From Tubiluchus corallicola (taxonomy: Eukaryota; Priapulida; Priapulimorpha; Priapulimorphida; Tubiluchidae): 64,000 nt of DNA. The notes below the pieces were generated by a model. That model was not told the origin of the DNA. It saw only the letters and a program-made list of their open reading frames with translations, and searched no databases. Below are positions 1-64,000 of this stretch, piece by piece; positions within the stretch are counted from its first letter, which is position 1, and the number at the start of each line of letters is the position of its first letter. The position numbers and the translations under genes are program-made. The stretch spans positions 62,001 through 126,000 of the forward strand of contig JAQGDQ010000123.1 in NCBI GenBank assembly GCA_030141605.1, given 5' to 3'.

Positions 1-517
1 TTTAACAGGAATGTCTTCTTGAAAATATAGGCGCCTTGAGGCTAAAGTGTAGCAGTGTTATGCCTGGATAGTTAAAATTTCCTGCATTAGCTGATTTCAC
101 ACAAGTGATAGTGCACATTGTTACAGTGCAAACACTGCAGTTGCTGAAAGCTTTTTTCAATTTTTTTCTCGAAAAATCGATTTTTAATTTGTCTATGGTA
201 AACAAATGTATTTTATATATAGTTTTGCATGAAAATCCATTGCGTGGGGAACAGAAACTACAAAAATATCAAATATAATGCAATCACTGCTTAGTGCGAG
301 CAGTTTTTCATGAACCAATGCAAAATGCAGCAAACACTTGCTGTCTTGAAGGTATTAAATAAATAACTGCTAAATCAGACATGTTACTAACGACACGTTC
401 AGACTAGCAAGTTTTCAGTCCCAAGTTTTCGCTTTGAGAGCAAATTTGCAAGTGTGAACTGTCGGCAAAAAATTGCAAACTCTCTGACAGTTGATTTTCT
501 GCGAGCTATTTCTAGTG

Positions 518-1418
518 CAGTGGTTCCCAACCTTTTGTTGACGGCGCCCCCTTTCCAGAACCCTGCATCACATCGCTACCCCACGAAGACCATAATCACG
601 TGTTATACCATTAAACATCATTATTATTCGCATTTTTTAACTTACTATTCAACAAGTTATTGAACAATAAGCGATTGCTTCACTAATTCATGTTGGGTTG
701 AGTTCTTGATTTATATGTAATTATTAGTTTTGTTTTTGATGAGTTTAAATTTTCCGTTTTCCTTGCCAATTTAAATTTTGCCTCTTCTCATAGCCAAACT
801 TATTTACTGTTTCTAAATTTAAACTCATTTGAACTTGTTGCCTCATTTATTTTTATTTTATTTATTTATTTTTTATTTTGTAAAGTTGCTGATTATTTTC
901 ATTTGTACATACCTTACTTGACAGGTCACTTAATTTTCTTCAGCTTGGATAGGGGTGGTTGACTTGGTGACCCTTGGTCTTTTCGCCACCCCGTCTCTTT
1001 TCCGTCCTTATTTTAGTTTTTACCTTTTGTTTATGTTTATTTTGTAACACTCAGAGACAAATAAATTTTTTACTTACTTATGTTAGCAAAATTACTCACT
1101 TACATTAAAGTGGCGGTTGCACATGTTTCTCAGCGATCAGTAATGCAACAGTAATAGGTATCTAAGGTAAAATAAATAGCGACTCGCTTTCAGGTGGTGT
1201 ACACTGTACATAGAACAACTTGCATTTTCATTTTCCCAGAATATCAAGCACTGATATGCCATTTAGAAAGGAAAAACCCAGTTTCACTTTCCAGAACAAA
1301 ATAATGTAATGAGAAACTGAGGAAACAAGACCTACTTACATATTTTTCATAAAACAGCATTTTTTCAAAATAATTTTGGACTAGCCCACTACCCCACGTG
1401 CTTGGGGATCCCACAGGG
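518..1418. mobile_element. hAT-type element nested in an older inverted-repeat element
   Basis: Starts cagtggttcccaacc, the classic hAT/Charlie-like terminus, and ends ggggatcccacaggg, an imperfect inverted copy. It is flanked by 8-bp direct repeats ttctagtg (510-517) and gtctagtg (1419-1426). It contains a LINE tail (927-1075), which therefore inserted into it. Confidence 0.7.
927..1080 (+). mobile_element. LINE 3' tail with hairpin
   Basis: Contains aggggtgg, about 30 bp, then gccaccccgtctc, followed by AT-rich DNA and aataaa. The same hairpin arrangement occurs at 24610-24745, suggesting a conserved non-LTR 3' end. Confidence 0.5.
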
Positions 1419-1805
1419 GTCTAGTGTGAACGCCTCGGCGAGTTACTCTCGGAACTTCACGCAGTTAATAGAGAAATGAGTGTCAGCTCGTTCTTACTGT
1501 GGGAGAGTAACTCAGCAAGGTTTCTCTCTAAATGCAAACTCGCAAGTATGAACTGCTTTGCAAACTCTCCGACAGTTGCTACGAGTTGATTTCATTGCTG
1601 TCTAGACGTGAACACCTCCGCTAGTTACTCTCGGAACTTCACACAGTTAATAGAGAAATGAGTGTCTGCTCGTGCTGAACTTCGAAAAGTAACTCATAGC
1701 AAGTTTTGTTCTCTAGTCTGAACATGCTTGCGAGTAACATGGTGAGTTTACTTGGCGGAAAAACCTGCTAAAGTGAATGCGACATAAGACATATGGTCTA
1801 CTTAC

Positions 1806-1868
1806 ATATCACGATGTTCTCCCGTTTGTGTGTGACTGCTTAAATCACGGTTACTTGAAAAATATTTC
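1806..1868 (-). CDS. Exon 43: second half of zinc finger 13
   Basis: Phase 2 to 2, 63 nt, acceptor tttacag and donor gtaagt. It encodes KYFSSNRDLSSHTQTGEHRD, giving C-x2-C-x12-H-x5-H. The following exon was not found, so the gene probably continues left of the window or ends in a short exon I cannot recognise. Confidence 0.78.
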
Positions 1869-2254
1869 CTGTAAAACAGCAACAAATGCTTTTTAATGAA
1901 AGCACACACATGTCCAAATATGCTTAAGGCAACTCCAACTAGCACTTTTGCTCATTTCTGAGATTATCCTTGCTAATGAAATGGAATGCAGCCTAACAAC
2001 AACCATCTATCTTACATTTAGTAGATGGTGTCCTTACGTGCGGGATTCTAACTTGAAGAATGTTAGGCTATACAAAATAATTTTAAAAAATAACGAGAGA
2101 CTTTTGAAACACCTGATATCATCAAATGCTAGCGAAAAATTTACAAGATTCAACTGCCAAAATACTAAATGCCACCCGTCTCAATGTAGAGTTCATCATG
2201 TTAAAGAAACATTGTATATTATTATATGTGTAACTTTAAATGAGACGAATAAAA

Positions 2255-2297
2255 TAACCTAACCTAACCTAACCTAACCTAATCTAATCTAATCTAA
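2255..2297 (+). repeat. AACCT/AATCT pentamer tract
   Basis: About five AACCT units followed by three to four AATCT units, next to an aataaa-like sequence and the intron beside exon 42. The pentamer equals the arthropod-type telomere repeat but is short and internal. Confidence 0.85.
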
Positions 2298-2306
2298 GAT
2301 ACTTAC

Positions 2307-2365
2307 AGACAGACGGCACAAGGCCACGAGTCACTGGTCACAGAAACAAATGTGACTTCTTTATT
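2307..2365 (-). CDS. Exon 42: first half of zinc finger 13
   Basis: Phase 0 to 2, 59 nt, acceptor tttttag and donor gtaagt. It reads NKEVTFVSVTSDSWPCAVCL, ending after CxxC. The length equals exons 6 and 21, which hold the same cassette position. Confidence 0.78.
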
Positions 2366-2511
2366 CTAAAAATGAATAAAACCAACATGTTAGCATTTTT
2401 CAAAGAAGAAATCATAACAAGATATTAATCTAATAGTGACAAAATAAATCCAAAATTTAAACTTTGAAACCGAGCTTCGCCAAAAGGCAGCAAGCGTGAG
2501 AAAATGTGGAC

Positions 2512-2790
2512 TAGACCTGGATTTGAAGCCGAGACTTTTTGATTACATTCAACGCCTTGACAACTAGACCCACGAGCTTCGTATGATCACGAAGATTATG
2601 ATCATTGAAATCACCACTACAAACAACCAACTAATTAAACAGTATTCATTAATTACATAATTCATTAATTACTTATTTCACAACAATTATTCCCAATTGT
2701 GGATACTGAGTTGAAGAAAGAAAAGAGGCACCGAAAAACTGCAAACCCGTCGGGGCTTGAACAAAACACCTGGGATTAGACCTCAATAGT
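2512..2790 (-). mobile_element. SINE-like tRNA-derived sequences
   Basis: On the minus strand, gtgggtctagttgtcaaggc resembles a tRNA A box and ggcttcaaatccagg a B box (about 2519-2580). A second patch near 2690-2760 has gttcaagccccgacggg. A related patch lies at about 43905-43975. Boundaries are not defined. Confidence 0.4.
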
Positions 2791-2802
2791 ATTTAATGTA
2801 GC

Positions 2803-2905
2803 TACAGTAGGCGCCGCTTAATAGACTCACTTACTTTGGGACCGATGTGTTTTGACACAATTAACCGACTGAACCTATGACGGGATGGGTGAAGTGTTAC
2901 TGGTA
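2803..2905. mobile_element. Family C left-end fragment
   Basis: Contains gtaggcgccgcttaatagac followed by gtgttttgacacaattaaccgactgaac, like the start of the 7594 copy. Confidence 0.6.
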
Positions 2906-2993
2906 TAGAAGTATGTGTAACGTCTTGGCAACATTTGTAACATTGTTAAAAACTTTATAGAACATTTAACATAAATCTTTCTTGCTTATTAAT

Positions 2994-3460
2994 CTGTTTA
3001 TTCACAAAGACTACTGCTATGATAAGTCTAGAGAATGTAACGCCTCGTGGCTTGCCCACTAAAACAGTGAGGGGAAACCTTAGTGAGCACAAACGTTAAA
3101 ATATAAACCATAGATAAGAACACGTCACAAGACAGGAATGATAACGAAATTAGAACACGTTCTGGTAGGCGAATTCAGAGACCTAAGTTTCTTAATGATT
3201 ATGTTACCTAGTTTGAGTATTGATAACTTTCATGTTATTTAATTTTGTGACCTTGATATCTGCTTACATTGATGTTTTTCAGTTTAGTTGGTCAATGTTA
3301 CTTACTTTTAAAAGGAAGAGGATGTGACGTGTTCTTATCTATGGTTTATATTTTAACGTTTGTGCTCACTAAGGTTTCCCCTCACTGTTTTTAGCGGGCA
3401 AGCCACGAGGCGTTACATTCTCTAGACTTATCATGGCAGCAGTCTTTGTGAATAAGCAGA
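2994..3460. repeat. Long inverted-repeat (foldback) element
   Basis: Arms 2994-3128 and 3324-3460 are near-perfect inverse copies over about 130 bp (for example gataagtctagagaatgtaa against ttacattctctagacttatc), separated by about 195 bp. Confidence 0.92.
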
Positions 3461-3645
3461 ATTTAACAAGCCTTCATTTTCCAAGCAGAATTTAACATTA
3501 CAATGCCTAGGTAACCTGATACTTGATAACACATTTTGCACGCACTGGACAGCGAGTTTTGTTAGACATCTGAAATATATTGTATTACACATATTCCAAA
3601 AAGAAACACAGACAATTTTTGAAAAGTCCTAACTGAAAGTTAGTT

Positions 3646-4078
3646 TGTGAAAGTTGTAACTGTATATTTTAGGTGCTGCCATCTATTGATTATTCACTTT
3701 AACATTTTACTAGTTAAACTCACCCTTAGTACAATTGTTCGGTCCAGTGAATATGCAAACTCACTGGATCTCCCCTATTTTCACTGTAATGGGATATGTG
3801 AAGCCAAGTTTTTGCATAGTTCTCTACCTATATAAACTGGCTAGATTTCACTGCTAGTCACTCTCTGTCTCAGGCAGTGCAGTCGTGCAACTCATGGGAC
3901 ACACTGTCTCTCTGTCACACACTCAGTGCTGTGCAGCAGTTGTGATCTTCATTTTACTTGTGCATTTTACTGTGTATTTAGTGCAATAAAAGTGTTTCAG
4001 TTTTGTGCCAACATGTAATCTTGTGTTTAGTTGTTTTCTACAAGTGTTCAAATTTCAACTTTACAAATAACTTTCACA
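3646..4078 (+). mobile_element. Probable solo LTR
   Basis: Begins TGTGAAAGTT and ends AACTTTCACA, a 10-bp terminal inversion of the TG...CA kind. It contains ctatataaactgg as a TATA-like box and aataaaag as a poly(A) signal, in the right order for an LTR. Flanking 5-bp duplications are not convincing, and no internal retroelement is present. Confidence 0.5.
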
Positions 4079-4189
4079 AAATTGATCTAAACCAAGCTAG
4101 GTAACTTGAATACAACAAATACTATTGATAATGACATCAAAGTCATAAAGTTGCAGAAACATTGTGACTGGAAAAACACAGTTACAAAC

Positions 4190-4241
4190 CTGTGCAGAAT
4201 CCTGTTTTGTTTGAGCCTTGGAATTAATTTGATTTGAAGAT
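4190..4241 (-). CDS. Exon 41: polar linker
   Basis: Phase 2 to 0, 52 nt, acceptor tttag and donor gtttgt. It encodes SSNQINSKAQTKQDSAQ. It joins exon 42 in phase 0. Confidence 0.6.
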
Positions 4242-4769
4242 CTAAAACAAAAAAACACCTGTATTAACTAAAAAGTGAAAACTAAAAAACTTTGATCATA
4301 TTCACGTGCTTGCAAACATCAAAAATTGAACAAAAAAAACAGAACAGCTTAAAGGAAAGAACAAGTCATTTAGCATGCTGGAGTAAACTTAGCAAAAAAT
4401 ATAACAAAGAATTCTAAAAAACTTCTATAAAGTATAGTGTTATTTATGCTATCAATGTATAGAAATTTTCAGGCGCGACGGTAGCCGATAGTCACATGGA
4501 AATTATGACTGGTGGTCTCTGCGATTTTTTGCACCCTGGCTTTTCTGTAAGCGCGCTCTGCTTAAGCTAATTCAGACTTCTGCAGTTTACCTAATATTTT
4601 TGCAAAAATATCACAAAATTAGCTTGCAAAAAGTTATTCTACTTTTGATGGAAATTGACAGTGAGTTGCTTTTCTTTAGCTGATGAACGACATCACTGGT
4701 GGAAGAATGGACGTTCAAAATGGGAGACATTTTTTTAAATATTGCCGAGATCACACCAAAAAGCCAATA

Positions 4770-5150
4770 AGCCTTTTCACAGTTCCAGCGATTGATGATG
4801 ATCACGAAAAGGTTAAGTGTACCAGACAAGATATTTGTGTACACTTGACAATGCCTCGCAGCCCAAGCTATTGTAAGAGTAACAGTTTTAAAAGCTAGCT
4901 AGAAACTTACCTAGTTCATTTCTTCTTGTTCGCAAGCAAGATCTTGCTAGTAAATCACTCTACATACAGACTAATGCATAATTAGGTAAAGTCCACATAA
5001 AACAACTGAACTTACTGAACTGATGTGGCAGACAGCATTGCTTTACCCATGTCACGTGACGGTTGTAGTTAAGACGCGTTGCTGCGGTACACTTAACCGT
5101 TGACCTACAGCAACTGCCCATGCGACGCACAATGAAACTGTGATAAGGCT
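4770..5150. mobile_element. Inverted-repeat element family B, copy 1
   Basis: Ends gccttttcacagttccagcg and its inverse aatgaaactgtgataaggct. Subterminal ggttaagtgtacc is mirrored by ggtacacttaacc. No coding sequence seen. Confidence 0.8.
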
Positions 5151-5319
5151 TGGTATGCATCATGGTCATAACTCCATTACCAACGTTCAAACTGAGTTAT
5201 CTCACAACATACAAATTATTGGTTCATTCGATTTGCTTATTCATAGCCACCTTAGTATCACAAAATTTTCACAAAAATCGATTTTCCAACTCTGAATGAT
5301 ATAAAAAATGATATTGCAC

Positions 5320-5460
5320 CTTTCCGTTCCTGATGGTAAAGGATCCTTCTCCATCACCCAGGTGATGATTTTATCAAACTGAAAATCTTCCCAGTCAAGG
5401 GCACGTATATGAGGAGGTAACTGCGGGTCCTTATTTTTGAGTTTCACCTCTATTTCAACA
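5320..5460 (-). CDS. Exon 40: linker region
   Basis: Phase 2 to 2, 141 nt, acceptor ttccag and donor gtgcaa. It starts VEIEVKLKNKDPQLPPHIRA and then has LDWEDFQFDKIITWVMEKD. No zinc ligands. An aromatic-acidic segment resembling no domain I can name. Confidence 0.74.
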
Positions 5461-5664
5461 CTGGAAAAGCATTAAACGATCTTAATTGTAATCTGACTAA
5501 ACAAATTATAGAAACAAAAGCAGTAAAAGGCTACTAGTGAACACAATATGTACAGCAAGACAATGATGGATCAGTAAAAACAATAATAGTTCAGCTACTA
5601 TTCTGCGATTATTGATCATACATAATAAATCAGCTGAAAAAACACGCAAATCTTGCTTATTTAA

Positions 5665-6038
5665 CCCTTTCACTACGTAGCAGCATTTTAGCAGCAATGA
5701 CTCAAGTGCTGCCCCAGATGCCTCTAGCTCTAGCTACGCCACCGACCACCAGGTTGTGATTTTATGTGACAATGTACCATTGTGTACAGTATTGTGGAAT
5801 GCAGCTGGTTTCTCGTATGCCGATTAACCAGTTACGATTACTTGTTGCGAAGCAACCCAAATTCCTAAACATTTCTACGATGTCTTTGCATATCTGTAGC
5901 GGTGAAATAAACAGACCCAGGTGACTGTACTTAGTGCTGAGTTTGGGGTGGAAGACTACCACTCTCCATTCCCTTTCAGAAAAATACACAAAATATGGAC
6001 GGCCTTCCACGCCTTCCACACGTTCCACACGGAAAGGG
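5665..6038. mobile_element. piggyBac-like non-autonomous element, copy 1
   Basis: TTAA on both sides (5661-5664 and 6039-6042), with ends ccctttcactacg and its partial inverse ggaaaggg. TTAA targets and CCCTT termini are piggyBac hallmarks. Interior is related, inverted, to the element at 11991. Confidence 0.65.
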
Positions 6039-6516
6039 TTAATCACAGTCTTAATTCTACAAAACTTTTGACAAATTTGTACAAAACACAACTTCCCACG
6101 TCCCTCAATATCTAACACAAACATGAAGGTGAAAGTTGAAATTCAAAATCGCAGTGGTACATGGTGTTCCAGAAGAAAAACAGTGCAACAGTAATAATAC
6201 TAATGTGCTGAAATACATTGGCCAAATCACAGTGAAATGCAAATGGGCGTTAAGTCATACCATAATAACTTGCAGTCACAAACGGGAGTGCTGCTGCATG
6301 TTATAAAAATAAACTTCAGTTCATAAGCTTGAATAACACCTATTATTTTGTACAAAATGAACCTCGAGTTCTACAGCAAGACATCAAAATGACGTAAAGA
6401 TAATATTATCATTTGCACAACTCAAATTCTCCTACAGTATAAATTGGTCTTCTTGTATATTCCAATGTTTACAAGCACATCAGCAAACTCCATAGTAGTC
6501 TTCCTTATAAAAACAC

Positions 6517-6846
6517 CCTGTGTGACTGGAGGCTGAAGCTGAGTCAGTTGCTACTACATCAGCTGACTCACACAGTAAATCAGCTAGCTCGGGTGAAGCT
6601 GAGTCAGTTGCTACTACATCAGCTGACTCACACAGTAAATCAGCTAGCTCGGGTGAAGCTGAGTCAGTTGCTACTACATCAGCTGACTCACACAGTGAAT
6701 CAGCTAGCTCGGGTGAAGCTGAGTCAGTTGCTACTACATCAGCTGACTCACACAGTGAATCAGCTAGCTCGGCTGAAGCTGAGTCAGTTGCTACTACATC
6801 AGCTGACTCACACAGTAAATCAGCTAGCTCGGCTGAGGTTGATTGA
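6517..6846 (-). CDS. Possible cassette exon made of 60-bp repeats
   Basis: The minus strand is open through a 60-bp tandem repeat encoding a 20-residue acidic unit (ADVVATDSASPELADSLCES). An AG at 6847 and a GT at 6516 would give a 330-nt exon in phase 2 to 2, which fits between exons 39 and 40. The acceptor lacks a pyrimidine tract and the donor is weak, and the plus strand is open too, so this may be a non-coding minisatellite. Confidence 0.3.
6533..6840. repeat. 60-bp minisatellite, about 5 copies
   Basis: Unit contains gagtcagttgctactacatc followed by agctgactcacacagt and aatcagctagctcgg. Copies differ only at a few positions (gtaaat/gtgaat, gggtga/ggctga), so the expansion is recent. 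Confidence 0.95.
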
Positions 6847-7286
6847 CTTTTCAACTGAGTTGGCTTAAAGAAAGAATCAGCTAAGTCAGCTAAAGCTGCG
6901 AATTTTTGTTAACTAAATAAACGATAAATTACTTGTTAACTGTTAAATTATGGAGACAAATTCTTTAAATACTTCGTGTTGCTTAAACACAGAAAAAATC
7001 TGATGTATGATGAATCATCCTTAAAAGAACATCTGTTGTGCAAGAACACTGCAGTTTTAATACTTGAAACTGAAACAATATTAGTCTAGAGTTCACTAAC
7101 TGAAAAAGTAAAGTCTATGTATGTTCTAAACACAATAGACAGCAGCTCTCAAAACTCTCCTTTTCTATTGAACTCCAGTACAAATGCAAGCTGTATGACA
7201 CTGAACCAGCTGTAAGTAAAACAGGCTAGAAAACTTGGTATGTCAACTCATCAAATATTTCAGTGATAAAACTGAAAACAACTTAC

Positions 7287-7346
7287 CAGTGTTTTGAAAG
7301 AAAATGATGTGTCAAGTTTTTCACGTTAGCCTTGATTACTCTACCA
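7287..7346 (-). CDS. Exon 39: second half of zinc finger 12
   Basis: Phase 2 to 2, 60 nt, acceptor ttgcag and donor gtaagt. It reads GRVIKANVKNLTHHFLSKHW, with ligand histidines near the end. Confidence 0.76.
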
Positions 7347-7593
7347 CTGCAAAAAAAGTTAAACAATGATTGAAAAAACATTATTACAGTTACACTGATA
7401 AAATAACATCAGTAAGACACAAATTAATGAACCACAAAAACATTAGCGAGATACAACAATACAACTTTTTCACCAGTAAATTTTGAAGTCACTGAAAGGA
7501 TATTCTTCCCATAATTCTCTGTTGTTATAGAAACACATTATGTGTATCTGGAAAATGAAATTTATTTTTTGGGAAAATGCTATTTGTGAAAAT

Positions 7594-8345
7594 ACAGTAG
7601 GTGCCGCATAATAGACTCACTTTAGGACTGAAGTGTTTTGACCAAATTAAACGACTGAACCTATTAACCGACGGGTGTAGTATTACTGGTGTAGAAGTAT
7701 GAACCATCATCAAAGGTTTTTAATGAATTTTAGAAATGAAGTAATGTCTAAATTCCTTTGTGCAGTTAATTTTTTTTTAAAAATATTACTTTATATAAGT
7801 GAATTAACAATAAATTAAAAATTATACTTTTCTAAATTACACAAGTCTGTTTATTTATAAGAACTCTATTCTCTATTTGCTGTATGTTTACTCTCGTAAG
7901 TCACAAGGAATACAGACTGATTACTGCACCTACATCTTTGACTGTTAGCCGATTAAGCGTGACTTGCAACAAAACTGCTAGACAAGTGATTAAATGTTTA
8001 GCTTCCAGAAATTCTTTGGGCAACAAGGTTAATTGCAGTGGACCAGCAGGTAACTAATTCAAAGCAAAACCGCTACGCTAGCATATTAGCCCATGATAAA
8101 CGTAGTTGCTTACAAACAAAATGGTACTTAACATGATTGTTTCTACATATATTATAGTACACAAAAGCGAAGTAAAGTAGGAAAGACTCTTTGGGCATAT
8201 ACAAGTGTCTTATTTTAAGTATGTGAAGTAAAAAGTTGAGTCAATTATGCGGAATTATTTGAGTCAATTACCAACAGTTTTATATACATTCGAATAGGAG
8301 CAGTCCGTTATAGAAATTTGTGATAAGTGAATGTAACACATAGAA
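7594..8345. mobile_element. Tigger-like family C element, fragment
   Basis: Begins agtaggtgccgcataatagactcac and ends with gagtcaatta and aataggagcag. The same start is at 2803-2900 and the same body at 56128-56690. Terminal relatives at 30192 and 36938 carry a gtttgccgga-type terminus. Confidence 0.55.
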
Positions 8346-8709
8346 TTACTTTACTAAAAGTAAAATCAAATAGCAACTCACTAGAAAAAACCAAGACGAG
8401 AAAATGGCTGATTCTTTGCACAACTTTAGTATTCATAGGATGTAATTTATGTTAAACACAATTACAAGATAATAAAAAAAACTTGGTGAACACAGCCCTC
8501 AAGCAGTACACCCTCCTGCACCAACTTCTAAACAAGTTCTTCTAAAAAGACTGCATCAGTCAATGTCAAGCTCTCAACGAACTACCCGTAAAGGTTCCTT
8601 CCCCTTCTATAAGTGTTGTTGTTTTACTATTTTAAAAAAATGTTCATAAACGTAAACTTTTACACTGATCGGCATATGATGGTCACAGTAGTTGCACAAT
8701 GTGTAAACT

Positions 8710-8913
8710 CATATCGCAGTTTGCTGGACAAAGGCGGGAAAAAGCCGGTCCGAATTTGTGGATTGTCCGTATTTTCCGATACAAAGCTAATATAGTGGAT
8801 GTCGTGTATTAGACTCACGGTAATGTAGAATCAAGTGCAGTCTCAAAAATGTCTAGTATGAGCCGCTCCTATGCAAAAGTATATAAAAACTGTCGGCAAT
8901 TGACTCAAGTAAC
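8710..8913 (-). mobile_element. Family C terminal fragment, opposite orientation
   Basis: Starts catatcgcagtttgctggac and then matches the inverse of the right half of the element at 30192-30612, down to the gtcggcaattgactc word. Confidence 0.65.
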
Positions 8914-9457
8914 ATGAGTGCATGTATGTGTGTGCATGTGCAGAAATAAAACTAATATTTAACATTAGTACTCAATAATGAACAACTATTTGTTTATTTA
9001 TAAGATTCTGTTTTAGTAACACACCGCAAGAAGTTATTGTCAAATGCGCAGACGCCAATGTAGCCCAGGTAAAAGGTAACTAGTGTTCATTTAGTATTCA
9101 TTTAGTATTCTCAAAAGTTAACAAAAACAAAAAGATATGGCATTTTTACAAATACAGGTAGTCATTGACTCATGACCGCAATCAGTTACGGTGGATTGGT
9201 GGTATCCAAGTATGTTCAAGTGATGTACCCCTACATTTTGTGTATGTATGTGCACTAAATATGACTGCACCTACAGATGAATTTATCGAAACAGGCACTA
9301 ATTCAAAATTAATTTGCTTAAAAATAGAATAAAATAAGAGTTACAATTAATTTTGTATAATAAAATAATTAAGTCGTGGACGGATTGTGAAGTCGCACAT
9401 TGCATATTTTGTAAGTTTTTGGCTACCTGTAAACATAACATGTATGTAACTGCTTAC

Positions 9458-9769
9458 AAAGGACATAGTTTGCACATAAATTCGTGTAGCTTGGAACACT
9501 CAGGTTCAAAATTGCCTTCCTTTAATCCCATGGGGATTCCAAATGAGAAAAGTACATTTTGGAGCAGGTTGTGATATGTGCTGTCGACGTCGCTTTCATT
9601 GGCTGGCTCTGTTTTGACTGGCTTTGTATCTTCAGTCAATTTTGACTCTGCGGTGACGGCCGACTCGACCGGATCACAAAGTACGACCAAGTTTGTGTTG
9701 ACTTCGTCAGGTTCAAGTTTAGTTAAATCAGAGGCACCTTCTGAACTGTCTGTAGTATCAACTTTCTGC
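9458..9769 (-). CDS. Exon 38: acidic linker plus first half of finger 12
   Basis: Phase 2 to 2, 312 nt, acceptor ctttag and donor gtaagc. The linker is rich in Asp, Glu, Thr and Ser (QKVDTTDSSEGASDLTKLEP at the start) and ends EFMCKLCP/F across the intron. It has the same linker-plus-half-finger layout as exons 23 and 35. Confidence 0.8.
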
Positions 9770-9881
9770 CTAAAGTGGAAACAACAGAAATTTTATAATC
9801 AGGCAATAACAAAGAAAAGCAAAAGTAGTTGTAGCAGAAAAATAAAAAAATATTACTTTCTGCACGGCGCTCAAAATAACA

Positions 9882-9952
9882 ATCTCTCTCTCTGTCTCTG
9901 TCTCTCTCCCTCTCTCTTCTCTCTTTCTCCCTCTCTCCTCTCTCTCCTCTCT

Positions 9953-10050
<98 letters not shown>

Positions 10051-10055
10051 CCTCG
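9882..10055. repeat. CT microsatellite
   Basis: About 170 bp of mostly CT dinucleotides just upstream, in transcript sense, of exon 38. Long open frames across it are artefacts. Confidence 0.98.
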
Positions 10056-10436
10056 TTTTATCCACATCCTTAAGTCTTCACGTTTTTAACTGCTGCAGTT
10101 CATAGAACCTCTTGATTTTTCCATCAGGAAACTTTTAAATATTGAAGTTACTTTTTTCATAAACATTAAGTTCCTAAGGCCACAAAAAAGGAGTAACTTC
10201 CTGAAAGAATTCTTTCACAAGCGAATGAGTTCACATTATTATTGCTCCTAGAAGAGTCGAAAAAAGCCGAACAAAAATTGAAAATCACTGGCCTGGAGAC
10301 CACAAGGGAGACTTGCACTGTTTTAATAGCTGGAGTACAAAGTAAAATCACAGCTACAACTGAACTGAAATGAAAATGCGCAAAACTACACAAAATCGGC
10401 TATGATCTGTAAGCGTTCGAAGCAGTCAACACTTAC

Positions 10437-10490
10437 TTGTATTTACTTGGAAATTTCAACTCATCAGTCAGTTTATTTGTCAACCATGCA
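10437..10490 (-). CDS. Exon 37: short linker, paralogue of exon 34
   Basis: Phase 2 to 2, 54 nt. It reads SAWLTNKLTDELKFPSKYK. A second GT (gtaaat) ten bases upstream would break the phase, so the gtaagt donor was chosen. Confidence 0.72.
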
Positions 10491-10562
10491 CTGAAAATAA
10501 TGATTACAGCAAATTACACGTACACATAGTATAGTGCGCTATGTCTGTGGTCTGGTACGTGT

Positions 10563-10924
10563 ACTATATCTATGGTTAAGGCTGTCCTATGAATAAGGTA
10601 AACTACGGTGCTAAAGATATAACCTATTTTGGCAAGGTTGCAATAGGGAACTTTCCCGGGTTTCAGCACCATATAGCGAGGCTTTGTAAGCTATCGACTG
10701 AAAACTCTACGGCACTCTGCTAATTTCCCTATAATGTTCAATTTATTTGTACAACAAGACAAAATGTTATACATGTAATTATAACTTCACACGTAAACAA
10801 GACATTCAGAGAATTTTGAGCAACTGACCCGAAAAAGTTCCACGTTGCAACCTTGCCAAAATAGGTTGCAGTTCTACCACTGTGGTCTAGCTTATTCATA
10901 GAACAGCCTTAACCATAGATATAT
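10563..10924. repeat. Foldback element with about 95-bp arms
   Basis: Arms 10563-10660 and 10829-10924 are inverse copies. Both contain aacctattttggcaaggttgc or its inverse, and both ends carry ctatggttaaggctg. Confidence 0.88.
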
Positions 10925-11226
10925 ATAATCATTACATAAATCACTGTGTCAAGCACAACACTCAAGTTCCTGATATACTCACTCATTGATCTCAAGTCAA
11001 TTGAAAAATAAAAATGATACTGCATCAGGCAGCCCTACTTTTCGTCGGCAAGCAGAGATTCTTATGGATATCACATGAAGTTAAAGCGGCAACACGGGCT
11101 TGTACCAAGAAAAACTACTACTCATAAAAATTGGCTGTTCTGATTAGCTGCTTGATGCATCTGTCTTTCACTTACTGAAGTCATTCTCACAAAGTTAACA
11201 GTACTGCGTCACTAACAATGATTTAA

Positions 11227-11445
11227 CTCCTTCACGACCACACCATGAAAAATAGGTCTTATAAGACCTGTGACTTTTCTGCTAGTGTATCAAAACGATT
11301 GACGTCATTTTTAACTACGTAAATTAAGTTTTAACAAAGTTGTGGTGTTTTAACTATAAACTATTGCGGTACTGTCTCGTCATACAGGCCAGTCGGAATA
11401 GCATCCTCATGACAGGAGATTCTGCTCATACCGGCAGTGAAATGG
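11227..11445. mobile_element. Short TTAA-flanked element, piggyBac-like
   Basis: TTAA at 11223 and 11446; ends ctccttcacgacc and ggcagtgaaatgg are imperfect inverse copies. Confidence 0.5.
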
Positions 11446-11539
11446 TTAAAAACAGATTAAATAAATAGCACTCAATCCGGTAAAGAAAAAAATGCACTGC
11501 CAGTGTCTAAGCTGCTCTCAAAACTTGTCACACACTTAC

Positions 11540-11593
11540 CTATGCTCGCTGATTACATGGACCATGAAATTGTATTTATTCCTGAAATGGAAC
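11540..11593 (-). CDS. Exon 36: second half of zinc finger 11
   Basis: Phase 2 to 2, 54 nt, acceptor tttag and donor gtaagt. It encodes FHFRNKYNFMVHVISEHR. With exon 35 the spacing is C-x2-C-x15-H-x4-H, a slightly altered finger. Confidence 0.76.
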
Positions 11594-11990
11594 CTAAAAA
11601 TACAAAATCAAATAGAAGTCAGATAAGGCCATCCAAATGAAACAAAATTTACTATAGTAAAACCATAGTCTTCGGACAAATCTGGCAAATGTGCAAAAAA
11701 AGGTCAAAACACCTGGAGATTTTGCAGATTTTTCTACACCCACTTTAAATATCCTTTGTCAAATAAGTCAAACTACTAAATCAGAGATTAAATTTAGGAT
11801 CAGATATAGCTGGTCAAAACAGCAAATCACAATTTCACGTTCACAAAATTTGGCTGCTTGACTAATGAGAAAATGAGATACCTTGGGCATTGTTTTCATG
11901 TAAAATGAGTTTATTTAAGATATTAAAGACAATTAGGATGTGGTAATAATCTACGAGTTCTAGAGCGGTGCCTTTATTTAGCATTATTAA

Positions 11991-12400
11991 CCCTTTCACT
12001 ACAGAAGGCAGCACACTGCCGCCTATGTTTTTCATGCAAGGGGCGGAAGGAAGTAGACTACCACCCAAGCTCAACACTAAGCACAGTCGCACAGATCTCT
12101 TTACTTCACTGCTACGGCCATGCAAAAACATTGTAGAAAAGTTTAACAGTGGTGGGATTGGGGTTGTTTCACAACAAGTAGCGCTAACCAGCCAATCAGC
12201 GTCTGAAGCCAAATGTATTCCACAATACTGTACTGTATGGTAAGTTCCCACGCAAAATCACTTGCAGATCGTTGATGAAACGTATGTTTAGTTGATTGTT
12301 CTGCTTTCTTATAAAATGATTGCATATTATGGATTAGTATTGTCTTTTGTAAAAAGTGGTTTCTAAATATAAGCACATGCTTATTTATGAGGGTGTGCAC

Positions 12401-12471
<71 letters not shown>

Positions 12472-12644
12472 CGTGTGTGTGTGCATGTGTGTGTATGTGT
12501 AGAATTATAACTCTTATTTAATATTAGTACTCGATAACAATCAACTTATTTACAAGACTTATTACTAACACACCACAAGAAGTTATTGTCAAATGTGCCA
12601 ACGTCAATGCGGTTCAGTTAAAAAGCAATTACGTAGTGAAAGGG
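11991..12644. mobile_element. piggyBac-like non-autonomous element, copy 2
   Basis: Flanked by TTAA (11987-11990 and 12645-12648). The terminal 12 bp ccctttcactac is perfectly inverted as gtagtgaaaggg. Contains a long GT microsatellite (about 12402-12500). Confidence 0.8.
12402..12500. repeat. GT microsatellite
   Basis: Long GT run with gcgcgcg interruptions, inside the piggyBac-like element. Confidence 0.98.
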
Positions 12645-13510
12645 TTAAAAGTTTATCATTATTATTATTATTATTATTTCCCATGAGAAAGCAAAAGTAT
12701 GTCACAAGACATAGGGAAAGAACTGAAATTGCGAGACTTTTGGTAAAACCATAAGAGTTAGGCGGCGAGCAAAAAGGGTTAAAAAGAAAGCAATGGTGTA
12801 TTATTAGACTAAGATAAATATGGGGATAAACTATATACAAAAACAGTAAAATTTCAATTTTATGTTAGTGGTAAAGAAGAATAAATTAAACCTCGGTATC
12901 GGTTTCGCCAGGCCACAGTAAACCAAAGGCGAGCTGATTTTTTTACTCCACGGACGTTCGCATCTGCAAAAATTAATTTCTGCACCATGAAACATTAATC
13001 TATGTCTGCACAATAATCGCAATATGAGAATTTTTTTAAAATCTGCAACATTCCCAAAAAAGAAGGCACTAAAAAAGTGGCATAATAAAACCGACAAATA
13101 TGCCAATGGTTGTACTTTATACAAATTTTTGTACAGCACCACCTGTAGGGGTTATATTTTGTTGTTAATATAAACATTTGCATCTGGACTGATTGCATTT
13201 ATAAAAAACACTAGCAAACAGTAAAGCGAAAATTATACTTTTAAGAATGGAAAAATGATCGTTAAACGTAACTGTCAATAATTTATTGCTTGTTGTTTAA
13301 CTTCTTCTAAGCATAGCAGTTCCGAGTCTGCGAAATCCACAAAAAAAAATTCGCATCTAGTCCACTTTAGTAAATCCATGACATTCTTAAATCCTTCTCC
13401 GGTTAAAATCAGCAAAAAAAATCAAGGGACCTCCGCAAAAAAAATCCATGGATTTTGATTCCGTTCATGTTTGCAAAAAACCCACGTAGGAGTAAAAGTA
13501 TGCTATTTAC

Positions 13511-13642
13511 TTCTTCCTGTTGCAAAGTGAGCACTCTAACAATTTTTCTACAGCTTGCGTGTTACTTAAACCATCTTTGTTTGCTTCTAATCTCACGTCT
13601 CCTGGTGGCACCAAAACTTGAGCTGGTCCCGTACTAGGTTGT
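13511..13642 (-). CDS. Exon 35: linker plus first half of finger 11
   Basis: Phase 2 to 2, 132 nt, acceptor ttgcag and donor gtaaat. It starts QPSTGPAQVLVPPGDVRLEA and ends LLECSLCNRKK. Three extra residues lie between the second cysteine and the usual cut point. Confidence 0.74.
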
Positions 13643-13791
13643 CTGCAAGAGAAAACAGTTTTCAAAAACACTATAGATTTACTGTTAGTTAAAAGAATTT
13701 AGTGATAGCAGATGCATTTACATGGTATAAACTAAATTAGACTGCAGCTGCGATGGCGCACTGCACATATTTATTATTGTTACGAAACATT

Positions 13792-14135
13792 AAGCCTTTT
13801 CACAATTCCAGCGACTGAAGATGATCGTTAAAAGGTCAAAGGTTAAGTGTACCGGACAACATATTTGTATACACTTGACAATGCCTCGCAGCCCATGCTA
13901 TTGTAATAAAAGTAAGCAGTTAGGTAGAACCTTACCTAGTTCATTTTTTCTTGTTCCCGAGCAAGATCCTACTAGTAAATCGCTCTATGCAAGGACTAAT
14001 GCACAGTTAACTAAAGTCCACGTAAAACAACTGAACTAATGCTTTGCATTACCCGAGTATCTCGCGACGATTGTTGCTGTGGTACACTTAACCTTTGACC
14101 TACAGGTGTTCACAACGAGACTATGAAAAGCTTAT
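13792..14135. mobile_element. Inverted-repeat element family B, copy 2
   Basis: Starts aagccttttcacaattccag and ends actatgaaaagcttatt; shares the internal tgacaatgcctcgcagccca stretch with copy 1. Confidence 0.78.
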
Positions 14136-14967
14136 TGCAACTGGACAGTGTTATTATACTTGTTTTATTGTTTTGCTTACCAATTGTTAGAGCTTTCAAA
14201 TTATTAAATTGCTGAAGAGAATGACTGAACAAGAAATTAGTCAGCAGTCTAAAGGTAAATTATGGAATCAGCAGCCCAGCTGCTGCTGAATTCCCAGCAT
14301 TTTGAGCTTACTTGAAAGCCTAATTAGAGATCGAAAATGTGAATTTCTTTTATCCTAAACAACTCAGTATTACTTTCTTCAATGTGTCTAATAAATTAAT
14401 AAATCATGTTGATTTAGTACTGCATGCTACTTGGATGGCTAATAGTCTGCCTGCTTAGCCTGATCCCTGGCAGGGCAAAATTCAACAAGGCAGCATTTTG
14501 TTTGACAAAACCTGCGCAAAGTTAGAAAAGGCGCTTTTAAAGGTAACCCACATTTAAACTCCAGTAACATAAATGCAAAGGCGCATGATTTTATAGCATC
14601 ACCAGACTGTTTTTGTAGCTTGTCTACTTTTCATTAACGCAAGCAAAAAACCTTACTGTTGACTTTTAGCAGTAAATTTCACAAAGCTGCAAATTTCTGA
14701 GTTGATTTCTCTGATCCTTGAACTTCTCAACCATAAATTTTATAAAGGTTAAGTGTTGACTCATACAATGCAGTTTTTGCAAATTTCAGGAGGTGCGCAG
14801 ACTGCCACCCCGTGCCAAATATGAAGTTCTCATCCCTAAAACTGTGGGGCAAAGAATGTCAACAAAAATTTCAAAACGGTAACTATGACAGAAAATAGTT
14901 TGGATAAGAGACAGTGTCATAAGAATAATCAGAGTGAATATTCAAACTAATTCAGACTAGAGTAAAG

Positions 14968-15266
14968 GTGCATTCAGACTAGTGAGTTTTCTCTCTGACT
15001 GCAAACTCCCAAGTGTCAACAACTTTACAACTTTACGATTTACTCTCAGCAAGTTATCGTAAACTCTCGACGGTTACTGCAAGTTGATTTACTGTCCAGT
15101 GTGAACATCTCGGCAAGTTACTCTCGACACTCTCAGTGAATAGAGAAGGAAGCGCCAGCTCATGCTTACTGTTAGTGAGAGTAACTCACAGCAAGTTTTG
15201 CTCTCTAGTCTGAACAAGTTTGGGAGTTAACTTGGCAAGAAAACTTGATAGTGTGAACACAGTGCT
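14968..15266. repeat. Family A element, copy 2 (most intact)
   Basis: About 300 bp, starting ggtgcattcagactagtgag and ending gatagtgtgaacacagtgct, inverted ends. Internal agttactctcg and gagagtaactc form a foldback. Confidence 0.75.
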
Positions 15267-15358
15267 AAAAAATCTGATACAAAAATCATAAGTATCATAA
15301 AATGATTGCATTGATGTTAATGTGGAACTGCTAGTGGAATAAAATCCACTAAACTTAC

Positions 15359-15427
15359 GCATTAACCACTTGATCTGGTGAAAGACTACAGTGAACTTTC
15401 AGTTCGGCATCATTCTTCAACCATATG
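15359..15427 (-). CDS. Exon 34: short linker with SxWLxN motif
   Basis: Phase 2 to 2, 69 nt, acceptor ttctag and donor gtaagt. It reads SIWLKNDAELKVHCSLSPDQ and then VVNA. Its start resembles exon 37 (SAWLTNKLTDELKF), which suggests shared origin by exon duplication. Confidence 0.72.
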
Positions 15428-15699
15428 CTAGAAATAAATAATATAACAACTCACACGTGTAATTTCATAGGTTCTAAGATAAGCCATATTGCCAAAATCA
15501 TATATTGACTATCAAGTAAAAAGAAAATGTGAGATATCTTAACAGCTTTGAAGAATATCAAGTGGCTAAAAGCATAAAACTAACTGACGAAGGTGCATAA
15601 ATGTGAGGATATAATAGAATATGTTACATAATACCACAATAAAACAAAATTAAAACAGCAATACGGCATTATTTTGAAATTATGATTAAGTTTTAACGA

Positions 15700-16680
15700 T
15701 AAACACTTATTAAACTGCAACAGTACAAAGCAGTCTGACCACATTAAACTCTAAGGCTAGTTAGCTACTTAACTCTACTGAGTACAAAACGATACGTGTA
15801 CATTTGGTAATAACTTGTCCAAGGTAGTCCCCATTAAAAGAAATAATGCACATAAATTATAAACAATTAACAAATCAGAAATTCACAAAGGCCAAAAAAT
15901 GAAAGACTGTATGGTTCAAAATGTGAGGAAGGAAGGGTTTGCAACTTAAAAAGAGTTTTGTTTTGCAATGTGTTACATGTTTTGCAACCCGTACATTTCT
16001 TAACCCTTTACATAAGCAGCACCAAGTGTATAGCGGTGATGTAGCTTATTCCTTGCATATTAATTTTAGCTGATTTGTTTAGCAACATGTAGTAAGAAGG
16101 TGTAGAGTAACAGAAAGAATACAAACAGAATGTAATTGTGACTTTTAACAGTACAGATGATTCATTTAATTTTGAGCCAGAAACATTTACAAAAATAATC
16201 ACCAACATAATAAATTTGTTCCCGTAACAATCTCGCTACAATATTATTGTATAGTACTAATATAATAAAAAGTGTGGCTAAGGAGTGCTTATTATCATTA
16301 TTTGAAGTAACAAACAAATGAAGTAACAAATCATTATTACTTCATTTGTTTTGTGTATTTATATGTTTGACTTAGTGTACTATGTGTGTAAGCATGTGTG
16401 TGCACGTGCATGCATGCATGTGTGAGAAATGCTGAATTGGTGTCAGTAAACTACTACAACTACTGAGTATTTTGGCAAATGGCATTGTTTCATTATAAAT
16501 ATTCATTATAAACTTTTAAGTGCCATGCCAGGCTTGAAAAAAGGATAGAGTTATACTAATATAGGTAATGGAGAAGACGAGGCTTTAATGAGAAAATATA
16601 GGTAATTAAATGTAAAAGGAGATATCACTAATTATTCTTTAAAGTTGATTTATTGCAATAATGTAAATAAGAGTAGATCT
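15700..16680. other. Intron DNA without recognised features
   Basis: AT-rich intron between exons 33 and 34. Apart from a TTAACCCTTTA word at about 16001, possibly a worn piggyBac end, I see nothing. Confidence 0.4.
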
Positions 16681-16681
16681 A

Positions 16682-16952
16682 ATGGTTCGTTCAGACTGGC
16701 GAGTTTTCTTGTCAACTAACTCGCAAGTGTGTTCAGACTAGAGTGCAAAATTTGTTGCGAGTTACTCTCCGAAACTCACTTCCCTGTTCACCGAGAGAAG
16801 TGTAGAGAGTAACTTGCCGAGGGATTCACACTAGACAGTAACAGGAGAGTTTGAAATTTCTTGCCAACATTAACTCACAAAGCAGTTCATACTTGCGAGT
16901 TTGCTGTCAGGCAAAAGGCTGCCGACGTAAAACATGCCTGTCTGAATACGTC
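16682..16952. repeat. Family A element, copy 3
   Basis: Starts atggttcgttcagactggcg, with internal gcgagttactctccg and agagagtaacttgccga; ends cctgtctgaatacgtctgg. Confidence 0.7.
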
Positions 16953-17307
16953 TGGTAAGACAAAATTATGTCAAACAACAAAACACAATAAAACTGCTGC
17001 CAAATGATATTTGATTGATTTAAAGCAATTATTATTACTAATAGTTTCAATGGTTTCTAAACGTTGCCCCCAGTTTTGTCTCAAGTAACACCATAGTTCA
17101 CACAAGTAACACTGGTAACTAGTTCACATAAGCAATCACATTTACTTTCATTTGCGATATTGTTGCACAGTACACACATATTAACACTGCCTTTACTATA
17201 ACATAAGACGTCCAACTTCTGAAGTCCCTTGATGTGGTGCTGACAGCACAGCTGCTGGAAATGTGAAAGCTTTTTATCTCTTCTCCATGTAGCATGCTTG
17301 CTCTCAC

Positions 17308-17580
17308 AGCATGTCTAGACTAGCGAGTTTTCTCGACAAGTAAACTCACCAAGTAATTCGCAAGCATGTTCAAACTAAACAGCAAAACTTGCTGAGAGTT
17401 ACTCCGACAATAAACGCAAGCTGACATTTCCTTTTCTATTCACTGCGAGCAGTGTAGAGAATAACTTGCCTAAGCATTCACACTAGACGGTAAATCGCAA
17501 AAAATCAACATGCAGTAACCGTTGGGGAATTTGCAATAACTTGTCGACAGTAACTTACAAGCAGTTCACACTTGCGAGAG
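17308..17580. repeat. Family A element, copy 4 (3' end worn)
   Basis: Starts gcatgtctagactagcgag. Shares attcacactagacggtaa and the internal foldback with copy 3. The right end is less clear. Confidence 0.65.
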
Positions 17581-17990
17581 AAAATTCATTAAACTGAACG
17601 TGCCGTTACAATATGCACTGCTCTTGACCAGGAGCTGAATGTCTCGATCTTGAAGTTTCAAGTCTGCAATTCTCACTACAGCACACTCTTCTATATTATC
17701 TTGAAATTCCTTCTTCGTTGAACTTTGCGCATTACAGATGCTTTTGTCTTTGCAACACCAGTTGAAGTTTCTCCGTTTAATAAGGGTGGTACACTTCACA
17801 TCTGTTTCCATGGTACAATCACTTTTCATATTTCACAATTCTTGCAAAATCTATTTGTTCTTTATGCGAGCTCAGAATTTCTTCCACATGGTAATCTGCT
17901 TGATCAAATACTTTAAAGAATATCCTGTAGTCACCAACTAAGTCAGACAACAACCGTGTTCAATGCTGTCTCATTAATATAGGACTGTTT
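17566..17990 (-). other. Unassigned open frames in intron
   Basis: Minus-strand frames NFNWCCKDKSICNAQ and, in another frame upstream, VFDQADYHVEEILSSHKEQI look somewhat protein-like but are shifted against each other. No splice sites fit the gene phase. Could be a decayed coding fragment. Confidence 0.2.
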
Positions 17991-18860
17991 TCGTGGTAGC
18001 ATACTTGAAGCAACAATTGACTGCTCTCCACATTCTCCACAAAAACATCACATTCAATCCATTACAAACTTACCAGTAGTTTGCTAAAAACTTGATAATT
18101 CAATAAGTATAGAGACAATTTCCATTGGGGAAGAAAGATTATAAAGATCTACAAGGAAAGGAATACAAGCTAGTCCAATGAACAAAAGATTGCACAAGTT
18201 TTAATCTTTATGTACAACAACAGCTTATTTAGGCAAAAACAGATTATAGCAAACAGGGCAACCTTTTGCCAAGTGACAAGGCTTTATTAATAGCCGATGT
18301 TTTACATAAGCGCATTTGTGCTGTCTTACAATCATTTATCTGTACCAACAGACATCAAAATCAGTTGCTAAAACAATTAGGTTATCACAGCACTAATATT
18401 TTGTCTAACTCAACAACTATAACTGTCGCAAAGCACAAACAGCGACCGACCACTTTGCACATTACGCAACTAGTCATTGCACTCAAATCACAACTAGGGA
18501 ACTACTGTATCGATTTTCGACACATGGCTGTTACTAAGTGGTACAAGATACAGGAAATATGAAGTAAAGACTTTCTCCACTAATTGTGCACTGATGCAAC
18601 AGCAAATCTTCCACCTACAATGAGAAAAATCTTGCAAAATACAAGGATTTTTCCTGGTATTACCCCTACCACAGCTGTGACCCTGATACCCTTTATAACA
18701 ACACATTTCATACACAATCTGAGCCAGTCTCACTCACTCACTTACAGATATACTAATCAACAAGTAATACTTACTTGCAACTCCAGCAGCGAAACAGACA
18801 GTCACCATACGTTTGGTCAGCCGTCACAAAATGAAGTAAGGATTTTGAAATGTTACTGAC

Positions 18861-20929
18861 CTGAAAGACTGAGCCAATCCATCCACTTGTGGAGGCGGAG
18901 GCATCGTTGCACTAGCCGCTTGTACAGGAGGTGGCATAGGAATCTGCAAATCCATGAGAGGCACTGGTGCTGAGGGAACAATACCACATGGAACTGGCGG
19001 CTGAGCCTCCACGGAAGGGATCCAAGAAGAAAATCCACTAACAGATGACTGCTGCAATGGGAGGTCCTCAGATGTATTAGGAAGCCATGAGGAGACTCCC
19101 CTAACAGATGACTGCTGCCTTGAGAGGTCCTCAGATGCATTAGGAAGCCATGAGGAAACTCCCCTAACAGATGACTGCTGCATTGGGAGGTCCTCAGACG
19201 TATTAGGAAGCCATGAGGAAACTTCCCTAGCAGATGACTGCTGCATTGGGAGGTCCTCAGACGTATTAGGAAGCCATGAGGAGACTCCCCTAACAGGTGA
19301 CTGCTGCATTGGGAGGTCCTCAGATGTATTAGGAAGCCATGATGAGAGTCCCCTAACAGATGAATGCTGCACTGAGACGTCCTCAGACGTATTACGAAAC
19401 CATGGGGAGACTCCCTTAGCAGATGACTGCTGCAATGGCAGGTCCTCAGATGTATTAGGAAGCCATGAGGAAACTCCCCTAACAGATGACTGCTGCCTTG
19501 AGAGGTCCTCAGATGCATTAGGAAGCCATGAGGAGACTCCCCTGACAGATGACTGCTGCATTGGGAGGTCCTCAGATGTATTAGGAAGCCATGATGAGAG
19601 TCCCCTAACAGATGAATGCTGCACTGAGACGTCCTCAGACGTATTACGAAACCATGGGGAGAATTCCTTAGCAGATGACTGCTGCAATGGCAAGTCCTCA
19701 GCTGTATTAGGAAGCCATGAGGAAACTCCCCTAACAGATGACTGCTGCCTTGAGAGGTCCTCAGATGCATTAGGAAGCCATGAGGAGACTCCCCTAGCAG
19801 ATGACTGCTGCATTGAGAGGTCCTCAGACATATTAGGAAGCCATGACGAGACTCCCCTAACAGATGACTGCTGCCTTGAGAGGTCCTCAGATGCATTAGG
19901 AAGCCATAAGGAGACTTCCCTAGCAGATGACTGCTGCATTGAGAGGTCCTCAGACGTATTAGGAAGCCATGAGGAGACTCCCCTAACAGAGGACTGCTGC
20001 CTTGGGAGGTCCTCAGACGTATTAGGGAGCAATGAGGAGACTCCCCTAACAGATGACTGCTGCCTTGAGAGGTCCTCAGATGTATTAGGAAGCCATGAGG
20101 AAACTCTCCTAACAGATGACTGCTGCATTGAGAGGTCCTCAGATCTATTAGGAAGCCATGAGGAGACTCCCCTAGCAGATGACTGCTGCATTGGGAGGTC
20201 CTCAGATGTATTAGGAAGCCATGCGGAAACTCCCCTAACAGATGACTGCTGCATTGAGAGGTTCTCAGATGCATCAAGGAGCCACGAAGAGGATCCGCTG
20301 ACAGACGATTGTTGCATTAAGAGGTCCTTAGACGTATTAGGAAGCCAGGAAGAGAATCCACTAACAGATGACGGTTGGACTGTTGTGTCCGCAGACATAG
20401 CAGGAACAGGAGCTGGCTCCATCTGATCATGATTTTCTGATCGAGAAACGTACAAAGGAACCTGACTCGATGCAAATTGCTGTTCCGATCTCGGTGTGCT
20501 AAATGTGTTGACTACAGACCTAATGTCGTCCCAAAATTTATCAACATGCGGCACTTGTTCCGCAGAACCATCCTGTGAACTCTGTGTCTTGCTGACTACA
20601 GCTCTGATGTTGTCCCAAAACTGATCAACTGTCACAGCAGGTTGTTCCACATTTTTGTCCTGTGAAGCCAACTGTAAATATTTTCTTGCACTATATTCGC
20701 TTTCGTGATGCGACTCCAAGATGGAAGCTCTCGTCGCCCCAAGTTGGGAGCTCCATTGTGGTAAGTGCTGACCTACACTGGCTATAACATCTGTGAAAGA
20801 CTTTTGTTGAACATGCCCATCCAGTTCCACTGGGATGGATTTGCTTCCTGGAAGTGGTTTTTGTTCTGCAACACCGGCTCGTGGGACATCCCATTTGGAT
20901 CGTCTTTGGCTTGAGACAGTCACATCCTT
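18861..20929 (-). CDS. Exon 33: large exon with 21-residue tandem repeats
   Basis: A 2069-nt exon, phase 0 to 2, acceptor gtttag and donor gtcagt. The N-terminal part holds RRSKWDVP and two copies of a motif near VDxFWDxIRxVV, about 27 residues apart. Next come about 21 copies plus one partial of a 21-residue unit with consensus SWLPNTSEDLPMQQSSVRGV plus one residue. The C-terminal part is proline-rich (for example MPPPVQAASATMPPPPQVD). The period of 63 bp keeps the frame. No enzyme domain is recognised. A disordered scaffold or multivalent binding role is possible but unproved. Confidence 0.85.
19015..20382 (-). repeat. 63-bp coding minisatellite in exon 33
   Basis: About 21.7 copies. Units fall into subtypes (LPMQQSSVRGV, LSRQQSSVRGV, LPLQQSSAK, and PWFRNTSEDVSVQHSS). 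A block of four subtypes in the same order appears twice, showing segmental duplication within the array. Confidence 0.95.
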
Positions 20930-21438
20930 CTAAACAAAGAGTTAAAACATCAATACTAAAACAGTCAGACCAACCCATAAGGAGACTGGGTTTGACCTGG
21001 CATGTCATGTGTATAATTACTTTCTTGGTACAATTTGTACAAATGTGTACAATTTAGTCACTTACTTACTGTTAATAAGACACAGTGTAAAATGTACCTA
21101 CCTGAACAAATGTCTACCACATTTTCAAGGAAAACGATGAATATGGTAATTACCACATTCACAATTATTACACTAATAAAGTTCACATACTTTGTACACA
21201 TACTGCTTACAACTTTACACGTTAAATTTTGTACATACTTTCATATAGTTTACATAATCAATATTAATTGGTTACAAATTCTTCTTACAAATACAAGTCA
21301 AAATCTATTCACAAATCTTACGAAATGATAACTGTTACCAATAAAAATGCCAAGTTTACACATTTTTATCAGCACATTTATACTATAGATAGGTAACGAC
21401 ATGTTGTTCGTCCTTCATAGTCGAAGAGGACCATGTCT

Positions 21439-21735
21439 TCATTCTGACTTCGTAGGATGGGTACGGAGGTGGCTTATGAGCCCGATTCTTGCTGAGAACC
21501 TCCTCCTGCAATGAGGACACGAGAATGGTGTACCTTGAGAGGCATTGCGTTCTCTGTCTTTTCGAAGCTGTTTTCTCTCCTGCCTAACTTGGATGCACCT
21601 GGACTCATAGTTGGTCACTCCCGATTTGATGAGGGACCGGCAACGAGATCTCTCCTGTGCCACATCTTCCCAGGAGTCGACATCGATGTTGCATTCTTTC
21701 AGGCTGGCTTTGAGGGTGTCTTTGTATCTTTTATA
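21439..21735 (-). pseudogene. LINE C-terminal fragment
   Basis: The minus strand encodes RYKDTLKASLKECNIDVDSW, then EDVAQERSRCRSLIKSG, a basic stretch and CPHCRRRFSARIGLISHLRT. This arrangement ending in a CxxC/SARIGLISHLRTH motif is typical of the C-terminus of certain non-LTR retrotransposon polyproteins found across animals. Only this tail is present. Its finger should not be counted as part of the host gene. Confidence 0.72.
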
Positions 21736-21999
21736 GGTAACGACATATTGACTGTCTTTAAACCAACAGCTTTAGTAAACATCAATTTATGCAATACAAA
21801 AATGACAATAACTCACATTGTACACCACACACATTCTAGCATTTTAATCGTTAATGCTAAATTATTCATGTAACAATACAACAATGAACAGCATTGATAC
21901 TACAATATCGTATTAATAAGGCAAGGTAAACACTTTTACTACAACTGTACTACCTAGGCCTACACAATTTTTTACAACAATATTTTTAATATTTTTTGA

Positions 22000-22205
22000 A
22001 CATTTTCTATGTTCAAAAGTGCAGGCTAGAATAGTGCAGGCTGATAATTGCAGGCTAGAATATAAGCATCCAATATATTTAGCATTTTCTTTTATTAAAA
22101 ACAAAACATTGACATATGACCAAATTTTTGGTGCATTCTACTTTGAAACATCATAACGTAGTTTTAACTATGCCGAGTTATGGACGGTTTTCATTTGCAA
22201 ACTCC
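22000..22205 (+). mobile_element. Family D element, 3' fragment
   Basis: Shares ttttggtgcattctacttt and gcatcataacgtagttttaac-like words and the end atggacggtttt with the full family D copies. Confidence 0.6.
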
Positions 22206-22927
22206 CATATAGATCTGTTCATACAAGAACAGCTAAAATAACTACAAGCAACTCCAGGTACTTTTAGGAGGACAATGTATTAACAATAGGTTCCTATCAA
22301 ATGATTATTTCAATACCTGCAATGTACTGGATTACCTTTTTGTTGCAGTTTTCCTCATGATCCATAGACCCAACTTAAGATTTAGTCTAGACAGTACAAT
22401 TTAACAACTTTATTAATTACTGTTTTAATAAGTGCTGTCCCTCGCACACCTGTATCATTGCGCATGACTGTTGTGCAAAACCTCGATGTTCCATTTTGCA
22501 GGAACAACCTTCACAAGAATTTTCCGGAAGCACTGGCTGCTCCGCACATAACCGCCCACTTGTAACATTTCACCTGTTTGCTTATCTTGCTAATGATACA
22601 AACGTTTTCTTCAGCTGTTGCAGTAGATCTGTCATTTCCACTTGTCTACCATATCTACTTCAGAAGAAAGATGAAGTGTTCTCATCCTAACATTTTTGAA
22701 AAACTAAAACCACATCACACATGGCTACACTTGAAAAAATAGTCTGAATGACTAGTGGTACTAAATAAAAATCAGGTGGGAGAGAATACCGATCCTTGCC
22801 AAACACATACAGTGAATGCACAAAACCCGGTCAGCAAAAATGTTCTATAAAAACATCTTAATAACATGCTAAAACACATAATAAAACTGTGTGAACAACT
22901 TGTCACAGATATCATAAAAGATACAAT

Positions 22928-23340
22928 CAGGGGCGTATCAAAACTTTATGATGCCCTAGGCTGATTGTTACGTCCTACCCATCTCTACTGTGAATTTATG
23001 GTTGCTCATGTAATGATTACTTTAATCAATTACTTGTGGTGTATTAGAAAAACTATTAACCTAGCTCCTACATGGTCATTATTAACTACACGTATTTGCA
23101 CAGGGCTTATACAGGCTGCACAACTGCTTTTTGTGTAATACCTTGCACTTGTTCGTTATGTGGCAATATAGAACCTGTGCTCAGTAACTGCCTGTGGTGT
23201 GTTATAAAACGTGCCCTTTACATGAATATGAAATTATACAGATTTCCAGGGAGAATATGAATTTTTTCTAAAACGTGACACCCCCAAACTTTGGCATCCT
23301 AGTCTATAGCCTAGTTAGCCTATTGATTAATATGCCCCTG
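22928..23340. mobile_element. hAT-type non-autonomous element
   Basis: Starts caggggcgtatcaa and ends ttaatatgcccctg, inverse termini. The flanks gatacaat and gaagcatt match at 5 of 8 bases, a worn 8-bp target duplication. Confidence 0.65.
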
Positions 23341-23877
23341 GAAGCATTTCATAATTTTTGCTATTTTACTAAAATAACCTCAGCATAATAAATAGCATTG
23401 CTGTCAATTGTGAGAATAGCAATGGAATGAATATATACAAAAGCCAATGCAAATAAACAAAAAGTTGTCATTCTTACAAAAAATAAAATTTTAGTTCACA
23501 ATGTTGTAAACATGATAAATTTAATATTGATTTGAGCATTATACAATGCAATATATATATATATATTGGGTAGCAGGTAAGGTGATTAAGAAATACCAAA
23601 ATCAATTGGTACACCTGAGAAACACTTTGAGAAGGCTTCTACTAATTTACATTTTGCAAACACACAAGTTTTTTCGTAACCATGCTACTTACCGTCAGGA
23701 AGACAGAATAACTTTAGCCACAGACATTATCAGGTTAAACAGAGATTTGTTTATTGAAAGGAATATTAGCAGAACCATCAGAAACAAAAAAAATTACACA
23801 ACTCATTTACTATAAGACCCTGTAGGCCTGGTACATAGTAGGGAGAGCATTCTCTACCACAAAGCAAATTCGTAACT

Positions 23878-24212
23878 GTGACTTTCGAATTCGAATCGAA
23901 CCGAATTTCGTTATTTCGAATGTGAATTGAGTTTGAAGATTTTTGAACAAGTTTTTGAACCGCCAGTAAAAAGTGATCCTATGCATATTGCTCGATTTTG
24001 CTCTGCGATAAAGCCACTAATAATTTGTTTAAAAATTGTGCACAGAAATCATAGCTAAACTGTGCTAATTGCATGATATCTCAAACGTTTTAATGATAAA
24101 GAACGTATGAGGTCGAAGTGCTGATTTTCGAATCTATAATTTTAGGTTCGAATCGAATTTGAACTAAAAAAACTCATTCTAATCGAATTCAAATGTTTGA
24201 AGCTCACCCATA
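23878..24212. repeat. Inverted TTCGAAT-rich element
   Basis: Left gactttcgaattcgaatc and right ctaatcgaattcaaatg form worn inverse ends with internal gaatcgaa words. Possibly a hAT-like remnant; boundaries uncertain. Confidence 0.35.
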
Positions 24213-24609
24213 GTACAAATAATAAAGGGAAACAATAAAACAAAATTAAATAGGTACCATCAAATGAGCTCATATAAAAACTATTTGCATCACACGATTA
24301 GCTACTATCATAATTGCCAAGCTGTATAATATGCATGGACTATAAAAAATGTCAAACTTAAGTTATGATATGATTTGTATAACAACTTTACATGCTGAAA
24401 TAAAACCGTGATTGAATTGAGCTGAAAGTACTCAAAACGATTGAATTGCAACAAGATGATTTACCAAATGTAAGTAGAATCTTATCAAAGTCAAAAATAT
24501 GGTGAATTTTAACTACTTTAACTACTGATTTTTAATTACGTAATGGAATGACTGTATAAGTGCTGCTAATAGCACTACTATGCTAATTAAATACAATAGT
24601 AATGCTTTA

Positions 24610-24745
24610 TAAAGAGGGGTGGCTGTTAGGTAACCATTAAGGTCTTTTGCCACCCCCGTCTCAGCAATAATAATAAATTGTGTGTAATTAAATAGTATAT
24701 TATATGTACCTGAAAATAGACAAATAAATAAAGTAAACAAAATCT
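24610..24745 (+). mobile_element. LINE 3' tail, second copy
   Basis: Contains gaggggtggctg and then ttttgccacccccgtctcag, matching the hairpin at 927-1080, followed by an A/T-rich tail with aataaa-like words. Confidence 0.45.
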
Positions 24746-24960
24746 TTATACTAAGAAGAGCCCCCACTTAGATCTCTGCACGAATATTTGACTGCAGGCC
24801 AAAAACTAATCGACAAGGTGGCAAAAAAACTACTCAACCAGTTCTCAGCAAACATCACCAATATGGTAATGGTTGCACGAGCCTGTGTCTATATGAACCA
24901 CACTTATCTAATTTATAATTTCAATAATACTGCACATTCATGTAAATGTAACAGAAACAG

Positions 24961-25454
24961 ATTTAGTTTCTAAAACGTTTTTGTTTCGGTTAAAGAATAT
25001 CACTTACCACAACTAGTTTCTAAAAACGTTTTTGTTTTGGTTAAAGAATATCACTTACCACAACTAGTTTCTAAAAACGTTTTTGTTTCGGTTAAAGAAT
25101 ATCACTTACCATAACTAGTTTCTAAAACGTTTTTGTTTCGGTTAAAGAATATCACTTACCATAACTAATTTCTAAAAACGTTTTTGTTTCGGTTAAAGAA
25201 TATCACTTACCACAACTAGTTTCTAAAAACGTTTTCGTTTCGGTTAAAGAATATCACTTACCACAACTAGTTTCTAAAAACGTTTTTGTTTCGGTTAAAG
25301 AATATCACTTACCACAACTAGTTTCTAAAACGTTTTTGTTTCGGTCACTTACCACAACTAGTTTGTAAAAACGTTTTTGTTTCGGATAAAGAATATCACT
25401 TACCACAACTAATTTCTAAAAACGTTTTCTTTTCGGTTAAAGAATATCACTTAC
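24961..25454 (-). repeat. Tandem array of nine decoy 5' splice sites
   Basis: On the minus strand, a unit of about 50-51 bp starting gtaagtgatattctttaac and ending tagttgtg repeats nine times directly after the exon 32 donor. Every unit recreates the junction TTGTG|gtaagt or TTATG|gtaagt. One copy (near 25345) lacks about 10 bp. Use of any decoy donor would add an in-frame TAA within six codons. Confidence 0.95.
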
Positions 25455-25524
25455 CACATCATGTGCTTGATCACTGATGTTGCCAAGGACATGGTCAACT
25501 ACAGGCTTTCCAGCTGCTCTAATG
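25455..25524 (-). CDS. Exon 32: linker next to the splice-donor array
   Basis: Phase 2 to 0, 70 nt, acceptor gtttag. It reads IRAAGKPVVDHVLGNISDQA and then HDV. Its donor, GATGTG|gtaagtgat, is followed at once by nine further near-identical copies of the same donor and intron start (24961-25454). Confidence 0.76.
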
Positions 25525-25961
25525 CTAAACACAGAAAAAATATGCCCTCGTACAAAAAGTACTTTAAGCAAGTTTTGAAAACAGAATGTTTTAATTAAAT
25601 AAATAAAATGCTTTTTAACTAAGTTTTGAAACTTGGCCGAAAACCAGATTCCAAGGCTAAACCACATGTGATTTAAACAGTAAAAAGTACTAGTGTTAGC
25701 AAAATTATCACATTGAGAATGAGTACAAGTATTCACATTTGACAGAAACTGTGAACACAAGTCCAGGTAGTCATACTTGCTTCAACATAAGTTAGACGTC
25801 ATCGTTTGCTCGCTTATACATTCTAAAACCTCGCACGCTCCACCTGTTGATGCCTAGCACACCTATCGACCACAACTGCCCACGATGCATCATCAAATAA
25901 CCTAGTGTACATATTCTAACTCCTCTATACAGAACCTGTTTCTCAAATTATCGTAACTTAC

Positions 25962-26018
25962 CCAGAAACTGCCTTTACCATGACTGGTTTTGGTTTTTCT
26001 TTTTCTTGACTTGTCTCT
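25962..26018 (-). CDS. Exon 31: lysine-rich linker
   Basis: Phase 2 to 2, 57 nt. It encodes ETSQEKEKPKPVMVKAVSG, highly charged at first. Donor ggtaag. Confidence 0.72.
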
Positions 26019-26223
26019 CTAAAAACACAGACTTCATAAGAATGCATTAAAATCACAAAAAAAACAAATATCCTTGATTAACGACCCTATTAGGTAAAAA
26101 AGTTAAGCAATTAAAAAAACTCACAAATGAAAATAGTAATAGTAATAGTAAATTTATTTAGCTTCATAAGTTTAATAAATTAGTTATGATAGTAGCTAAG
26201 CAGAGGTGACGAAAGATCACATT

Positions 26224-26560
26224 CAGTGGCATATCTAATAGGGGCAGTAAGGTCGCAACCGCTCCCCCTGATCACATTTTTCAGAATTGGCACCTGCCTT
26301 ATTACTTTATTTGACCAGCCTGCCTCTCGTGTTTGTAAAAACAGCACACATTTATGCAACTCATTTGTCAAGGTTGACTGATTGAATCAAGAATCAAATT
26401 ATCCCCAAATCTTATTATTATAATATATTTTTGTCACACGCTGATACTGTCTATTGTGGCATAGACAAACATATAATTGCTTCACATATGTCACAGCAAC
26501 TTTTTTATGTGCTTACCATCCCCCTAACTCTAAAAGCTGCCTATTTGCCCCTGACCATAC
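26224..26560. mobile_element. Possible hAT-end fragment
   Basis: Begins cagtggcatatctaatagg and continues to gtcgcaaccgctccccctg, a style typical of hAT termini; near 26540 tatttgcccctgac may be the other side. No clear target duplication. Confidence 0.3.
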
Positions 26561-26690
26561 TCATCCAGACAGTCACATCTAATTGGATGCTAAAAACATT
26601 AATATCATGACAGCCGCAATTACATTATAATTATAATTATAGTTATAATTACATTAATTCAATAAAAATACAAACATGTTTATATGCATA

Positions 26691-26695
26691 CATAC

Positions 26696-26726
<31 letters not shown>

Positions 26727-26742
26727 GATATACATAGATTAT
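26691..26742. repeat. TA-rich microsatellite
   Basis: Runs of tatata and tacata within an intron. Confidence 0.9.
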
Positions 26743-26926
26743 ATATTACCTATACGCATACTTATGAAAACATTGTAAAAAAGCACACATTAAAAGTAAC
26801 ATGCAAATAATACAGAATTCATCTATGTTCGTATTTTTCCTGGCTTAATAAATACGACAAAAACACAGACAAGTGATGTATATCCAGGCTAAAGATCTAA
26901 AAATTCAATACTAAACATTCACTCAC

Positions 26927-26983
26927 TTGTGCAAACGACCCGCTAAGTGAAATTTCAGAGTTGATTCGTTTTGAAAATATGAC
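26927..26983 (-). CDS. Exon 30: second half of zinc finger 10
   Basis: Phase 2 to 2, 57 nt, acceptor tttcag and donor gtgagt. It reads SYFQNESTLKFHLAGRLHK, giving C-x2-C-x12-H-x5-H. Confidence 0.8.
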
Positions 26984-27386
26984 CTGAAAAACAACACATA
27001 CAAACTAAATTCTGAAAGAATATGAAGTAAGAAATCTGTTGCTAAACAATTTATTAATGATTATGCCTGGTCTGCCTCTGAGACTAAGTCAAGTCATAAT
27101 GTGTGTCTTAGACATCCAAGTTAAAAGACAAGTAGCTATGGCTCAGGTTATTCCAATTTATTAATGACTATGCCTGGTCTGTTTCTCGAGTTCGTGACTT
27201 TGAGTTCAAAAAACTGGAAAAACAACCCATTACAAGTTGTCCAGAGTGAGTCGAAATCCATCGTAAACTGTGTATCAAATCCCAAATCTGAGTTGTCAGT
27301 ACTACAGCAGCTAATGTATTAGAAAATTACATCAGGCACACAAAAGCTCATAAAGTTAATAAGAGTAAACCAAAAGCAGTCCTTAC

Positions 27387-27511
27387 TTGCATAGGTCACA
27401 GCCGAATTGTGATAACAGTTTTTTGTTTAGATCCAAGGCCACCTTGCTTATCCAGTACGAATTAGACGTAACATATATGAGACTGTTCACATCCAAAGTA
27501 TCACCGTAACT
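27387..27511 (-). CDS. Exon 29: first half of zinc finger 10
   Basis: Phase 0 to 2, 125 nt, acceptor ttgtag and donor gtaagg. It has SYGDTLDVNSLIYVTSNSYW and ends QFGCDLCK. Confidence 0.8.
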
Positions 27512-28273
27512 CTACAAAAACAATCAGTGCATGTGAAAAAGAGAATGCCATATTAATGCACTAAAAGCTTATTGCGCTTGTTACAATGTGGTTACGTTAA
27601 CGGTGAATGCGTATTTGTATTTCTCCCAGCATCAAAAAACAGCACAGACAGCAAACAGCAACAAAAACTGTTTCAAATGCTTGAAGCAAGAAACACTTTT
27701 ATTGATGCTGATAGATGAGAAGTAAAAAAATTATTTTTAATTGTTACATCGACAATCACAGCAGGAGCAATAGTGACAACAAGTCAAACTCAACTTTTCC
27801 CTAGATTTTTCGTTTTAGAATTAAAAATAAATTAAAAATAAAAATAATACTTGTAGTGACTTTAACAGGCATATGAATTCATACCATACTACTACTTTAC
27901 TACTGATATGGATGGAAAAATGTATTAAAAAACTTACTTGTCAACATAGCCCTTGACACCGCATAATGATTTTAACTACTACATTATACACAAGAACACT
28001 CAAAAAAGACAACATACTTCTAACTCGATATGCATGTGACTTAGCAAGAAAAGTGATAAGAAAAAAGGGTCAATTTAAAAAAGAAAGCAAAGATGACATA
28101 AAAAGAAAAAAGTACAAGGACTTGATTTGTACTGCTACTTTAGCCCACCATCATCACTGGATCAACACGTACGCACGCACGCACGCACATACACACACAC
28201 ATATATAGACTATTACACGTATTACACTGCTAATATTAACATCAAATGCAGCATCTGCTAAGTTAAAAATTAC

Positions 28274-28367
28274 CGGGTTTAGGATTTGTCCAGCACTGGA
28301 TACCATCAATGTGGAGGCACGCTCAGGAAATGACAACTCTTCGATCATTGCTTGAAACTTGTTTGCC
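28274..28367 (-). CDS. Exon 28: linker after finger 9
   Basis: Phase 2 to 0, 94 nt, acceptor ttacag. It starts ANKFQAMIEELSFPERASTL and ends AGQILNP before donor gtaatt. Confidence 0.76.
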
Positions 28368-29150
28368 CTGTAATACGGCACAAACACATGAATCAAATCT
28401 AAACAAGTAAATAACTCATCAGATTTGAAAACCTACTCATTTGGAATTAAAAACTAATTAACATCTTAAATTAAAAATAAGAATCCTGTACAAGTTACCA
28501 AACTAGTTTTGAAATTATTAATAACAAAAGCAGCATCATTTTGATAAATATAAACAATAAAAGAAATTTATAACATTTTTATTACAAAAATAAAAGTCAC
28601 TACGAAACTTATGAAGACTGTTCATAATGAACCGATAGTTAAAAGAAGTGCTAGAGAAAGAGAGAAAAAGGAAGAATAATTTCTGCATTTCGTAATACAA
28701 CTTTGACCTTAATTCAGTTGCAATTTAATAACGTGGTTATTTGCTACAGTTTTTATGAACATTTCAAACCAATTTCTGCTTTAAAAATGGCCAAATACAT
28801 TTATAAACTTGTGTGTAATAATTCAGAAATAGTCTGTATATTATTCTTTTCAAATTAAAAGAATGACAGTGAGAAATATCAGTTTCTCATCCATTTAACA
28901 CTTTCTATGAGCAGTGTTGCTTAACTGCGGAAGCACTAATCCAATTACACTCACTTATCGCTAACATTACTTTGTAACAATGATAAAATGCTGTTTATGC
29001 AAACTATGCATGAGTCGTGTAAGGAACACCCATACACTGGAATTCACCAATACCAACTGACTTTAGATGAAAAAATTACAATATAATCAGACTTTTAAGC
29101 AATAAGCAACAAATAAAAAACTGATTTATGAATATTTCACATTGTGTTAC

Positions 29151-29213
29151 CTGTCCTGATGATAATCACAAGCTAAATGAGCCTTTAGAGCAAATTTATC
29201 ACTGAATCGCTGC
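29151..29213 (-). CDS. Exon 27: second half of zinc finger 9
   Basis: Phase 2 to 2, 63 nt. It reads QRFSDKFALKAHLACDYHQD, completing C-x2-C-x12-H-x5-H. The intron between exons 26 and 27 holds the CAT-type trinucleotide array. Confidence 0.8.
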
Positions 29214-29329
29214 CTGAAAATTCAAAAAATTTCAAAAGTAAAAACAGAAAACAGAGATTTTTTTATAGACATGTAAGTGCTGGATAATGTACACAACTAA
29301 CAAAATCTTTGTGATTTACCTCAGTATTG

Positions 29330-29384
29330 TTATCAACATCATTGTCAGCATCATTGTGACCATCATCATCATTGTAGTCATCCA

Positions 29385-29416
<32 letters not shown>

Positions 29417-29902
29417 CCACCACTACCACAATTATTATTTTTGTCAGCATCGTCAACATCATTGTCATCATCATCATCATCAATGTTACGGTCGTTATTG
29501 TGTCGTTGTTGTCATCATCATCGCAGTCGCCCACATCATCATCATCTTCACCACCACCACCACAATTATTATTTTTGCCAGCATCTTCAATATCATTGTC
29601 ATCATCATCATTATCATCAATGTTAAGATTGTTATTGTGTCGTTGTCATCATCATCGTAGTCATCCACATCATTATCATCATCATACCATCATCATCATG
29701 ATCATCGTCATCATTGCCACCATTGTCAACATCATTGTCATCATCATCATCATCTTGTCACCATCATCACCATTGTCGTCATCATCATCATTGTCGTCAT
29801 TATCACCATTTATTTTTATCATTGTCAATGACATCAACGACAAGAAAAGCAAAACAAGCAGACAACAACAACAACAACAACAACAACAATAACAACAACA
29901 AC
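29330..29902. repeat. CAT/ATC trinucleotide array with CAA tail
   Basis: About 500 bp of imperfect CAT repeats forming roughly 90-bp higher-order units (caccaccacaattattatt recurs), then a CAA run. Open frames here are artefacts. Confidence 0.95.
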
Positions 29903-29979
29903 AGTTTAATGTATCACCCTTTTGTAGTACATTTTTATTGGCTCACTATTCTCCTTGCGTAACAGTTACATTTACTTAC

Positions 29980-30068
29980 AAACAGATTTCACAGAGATGT
30001 TCCCTGCGACCCTTTTGTATCAGCTTCATTTCCAAGTCAGCAGAGGGTAGAAGTTTTCCAAATCTTTC
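29980..30068 (-). CDS. Exon 26: first half of zinc finger 9
   Basis: Phase 0 to 2, 89 nt, acceptor tcacag and donor gtaagt. It encodes ERFGKLLPSADLEMKLIQKG and then RREHLCEICL across the junction. Confidence 0.8.
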
Positions 30069-30191
30069 CTGTGATGAAACAAACAGAACCATTTTTGTAT
30101 TTTTTACCAGCTAAGTTGCCACTTCGTGTGGAAATTCGTGAAAACAGCAACAGAAATGAAACAGTGAATGTGAGGATAACCCAACTAAACT

Positions 30192-30612
30192 CATATTTCA
30201 GTTTGCCGGACCTCGCTTTTACGGATATCTGAAGAATCGGACAAAATCTGGACCGCTAAAAAATCCCCCATACTACGGACACAGTCTGTTGTTTCGTGAA
30301 CTGACCACTAGATGATGGCCGTCACTTTGTTTACATTCAAGCAGCATGTAACGACATGTATATAGCTTGTATATCAGCATGTTTAAGTGTGTGTAGGTGG
30401 TTTAGAGTCAATTACGCGAAATTATTCGAGTCAATTGCCGACAATTTTTATATACTTATGCATAGGAGCAGCCCATGCTAGACGTTTTTGAAACAATTAG
30501 GCGATTGATTCTACATTATCGTGAGTCCAATGCATGGCGACTACTGTATTAGCTTAGTATCAGCAAATACGGACCGACGTCTCCCCACTAATGTCTGGCA
30601 TACTGAGATATG
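30192..30612. mobile_element. Family C inverted-repeat element (Tigger-like ends)
   Basis: Left end catatttcagtttgccggac mirrors the right end gtctggcatactgagatatg. No transposase frame. Confidence 0.75.
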
Positions 30613-31742
30613 AATGTAATTGTAATCGGTGTTGTACTTATTTAGCACTTCAGGTTTTAAATTCAAAGCAACAGTAGTAGAAAGATTGCAGTAAGTGACT
30701 TTTCATAATGAGCAAGAATAGCCTAAGCAATAATTAAATGCAATAAATATAATAGCCAACTAAACGGGAAGAAAGACTGCCAGGAGAAGTTACTATGAAG
30801 CAAAGGCTACTTGCTGGCCAGAATGTCTAATAATATTTATACAGTAACCATTTACAACTAGTTATTATCAAAAGCACAGAATGTATGATGTACAATTTAA
30901 CACCAACAATGCCTTAAAAATTTTTAATGACATTTATAGTTAAAACAACACAACTTTTTAAAATTTTTAATTTCCATAGTTAAACATAACTCATACTGGT
31001 GCCTGACGGTCAACGAATAACTGCCTGTTAAATAAAAAAATAAGTTTAAAAAGCCTGGGAACTAATGTGAATGTACATTTCTTTTTACACTTTTACACAA
31101 CAAATGTCTAACTAGCTATGAAAAATTACGATGAAACTTTTAAGACATTGCTGAACAAATGACAACACACTGCTAAATAAATTTGATTACATTTTTATTA
31201 AGAAAATAAACGTTACCACTGCACACTAGCTGTCATCTTCAGGAAATAAAGAGCTTATTTCCTAATTTTCTTAATAAAATTTTCTTAGTAAAATTTTCCA
31301 TTTTCTTAATAAAAATGTCCTAAATTATATAGTGGGTTGTTTACGAAACAGATATTGTTCTTGTCATAAAGAATTCAAAAACTTTATTAAGAGTTTTCAT
31401 TTAAATAAGAATAAGTATATGTATTTATCGCCTTTTACAGGAAGAAAAACACAGTGCATAAAATGATAATGTGATGCAATGTAACAATGCTATTTGAAAT
31501 ACGATGTAAACTGATTGGTGAAGGGGTGGCGATGATGTAAAGTTACTAAGTTACTTAACTAAATAAGTGAATGGTTAGTGTACTAAGATTGAACTTATGA
31601 AATTTAAGTTTAAATTTCAACATACATAACAAGCACATAAAGTTATAATAAGCACATATAATAAGATTTCTGCTCATAAACAGCATCAAAATGCAAGAAA
31701 ATGATATTTCAAAAGTAAACCAGGGAAAATATTGTATAGTAC

Positions 31743-31893
31743 CCTTAGCTCGTCCAGGTTTTTTTCTGGACCAGTCCAATACAGCTGAATCTTCCCATTG
31801 GCATCCACTTGCAAAATGACGTCCGTTCTACTTCCACCTCTCTTCATCTGGATCTCATCCAGTTTATCCATGTCGTCTTGCAGCTCACTAAGT
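31743..31893 (-). CDS. Exon 25: linker after finger 8
   Basis: Phase 2 to 0, 151 nt. It begins LSELQDDMDKLDEIQMKRGG, which could form a short helix or coiled coil, then VILQVDANGKIQLYWTGPEK. The donor is a weak gtacta. Confidence 0.75.
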
Positions 31894-31934
31894 CTAACAT
31901 GAACAAATGTACTTTGATCAAGTAGTCCAATTAT

Positions 31935-32213
31935 GATAGTCAGACTAGAAAATTTCCTGTCGCGACTTTTCTCTCTGACATCAAACTCACAAGATTGAAC
32001 AGCTTTGCGAATTACTGTCAGCAAGAAATCGTAAACTCTCCGACATTTGCTAAGAGTTGACTGACTGTCAGAGAGTAGTCTTTAGCAATAAATAGAGAAG
32101 TGAGTGTCAGTTCACACTTGCAGTCAGAGTGTAATGCGCAGCATGTGTTACTCTCTAGCCTGAACATGCTAGCCAGTTACCTGGCGAAAAATTCGCTAGT
32201 CTGAATATGCCAT
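31935..32213. repeat. Family A element, copy 5
   Basis: Starts atagtcagactagaaaat and ends gctagtctgaatatgccatt. Lies in the intron just upstream of exon 25. Confidence 0.68.
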
Positions 32214-33225
32214 TAAACTACCTATGTTGAGACATCTTTAAAGGAAGACAGGATGATTTTTCATATACTATCCCATTTTCAACTCCAATAAAAAGTGTAC
32301 ATTTTAACACAATTAATACTGCAAAAGTGTTTCTGATAATTAAATAATAGATTAAAAACTTAATTGACAGTGGGCAAGCCTAACTATTGATGACATCACA
32401 AACTAGCATAATTTTCAACAGCAAAAATATTCCACAAGGGTGATTGCAAAAATGAAAATTGAAGTATAGCGCTACTGTAAGAGATTGCACTGGGCAAGTT
32501 TTAAGATAAAAATTCAAATTTCAAATTTAACGCTGTGCTAACGCATGAGCTATTGAACGTGTGTAATTCGTCACAAACTAACACATCTGAACTGATAAGT
32601 ACAGCACCTGTTTTTGTGCAATGTGTTTCCAAAATGCTGGAGCTAGTGCCCGTCTAACAAGCAAATGGCGAAGTGCATGTAACAGCGAAGAACCAGAGGC
32701 GTGAACGAGAAATTGTATTCGTGTGGTAATAATTCTTTCACGTAAGTCGTTTTTTAAAAAATAGTATGTTTCCTTTCAATATGTTAGAATAGTATGTTTT
32801 GACCTACAGTTTAGGATTAGGTCTGGTTTTGCTTTAACAACATCTTCTTAATGAATTAATGCTCTCACAGAACAAGTGCTACATAACAGCAAATCTTACG
32901 TGTGTACAACTACAAGTATAGCAATGTTTTGTTTATTACTTACAATAAGGAATCAGTCACACATAGTGACAACTGATGCTTATAATTTGAATATCATATT
33001 CTAATCCTTACAGAAATTAAAGAGATAAATACATAATACAAGTATTAGCATCTGTGTTAGGCTACATTTCTAATGCATTTTTGTACGTATAAAGCAAATT
33101 AATAGACTTTTTAATTAATAAAATCTTTGTGCTCATTTTAGACTTAGAAAGAGACTTACAAAAGCTAACAGAATTAAAAAACTGTACTACTCAGTCAACA
33201 AAAGTTTAATAAGTTACATATTTAC

Positions 33226-33291
33226 CTTAGATAATGCTCTGGCTCTTGCAAATGAGTGTGTAACTGCTGCTCAGTGTTGTCATAAGATGCC
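33226..33291 (-). CDS. Exon 24: second half of zinc finger 8
   Basis: Phase 2 to 2, 66 nt, acceptor tgtag and donor gtaaat. It encodes ASYDNTEQQLHTHLQEPEHY, with the ligand histidines H-x5-H. Confidence 0.78.
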
Positions 33292-33500
33292 CTACATTCA
33301 GCAACAATAAGATAATTATTTTTAAACATGCAAGCAAACGGAAGTAAAAAAAATTGTAGAATTTCAAACATTATAGAGCATAAAGCTTGCAAAAGTAAAA
33401 GAATTACGACATACTACTTATGTGCTAACATCATCGTTCCAATAAAAAAATAACAGTAGTTTTACATATAAATACTTAAAAATGAAAAATGAACACATAC

Positions 33501-33875
33501 TCGCAAATCACGCACAGATAATTGCCAGACTGTCTAGCGGGTTCCAGTGGTTTAACAACTGAAGCAGCAGGTTTATTCTCCTTTTCTTCTAATTCATCAC
33601 CTGCAGCCTGTTCACTTGTTTCTTGTTGTGGTGGGGTGGTAGAAACTTGTTCAATTGACTTCTGCCGGGGCGGAATAACCGCAATGTATTTATTTGCTTC
33701 CGATAGACGTGGAACAATTGGGGCATCCTGATTTGCCTGCTCTTCTGCTAGAGCAACTAGAATTTGTTGATTTGCCACATATTGTGGTGCAGCTTCTTTA
33801 TTCGCTGGTTTTGATTCTTCTATTGGAAGTTTAGTTTGTTGTATCACAATTCCCATTCTTTCTTGCCTCTGCAAC
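33501..33875 (-). CDS. Exon 23: long linker fused to first half of finger 8
   Basis: Phase 2 to 2, 375 nt. Linker and finger first half, separate exons elsewhere, lie in one exon here. The linker is rich in Gln, Glu, Pro and Ala (for example EQANQDAPIVPRLSEANKY) and ends NYLCVICE at donor gtatgt. A fusion of two cassette exons by intron loss would explain it; this is inference. Confidence 0.8.
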
Positions 33876-34055
33876 CTGAAATTACTTACAATAAGCATAG
33901 TACAACTGCAACTGGTCATTATGAAGCAGCATACAGGTGTTCCAAACAACTTTGACTTTACAACCTGATCACAACTTACTTCTTCCTTCTTTTCAAGCAA
34001 ATTAATTTTAAATAGCCAAACCCCACAAAAAGAATTTTGTGCACAAATCAACACA

Positions 34056-35105
34056 CAACCCACACCACACCACCTCATCACACCACACTGCACCACACCA
34101 TACCACTCCACCTCATCGCACCACACTGCACCACACAATACCACCACACCGCACCCCACCACACCACCTACACACCACACCACCCACACCATACCACTCC
34201 ACCACATCACACCACACTGCACCACACCATACCACTGCACCACACCATACCACTGCACCACCCACACACCACACCACCCACACCATAATGCTCCACCACA
34301 TCACACCGCACAGCACTGCACCATAACACCACACTGCACCACACCACCCACCCACCTACACACCACACCACCCACACCATACCACTCCACCACATCACAC
34401 CACACCGCACCACACCATACCACTCCACCTCATCGAACCACACTGCACCACACAATACCACCACACCATACCACCTACACACAACACCACCCACACCATA
34501 CCACTGCACCACCCACACACCACACCACACCATAATATTCAACCACATCACACCGCACAGCACCACACCATAACACCACACTGCACCACACCATACCACC
34601 CACACCATACCACTCCACCACACTGCACCACACCATACCACTGCACCACCCACACACCACACCACACCACACCACTCACACCATAATATTCCACCACATC
34701 ACACCGCACAGCACCACACTGCACCACACCACACCATACCACTGCAGCACACCGCACCACCCACACACCACACCACACCACCCACACCATACGACTCCAC
34801 CACATCACACCACACCATACCACTGCACCACACCACATCGCACCACCCACACACCACACCACACCACCCACACCATAATACTCCACCACATCACACCACA
34901 CCATAACACCACACCACACCACCCACACCATAATACTCCACCACATCACACCACACCATAACACCACACTGCACCACACTGCACCACAACACCCACCCAC
35001 TCCATACCACACTACCCACACCACACCCCACACACCCTATCACCCCACCACACCATCCATAGCACAACACACAAAGCACACCACCACCACACCACATCAA
35101 ATCCA
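34056..35105. repeat. CCACA-type satellite, about 1 kb
   Basis: Low-complexity array of cacacca, ccatacca and ctgcacca words arranged in irregular units of roughly 50-80 bp. The composition is strongly strand-biased (C and A on plus). It lies in the intron upstream of exon 23. Confidence 0.95.
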
Positions 35106-35479
35106 CCACCTCACGTGGTGATCATGATGTTGATGATGATGATGATGATGGTGGCAACGATGACGACACCTATAGCACAAGCATCAACAGCACAGCACTA
35201 CAACAAAACCATTTCAAACATTTTTCACAAAGTTGAAACTATGTGCTATAATATAATAAATAGCAAAGGCCCCGCAAAAGATTTTGCGTAAAAAACCACG
35301 TATAATCAATACACGCGAACATTCTACCTAGTCCTCATTTTTAACACAAAGCCCGTAGCAGCATTTACTGAATTACAGCAGCGTAGCAGCTTTTTGCTGA
35401 ATTAAAGCTATAAGATTATAGACAGAATACAATGGATGACGTCACAACAATGCCTTTACGTCAACAGTTTTCTAATCGA

Positions 35480-36015
35480 AAATTGCCGAAAATGGAACCT
35501 CTAATTAACTCGTCGGTACTTCTCTCGGTGGACCTGCCCTAACATATAGCCCACACCATCGTGTAGCCCTGTTCTTCCTCTTTCTGATGAGCTGTATATC
35601 TCCTTCCGAGAGTCCCACCAGGCGACGCTAGAACGTTTTTCCCGCATGCTGTTTGGTCAAAATTTCGAAAAAATCGCGAGTTGGATCCGGGAAAACGCCC
35701 GTTGCGGGACCCCGTGGCCCTCTCGGGAATTCTAAATATGCCTACTACACCCATCGCTGAACGGGCTATCTATCCATACCCAGCACCACCCTCGGCCCAT
35801 TCCCGTTCTCTACATCTCAGCCGTATAACTTTTGCAAAAAACGGCCGAAAAATGGCCATTTTTGGAGGTTTTTCGCCCCCCGTTCGTCCCGGTGGGCCCG
35901 ATTCGAAAAATAAACCCCCAATGAGACGACACTAGATCAAGACCTTTCGTTTGATGTATAGATCGCCGCAAATGGTGCCCTCGTCCGGGCTGTAGCCTCG
36001 AATCTTATATATATA
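35480..36015. other. GC-richer block of unknown origin
   Basis: Much richer in G and C than its surroundings, with CpG-containing words such as gggaaaacgcccgttgcggg, aacggccgaaaaatggcc and ttcgtcccggtgggcccg. Ends in a tatatata tract. It lacks a convincing frame and resembles neither the exons nor the listed elements; a retroposon or foreign insertion is possible. Confidence 0.5.
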
Positions 36016-36452
36016 TTAAGATACCAAGAATATTAATATAAGAGATTGCTAACAGTTGTGGAAAATTCACCATAGGCGCCACCATACTTCGTGTGCATAC
36101 ACGCACACAACATCTTACCAATCTGGGTATACCATTTGAACAAACAGGCCAGTATGTGTTCAAGTTGTCTTGTATCTTACGACCAAATAACTGGAACAGA
36201 CTGTGGTCGCAAGTCGATGCCAGCTTGCTACTGTTAGCCTACTACTGTACTGTAGTCACTACATGCTGATTTCTAGTATAAGATTATTCAACTTAGACAA
36301 CAAATTGCTCATTAGTATTACACAGTACAGGATAAGCAGTTAGACTGCACCACCCTTTTAGCTAACATATAATAACATTAACTATTGAAAAACAAAAACA
36401 AAGAACAACAGCACTAAGTACTATCACATCTACAGCAAGTAAACAAACTTAC

Positions 36453-36521
36453 TTCACATTCTCCATATGTTTCTCACTCACTTGATGAAGTCTATAGCCC
36501 GTTTGATTGGCAAAGCACATC
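36453..36521 (-). CDS. Exon 22: second half of zinc finger 7
   Basis: Phase 2 to 2, 69 nt, acceptor gatag and donor gtaagt. It reads MCFANQTGYRLHQVSEKHME, completing C-x2-C-x12-H-x5-H. Confidence 0.8.
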
Positions 36522-36937
36522 CTATCAGAAACACAAGAAGGTAAAAATGAGTGAGAGAACTACAAACTAATAAGCAACAACAAAACAATAACTACTAAAT
36601 TGGTATCTAAAGCAAGTGCTTTCGAATATGTGCAACAGCTAAGTATTTTTTGAACTGTAGCAACTGCAGGTCAAAAAATGGATGTGAGAAAAAACTTGAA
36701 TACAAAGTTTGATTTGTTTTTCAAGAAGTTATTGCCAAAAACACTGTTGTTAAAAATGAAAAGCTACGAAACTAAGTTAAATTTGTGTTGCAGACTTTGT
36801 GTTTTTCATCAACAATTACATGCAGTTTTCATACAACCATTATGCGAAACAGTTCTGGAAAAACGAGCTTAAATGATCATTATTTAGAGAATTCACGAAT
36901 CAATAAAAAGAAGCTGTTTAATGTTTTATCATACACT

Positions 36938-37363
36938 CATATCTTGGTTTGCCGGCCCTCGCTTTTATGGATACCAGAAGAATCGGACAAAATCTGGACC
37001 GTTACAAGTCCTTCATACCATGGACACAGTCCGTTGTTTTGCAAGCTGGCAGGCTGTCGCGTTGTTTACATCATTACAACAGTGTGATCTGTTACGACAC
37101 ACCTGTAGCTTGTATGTCAGCATATTTAAGTGGTTTAATCAGTGTGTTTATATACTGTATTTGAGTCCAATGCCGACAGCTTTTATGTACTTTTACATAG
37201 GAGCTAGAAGTTTTAGAAACAATTAGGCAACTGATTCTACATTACCATGAGTCTAATACAGTAGTACACGCTGCTTGCTATATTAGCTTAGTATCGGTAA
37301 AAATGGACAATCGGCAAATTTGGACCAAAATCTTTTCGCTTTTGTCCGGCAAACGAAGATACA
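36938..37363. mobile_element. Family C inverted-repeat element, second full copy
   Basis: Left catatcttggtttgccggcc, right gtccggcaaacgaagatac. Shares internal gaatcggacaaaatctggac with the 30-kb copy. Confidence 0.75.
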
Positions 37364-37682
37364 GGTGTAATTTGATTAAACAACTGCTAAACTACAGTAA
37401 AATGTTATGGCTGCAACAAAGTTAAAAAGTTCATCGTGCAGAATAGGAAAATGTTAGAGACTGACAATTTTCTTTATTTTACCTTACAAACAACACACAA
37501 TTTTGAATTTTATCAACAAATTTCCACAGCCAAAGACAGGTTTTGCTAGGGTGTAACACAACATAAGAAAAAAAATGCAAAAGTGCACACTGATCCTAAG
37601 TAACAAATTCTAAAATGCAGCCATAAACACTAAATAAAAATTTTTGACAACAATTCAATTCATATTACAGTAGCTAACATAC

Positions 37683-37741
37683 CTGCACAGTTTGCATTGA
37701 AATGACAACATTTCAGGCTCATATTTCGGCACCATGGCAAC
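37683..37741 (-). CDS. Exon 21: first half of zinc finger 7
   Basis: Phase 0 to 2, 59 nt. It encodes VAMVPKYEPEMLSFQCKLCR. Only 130 bp separate it from exon 20, one of the shortest introns in the gene. Confidence 0.8.
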
Positions 37742-37871
37742 CTAAACGTAAAAGATTAACAGCTTATAAAAAGATAAATTCTATTGAAAGATTCTATTTT
37801 TAGGAAACCACTAGATTGACTAAACTGTTGTAAATACATAGCCCATTACATAAAACCCTGGCTAATCTTAC

Positions 37872-37953
37872 CTTTAAAATTGAAGACTTTAGCTTGTATC
37901 CAAATTTCTTACAAGTCTTCACAATTTCTTCTTCGGTACAGTCTTTCTGCACA
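37872..37953 (-). CDS. Exon 20: linker after finger 6
   Basis: Phase 2 to 0, 82 nt, acceptor tttag and donor gtaaga. It reads VQKDCTEEEIVKTCKKFGYK and then LKSSILK. Confidence 0.78.
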
Positions 37954-38257
37954 CTAAATAATCGAAAACCAAGTTAGCATAAGAAAAGCACATTTTTAGT
38001 GAGTGGCTCACATCTACCGGCATGGTCAGCAATCTAGTAAAAAATGCAAAATTTACAACAATTCAGCTGCAACGATATTCTGGTTTTGTTTTTACCAGGT
38101 TTCTCGCAAGGACAGCTCTCTGGCGAAGCTGCATAAGAAAAATGTGTATATATTTGGCTGCAAAAAAGGCAGGCACACAAAAAATTAGCTCATCAACAGA
38201 AGTGAAACACTTACAATAAATTGCTTGCCTCGTAATACAATATACATTATAACAATA

Positions 38258-38880
38258 TGTGTGCTTGCATAGCAAATTCGTCCAGAAGTCAGCAATTAAA
38301 ACTTCAATCTCCATTTCATGAATATCATTTCGAGGCCAAGCTCATCGCTCTAAGTTATTTCTAAGCAGAGATAATCCACATTGAACGTGAGGTGCACATT
38401 ACACACTGAAAAAGTTAACCTTGAGAAAATCGGTGTTAAAGTTAGCCAGTGTTTTTGTCGCATTTCTAAACAAAATGTTGTTTGCTACGGACTTTGCAAG
38501 AACATACTGAAGTTATGTTTAAATCCAGTAGAAGAAGTCGGTTCTTCCTGACGAAGACCTGGGCTTGGCAAGAGAAAAAACCTGAAGCAAAATGACTGCT
38601 TCCTTTAGCTACTATCGGAGTTTGAGAACACAAGTTTTTTACAACTGAAGTACATGTTTCTAGGGCAGAAAAGTGGATATGGGGTTATAAAGTTAGATTT
38701 TTAGTGTCTTTTGAAAATTTCCTTGATAATTTGATGTTAGAATATAAAAGTCCAATATATTTAGTGTTTCTTTTTATAAAAAACAAAAAATTGACATTTG
38801 ACCAAATTTTTAGCATATTATACTTTGAAGCATCATAACGCAGTTTTAACTCATGGACAATTTTGGTCTGCAAGCACACA
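38258..38880. mobile_element. Family D inverted-repeat element, full copy 1
   Basis: About 620 bp. Left tgtgtgcttgcatagcaaat, right ttttggtctgcaagcacaca. Interior contains gcttggcaagagaaaaaacc and ttgaccaaatttt. No coding sequence. Confidence 0.82.
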
Positions 38881-39093
38881 TTTAGTAAGCTTTCGGTGAC
38901 AATTTAACATATATCAAGGATGAGCAGAAAGCTTCGGATGCAACTTTAGTAAAGCCTTTAACTAATACAGTAACTTAACAGCATACTGAAGAACCTAATT
39001 GTTGAAGTCACATTACTTAATAAAACAAATTGTACAAAATAAGCTTGCAAACACTAATTAAAACAGAAAAAGACAAACTTGAAAACCATTTAC

Positions 39094-39156
39094 CATTCTT
39101 GGTGTTCTATTGTCTTCATGTGTGCCTCTAAGATCTTAGGAGAGCTACAAGGAAAC
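39094..39156 (-). CDS. Exon 19: second half of zinc finger 6
   Basis: Phase 2 to 2, 63 nt, acceptor tttag and donor gtaaat. It encodes FPCSSPKILEAHMKTIEHQE, giving C-x2-C-x12-H-x5-H with exon 18. Confidence 0.8.
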
Positions 39157-39268
39157 CTAAAGAAAAAATGCCATAATTCATTTCCTCCTCTGAATAGCTA
39201 CGATAAGGAATTACAGACAGAGATTTACTGAGAGCATAGTGAATTCTTGTCTCACTTTAGGTCAGTAG

Positions 39269-39688
39269 TAGCGATGGGTGATTTTGAAATCTTGTAATTC
39301 AATTATCTCGATTAATCTTTTGCGACAATTTTTAGTGTGTTAGCCATATTTTTTAATGGTTGCAGTACATAAGCCTATAAACTTCATCACTGCTTTCGTC
39401 GCTATCAGCCATTTTTTACTCACAAACTATTTTTATCGACATGCTATGCTTTTTCATTAACTACTGTACTACGTCACTACACATGTCGCATGGCAATGAA
39501 TTTGAAACTTCCAGTTTGCAATTGTACGCATTATGTAAGGTGAGAAAAACGAAAGAAACGCAAAGATTCCGTTTATTTGTGCTGAGACACAACATTTCAG
39601 GCAGCGCGTGATCAGTATATTTTACTCTGGATTAATCCTGACCAATTGAATTACAATTTGGATTAATATTATTAATTGCCCATCATTA
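39269..39688. mobile_element. hAT-type element with worn target duplication
   Basis: Starts tagcgatgggtgatt and ends attgcccatcatta, inverse termini. Flanks gtcagtag and gttagcag match at 6 of 8 bases. Confidence 0.65.
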
Positions 39689-39827
39689 GTTAGCAGACTT
39701 TAAACCACTCTAAATGTACTACTAATCCTGCCTTAAACCCATCTTTAACATATGACCAACTTCATAGTTGAAGTTCCGCCGCCAACAACACTAAATAACA
39801 TTCATGCACATACCACACGTGGCACAC

Positions 39828-39998
39828 ACACATGAACACCCTGTCACACATGCATGCACACACACACACACGTGAACACCCTCTCACACATGCATGCACA
39901 CGCACACACACCAACACACACACACGTGAACACCCTCTCACACATGCATGCACACGCACACATACCAACACACACACACACACACACACACACACCTT
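39828..39998. repeat. CA-rich minisatellite
   Basis: Units containing cacacgtgaacaccctctca and acatgcatgcaca, two to three copies, then a CA run. Confidence 0.92.
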
Positions 39999-40177
39999 TT
40001 AAATTAGCTATACCCTTTTTTATTCTCCTTCAGTTTATGCCTTCACAGAGGCGTGAATAAATTAGTCCGAAATCTAACAATCTGTGTGAAATTTCCAAAG
40101 CCAGATCTAAAATAAAAACAAAAGCAAATGCCAAACGTCCTCATTTTGTTTCGACACATCAAAATAAGAACACTTAC

Positions 40178-40386
40178 AGACACTTCCTGCAAAAAAATTC
40201 TGTCTCAATCAGTTTCTTCTGCTGTCTGTTTTCCCTGTTTCTATTCATCTTTAGTGCAGCTTCGGCCGGATCTATCAGTCCCATTCCCAACTGTGCAAGT
40301 AGATCATCATCGTCATCATTTTCATCACTTTCATCCCCATTTTCTGAACTACTACGCCCACGATTAATCTCTGACTTCATCTCAGT
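40178..40386 (-). CDS. Exon 18: acidic region and first half of finger 6
   Basis: Phase 0 to 2, 209 nt, acceptor atacag and donor gtaagt. It holds an acidic tract (DESDENDDDDD), then LLAQLGMGLIDPAEAALKMN, a basic stretch and EFFCRKCL, ending just after CxxC. Confidence 0.8.
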
Positions 40387-40518
40387 CTGTATGGAATAGA
40401 ACGTAATGATTATTGCATCAATTACATATCTCTAATTCACAATTTAGTGAATAAATTGGATATGGTAAAGCAATTACTATAATAGGGCTATGCTTCACTT
40501 GCATGATACGGTCTAGTG

Positions 40519-41000
40519 CAGGGGTGTGCAAATTGTGGCCCGCCGAGAGAATTTGTGCGGCCCGCGAAGAGATTGTCAACCTAATGAAAGTGCAGCCCGG
40601 GCGATTAATTGAGTGTATCCAGCTGAAGTCCGTGCCACGATTCCAAAGATAGTGCGGGTAGTTTTTTCTACTAGATCGGATGCCATTAACCCTTACAAGA
40701 CGGTTGTAGCTTAATGTCACTGTACTACACAGACTGTGTGATAGACATTACTAATATGCATTGTAATGAAATTACCACTATCTGTCCTGAAAGTAGAAAT
40801 ATATGATTTGTAATATAAATTTTAATAACTTCTAAAATAGTTTCTTGAGTGTAGTAGTAATGATGTACGCAGGTCGGATGCAAAAAAAATCGTTATTAGG
40901 CCTTTCTGTACTTGGCTCCTTGATCAAACTGCCTGTGGCCCGCACGAATTGCGAGAAAGTTTAATGTGACCCGACTAGTCAGATAATTTGCACACGCCTG
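40519..41000. mobile_element. hAT-type element with perfect 8-bp target duplication
   Basis: 482 bp. Starts caggggtgtgcaaattgtgg and ends ataatttgcacacgcctg. Flanked by identical gtctagtg at 40511-40518 and 41001-41008. The interior has gtggcccgccg and gtggcccgcacg near the ends. No transposase. Confidence 0.9.
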
Positions 41001-41570
41001 GTCTAGTGCCTCCCAAGACTAGTTTTTTAGTCTCGTTGATGTTATTCTTGTCAGTATCAACATTAGATAGTCTTGACATCATGTACATTGCTATGGATCA
41101 CAATCTTGTTTTTGAAGCCTGACACTTAATCTACTTTTTATAAAGCATGGTAACTCTAATTTAATCAAATATTATATCGAATAATCGCATTGTTGACCAC
41201 TGAATTACCAAATATACAGTCAATGCAATAGGATAGGAAGAGCAACAACCATTTGAAATGTTCCAAATACAATCATGTGGACATTTTCATTTACCCTCTC
41301 ATTCATTGGTTGCCTCTTTTTAAAACTCTCTTTCTACATCACACATAACTTATCAAAGAATGTGGCTGTATGTCAGAGTAGAGTGTAACTACTCGTTCAA
41401 CAACAGCATTAAAAAATTTCGGTCTCAATTTCAATTTCTTTTGCTTTGCCATGGTCACTATAGTATAGATGCTGAAAATTAGCATTTGTAAGAAAACGTT
41501 AGCAGCATATTCATTTTGGCAACTGCATAATTTTATGTTTACACAACACTGTCTATTTTATAGCACATAC

Positions 41571-41772
41571 GTTCACGCTGTCTTCCAATGCACATCTTTT
41601 TTGAGCATGTTCCGTCACGTTAGGACTGCCCGATCTTTTCTGGCTGCCATGTTCTGATGCAACAGGACTTTTTGGTCTCCAATCTCTATAATGTTCAGGA
41701 CCTCCAGATCTCTTTTGGCAGTAGTCCAATTCAGAACAAAGAGCCAGAAATTCATTTAACACTTCTACCTCC
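41571..41772 (-). CDS. Exon 17: linker after RS region
   Basis: Phase 2 to 0, 202 nt, acceptor ctctag and donor gtatgt. It starts EVEVLNEFLALCSELDYCQK and then carries a repeated QKRSGGP/QKRSGSP motif about 30 residues apart. It joins exon 18 in phase 0. Confidence 0.75.
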
Positions 41773-41977
41773 CTAGAGCATTAAAAATAATTAACTAACT
41801 AACCTCAAGATGCCAATTTTTTGTCAGCCTCCAAATAATCTACATCAGTCAATTCAAAGCCTCTGAACAAATTTTTAACGATATAGTTGCTTTAACATTT
41901 AATGCAAATTTAATAAATATGCATGTAAGTTTCATGTAATAATGTTTCAAAAGCAAAACAAACAAACAAACATTTAC

Positions 41978-42681
41978 CTGCTAGGACTGGGAACAGTGTC
42001 TCTGCTTTCACTGAGTTCCCTATTTTGGCGATTTGCACTACGTTGCTCTTGGGGTTCCCATGACTGAGAATAACCGAGGTTATCCCCTTCTCTTCTAATA
42101 CTACATTCCTGATGAAGTTCTCTTCTTAGCTCCCTTTCTCTGCTCCAACTTCGACTTTGTGATCTGTTTCTAAAAGGTTCGGTGTAGTTTTCATGCCCCC
42201 TTCGTTGGTCATCGACTTGACTTAGTTCACGACTGTGTCGAGACCTTTCCCTGTCAGAGCGTGAAAGAACACTTTCATCCAAAGGTTCGGGCGTGTGCCC
42301 TGGTTCTCTACTGAGTCTTCTAGGACATCGCGAATCATAAACTGGACTCAGTCCACGACTATATCTAGATGTTTCCACATTGGAGTGCAGGGAATCCATT
42401 TCATGCAAACGTTCTGGAGTACATCTTGGCTCTCTGCTGAGTCTTCTGGGTCGTCGAGGATCATCAATTGGCCTTACTTCACGACTACATCTTGACCGTT
42501 CCACGTCGGAACAGAAAGTTTCCCTTTCGTTTATATTGCGTCTTCTGTGTCGTCGACGATCGTCCACTGGACTTAATCGACGATTATGTCTAGACCGTTC
42601 CGCACTCGAGCGCAAATCACCCCTTTTATCCAAACGCTCAGAAATTAGTCTTGGTTCACGACTGCGTCTTCTGCGATCCAT
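41978..42681 (-). CDS. Exon 16: RS-rich region, possible N-terminus
   Basis: An open frame of 704 nt begins at ATG 42681 in a good context (gaaccATGG), with an in-frame TGA two codons upstream. It is very rich in Arg, Ser, Asp and Glu and contains three to four degenerate repeats of roughly 35-42 residues, each with motifs such as RRLSREP, ERL and ERSRHSREL. RS-type regions are known in splicing factors and nuclear-speckle proteins; nuclear RNA-related action is inferred. An AG at 42671 would also allow in-frame splicing from exon 15, making the exon internal. Donor gtaaat, phase 2. Confidence 0.72.
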
Positions 42682-42755
42682 GGTTCAAATTAACGTGACC
42701 GCACTCACTAACCACTAATTCCCAATTATAACCTGCATCTATTACATCTGTAAAC

Positions 42756-42845
42756 CTTAGAATATAGCATAGATTAGAGTTATTTGCCGTGCTTGGAAAA
42801 TTTACAAATCCATCTTGAAGCAATTTTTCAGATTGTTTTCGATCC
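42756..42845 (-). CDS. Exon 15: charged linker, placement uncertain
   Basis: 90 nt, phase 2 to 2, acceptor ttacag and a weak donor gtttac. It reads RDRKQSEKLLQDGFVNFPST and ends LCYILR. It may join exon 14 to exon 16, be a 5' untranslated exon of a gene starting at 42681, or, if unspliced, run to a stop near 42656 as a 3' terminal exon. Confidence 0.45.
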
Positions 42846-43929
42846 CTGTAACATAAATATGCCAATTGATAATAAATATCACTTCAGGAATTTCAAATGA
42901 CATGTGGGCCAGACAAATATGTAGTCCTCATGTAGAGTCTTAAAAAAAGCTGTACAGTTACTAGTTTTTAGAGGACACCACATTTAGTAAGTGAATATTT
43001 TTAAAGTAAATTTAAAAAATAAAAAGTAAATTTAAAAAGTAATTTTAAAAACAGTGTTATGAAATGACAGCAGTTATTAAAAGATATTCTGACTAAGATT
43101 TATTAACTCTTGAAATTATTTTGTTTTCACTAGCTATATTTAACTACACACCAAGTTACGGACAATAACATGGATTTATCGATGTTGTAGATTCACCATT
43201 TTATTGCAAATTATTCAGTATGCAACAATTATTTCAAACAATTGAGATGAAATCTTGATGAAGCGTATGACCAGCATTTTATCGAGCACGAATTTTTTTG
43301 TTTGTTTTTTGTACAGGTTATAATCATTAAAAATAACATCTACATACACTTTTTAAGTATTTATTATGATGTTGCTGCACACTACTTATAAATATTGGTA
43401 TTAGTAAGCTTTCACATTCTATTATATATACATGTTCACATTGTATCTCAAGTTTATTAATTTTCAAATGCAAATACAAAATAGCCCTTATGCGTCATTG
43501 TCCAAATTTTATTAAGCCATAAGCATTAATAGCATAATCATCGGTACAGCAAGTTTAAATTTAATATATTATTAACAAAGTCCATATTATCTACTTAATG
43601 TAAGCACTATTTTAGGTTAAAACTTAATTTAACTTGGACAATTTCTATTGTCCACTAAGATTGTATTATGCAAATCATATCATCGAAGGGAAAAACTGAA
43701 CCCTTAAACAACTAGTTTCAAAGAGTTTTTAATGAAAAGAACTCCTCTCACTCTTTTGGTTCCCAGTATGTTACCTAACCCAGATATCAGCATAACACTA
43801 CTAGGTGTATTAAAGCTATTAAAGAAGTTAAATTCTTAGTTGATCATGGCTGTGATTGCCAGAATTTTCTATAAATCATTGTGGTTTATTTTACCAATTA
43901 TTATCTGTTGTGGGTGAGTAATGAGCTGG

Positions 43930-44500
43930 AGAAAGAAGACACTGAAAAATTGTGGACTAGTCGGGACTAGAAGTTAAAGATCCTATTAAAGCACAAGGAC
44001 CTAGTGCATTGAAGGAACCAAGTAAGGATTTGGCTGATCCTCATCTTTCACAAATCATTATCATCTGGAGTAGTCCCTGCACACTGGAAGCATGCAAATG
44101 TCACCCCTATCTTTAAAAAAGGTCAAAAATGTTTCTGCTTATATTATCATCATAACCAGCCTATCCAATGTTGTATCAAAAATTGTGGAACATATTATTT
44201 ATGCCCTCTTATGAACTACACTGACAAGCATAACATATTTTATCAGTTACAACATGGTTTCCGTCTCCAGCAGTCTTGGAAAATACAAGTGAACAAATTG
44301 GTCAATTTATAGCAACAAATACAGTATATATGCTACGAGCAGGCAGAACTTTGCGTGCTTGATTTTTCCAAGATATTCTGTAAATGACGCATGGGTGTCT
44401 AATGGAAAGATTGCATTAATATCCACGGTGTTAGTGGCATGGTGAACATCTAACGTAATCTGCGCTACTCGGTTTAATTCCTGACTAGTGGCTCAGAACT
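43930..44500 (+). pseudogene. Decayed LINE reverse transcriptase fragment
   Basis: In shifting plus-strand frames one reads VVPAHWKHANVTPIFKKGQK, then VVSKIVEHIIY, LQHGFRLQQSW and a degraded LDFSKIF. These match in order the conserved fingers and palm of non-LTR reverse transcriptases, in which P-x-FKKG and LDFSKAFD are hallmarks. Several stops and frameshifts show it is dead. Confidence 0.75.
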
Positions 44501-45040
44501 GATGTAAAATCCAGAACCAAAATGTAGAATCCTATCTATTAACATGGAACATAACTTGTGAACAAATATGTCCACACTCATCGAATGTACATTGTAAAGT
44601 ATTTCGAGGGCGGTATATAACAAAGGCTAGGTAAACACCATGCATGTATAAGAGATTATATAACATAGTATAATATAAGTTATAACACCTAAGTCTGACA
44701 TGGAATTTACCCAGGAAATAGGTTTCACCACCCAACTCCAACTTGGAAATAACTAAAATTTAATAAGTTTTAACATCCAAGTCTTAATTGCAAATAATAT
44801 CCAAAAACTCTTGAATAATAAATGTGTACTATGTGATACGTTCTTGCTTACTCAACCTCTGGGTACTGTGGTGCCGTGCATGCCTCACCTTGTGCCTCCT
44901 TGAAATGTACTTAGTGTCAAGGGCTACCTCATCATGCATTGCTGCACAATATCCTATTAGGCAATATATGGCAAGGTAGCACACAAGGTTGTTAAACAAG
45001 CACAAACGTCTCAGGTAGTGTTCAACCTAGTATAGTACTT

Positions 45041-45085
45041 AGTACTAATAGTAGTACTAGTAGTAGTAGTAGTAATACTAGTAAT
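45041..45085. repeat. TAG trinucleotide repeat
   Basis: Short run of tagtagtagtag with interruptions. Confidence 0.9.
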
Positions 45086-47547
45086 AGTTCGTACAATTTT
45101 ACAATACAAACACAAAATAGTTAATGCAAAGTAATGACCTATACCCTACTCACTATCCATTACATCATTAAAATTAATGCACAAACATAATGTCAGGCAC
45201 CTAAATCGAATACGTCACGACTCTAACCAACCAAAAACCTGCTAAAAGCAGCAACTCAATATAATCAGTTTCCTTTGAACAACATTCTACTTCCGAAATA
45301 TTAATAACAATTGAAAGCATAAAAAACGTTGCTAACTTCTGAATTTTGCATGCATGATATCCAGGGATACAAGGAGATACCGAGTGGCAACGGTAGCAAT
45401 TTCAACAAATTTGTCTATTTTTGTCTGCCAATGACAACAACAAGAGAAGAAATCTTAACAGAGCCCGAATAAAATTAACGGAATATTCAGTCTCGGTTTA
45501 TTTAGATGATTAGCTTATCACATATTTAGGCGAAATTTCGGTATGTAGTGTTGTGCTCATTAATCTCAATGCTTCGCTCGACTGAACCTTGTGATTTACT
45601 ATAAACATTTTGTGTTCAGTACGTGTACTTTACCCAGCACGAGTGACATCCAGAGGCTCATCAGAGCACCAGCATTTTCAGCTACTACTACCTTGAGAGT
45701 GCCATCTCACCTTACCTATCTGTAAATCTAACCACGTTTTTAGCCTGTACCTACACCATGTTTGATTCTCCTTCTTACACCTCTAACATCATCACTAATA
45801 ATGGAATGTTTCTCTTCGAATTTTTACTAATCAGATGTGCAGACGGCATGAAAATCGTAAAAATAGTAATGTGAATAACCGCTATGTTGACTTTTGTCTG
45901 AATGACCAAGACAGTACTAGATGTCCACACGACACTCTATAGCAATAATTAATTAAAATGTTTAGAAAAAAAGATCAACTATTCCTCAATCGACAACGTT
46001 CAACCACCATAGCAAAAAGTATGCTAACCAGACAATAAATGGACTTGCACGTTTTATTTAGTAAAAAAAGATTTTATCACACATTTTTGTATTTATTTCG
46101 ACGACAGGTGAAAATTAGAACTATGTAAGTCACAAACACAAAGAAAAATACAGTACAGAAATTCAATACAAAACGTGTTCAAGTGAAACATCAAAAGTGG
46201 TGCAAAAGCAATGAAGCCTGCATATGTACTGCAAAAACTAAATAAACTTTAACTAAATATGATGCTAAACATTGAAATAACTAAGATGCATATACAACTA
46301 TATCAGTTTGAAAATATTTCAATAAAACTAGATTAGACCATTCTAATTTGATTTTTACGCATATCAGATTTTTGATAGGGTAAAGATGAACATGTGTGCC
46401 TCGAAATAAACCCACTTAACGGTTTGCTAAGAAAAGAGTGAAAAAATAGTGGAAAAATCTGAACTACATGCAAAAAACCAACAAAGTCAATGCTCCTAGG
46501 CAAAAATTTAGAAAGCCCAAATCAGATTTGTAATGGACATAGGCAACTACAATTGTCAATTTCTCTTAATTTACTGGAAAACAATCAAAGATATCCTTAC
46601 ACGGTTTTGTGTCATTCATTGAAAAACTTGCTTACAATGTGGCGGATGTAATAATTACGAAATATAACGGTATCAGAAGAAAATGCTTTTATAAGCATAA
46701 CATCATAAATCAAATTTTCTAAATTTCAATATAGAAAGCAGCTTTTTTTGTCTGGTAAGCCTGTGTGAGTTTGTGCTTAGCTGGTTTCAGAAACATATAG
46801 GATCTAATTAGCTACTAATTTATCAACTCACTGATATAGGTGGCTTAGCAAGATATGTTTCTTCCATGTTGCAAAACGGATATCATATGGTACATTTCAT
46901 TTCTCAGTTTACAGCCAGGACCTGCACCTTGTAAAGCAGGAGTTCTGTCAACTGACCCTAAGGACTCAATATTACCCTACATTCCCACACTTTCTTAACA
47001 CAATTAACATATCTTATTACCAAATTAAAGATAGCTGACTTGATGACTTTTTAGTCAGTTAACTACCCTATCTCATTTACTTTATCGTTTATATTTGCTT
47101 TATTATCACATTTATTACTGTATTTATTTTCATATATTTTTATTACATGTATTTGTTCCTGAAATGTTACAGAAAAAAATAAACTTGATTTGATTTGATT
47201 TTTGCAAGAACAATGGAACAAATTTTGTTCTATTGAAAGGACACCTTGTGCACAGGAGGCCCCAGTCAAAATCAGATCAGAAACAAACTTCCCATTACTT
47301 TCTTTCCATACAGACTATAGATAATACTACTTTCTGTTCAAGGTGGAACAAACACATCACTAAAATAACGGGAGAAAGGTGAAATCTTCCACCTTCAGAG
47401 CTCATATCACATTTATCATTTCTAGATTAATTTATATCTACATTCAATGATTACAAATGTCTCTTGACACCTGTGATGATCAATGGCTAATCAAAAATTC
47501 TTTCACAATGGAAAATTGAACAAAAATCTAAGACTTCTTCGAGTTAC

Positions 47548-47577
47548 GCACTTGGCTTCTGCTGTCCCTCCACTTTG
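47548..47577 (-). CDS. Exon 14: short linker, or end of an upstream gene
   Basis: Phase 2 to 2, 30 nt, acceptor tttttag and donor gtaact; it encodes SKVEGQQKPSA. If the donor is not used, the frame stops within one codon (TAA spans the donor), so this could instead be the last exon of a separate upstream gene. Phase match to exon 15 favours splicing. Confidence 0.5.
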
Positions 47578-47967
47578 CTAAAAATAAAGCATTATTACAA
47601 TAACATATCTGCCTGCAAAGACAAACACAGAATTTTTATATTTTAAAAGTGACCCCTAAAATAAATATGCACAATTTACAGTTATTTACATCATAGGGCC
47701 TAGCTGCACACATATACTCAATTAATGGAGACTAGAAATAGATAAAAACATTGCAATTATATTTATACACCACAAGTCATTTTCATCATTTACTAGAACC
47801 AGATCTATTTAGTGTTCTGGCTCTAGTTTACAACACATACAAAGTGAGAGTCAGTATTTTCAGTGAAAACACAACAAATGCCAAACTACAGTATCAACCA
47901 ATACCATTAAGCCTCAGAAGAACAAATTATCAGATTTGAATAGTCAAGCAACAAATCGTTACTATAC

Positions 47968-48033
47968 CTTGCATGTTCTTTTGAACGGAAATGGTCTACC
48001 ATCTGGGATAAAGTTGTGCAGTTGGGCTTCATC
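47968..48033 (-). CDS. Exon 13: second half of zinc finger 5
   Basis: Phase 2 to 2, 66 nt. It encodes MKPNCTTLSQMVDHFRSKEH and then AR, with H-x5-H. The C-to-H spacing is about 14 residues, slightly longer than the usual 12. Confidence 0.76.
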
Positions 48034-48900
48034 CTAAAAGAAATGAAAAACTGCAATTTCGTATTAAATAGAGTACAATCAAATTTATTATAATGAGAAA
48101 TAACCTTATCACCATGCTGTTCATTTGGTGTGCTTTGAATTACGAAGGCACAAAAAATAATTACAAATCAAAAGAGTAACTTAAATTTCATTCTTGATTC
48201 TGTAATGATTTTTCCTGCATTGCTATCATAAATGTAATGATCAGCTGCGGCTCATGTATAGGCACTATGCTAGTGCAGGACCCCCTGTTTTCGCACATTA
48301 TTATTGACTTGTGCGCAACCGAAGCATGTGAGGGAAGTACAATTTGCGTCACAGCCCAAGCAACGATGTGTTTGGCTGTTGTGCGCATGCAGCCACATGC
48401 ACATATCTGAAGTAAGACACTTTACTTCAGGTAGAAAGAGTACTGTTGCTCACGCAGTATGTGTTGTCAGTTGTCACGTGCTTCAAAACCGTGTACCGGC
48501 ATGTACTTGAACTGCGACAATTTAGGCTATTCGTAAGAAAACGATATTTTTAGTTTAGGATTTTATCATGTTTGTACATAAATTTGTTTATTTGTTTAAG
48601 ATTACAATTACAACATTAAAATAACATATGTTTGTTTCGTTTTACACAGTATTAAAGCAATGGCTATGAGCCGCTACTGGTACTGATTATTTCTTTTAGC
48701 TAAATTACTAGCATTGATAATGACACTTGTTTTGAAATGATTGTCTGCACTCACTAAACAGCATATTGATGTATAACACCTGAATCTTTATGTAAAAAAC
48801 CTCATGTTCGGAACCGACTAGTTGTGGCAAGCCAATAAGCACTTTGAAAGCTAAACTAAGAAGTGACATCTGATTATTTATAATGTTATTTTTCACATAC

Positions 48901-48983
48901 CTGCACACAGAACAATTATAGAATTGAGCAGACCCATGTTTTTCAACTCTTAACTGTTTTTCTTTTAGTGCAATGGTCAACGC
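48901..48983 (-). CDS. Exon 12: first half of zinc finger 5
   Basis: Phase 0 to 2, 83 nt, acceptor tttag and donor gtatgt. It starts ALTIALKEKQLRVEKHGSAQ and ends FYNCSVCR, directly after CxxC. Confidence 0.78.
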
Positions 48984-49067
48984 CTAAAAAATCGGAGAAT
49001 TTTCGGTGTGAAACAGCATTTTGAAAATGAAAAGCATCACATAGACAAGTAGACAAGTGCAATGTTT

Positions 49068-49101
49068 AGAAGAGAAAGAGAGAGATGGACTGAGGAGGTA
49101 G

Positions 49102-49194
<93 letters not shown>

Positions 49195-49258
49195 AAGGGA
49201 AAGAAAGAAAGAAAGAGGGAAGAGAGAAAGAGGCGAAAGAGAAAGAGAGGGAAGAGAG
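49068..49258. repeat. GA microsatellite
   Basis: About 190 bp of GA dinucleotides with a few AAAG words. Frames across it are artefacts. Confidence 0.98.
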
Positions 49259-49702
49259 ACTCATTTTAAATGTATGTATAATGTTTTCAACAACTTGCTC
49301 GTGTTTATCTTTTACGTGGGTTATTTGTGTTTAGCCGATGAAATAAAAGTATGCTCTTTGTTTTTGTTATCATTACAGCACGAAACTTTGTGCAAATGGA
49401 CATCGTACCAAACCAATAACTGAAACACTATTGTGTGAATTTTTCAATTTCTGAGAGAATGTTGGCTTTTACTTTCTGGTCTATTGCTAGGAAAACACGT
49501 ATCATCTAATATGTGCTGATACGTAAACTAGCAAAGGCACTCATATGTAGAATCTTCAGCATGCAAAGAACTGAGCAAAACCTCAGAAGATAAAAGATGC
49601 CAACACGTAAACACGTAAAAATGTAAATAATTAAACTGCAGTAGATAACTATCAAAATGATGAAATAGGTTCATTCGATTTTACAGTTGCGTGCTTTCAT
49701 AC

Positions 49703-49760
49703 CTTCAAATCACTCCCTGCCAATTTTTCATTCTTGACAGCATCTAGCAACATATCTCTC
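49703..49760 (-). CDS. Exon 11: linker after finger 4
   Basis: Phase 2 to 0, 58 nt, acceptor gtttag and donor gtatga. It encodes RDMLLDAVKNEKLAGSDLK. It joins exon 12 in phase 0. Confidence 0.7.
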
Positions 49761-50245
49761 CTAAACAAACAGACAAAATGTAATAACTATAAATCAGACT
49801 ATCAAAATAATTGCTACTACTAGCAATAATACATCACCAATCATCATCAGAATAATAATTATCATAAAATTCTCACACACAGTTAAAAATCTACAAAAAA
49901 ATACTTCCTATGTCAGATAAATACACAATGAACATACAGGAAGCATAGAAAGTCACACTAGCTTATAAATGTGGTAGAGACCAAGTTTCCTGTATTACGA
50001 AAAATGCTCGTTATGACTCAAAATGACAAATATCACATGCCATCTATGAATGATCCTAATATGCCTTGATTTAAACACACTTGCATAATAAGCACTACAC
50101 TTTTAAGTAACTCTAAGAACATTTTTATCACCACATATTTTATCAATGCTTCATCTTCTGTTTCATAGAGCATTTCCCACATCAAAAAAGTGCTAAATGG
50201 TTTGATAAAAAAAAGTAATTTGTTAAAAATACTAACACTGTCATT

Positions 50246-50311
50246 CCATGAGATATGTTGTGTTCAACAGGTAGATGATACAGCAGCTCCAGATTAAACG
50301 GAAATCTTTTT
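50246..50311 (-). CDS. Exon 10: second half of zinc finger 4, donor unclear
   Basis: Phase 2 entry after acceptor ttcag. It encodes KRFPFNLELLYHLPVEHN, with histidines H-x4-H. The cassette rule predicts a phase-2 donor at about 50246, but the bases there read GG|AATGAC with no GT. GT dinucleotides further on are in phase 0 and do not fit exon 11. The end coordinate is the predicted one. Confidence 0.6.
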
Positions 50312-50985
50312 CTGAAAACGGACATAAATATGCATTGACGACAAAGTAATAAAAAAGCAAGTCCCTAATTTCTGAATCATTAATTAATCAACAAATTTAT
50401 TTTATCTGAATCATTAATGAAGTTTAGTTGACTAAGCTACAACTGAAGAAACACAACAGTACATATTAAACGATAATTAATAACAAATTGAGCTATCGGG
50501 ACTGCGACTTAGTGATTGCAACTTGCAGGTCTGTGAAGTGAACACCTATGTTCTTTATAGCAAACAAATGATTAGCGCCACCTACACTCATTTTACATTA
50601 ACTAATTCATAAATTAATATTACGACAAGTTCACACAGGGTTTTCAGCACATTTTTTCTTCAAGTCTTCAATTAAATTTATTGTTATAATGATAAACTGT
50701 TATGTTTATTAATCCCGAGCCTGTTACATTTAAAATCCAATGTGTATAATTTCTTACAGTCATAAGCCAACTTTGTTTGATGTCCAAATTTTCAAAACAA
50801 AAAGGCTGTTTTCATATAGACATGTACGTATTAATGCACCTAGCTCTAATGCCAAACTCGCTTGATGCCAACTTACTTTTTGTTGACTCAAAGTGGGTGG
50901 TATAAAGCGGGTTTAACTGTAGTTCCTGTTTTTTTAGGTAAATTCAGTCTTGAGAAGTTGACAAAAAATCTGGTTGACAACACAA

Positions 50986-51326
50986 TAAGTTTTTTCACTG
51001 TTCCAGTGATTAATGATGATCATGAAAAGGTCAAAGGTTAAATGTACCCGACAACGCATTTGTGTACACTTCACAACGCCTCGGAGCCCATGCTATTTTA
51101 ATACTTTTAACAGCAGTTTTAACAGCTAGTTAGACCCTTACCCAATTATTATTTTGGTATTAAGCAAAGTGCACGTAACACAACTGAAGCTACTGAATTA
51201 ACGTAGCACACAGCTTTGTTTTACACATGTCACGGACGGCTGTAGTTAAGACTCGTTGCTCTGGTACACTTAACATTTGACCTATAGCAACTATGCTTGC
51301 ATACAACGAAACTATTAAAAGGACTA
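50986..51326. mobile_element. Inverted-repeat element family B, copy 3
   Basis: Starts aagttttttcactgttccag. Shares ggtcaaaggttaa and the inverse ttaacatttgacc with the other copies. Its right end stops close to exon 9. Confidence 0.75.
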
Positions 51327-51351
51327 TTAAAGCAACCTTAATTTCACTTAC

Positions 51352-51473
51352 TTGCAGATACAGCAAATATACGTCACTGATCTGAGTACATCGATGTCGT
51401 CCGTCCACAAACTATCTACTGCTTGCCAACCGCTCACTTCCAAATGTCCTTTGGTAACTGCTTTCTTCATTAC
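51352..51473 (-). CDS. Exon 9: first half of zinc finger 4
   Basis: Phase 0 to 2, 122 nt, acceptor ctgtag and donor gtaagt. It starts VMKKAVTKGHLEVSGWQAVD, has an acidic WTDDID stretch and ends YICCICK, with the CxxC ligands at the exon end. An inverted-repeat element (50986-51326) lies just downstream in the intron. Confidence 0.78.
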
Positions 51474-52201
51474 CTACAGGTAATAAACTTACTTTTAAGC
51501 AATGGATTTTGTCTGCATGCTTTACAAGATCGTGCTAGTCGTGTTTACGTGCCCCCTATTACGTGTTGTGACACATCAACCTTGCTGAATACAATGTTTG
51601 TCCTTTATGTGCGTTTTAGAAATCAGCATCATCTTCAGTTTGAAAGATAATCAGAGTCTTATTCATCAACCTTCATGTAGTAATTAATTTTACCAACAAC
51701 TGAATTTCCACAGAAGTAAATTCATATTTCCAATCAATTTCAACTTTCACACTTGTCACAAATTTCAGAAAATAACGAACAAGACTGACTCTTGATAGAA
51801 ACAGCTTCGTGTCTGTTTCATTAAGATTAAAGCTAGCATTCTTATAATGTTAGCACTAAGACAGACACATGTTCTTATAAGGTTAAATGTTATTTTAAGT
51901 TCTTTCATGGTAAAAAGCACCAGTCGCACTTGATTAATGCCGAAAGATACAAAAAAGGCTAGCCAGGTTATAATTAACATTCAGACCATTAACATTAACA
52001 TTAACATTTGAAATTAGTAGTCCAAATTCATATACTTCTTGTCTACTAATATCATTGTACCCGAGCTGCATCGATTTTAGATGCGAACAAAATGGCGGTG
52101 ATCGTGGTGGTGGTTGTCATACATTTTGTTTTCGTTTCATAATATAAAGTATTACAATAATAAGTTAACATGTGCTACCACCTACATTTAAAATTATTTA
52201 T

Positions 52202-52531
52202 TGTTGAATTAAGTCAGGTTTAATCCAGGTTATGGTCTTGGTCTGTGCTGCTCAGTCACCTGTACCTAATGGGCTTCCCATATATGGTAGTGTTGATTGC
52301 TTGTGTGTTTTATTAGCCAATCAAGTAAGCTCAGTGGGTGCATGTGACTTGGGTAGCACTGCCAAGACCAGCTGGTTTTTTATCCTTTCTTGAGCACTAC
52401 TGTAGAATAGTCACCACGTGTCTTCTTTCTTGTAAATAATAGTATAATATGTAAACAGAAATAAAGTCTTTCACAGTTCAACACAATTTCATAGCTTTGC
52501 TTCAATCACCAGAGTGAACCAGCCTACAACA
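52202..52531 (+). mobile_element. Weak LTR-like segment
   Basis: Starts TGTTGAATT and ends CCTACAACA, with aataaag inside. No target duplication or TATA box seen, so it may be chance. Confidence 0.25.
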
Positions 52532-52609
52532 GTCTACACTAACTTCAGTCTAATATACAAGCTCTCTACAAATGCAATACGCCTATGATGCTTGCTAAAA
52601 GTTTTCTAC

Positions 52610-52688
52610 AGTGGTGGTGGTGGTGGTGGTGATGATGATGATGATGATGACGATGATGATGATGATAATGATGATGATGATGATGATG

Positions 52689-52781
<93 letters not shown>

Positions 52782-52782
52782 G
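52610..52782. repeat. Compound TGG/TGA/TAA trinucleotide array
   Basis: TGG units grade into TGA, then about 33 TAA units. All open frames here are artefacts. Confidence 0.98.
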
Positions 52783-53240
52783 TAAACAGAAGCACACCAT
52801 AAATCCCAATACAAAAGAACCAGCTAATTCTAATACTGCACTCTTTAAAGTGGAAAAACCTTTAGAGCTTGGTGCTTAGCCAATTATTAATTTGTCAACA
52901 AAACACTGTATCTTAGAAAAAGTGAAATCAATTAATTAGGCAAAGCAGTAAATTCTGATTTTTATTCATAATCATTACGCGCTGTTTTACTTTGCAAAGT
53001 GGAATTATTGAATACCATCAATTTTTGAGATTTATGAAAAACCTTTATCAATGATGCTCACAAGATGATGATGATGAAAATGATGAAAACAGCAATTAGC
53101 AAAATGATGACGACAATGAAAATGGCACTATCACTAAATCAGGGGTTAGTGACTAGGTCGTTTTTCCATAAGCTCTAACGGCTTACTATTGTTTCATTGT
53201 CTTAACATAAAAACTGCTTTCCGTGGAAGGAGAACCTTAC

Positions 53241-53304
53241 CGTTACAACATCAAGAGAGGGAAGCACGTTTTTCTCTTTTGCCACCCCGTTTATGTTTTC
53301 TACC
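53241..53304 (-). CDS. Exon 8: linker after finger 3
   Basis: Phase 2 to 0, 64 nt, acceptor ttacag and donor gtaagg. It encodes WVENINGVAKEKNVLPSLDV plus two residues. It has the same cassette position as exons 2 and 11. Confidence 0.72.
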
Positions 53305-53641
53305 CTGTAATGAAAAGAAAACAGATGTAATTACATAACTATGAAGAAAAAATCTATTCATGAACATGAACATCCATATCTAATTACTGGTATAACTGAT
53401 ATAACAATTTGTGTATATTTGTATGCTCTACTGTTTTTCAGGTACTGCAGCCTATGACCATGACCGGCCACTCAAGATCAGTACCACATTGCCCACTTTA
53501 TATTATAAATTGCACAAGTTTGGTCACCAGCATCTTACATTTCTTTAAGTGCCTTTGCAAAGTTTTCTTACAGTGGAAGAAAAGAGAATTTTAAAGTGAG
53601 TCTCAAAAGACTTTGTGCAAAGTTGTAGTCGTAGTATGATC

Positions 53642-54379
53642 CAAGGATGTTACCGAAATCGAATTTACAAACCGAAACCGAAATTTATGAAACATGAGAA
53701 ACTGATACCGAAACAAAACAGAAACAGAAACATTTTTGCAAAACCAACTATTATTAAAAAAAGAAAATTGTAAAATAAATAAAATATTTTGTTTTTTGTT
53801 TGTCTGCTTTTATTTGCTGTGATGCAAAATAAATACTGATAAAAAAGCACAATCGTGTTTTACAGTTTAGAACCTTATGTTTGATGGAGTGGCTTACATT
53901 ACAAAAATTAATGTGTTACAATATTTTTGGATTTAAGTATCCTTAATAATTAACGTTTAAAGATCAAAATGCTTCATCAAAATAAAGAAATTTTATTTTG
54001 TAGATATTTTGTTGCCTATAATATTTCATAAATTATAAAATTAAAAACGATTTTGTTCAAATTAATTTAAACATGGTTTGATATTTCAGTGATTGGGCCT
54101 GGAGACCACAAAGCATCACAGTGGTTAGCACTGAAGATATATGCCGCATTGCCGTGAAAAGCACACTACAAACTGTTATGTAAATGAAAGTTTCACTTTA
54201 TTTGAACTATTTTAGCCAAGATTTTTCAGCAGTTTTTGATATCTAGGAGAAAAAAGGTAAATTTGATAAACACTAGTGAAGCCTCTGAAAATGCTACCAA
54301 AAATTACCTAAATTTCACTGAAACCGAAAGTGCAATTATCAGCAAACAGAACCAAAAATTTCGCTTCGGTAACATCCTG
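53642..54379. mobile_element. hAT-type element with inverted ends
   Basis: Starts caaggatgttaccgaaatcg and ends ttcgcttcggtaacatcctg. Flanks gtatgatc and gtacgata match at 6 of 8. Confidence 0.72.
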
Positions 54380-54764
54380 GTACGATAGTAGCTAGCAAGC
54401 TTTTTTATAATGCAATAATGCAACAAATAACATCCTAGTGTCATGAGAAGAGAAAAAAATAAATGCTAAAATGCAGAATTGGTTTACAAGTTCTTTTAAC
54501 CATCCTGCCGTCAAAATGATTTTACTGGTAAACAACACGTTTTACTATGTAAAACCTGACACTAACAACAAACATGAGTCTAGCAAGTGCTCACTGCGGT
54601 GTGCATACAACTCATAGCAGTTAATAGAATACGAAATCTAATGTTACAACTGTTCAAACTGCCAGTCTAAAAATTGGGTTGCAGACAGAGAGAATTTACG
54701 GCTAACTACTTCAAATGCTACAGAAGAGAATCGCAAGAATTAATATAACATTGGTGACACATAC

Positions 54765-54827
54765 CATAAACTGTGGTTTTCTCCCTTTACATGCTCTATT
54801 AAAGCCTCTCTTGTCTTGAAGCTCAGC
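54765..54827 (-). CDS. Exon 7: second half of zinc finger 3
   Basis: Phase 2 to 2, 63 nt, donor gtatgt. It encodes LSFKTREALIEHVKGENHSL. With exon 6 it completes a standard C-x2-C-x12-H-x5-H finger of the matrin/JAZ type. Confidence 0.8.
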
Positions 54828-55196
54828 CTAAAATATAACAATACAGTTTAGTTAGTACAACAAAATTAATAATATATTATTTTCAACACGTCAGCTGCAT
54901 GGAAAATAATTTAAAAGTTTTGGCTCTCTACTAATGAAACACAAAAAAACAAGGAAATGTTTGCAAAGTACGATTAAGGAAGCAGAACACATGTTATGAG
55001 TACATAACACACAACAGCACAGAGTGCCAAGACATGTATTATTTTGAGATTTATAAGGTTTCGTGTTTCTGCTTGCCTAACAGTTGAACAGCAGTTCATT
55101 CTCCACATAAGATGTAAGTCAATTCAGTGTCAGCTCTCTTAGTTTTACAATCTGTACAGCATTCTTTGAAACATCATTATCTAGTTTTTTTGTTCA

Positions 55197-55503
55197 CAGA
55201 GCAGTATTACTGTGGTGAATATTACAGTAATCAGTATTACTGTAGCGAATATTACAGTAATCAGTATTACTGTGGCGAATATTACAGTAATCCGCATTAC
55301 TGTGGCAAATATTACAGTAATCAGTATTACTGTGGTGAATATTACAGTAATCAGTATTACTGTGGTGAATATTGCAGTAATCAGTATTACTGTGGTGAAT
55401 ATTACAGTAATCAGTATTACTGTGATGAATATTACAGTAATCAGTATTACTCTGGTGAATATTACAGTAATCAGTATTACTGTGGTGAATATTACAGTAA
55501 TAC
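55197..55503. repeat. 30-bp tandem repeat, about 10 copies
   Basis: Unit cagtattactgtggtgaat plus attacagtaat. Period divisible by three, so both strands are open, but it is AT-rich intron DNA with no fitting splice phase. Confidence 0.95.
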
Positions 55504-56114
55504 CAGTGGCATAACGCCCATTGGACAAGGCTGGACAAATGCCAGGGGTCCCCGAGGTCTAGGGCCCCCAAGCCTGACCCTAAAAACATGCAAATTTACA
55601 GATAGGAAAATGCGTATTTACTTTATGATTAAATCCCCTACTAATTTTGGCAACCAACGAGGAACTGATTTCCATTCCAAAGGGTTGCCAGTTGCCACTC
55701 TTAATAAAAACTTGCCTCAGTTCAACCATGGCACAAGACAGGCTTGATGGTTTGTCGCTATTCAGAGTGATGCTTGCTACTCAGAAGACAGACATCGACA
55801 ATATTATAGACAAGTTTGCAAACATTAAGGCTCGATCAGCAAAATTTATGTAGATCAATTTCACTCCGGGATTTCTACTTAACATACACTGTGTATGCGT
55901 TACTTGTTGCCTTATTTCTATTATGGTATATCTAACGTAATTTTGTAAACAATTTGCTATAATAATAAATTTCGATTTCACTTTTCATTTAATCATTTTT
56001 TTGTGTTTTATAATAATTTCTATTACTTCAACACTACAAAATTAAAAATGGGGTCGATATGGGGCCTTTCATTCAATTTGTCCAAGGGCTTCCAGCCTAG
56101 CTGTTACGCCACTG
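55504..56114 (+). mobile_element. hAT element inserted in the 30-bp repeat
   Basis: 611 bp. Starts cagtggcataacgcccattg, ends agctgttacgccactg. Identical 8-bp flanks agtaatac at 55496-55503 and 56115-56122. Internal sequence retains part of a transposase reading frame. Confidence 0.92.
55647..55853 (+). pseudogene. hAT transposase C-terminal remnant
   Basis: Plus-strand frame with LIKTCLSSTMAQDRLDGLSL followed by IDNIIDKFANIKARSAKF and a stop. This fits the C-terminal dimerisation end of hAT transposases, where a KLIKTxLRSTM-like segment precedes RLxxLALL and a final basic tail. The N-terminal and catalytic parts are absent. Confidence 0.75.
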
Positions 56115-56127
56115 AGTAATACAATAG

Positions 56128-56690
56128 GCTCTACTTAATAGACTCACTTTGGGATAGAAGAGTTTTTACCCAATTAAGTGACTGAATCTATTAGCCGGCA
56201 GATATAGTATTACTACTCATATAGGAACATGAGTCATCACTCTTCAGCTTAATATGCACTACAAAGGCAGCGAGAGCTTTAAATGTCAGGTTTTTACATT
56301 TACATTTTATTTTTCAAAATTAACTCTGTGCTTTTAATTGCTCTATGATAGTTACGCTTGCAAAGTTGCAAATTCTTGAGGAACAAGGTTAATTGCACAG
56401 GCGAGTGGGTGACACATTCAAACAAAAACGCTACACTAGCATTATAGCGCATGATAAACGTATCTACTTACAAACAAAACGGTACTTAACATGATTGTTT
56501 CTACATATTTTAGAGTGCACAAATTCGAAGGAAAAAATTGTAAAAGCATCTCATTTTAACTATGTAAAAATTTTTAATCAATTATGCGGGAGTTATTTGA
56601 GTCAACTGCCGACAACTTTTATATACATTTGAATAGGAGCGACCCATGTCAGACGTTTTTGAAGAAACTAACTACTGATTCTATTAACCC
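56128..56690. mobile_element. Family C long fragment
   Basis: Begins ctacttaatagactcac, shares caaggttaattgca and tgataaacgta with the copy at 7594, and ends with gagtcaactgccgacaac and ataggagcgacccatg. Confidence 0.6.
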
Positions 56691-56922
56691 GTTTCCCCAG
56701 ACTGGACATTTACCAAGGGACACTGATGCATTAAAAATCAACTTCAACACACACTGGACTTTTATCAATATTCTATATCTAGAAACAGCATGCAACAATG
56801 ATCTTGCACAAAGCAATTTCTCTGGCTGACAAAATCTCCTCCACAATAATCACAATTAATTATATCATATAATGACAGACTCATATAACTTGTTAGCAAA
56901 CTGAAATAAATGAGGCACTTAC

Positions 56923-56981
56923 AGACATGTTAAGCATTGCTTTGCCTTGACGTTGACCCGCAAATCAATCTTAGTACCAAC
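56923..56981 (-). CDS. Exon 6: first half of zinc finger 3
   Basis: Phase 0 to 2, 59 nt, acceptor ttttag and donor gtaagt. It encodes VGTKIDLRVNVKAKQCLTCL, ending right after the CxxC ligands. Confidence 0.78.
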
Positions 56982-58244
56982 CTAAAACAAGCATTTACGT
57001 AATTACGTAATACTGTCTTACTAATTCAGTTGTAATTACGCGACAGCATTATTACATTTTCCGCTTTAAATTTTCTAGTTTATAAAGTTTTCACATCAAT
57101 CTTGTGTGATCTTTTTCTGGAATTCCTGTAAAGTTGCTCTTAGTTACTATTACAACAGAACAAAAATAATTTTCTGTAATTACGTAAAAAATACAGCTAC
57201 CTGTAATCTACAAAGAATTAAGGTTATGGCTTCTTTAAGGACAGGTAGTCGTAGACTTACAACCACAGTACATTCTGGAGGGTTGGACGCCACGTAATGT
57301 GCAAATGTCTCTGTTACTTAGTCTGCTTATAATAGTAGCCTGAGTGGACTTTATTAGCTTAGAGTCAAAGGCCTCAATTAAACACCTGACTTTACACCAC
57401 AACGGCATAGTATTAACAGTTACTGTGTTTAACTGGGCCTGCAACATCAATACAACAATTAAGTAGCAACCATGGGCAAAGAGCTATTAGCTTCGCACCG
57501 ATCATCGAAGGTAATAATGCACTAGTTTGAGAAAAAAATTTTATATGGTAATATTACTTTATTTGCAGATGATACAACAATTAATAAACAGAAGTGCAAT
57601 CCATGTAAATGTGCCTGAAACTGATCTTGCTGACACGGAACATTTAAAAAATGTGAAATTGTGCATGTTTGTGTTAACAGGATATTAACAGGAACGTTAC
57701 TGTCCAATTTATCTCTTTAATCAGTGAGACTTTTATACAGTTATTAGAAACTATATAAGAAAACATTACGTCTATGAAAAAATTCGTAAGAAAAGGGTAA
57801 AAATAAAAGTATGTGTAGTCGTTTACTTAGGACCACAATGCGTCATAAGATGAAACGAACGCAGGTTGGACCCGTACATTAAAATAGTGCACCCCTACAA
57901 GCACGACATTCTGTATGTATGCACATTAAGTATGGCAGTATCTACAAGGAATTTATAGAAATAGATAGTGAGTTAATGTTAATATTAATTTGTTTAAAAA
58001 AATAGAAGGAAATATAAGTTATAATTGGTTTTGCATAATTAATTAATTAAACTGAGGTCGGATCATAAAGTTGAGCAGTCATAATGTGCATAAGTCATAA
58101 ATAAACAACTACATGTAATGCAAAACTTCTTTCGGTGGTAACACTTATTAACTGTGCGACTACATTGTTATCCTTGCACTAGCAAAAGAATCCGTCAGTA
58201 AAATTATCAATTTTCAGATTGAATAATGTTACCTCTTTACTTAC

Positions 58245-58272
58245 CTTTAATTCCTGTGGTTCTGCTGGTTTG
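58245..58272 (-). CDS. Exon 5: very short linker
   Basis: If the first AG (before 58272) is used, the exon is 28 nt in phase 2 to 0 and reads KPAEPQELK. If the third AG is used it starts at 58261, enters in phase 1 and joins exon 4 without a stop. The donor gtaag is good. Which acceptor is used cannot be settled from the sequence. Confidence 0.55.
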
Positions 58273-58820
58273 CTAAAAATCAAAAGCAGGAATTAGACCA
58301 CAATTACACCAATCTATAAATTAAGAAACTTCAACTGCTTTACCAAAAGCTTTTCAACAATCTGGCACTCTCTTCACTTGCATATTATTGCATATTTTAG
58401 TGTACAATAGTGTTTGAAAAAAGAAAAATCATTTAAATGTAATGGTAGCCAATAGCACACAGCAAATGTTATACTTATTCAACATACATAAAGCGTTAAC
58501 AAATCAACTATAAGCTAAAATTTGCATACTACACAGCTATGGTAAAATTCTTCAAATACAGAAATGACACTTCAGCTTCTACAATTTCTGTAGAAAATGA
58601 TATTAGTCATTTTAAAGTTAATTTGCCTAAATGTACAGATGCAGTGCTTTAAACTCTTCTAATGGTTGTTTAAAACTTGTAATTTATAGTATACACTCCA
58701 AAACGCTTGCCCATTGGAATGAAATTTTAATGTACCTTTAATATGTATTATTTATGTGTATATCTTAACTGCTTTGTCTTTTCAGTTTTAGTAAATTGTA
58801 AGTTTACATTTTTATAATTT

Positions 58821-59464
58821 TGTGCTTGCATAGCAAAATCGTCCATAAGTCGGCAATTAAGCTTTTCTAGTTATTCACATATCCGGAATCTCCATTAGAT
58901 GAGGATCCTAAGCTTATCTCTCTATGTTATTTCTAAGCTGAGATAATCCACATTGAAGTTGAGGTGCACGCTACGCACTGAAAAACATAACCTTGAGAAA
59001 ATCCCTGTTAAAGCTAGCTATTGTTTTTTGCCCCGTCTCTACAAAACACTTAGCAACCGTACAAATGTTGGTTGCTACGGACTTTACGAGAACACGTTGA
59101 AGTTATGTTTAAATCCAGTAGATGGCTCTTCCTGTCGAAGATTTGCGCTTGGCAACAGAAAAAACCCGAAACAAAATTACTGCTTCCAGACGCTACTGTT
59201 GGAGTTTGAAAATACAAGTTTTTAAGAATTGCACGACTAGTTTCTAGCCAGAAAAGTGGGTACAGGGTTAGAGGTTTAGTATTTTTTCAACACTTTCTAG
59301 ATAATTTGATGCTAAAATATAAAAGTCCAATACATTTAACATTTGCTTTAATAAAAAACAAAAAACGACATTTGACCAAATTTCTGATGCATTCTACTTT
59401 GAAGCATCACATTGCAGTTTTAACCGTGCTGACTTGTGGACGGTTTTGCTTTGCAAGCACACAT
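58821..59464. mobile_element. Family D full copy 2
   Basis: Left tgtgcttgcatagcaaaatc, right cggttttgctttgcaagcac. The same interior words as copy 1. Confidence 0.8.
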
Positions 59465-59528
59465 ATATAACTCGTGTATTTCACAAATCCCAGGCATACT
59501 TAAACGTGTATGCTTCATCCAATTACAA

Positions 59529-59864
59529 GATCTGCGCTTGGCAACAGAAAAAACCCAAAGCAAAAAATGAATGCTTCCATGAGCTACTATCGGAGTTTGA
59601 AAATACAAGTTTTTTACAACTGCAGTACTAGTTTCTAGACAGAAAAGTGGGCACAGATTTATAAAATTAGATTTTTAGCATTTTTTAAACATTTTCCTGA
59701 CAATTTGGTGCTAAAATATTAAAGTCCAATATATTTACCATTTGTTTTTATAAAAAACAAAAAACTGATATTTGCCCAAAATTTTTGGTGCATTCTACTT
59801 TGAAGCATCATAACGTAGTTTTAACTATGCTGACTTATGGACGGTTTTGGTTTGCAAGCACACA
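59529..59864. mobile_element. Family D 3' half, copy 3
   Basis: Starts at atctgcgcttggcaacag and ends ggtttgcaagcacaca. Truncated on the left, directly after copy 2. Confidence 0.75.
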
Positions 59865-60179
59865 ATTAGTTTTTTAGTAGTTGTACTACTATGGCTTAAG
59901 ACCATGTCTACAAGCTGAAACACAGAAAAAATAAATAAATCAATTAAATTAAATCACTACTAATGGAAATATCAGAAGTATAAACAACAACAAGCTGTTT
60001 TACCTATATGTAAACAGTTTGTCACAAAAATAGTCTCGCGACGGCAAGGTTAGACTACGCAAGGTTAGATTACACAGGCTTTATAATCGCCTATGATTTA
60101 GATTTAAAAAGATCAGTAAAAAATTAAACCAAAAATACACCAACGGAGAAACGTGTGCTCCGCTCGCAAAAACTCTGAT

Positions 60180-61020
60180 GTTCATTCTATGCACATTTGC
60201 AATTTGCGCATATACAACTGTATCACCATAACACCTGTCTCTCACAAAAACTGTACAACCTTCTATGCACATTTGCAATATGCGCATATACAACTGTATC
60301 ACCATAACGCTCGTCTCTCATAAAAACTGTACAACCTTCTATGCACATTTGCAATATGCGCATATACAACTGTATCACCATAACACCTGTCTCTCACAAA
60401 AACTGTACAACCTTCTATGCACATTTGCAATATGCGCATATACAACTGTATCACCATAACGCTCGTCTCTCATAAAAACTGTACAACCTTCTATGCACAT
60501 TTGCAATATGCGCAGATACAACTGTATCACCATAACGCTTGTCTCTCACAAAAACTGTACAACCTTCTATGCACATTTGCAATATGCGCATATACAACTG
60601 TATCACCATAACACCTGTCTCTCATAAAAATTGTACAACCTTCTATGCACATTTGCGATTTGCGCATATACAACTGTATCACCATAACACCTGTCTCTCA
60701 CAAAAACTGTACAACCTTCTATGCACATTTGCGATTTGCGCATATACAACTGTATCACCATAACACCTGTCTCTCACAAAAACTGTACAACCTTCTATGC
60801 ACATTTGCAATATGCGCATATACAACTGTATCACCATAACACCTGTCTCTCATAAAAATTGTACAACCTTCAATGCACATTTGCAATTTGCGCATATACA
60901 ACTGTATCACCATAACAGCCTGTCTCTCACAAAAACTGTACAACCTTCTATGCACATTTGCGATTTTCGCATATACAACTGTTTCACCATAACGCTTGTC
61001 TCTCACAAAAACTGTACAAA
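60180..61020. repeat. 76-bp tandem repeat, about 11 copies
   Basis: Unit contains ttctatgcacatttgcaat, gcgcatatacaactgtatca and cctgtctctcacaaaaactg. Alternating subtypes (acacctg and acgctcg/acgcttg) suggest duplication of two-unit blocks. The period is not a multiple of three, so frames over it are artefacts. Confidence 0.96.
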
Positions 61021-61253
61021 CAACCAAACAGAAAACAAGAATAAGTTATGCTTTCAAAAGCCAGTACCACTCCATTACATGTGCTAAATTAACTAAACAA
61101 AACACACTTTGTATGCTCTGCTATTCAAGTTAACTGTGCAACTCACGACACTATTAACTACAGTAACACATACTAAAAACAATCGCACAATAATCATTGC
61201 AAAAACTGACATAACAGTTAAACTTATAGGAAGTGATACTAACGAATGTTTAC

Positions 61254-61318
61254 TGTACTGCACTTTGTGAGCAGCGGAAAGATGGTACAGCAACGAGATG
61301 TTGTAATAAAACTCCTTC
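61254..61318 (-). CDS. Exon 4: second half of zinc finger 2
   Basis: Starts in phase 2 after acceptor ttgtag and encodes KEFYYNISLLYHLSAHKVQY. The histidines are spaced H-x3-H, shorter than the usual x5. The only GT donor at the expected place (gtaaac) leaves phase 1, unlike the phase-2 rule of the other fingers. The next exon must then use a shifted acceptor. Confidence 0.6.
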
Positions 61319-61735
61319 CTACAAAAACCAAAAACAAATTTTAAAAAATAAACGAAAGACAATACGAGCATCCATAAAAAATTATTTAAAAAACAGGAAC
61401 GAGTATGTGATATTTGAAAAGTGAGTTTAAAAGTCTTTTGCTCAACGAAAAGTGCAATTTCCACTATTTGCAGTGCTGTTCAATTTAACGGCAAAAACAT
61501 GCACAAAACGGCAACAATTATACGAACCAGCGTGCTGTTTATTGAGTAGAGAAAACCATTTTCACAAAAAAATCACTATCACTATCAATAAGTGTTGCTA
61601 ATGTACTGCATGTTTTTTTACTTAATTTCTAGAATTAATAACAACATCTGTGTCAAAACGATTGTCTATACTTAGTAAACATCATCTTGATTTCTAGAGG
61701 CTGGCCCTTTCATGTAATTATATGGTTGTGTAACA

Positions 61736-62339
61736 TGTGTGCTTGCAAACCAAAACCGTCCAAAAGTCGGCATAGTTAAAATTACGTTATGATGCTTCAA
61801 AATAGAATGCCCGACAAATTTGGTCAAATGTCAAATTTTGTATTTTATAAAAACAAATGCTTTTCCGGCTAGAAATTAGTCCTGCAATTGTTAAAAACTT
61901 GTATTTTCAAACTCTGATAGTAGCTAAAGGAAGCAGTAATTTTGTTTCAGGTTTTTTCTGTTGCCAAGCGCAAATCTTCGTCAGGAAGAGCCATCTACTT
62001 GATTTAAACATAACTTCGATGTGCTCTTGCAAAGTCCATAGCAACAAACTTTTGTGCTGTTGCTAAGTGTTTTGTAGAAATGCGACAAAAAACAACGGCT
62101 AACTTAAATAGCAATTTTCTCAAAATTATGTTTTTCACTGCATAGCCTGCACCTCAACTTCAAGCTGGGTATCTCAGTTAAGAAATAAAATAGAGTGATA
62201 AACTTGGTATCAAAATTATCATCATATGAAGATTCAGGATACATGAATAACTAGAAAAGCTTAATTGCTGACTAATGGACAATTTCGCTACATACACACA
62301 AGCACATATACACACAAGTACATACGCTGCAAGCACACA
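61736..62339. mobile_element. Family D full copy 4, inverted
   Basis: Left tgtgtgcttgcaaaccaaaa, right end near tgcaagcacaca; the interior gttgccaagcgcaaatcttc is the inverse of copies 1-3. Confidence 0.8.
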
Positions 62340-62810
62340 TATATATACCACAGGAATCAGTTCTCAGGGTTTCATGAAAATAATTTGCTTCTACAAGTGT
62401 CGTAAAAATATTTGTAAAAAACATAGATATTAGTGTAAACGTATAGTGTGACAGCCACGAACCACCAAGTAACATCTACGTATTTTGCCAATATTCGTAT
62501 GATGCTCGAAACCAAAATATGTTCAAAAGTTCTTTAAAAATTTAAAAATCTAATACTTCAATGTTCTATTTTATGATAACATGTTTTTGCAATAGCAAAA
62601 ACCCCTTGACCCATATTAATTATTGGTTTTAATGAATAACAGTACCACCGGGAAAAATTTCAACTGTTCACTTCCATTAGGTTGACTCAAATATACAAAG
62701 TAATAATTAAAGTTTCTTTCAAAAGGAATAAATCTACCGAATCAATTAGTAATTTGTATGTTCTTGATACAAATTAAACGATAGCAAACACAAATTAAAA
62801 CACTACATAC

Positions 62811-62920
62811 TGGCAAAGAGCACATTTGAACAAAGCATTACGCAGCTTATCAATATCATCCAAGTCTTGAGGACTAACGTCCACGACCATCTTCTCGGTC
62901 TGAATAGCTTCCTTCAATGC
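62811..62920 (-). CDS. Exon 3: first half of zinc finger 2
   Basis: Phase 0 to 2, 110 nt, donor gtatgt. It starts ALKEAIQTEK, carries an acidic stretch (QDLDDIDK) and ends FKCALCQ. The intron falls straight after the CxxC zinc ligands, as in the other fingers. Confidence 0.78.
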
Positions 62921-63346
62921 CTATGGAAACAAATTTAACAATATAAACGTATTAGTAACCCCAGAACGTATCAAGTATTTTATCCTATGTAGAGTAATAG
63001 CTATACAAAAGCTATAAAGGACACATTAAGAAAGCCAATTATGCTAACGAATTTACAAGTTTTTTACAGCGTTACTGTTAATACAAGTTCTGTGTGCACT
63101 AAGGCAGTATACAGGTAATGCAAAATTTCAAGATGAACTTTTCTAGATTTATGTACGTAACATAAGTAAGGGGTTTTCTTGTGCTTTAAGAATATCAAAA
63201 ACAGACAGCAACAATAAACTGTACGGTACTACTAAAAATTATTTGAATACAGCTACCACCTAGTGCTGCTTTTTTATCTTTTTTATTGTAAGTTATAATA
63301 TAACCAGGATTGGCGTATGGTATCAGTTTCCCTTTTAAGTGCTTAC

Positions 63347-63413
63347 CGCATGCGTGTTGAGGATAACATTTGTATTAGTTTCTTTAGCCTTTTCAATTAG
63401 ATGATTTACGAAC
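63347..63413 (-). CDS. Exon 2: linker after finger 1
   Basis: Phase 2 to 0, 67 nt, with acceptor ttttag and donor gtaagc. It encodes a short polar linker beginning WFVNHLIEKAKE and ending NTHA. This is the linker part of the three-exon cassette (second half, linker, next first half). Confidence 0.7.
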
Positions 63414-63866
63414 CTAAAACAAAAAGTGTTGCTCACAAAATTATAATGGGAGTGAAAAACAATGTTCCTAGACTCAAAGCACTTGTAAATGTACTTGCTT
63501 GACCTGACATTAGACACTTTACAATTTTCCCATCACTGCTATAATGCTAATTAAATTAATACATGAGTGAGTACCCAGCTGTCCAATAGGAGGCTTTATA
63601 GTCAACACCTTTAATTCAGTAGTTCCTCAATGATTCTTGTTTAATGCAGAAAATAATATTAATTAAATACAAATAGCAACATCTAAAGTACCAAATAGCT
63701 TAAAATGTAGCTACTACCGTGGAGAAAAAATTTAAAAAAAGCAGAAAAATTTTAGTAACTTGTTTGTTACTAATGCAGACCCTATCTGCAAGGTATTTAT
63801 TATAAATTCAATAAACAAAATCATTAAAATTTGTGTACATGTGCAAAGATAACTAAACTCTCTTAC

Positions 63867-63929
63867 CATTTATGATGTTTACTTCCTTTCAAATGATTTA
63901 CCAACTCCAGCATGCTGGAAAAGCCTCTC
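63867..63929 (-). CDS. Exon 1: second half of zinc finger 1
   Basis: Phase 2 to 2, 63 nt, acceptor tgtag and donor gtaaga. It encodes RGFSSMLELVNHLKGSKHHK, with the two zinc-ligand histidines spaced H-x5-H. The CxxC half must lie upstream, beyond the right edge of the window. Confidence 0.75.
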
Positions 63930-64000
63930 CTACAAAAGAAAAACATTCAGAAACTCAAATTGAGACATTCAGCACAAACACAGAATCTTGCAACAACACA

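Follow-up and report, generated by a model that had tools for sequence, protein, structure and literature searches.

The 64-kb stretch of DNA analysed here, referred to as the window, probably contains most of two paralogous genes, A and B, which are arranged in tandem on the same strand, with a third paralogue, gene C, located elsewhere. Gene A extends into the window across its upper end, further upstream exons being read to at least C2212:134269, and ends at a stop at 47544-47546. Gene B begins with an ATG at 42681 and continues past the bottom of the window to a stop at C2212:48544 (window position -13456), 13.5 kb below it. In the preliminary description, the region had been regarded as one giant zinc-finger gene. 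This was not borne out: a stop lies at 47544, an ATG at 42681, and the two genes resemble each other at their 3' ends, gene B having a similar stop exon of its own. The structure as read from the sequence, two genes with split fingers, is very likely correct.

Thirteen zinc fingers have both halves in the window, all on the minus strand and cut by a phase-2 intron, and one extra second half is located at 63867-63929, its first half lying outside at C2212:127041-127105. The earlier count of at least 12 fingers interrupted in this manner after CxxC is thus confirmed. In 11 of the 13 fingers, two bases lie between the second Cys codon and the intron; it is located three codons later in the finger at 13.5 kb and one codon later in that at 9.5 kb. 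The predicted fingers are therefore split at nearly one codon position, always in phase 2, and 14 of 14 second-half exons run from phase 2 to phase 2. As a control for chance, 30 dinucleotide shuffles and the opposite strand were used rather than a motif pattern, since the patterns were written after the exons had been seen. The scan detected 11 first-half exons (phase 0-2) in the window versus a mean of 0.33 and a maximum of 2 in the shuffles, and nine second-half exons (phase 2-2) versus a mean of 0.03 and a maximum of 1. On the plus strand, the same scan yielded neither first-half nor second-half exons. Its fixed thresholds miss some exons, which were then read by eye, and many splice sites are weak as judged by scoring matrices drawn up for the analysis.

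A cassette of first-half (0-2), second-half (2-2) and linker (2-0) exons had been proposed as the repeated element. All six cassettes named at that time conform to these phases, far above shuffles and opposite strand, but the strict order applies to only six of the 13 fingers. In the others, the linker is fused to the first half, two linkers are present, or the gene ends. The size of the second-half exons, given before as 57-69 nt, has to be corrected to 54-75 nt. Uninterrupted fingers, which would have spoken against the split arrangement, were not seen in the paralogues read, and among the papers ranked first in narrow literature searches none described fingers split in such a manner.

For gene A, the window holds the 3' part, an in-frame chain of 14 exons on the minus strand (47544..63929) with the complete fingers X1, Y2, X2 and Z and the second half of Y1. 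Two units of two fingers each can be aligned. The window part of unit 1 (61244..63929) consists of the second half of Y1 (63867-63929), a linker (63347-63413) and the two halves of X1 (62811-62920 and 61244-61318), and the linker after X1, phase 2-0, follows at 58245-58272. Unit 2 (49703..56981) comprises a first finger with halves at 56923-56981 and 54765-54827 and a linker at 53241-53304, and a second finger with halves at 51352-51473 and 50237-50311 (donor GTTAGT) and a linker at 49703-49760. The last finger, Z, and the terminal exon occupy 47544..48983, with the first half at 48901-48983, the second half at 47968-48033 and the stop-containing exon at 47544-47577; a similar second half and terminal exon end gene B. 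The 5' end of gene A was not found in the flanking DNA. One of its introns harbors, on the plus strand (57559..57631), a degraded copy in inverted orientation of the first-half exon of X0 and its acceptor side, in which CxxC is lost. At the nucleotide level, the copy is 76% identical to C2212:131149-131221 (E 1e-7), and it gave a profile match with E 2e-5.

Gene B is represented in the window by 29 exons on the minus strand (1806..42681) forming an open in-frame chain, of which B2-B15 are matched by a paralogue. Followed as far as the X1 finger below the window, the chain reaches 37 exons in a single open frame and gives two isoform models of 2096 or 1435 residues. Gene B as a whole has 12 fingers with both halves and one half finger, each split by an intron. 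The first coding exon (41978..42681) is RS-rich; its ATG lies in the context AACCATGG, with an in-frame TGA two codons upstream. The first finger, f1, is a full cassette (halves 40178-40386 and 39094-39156, linker 37872-37953), followed by f2 (37683-37741 and 36453-36521) and by f3, whose first half is fused to a linker (33501-33875, phase 2-2; second half 33226-33291; linker 31743-31893). The start of the f3 linker was corrected with the paralogue and has a low acceptor score of -2.8. A longer version of exon B10 (to 32079) was dropped after the gene C comparison; part of the stretch it contained resembles other places in the window. Next are the f4 cassette (29980-30068, 29151-29213, linker 28274-28367), f5 (27387-27511 and 26927-26983) and two exons at 25962-26018 (2-2) and 25455-25524 (2-0).

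Further downstream, finger f6 (18775-18860 and 15359-15427) is without a clear second His. The first half of f7 is fused to a linker (13511-13642; second half 11540-11593), an exon at 10437-10490 precedes f8 (fused first half 9458-9769, second half 7287-7346), and linkers are located at 5320-5460 and 4190-4241. Finger Y0 (2307-2365 and 1806-1868), the last in the window, has its linker outside at C2212:61074-61137. Neither the last linker of gene B, following X1, nor the first half of its final finger was found in the flanking DNA. Searches with gene B exons upstream of gene A gave no convincing match as far as C2212:196000 (E up to 1), and none convincing among the matches listed as far as C2212:256000 (E up to 20; for exons B6-B12, a subset of the matches). 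A B14-like match (C2212:180554, E 0.004-0.005) was disregarded.

Between these two groups of fingers lies the large exon B18 (18861..20929, minus strand), in which an RRSKWD motif is followed by 21 copies of a 63-nt repeat. Its donor comes after 18861, and unspliced reading stops at 18824. The same site, TTTCAG|GTCAGT at 18861/18860, is also the acceptor of the first half of f6. Either choice keeps the frame and both together stop it, so that gene B could switch between B18 and the f6 first half; that it does so and that, in addition, the arrays grow by two-finger, six-exon blocks is, as a combined claim, rather doubtful. The segment specified by B18 would be 690 residues long, largely written by the minisatellite, and a codon test of the 63-nt repeat revealed no constraint at the protein level. 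RRSKWD agrees with the published stringent UHM-ligand pattern (PMC3415423), which occurs by chance in 8% of whole-protein shuffles and 1% of exon-only shuffles. In the portion of gene C that was fetched, the motif was not detected.

Comparisons among the paralogues indicate that coding constraint is present in the predicted exons. Between the 3' parts of genes A and B, ten paralogous exon pairs were defined, nine of equal length, and 116 of 244 residues are identical in frame versus 24% and 22% out of frame. Because dS was saturated in one method, constraint in this pair is judged from codon-position bias alone (101/66/144 differences). The terminal exons are similar, both with stops. For gene C, on contig C2123, 13 exons of the 14 in the series B2-B15 gave tblastn matches, collinear and on one strand, with E values from 2e-20 to 0.08, and an RS-rich frame also precedes these exons. 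Over 493 codons, dN is 0.36 and dS 2.0 relative to gene B, with 182/131/242 differences at the three codon positions, and eight of 14 exons are equal in length. Since phases were imposed in delimiting the gene C exons, only order, similarity and length count as independent evidence. Two candidate extensions of gene C, at C2123:120.6 and 129.1 kb, were discarded as chance matches or pieces of mobile DNA.

Other readings of the window were considered against this background. A single gene extending across the window and beyond, in which the exon with the stop at 47544 is usually skipped, would agree with the common strand and phase logic throughout, but appears very improbable: the ATG at 42681 has a strong context, the stretch from the in-frame stop to the open frame contains no good acceptor, gene B terminates in an exon similar to that at 47544, and the RS-rich frame in front of the gene C exons is B1-like. 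More serious, but still unlikely, is the presence of three genes, in which gene B would stop at 18824 and the downstream exons, starting at 18.8 kb, would constitute an additional gene built like gene A. The frame of B18 indeed meets this stop, and the convincing matches within the 80 kb around gene C are B2-B15, B16 being weak. Exon B19, however, requires an upstream phase-0 donor and shows no start, B17-B18-B20 and B17-B19-B20 are both in frame, and contig C2123 was covered only to 130000. Remnants of a decayed gene are likewise very improbable. Degraded copies may exist, as the inverted broken exon suggests, and two weak matches were obtained on C1797, one beside stops, but the exon chain is open and the paralogues differ with a codon-position bias. 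Two tandem genes with a dispersed paralogue are preferred.

Regarding the origin of the arrays, growth by duplication of a cassette had been suggested. Duplication as such is supported, but the block best documented consists of two fingers and six exons: units 1 and 2 of gene A (63.9-58.2 versus 57.0-49.7 kb) share an alignment of about 100 residues, two fingers plus linkers, with a z score of 24, whereas z is above 5 in 14 of 91 single-cassette pairs and above 10 in just one. A multi-domain super-repeat of the kind produced by tandem duplication of exon blocks is apparent between these units and between the 3' ends of genes A and B. Three corresponding second halves, those of X1 and X2 in gene A and of X1 in the 3' part of gene B, fit the unusual donor GTTAGT, which scores -4.5 to -2.0 with the matrices used, exon ends being chosen partly to keep phase. 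In a tree of the units, X0 of gene A joins X0 of gene B at 100%, and the relation among A-Y1X1, A-Y2X2 and B-Y1X1 has a support of 51.

All fingers may go back to a single ancestral finger in which the intron was present. Copying of genomic blocks would then have extended the arrays, the block in the 3' parts comprising two fingers and six exons, and block duplication would have been followed by duplication of the region, the X0/X1 unit split preceding the split of genes A and B. This history is likely. Repeated intron insertion at a preferred site could also yield the shared phase without copying of split fingers; resemblance among finger cores is weak outside the two-finger units, and the f1 linker of gene B is unlike those of the 3' units. 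Exon lengths and linkers are common to units and to genes, however, and repeated insertion is judged quite improbable compared with duplication of split fingers.

Multi-domain blocks that duplicate together are known. According to PMC1553488, human C2H2 proteins have two-domain duplication units, and in the nebulin super-repeat four exons specify seven domains as one block, the exon borders falling within domains. The same paper gives 78% of long human C2H2 repeats as located in one exon, compared to 11% in zebrafish; since most sit in single exons, the growth of long human arrays leaves few marks. Here, in contrast, the interruption falls at almost the same codon in every finger, and the intron in each finger together with the linker exons marks each copy, so that one can tell how large the duplications were and in which order they took place, the unit preceding the gene, with paralogues both in tandem and dispersed. 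The case is a clear one of introns inside a domain, not between domains, being carried along by array growth. The arrangement is genuine and regular, though it varies a mode of protein growth by repeats that is already known.

Most joined fingers score below the curated Pfam cut-offs (zf-met, PF12874, 21.2 bits; zf-C2H2_jaz, PF12171, 22.6; zf-U1, PF06220, 22; zf-C2H2_2, 26.9). For zf-met, f4 and f5 of gene B together (33.8) and f2 in the f1/f2 part of gene C (22.1) exceed the cut-off, while gene A (19.3), f1-f3 (15.0) and f6-Y0 (13.8) of gene B, f3-f5 of gene C (20.1) and two other parts given to Pfam do not. For zf-C2H2_jaz, Y1 in the X0/Y1 part of gene A passes (25.0), but not f4/f5 of gene B (21.2), the window part of gene A (19.1) or gene C (21.1 and 16.4). 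The f3-f5 part of gene C passes zf-C2H2_2 (29.9), and the best zf-U1 score is 16.4. Of the closest known finger families, zf-met, zf-C2H2_jaz and zf-U1, the first two are matched above their cut-offs by some of the joined fingers. By comparison, at least 20 uninterrupted zf-met fingers are present elsewhere in the genome, detected by a frame search blind to split ones. A PDB search gave weak finger matches only, and Rfam and tRNA scans were empty. In the assembly, COX1 was not detected but wnt was, which marks the source as an animal.

Nuclear proteins of the ZNF318, ZNF638 and matrin-3 type combine RS-rich regions with a few U1-like fingers, and in the Matrin-3/ZNF638 family RRM domains are present beside the fingers. 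The proteins predicted here resemble them by description, in RS-rich region and fingers; no RRM was among the families up to E 1 in the parts given to Pfam. Gene B, through RRSKWD in exon B18, shares a pattern with splicing proteins carrying UHM ligands, here as the single motif that also arises in 8% of shuffles. The RS-rich N-terminus and this motif suggest, tentatively, a function in nuclear RNA processing. The products might be nuclear RNA-binding scaffolds, probably in splicing or RNA processing, whose many U1/matrin/jaz-like fingers would contact RNA or protein while RS-rich and UHM-ligand-like segments would connect to the splicing machinery.

Searches of viral contigs with exon B18 and with a retrotransposon piece revealed no relative. 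A contiguous finger at 21457-21519 was assigned to neither gene A nor gene B; it scores 22.3 bits for zf-C2H2, below the cut-off of 25.2, and the frame ending in it is presumably a retrotransposon tail.

The window, which corresponds to C2212:62001-126000 (window position = contig position minus 62000), has a G+C content of 36% (assembly size, 343.5 Mb). When it was scanned for the unbroken finger pattern C-x2-C-x12-H-x3-5-H, one minus-strand match was neither broken by stops nor of low complexity, and this match (21457-21519) sits within a frame resembling a mobile element. Reading the minus strand with splice sites yielded 43 exons, A1-A14 and B1-B29. These include 13 zinc fingers with both halves, in line with the at least 12 fingers described before as cut by an intron after CxxC, and in 11 of the 13 the intron lies two bases beyond the second Cys codon. 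The second halves (14 exons of 54-75 nt) are in phase 2-2. All six cassettes named in the preliminary description were read correctly, and its recurring order of first half (phase 0-2), second half (2-2) and linker (2-0) is strict in six of the 13 fingers, while the others deviate from it. With fixed thresholds, 11 first halves and nine second halves were obtained, compared with maxima of two and one, respectively, in 30 shuffles and with none of either kind on the plus strand.

These exons most likely belong not to the one giant gene that had been proposed but to two tandem paralogues, genes A and B. Exon A14 (47544-47577, minus strand) is terminal, with a stop at its end and AATAAA 399 nt beyond, and B1 begins with an ATG at 42681 (minus strand) preceded by TGA two codons earlier; acceptors scored near B1 were poor or located upstream of this in-frame TGA. 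Gene A continues above the window with halves of finger X0, linkers and the first half of finger Y1. Gene B continues below it with a linker, fingers X0, Y1 and X1, a final second half and a terminal exon like A14 (KVEGQQKPSA versus KVGEQQKLEYSGR, a stop following each); in this flank, neither a linker after X1 nor a first half of the last finger was found. Ten exon pairs could be compared between the 3' parts of both genes, nine of them equal in length. Identity is 116/244, and the differences by codon position (101/66/144) are biased, which argues for coding constraint; dS was saturated in one method. A frame directly upstream of the first recognised exon of gene A (C2212:135808-137027 of the contig, minus strand) resembles, we assume, a reverse transcriptase, as presumably does a frame between the two genes at 44013-44312 (plus strand), for which there was no Pfam match.

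A relative with 66% identity, gene C, was located on contig C2123 by a gene B exon. In tblastn searches of exons against 80 kb of this contig, 13 of the 14 exons B2-B15 were matched in order on a single strand (E 2e-20 to 0.08; B9 absent), and an RS-rich frame immediately precedes the matched exons. With the phases of gene B imposed, all 14 exons could be delimited in gene C, eight with equal length; B10 measures 151 nt versus 154 nt. The match to B16 was weak and that to B17 not convincing. Over 493 codons, B9, B16 and B17 excluded, genes B and C are 52% identical (dN 0.36, dS 2.0). Judged from these exon matches and the codon comparison, gene C conserves the 5' half of gene B, including the way in which it is split. 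For the first 182 residues of B18 and for B24, no other match was detected in the genome at E 0.1. On another contig (C1797:47632-52217), two weak matches, to an X first half and the X0 second half (E 0.009 each), lie on one strand in the right order. The one that was read has stops close by and yielded no exon under the criteria applied; the pair may perhaps represent a decayed relative, a fourth copy. Exons of wnt, a gene family that marks the source as an animal, matched many contigs with identical scores, which suggests that the assembly contains redundant contigs.

Comparisons of the fingers among each other indicated which blocks are related. Among 91 pairs of single cassettes, z exceeded 5 in 14; the strongest pair, A_f2/A_f4, reached 21 and all others remained below 10. 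The two two-finger units of gene A, blocks of six exons, gave z 24. Ten of 78 linker pairs exceeded z 2.5: in eight of them both linkers come from the 3' units of genes A and B and follow Y fingers or X0, one pairs the f1 linkers of genes B and C, and the remaining one (A-L0/A-X0L) crosses types. A-Y1L/A-Y2L and the gene B f1 linker versus the 3' linkers were not above this value. In gene A, the donor GTTAGT fits the second halves of both X1 and X2, in gene B that of X1, and it was seen in no other listed exon; these donors have low splice scores and were picked partly for phase. In the unit tree, A-X0 and B-X0 are joined with 100% support, which argues that X0 and X1 separated earlier than genes A and B; the placement of Y2X2 has 51% support. 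Since units 1 and 2 of gene A show no nucleotide match at 1e-3, their duplication appears to be old. Between genes A and B, the nucleotide matches left in unit 1 are three that overlap exons and one intronic match of 85 nt. On visual inspection, a 396-nt match of gene A unit 2 to gene B resembles a repeat present elsewhere in the window. A broken X0 first half lies inverted at 57559-57631 (plus strand).

According to Bjorklund and others (PMC1553488), repeats often gain several domains per step, the duplicated unit in one human C2H2 protein comprised two fingers, nebulin has a repeat of four exons per seven domains with exon borders inside domains, and long C2H2 repeats reside in a single exon in 78% of human and 11% of zebrafish cases. 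The locus is a new form within multi-domain repeat growth as they describe it.

Concerning function, some of the joined fingers pass the cut-offs for zf-met, zf-C2H2_jaz and zf-C2H2_2, and most fail. The first exon of gene B is RS-rich, and RRSKWD in gene B fits the stringent UHM-ligand pattern given in PMC3415423, a pattern also present in 8% of shuffled proteins. From such features, the gene product would be a scaffold in the nucleus that binds RNA in the vicinity of the splicing machinery.

At 18860/18861, one site, TTTCAG|GTCAGT, can serve as donor of the large exon B18 and as acceptor of B19, the first half of finger f6. Joining B18 to B19 leads to a stop. The chains B17-B18-B20 (2096 residues) and B17-B19-B20 (1435 residues) are both open as far as finger X1 in the 3' part. 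This may reflect a choice between B18 and B19, 5 nt gained by insertion or through an assembly error, or else a gene that ends at 18824. In B18, a 63-nt unit is repeated in tandem 21 times (19034-20372) within a frame of 701 codons, and long open frames exist in other readings of this region as well. Codon differences among the copies are 401 silent and 1058 replacement, similar in a shifted frame, and the codon test revealed no codon bias and no sign of protein-level constraint in the repeat. At 24964-25458, about ten 51-nt tandem copies include the B17 donor and repeat its GTAAGT sequence. Five 60-nt copies with 98% matches, open on both strands, are located in a gene B intron at 6534-6836.
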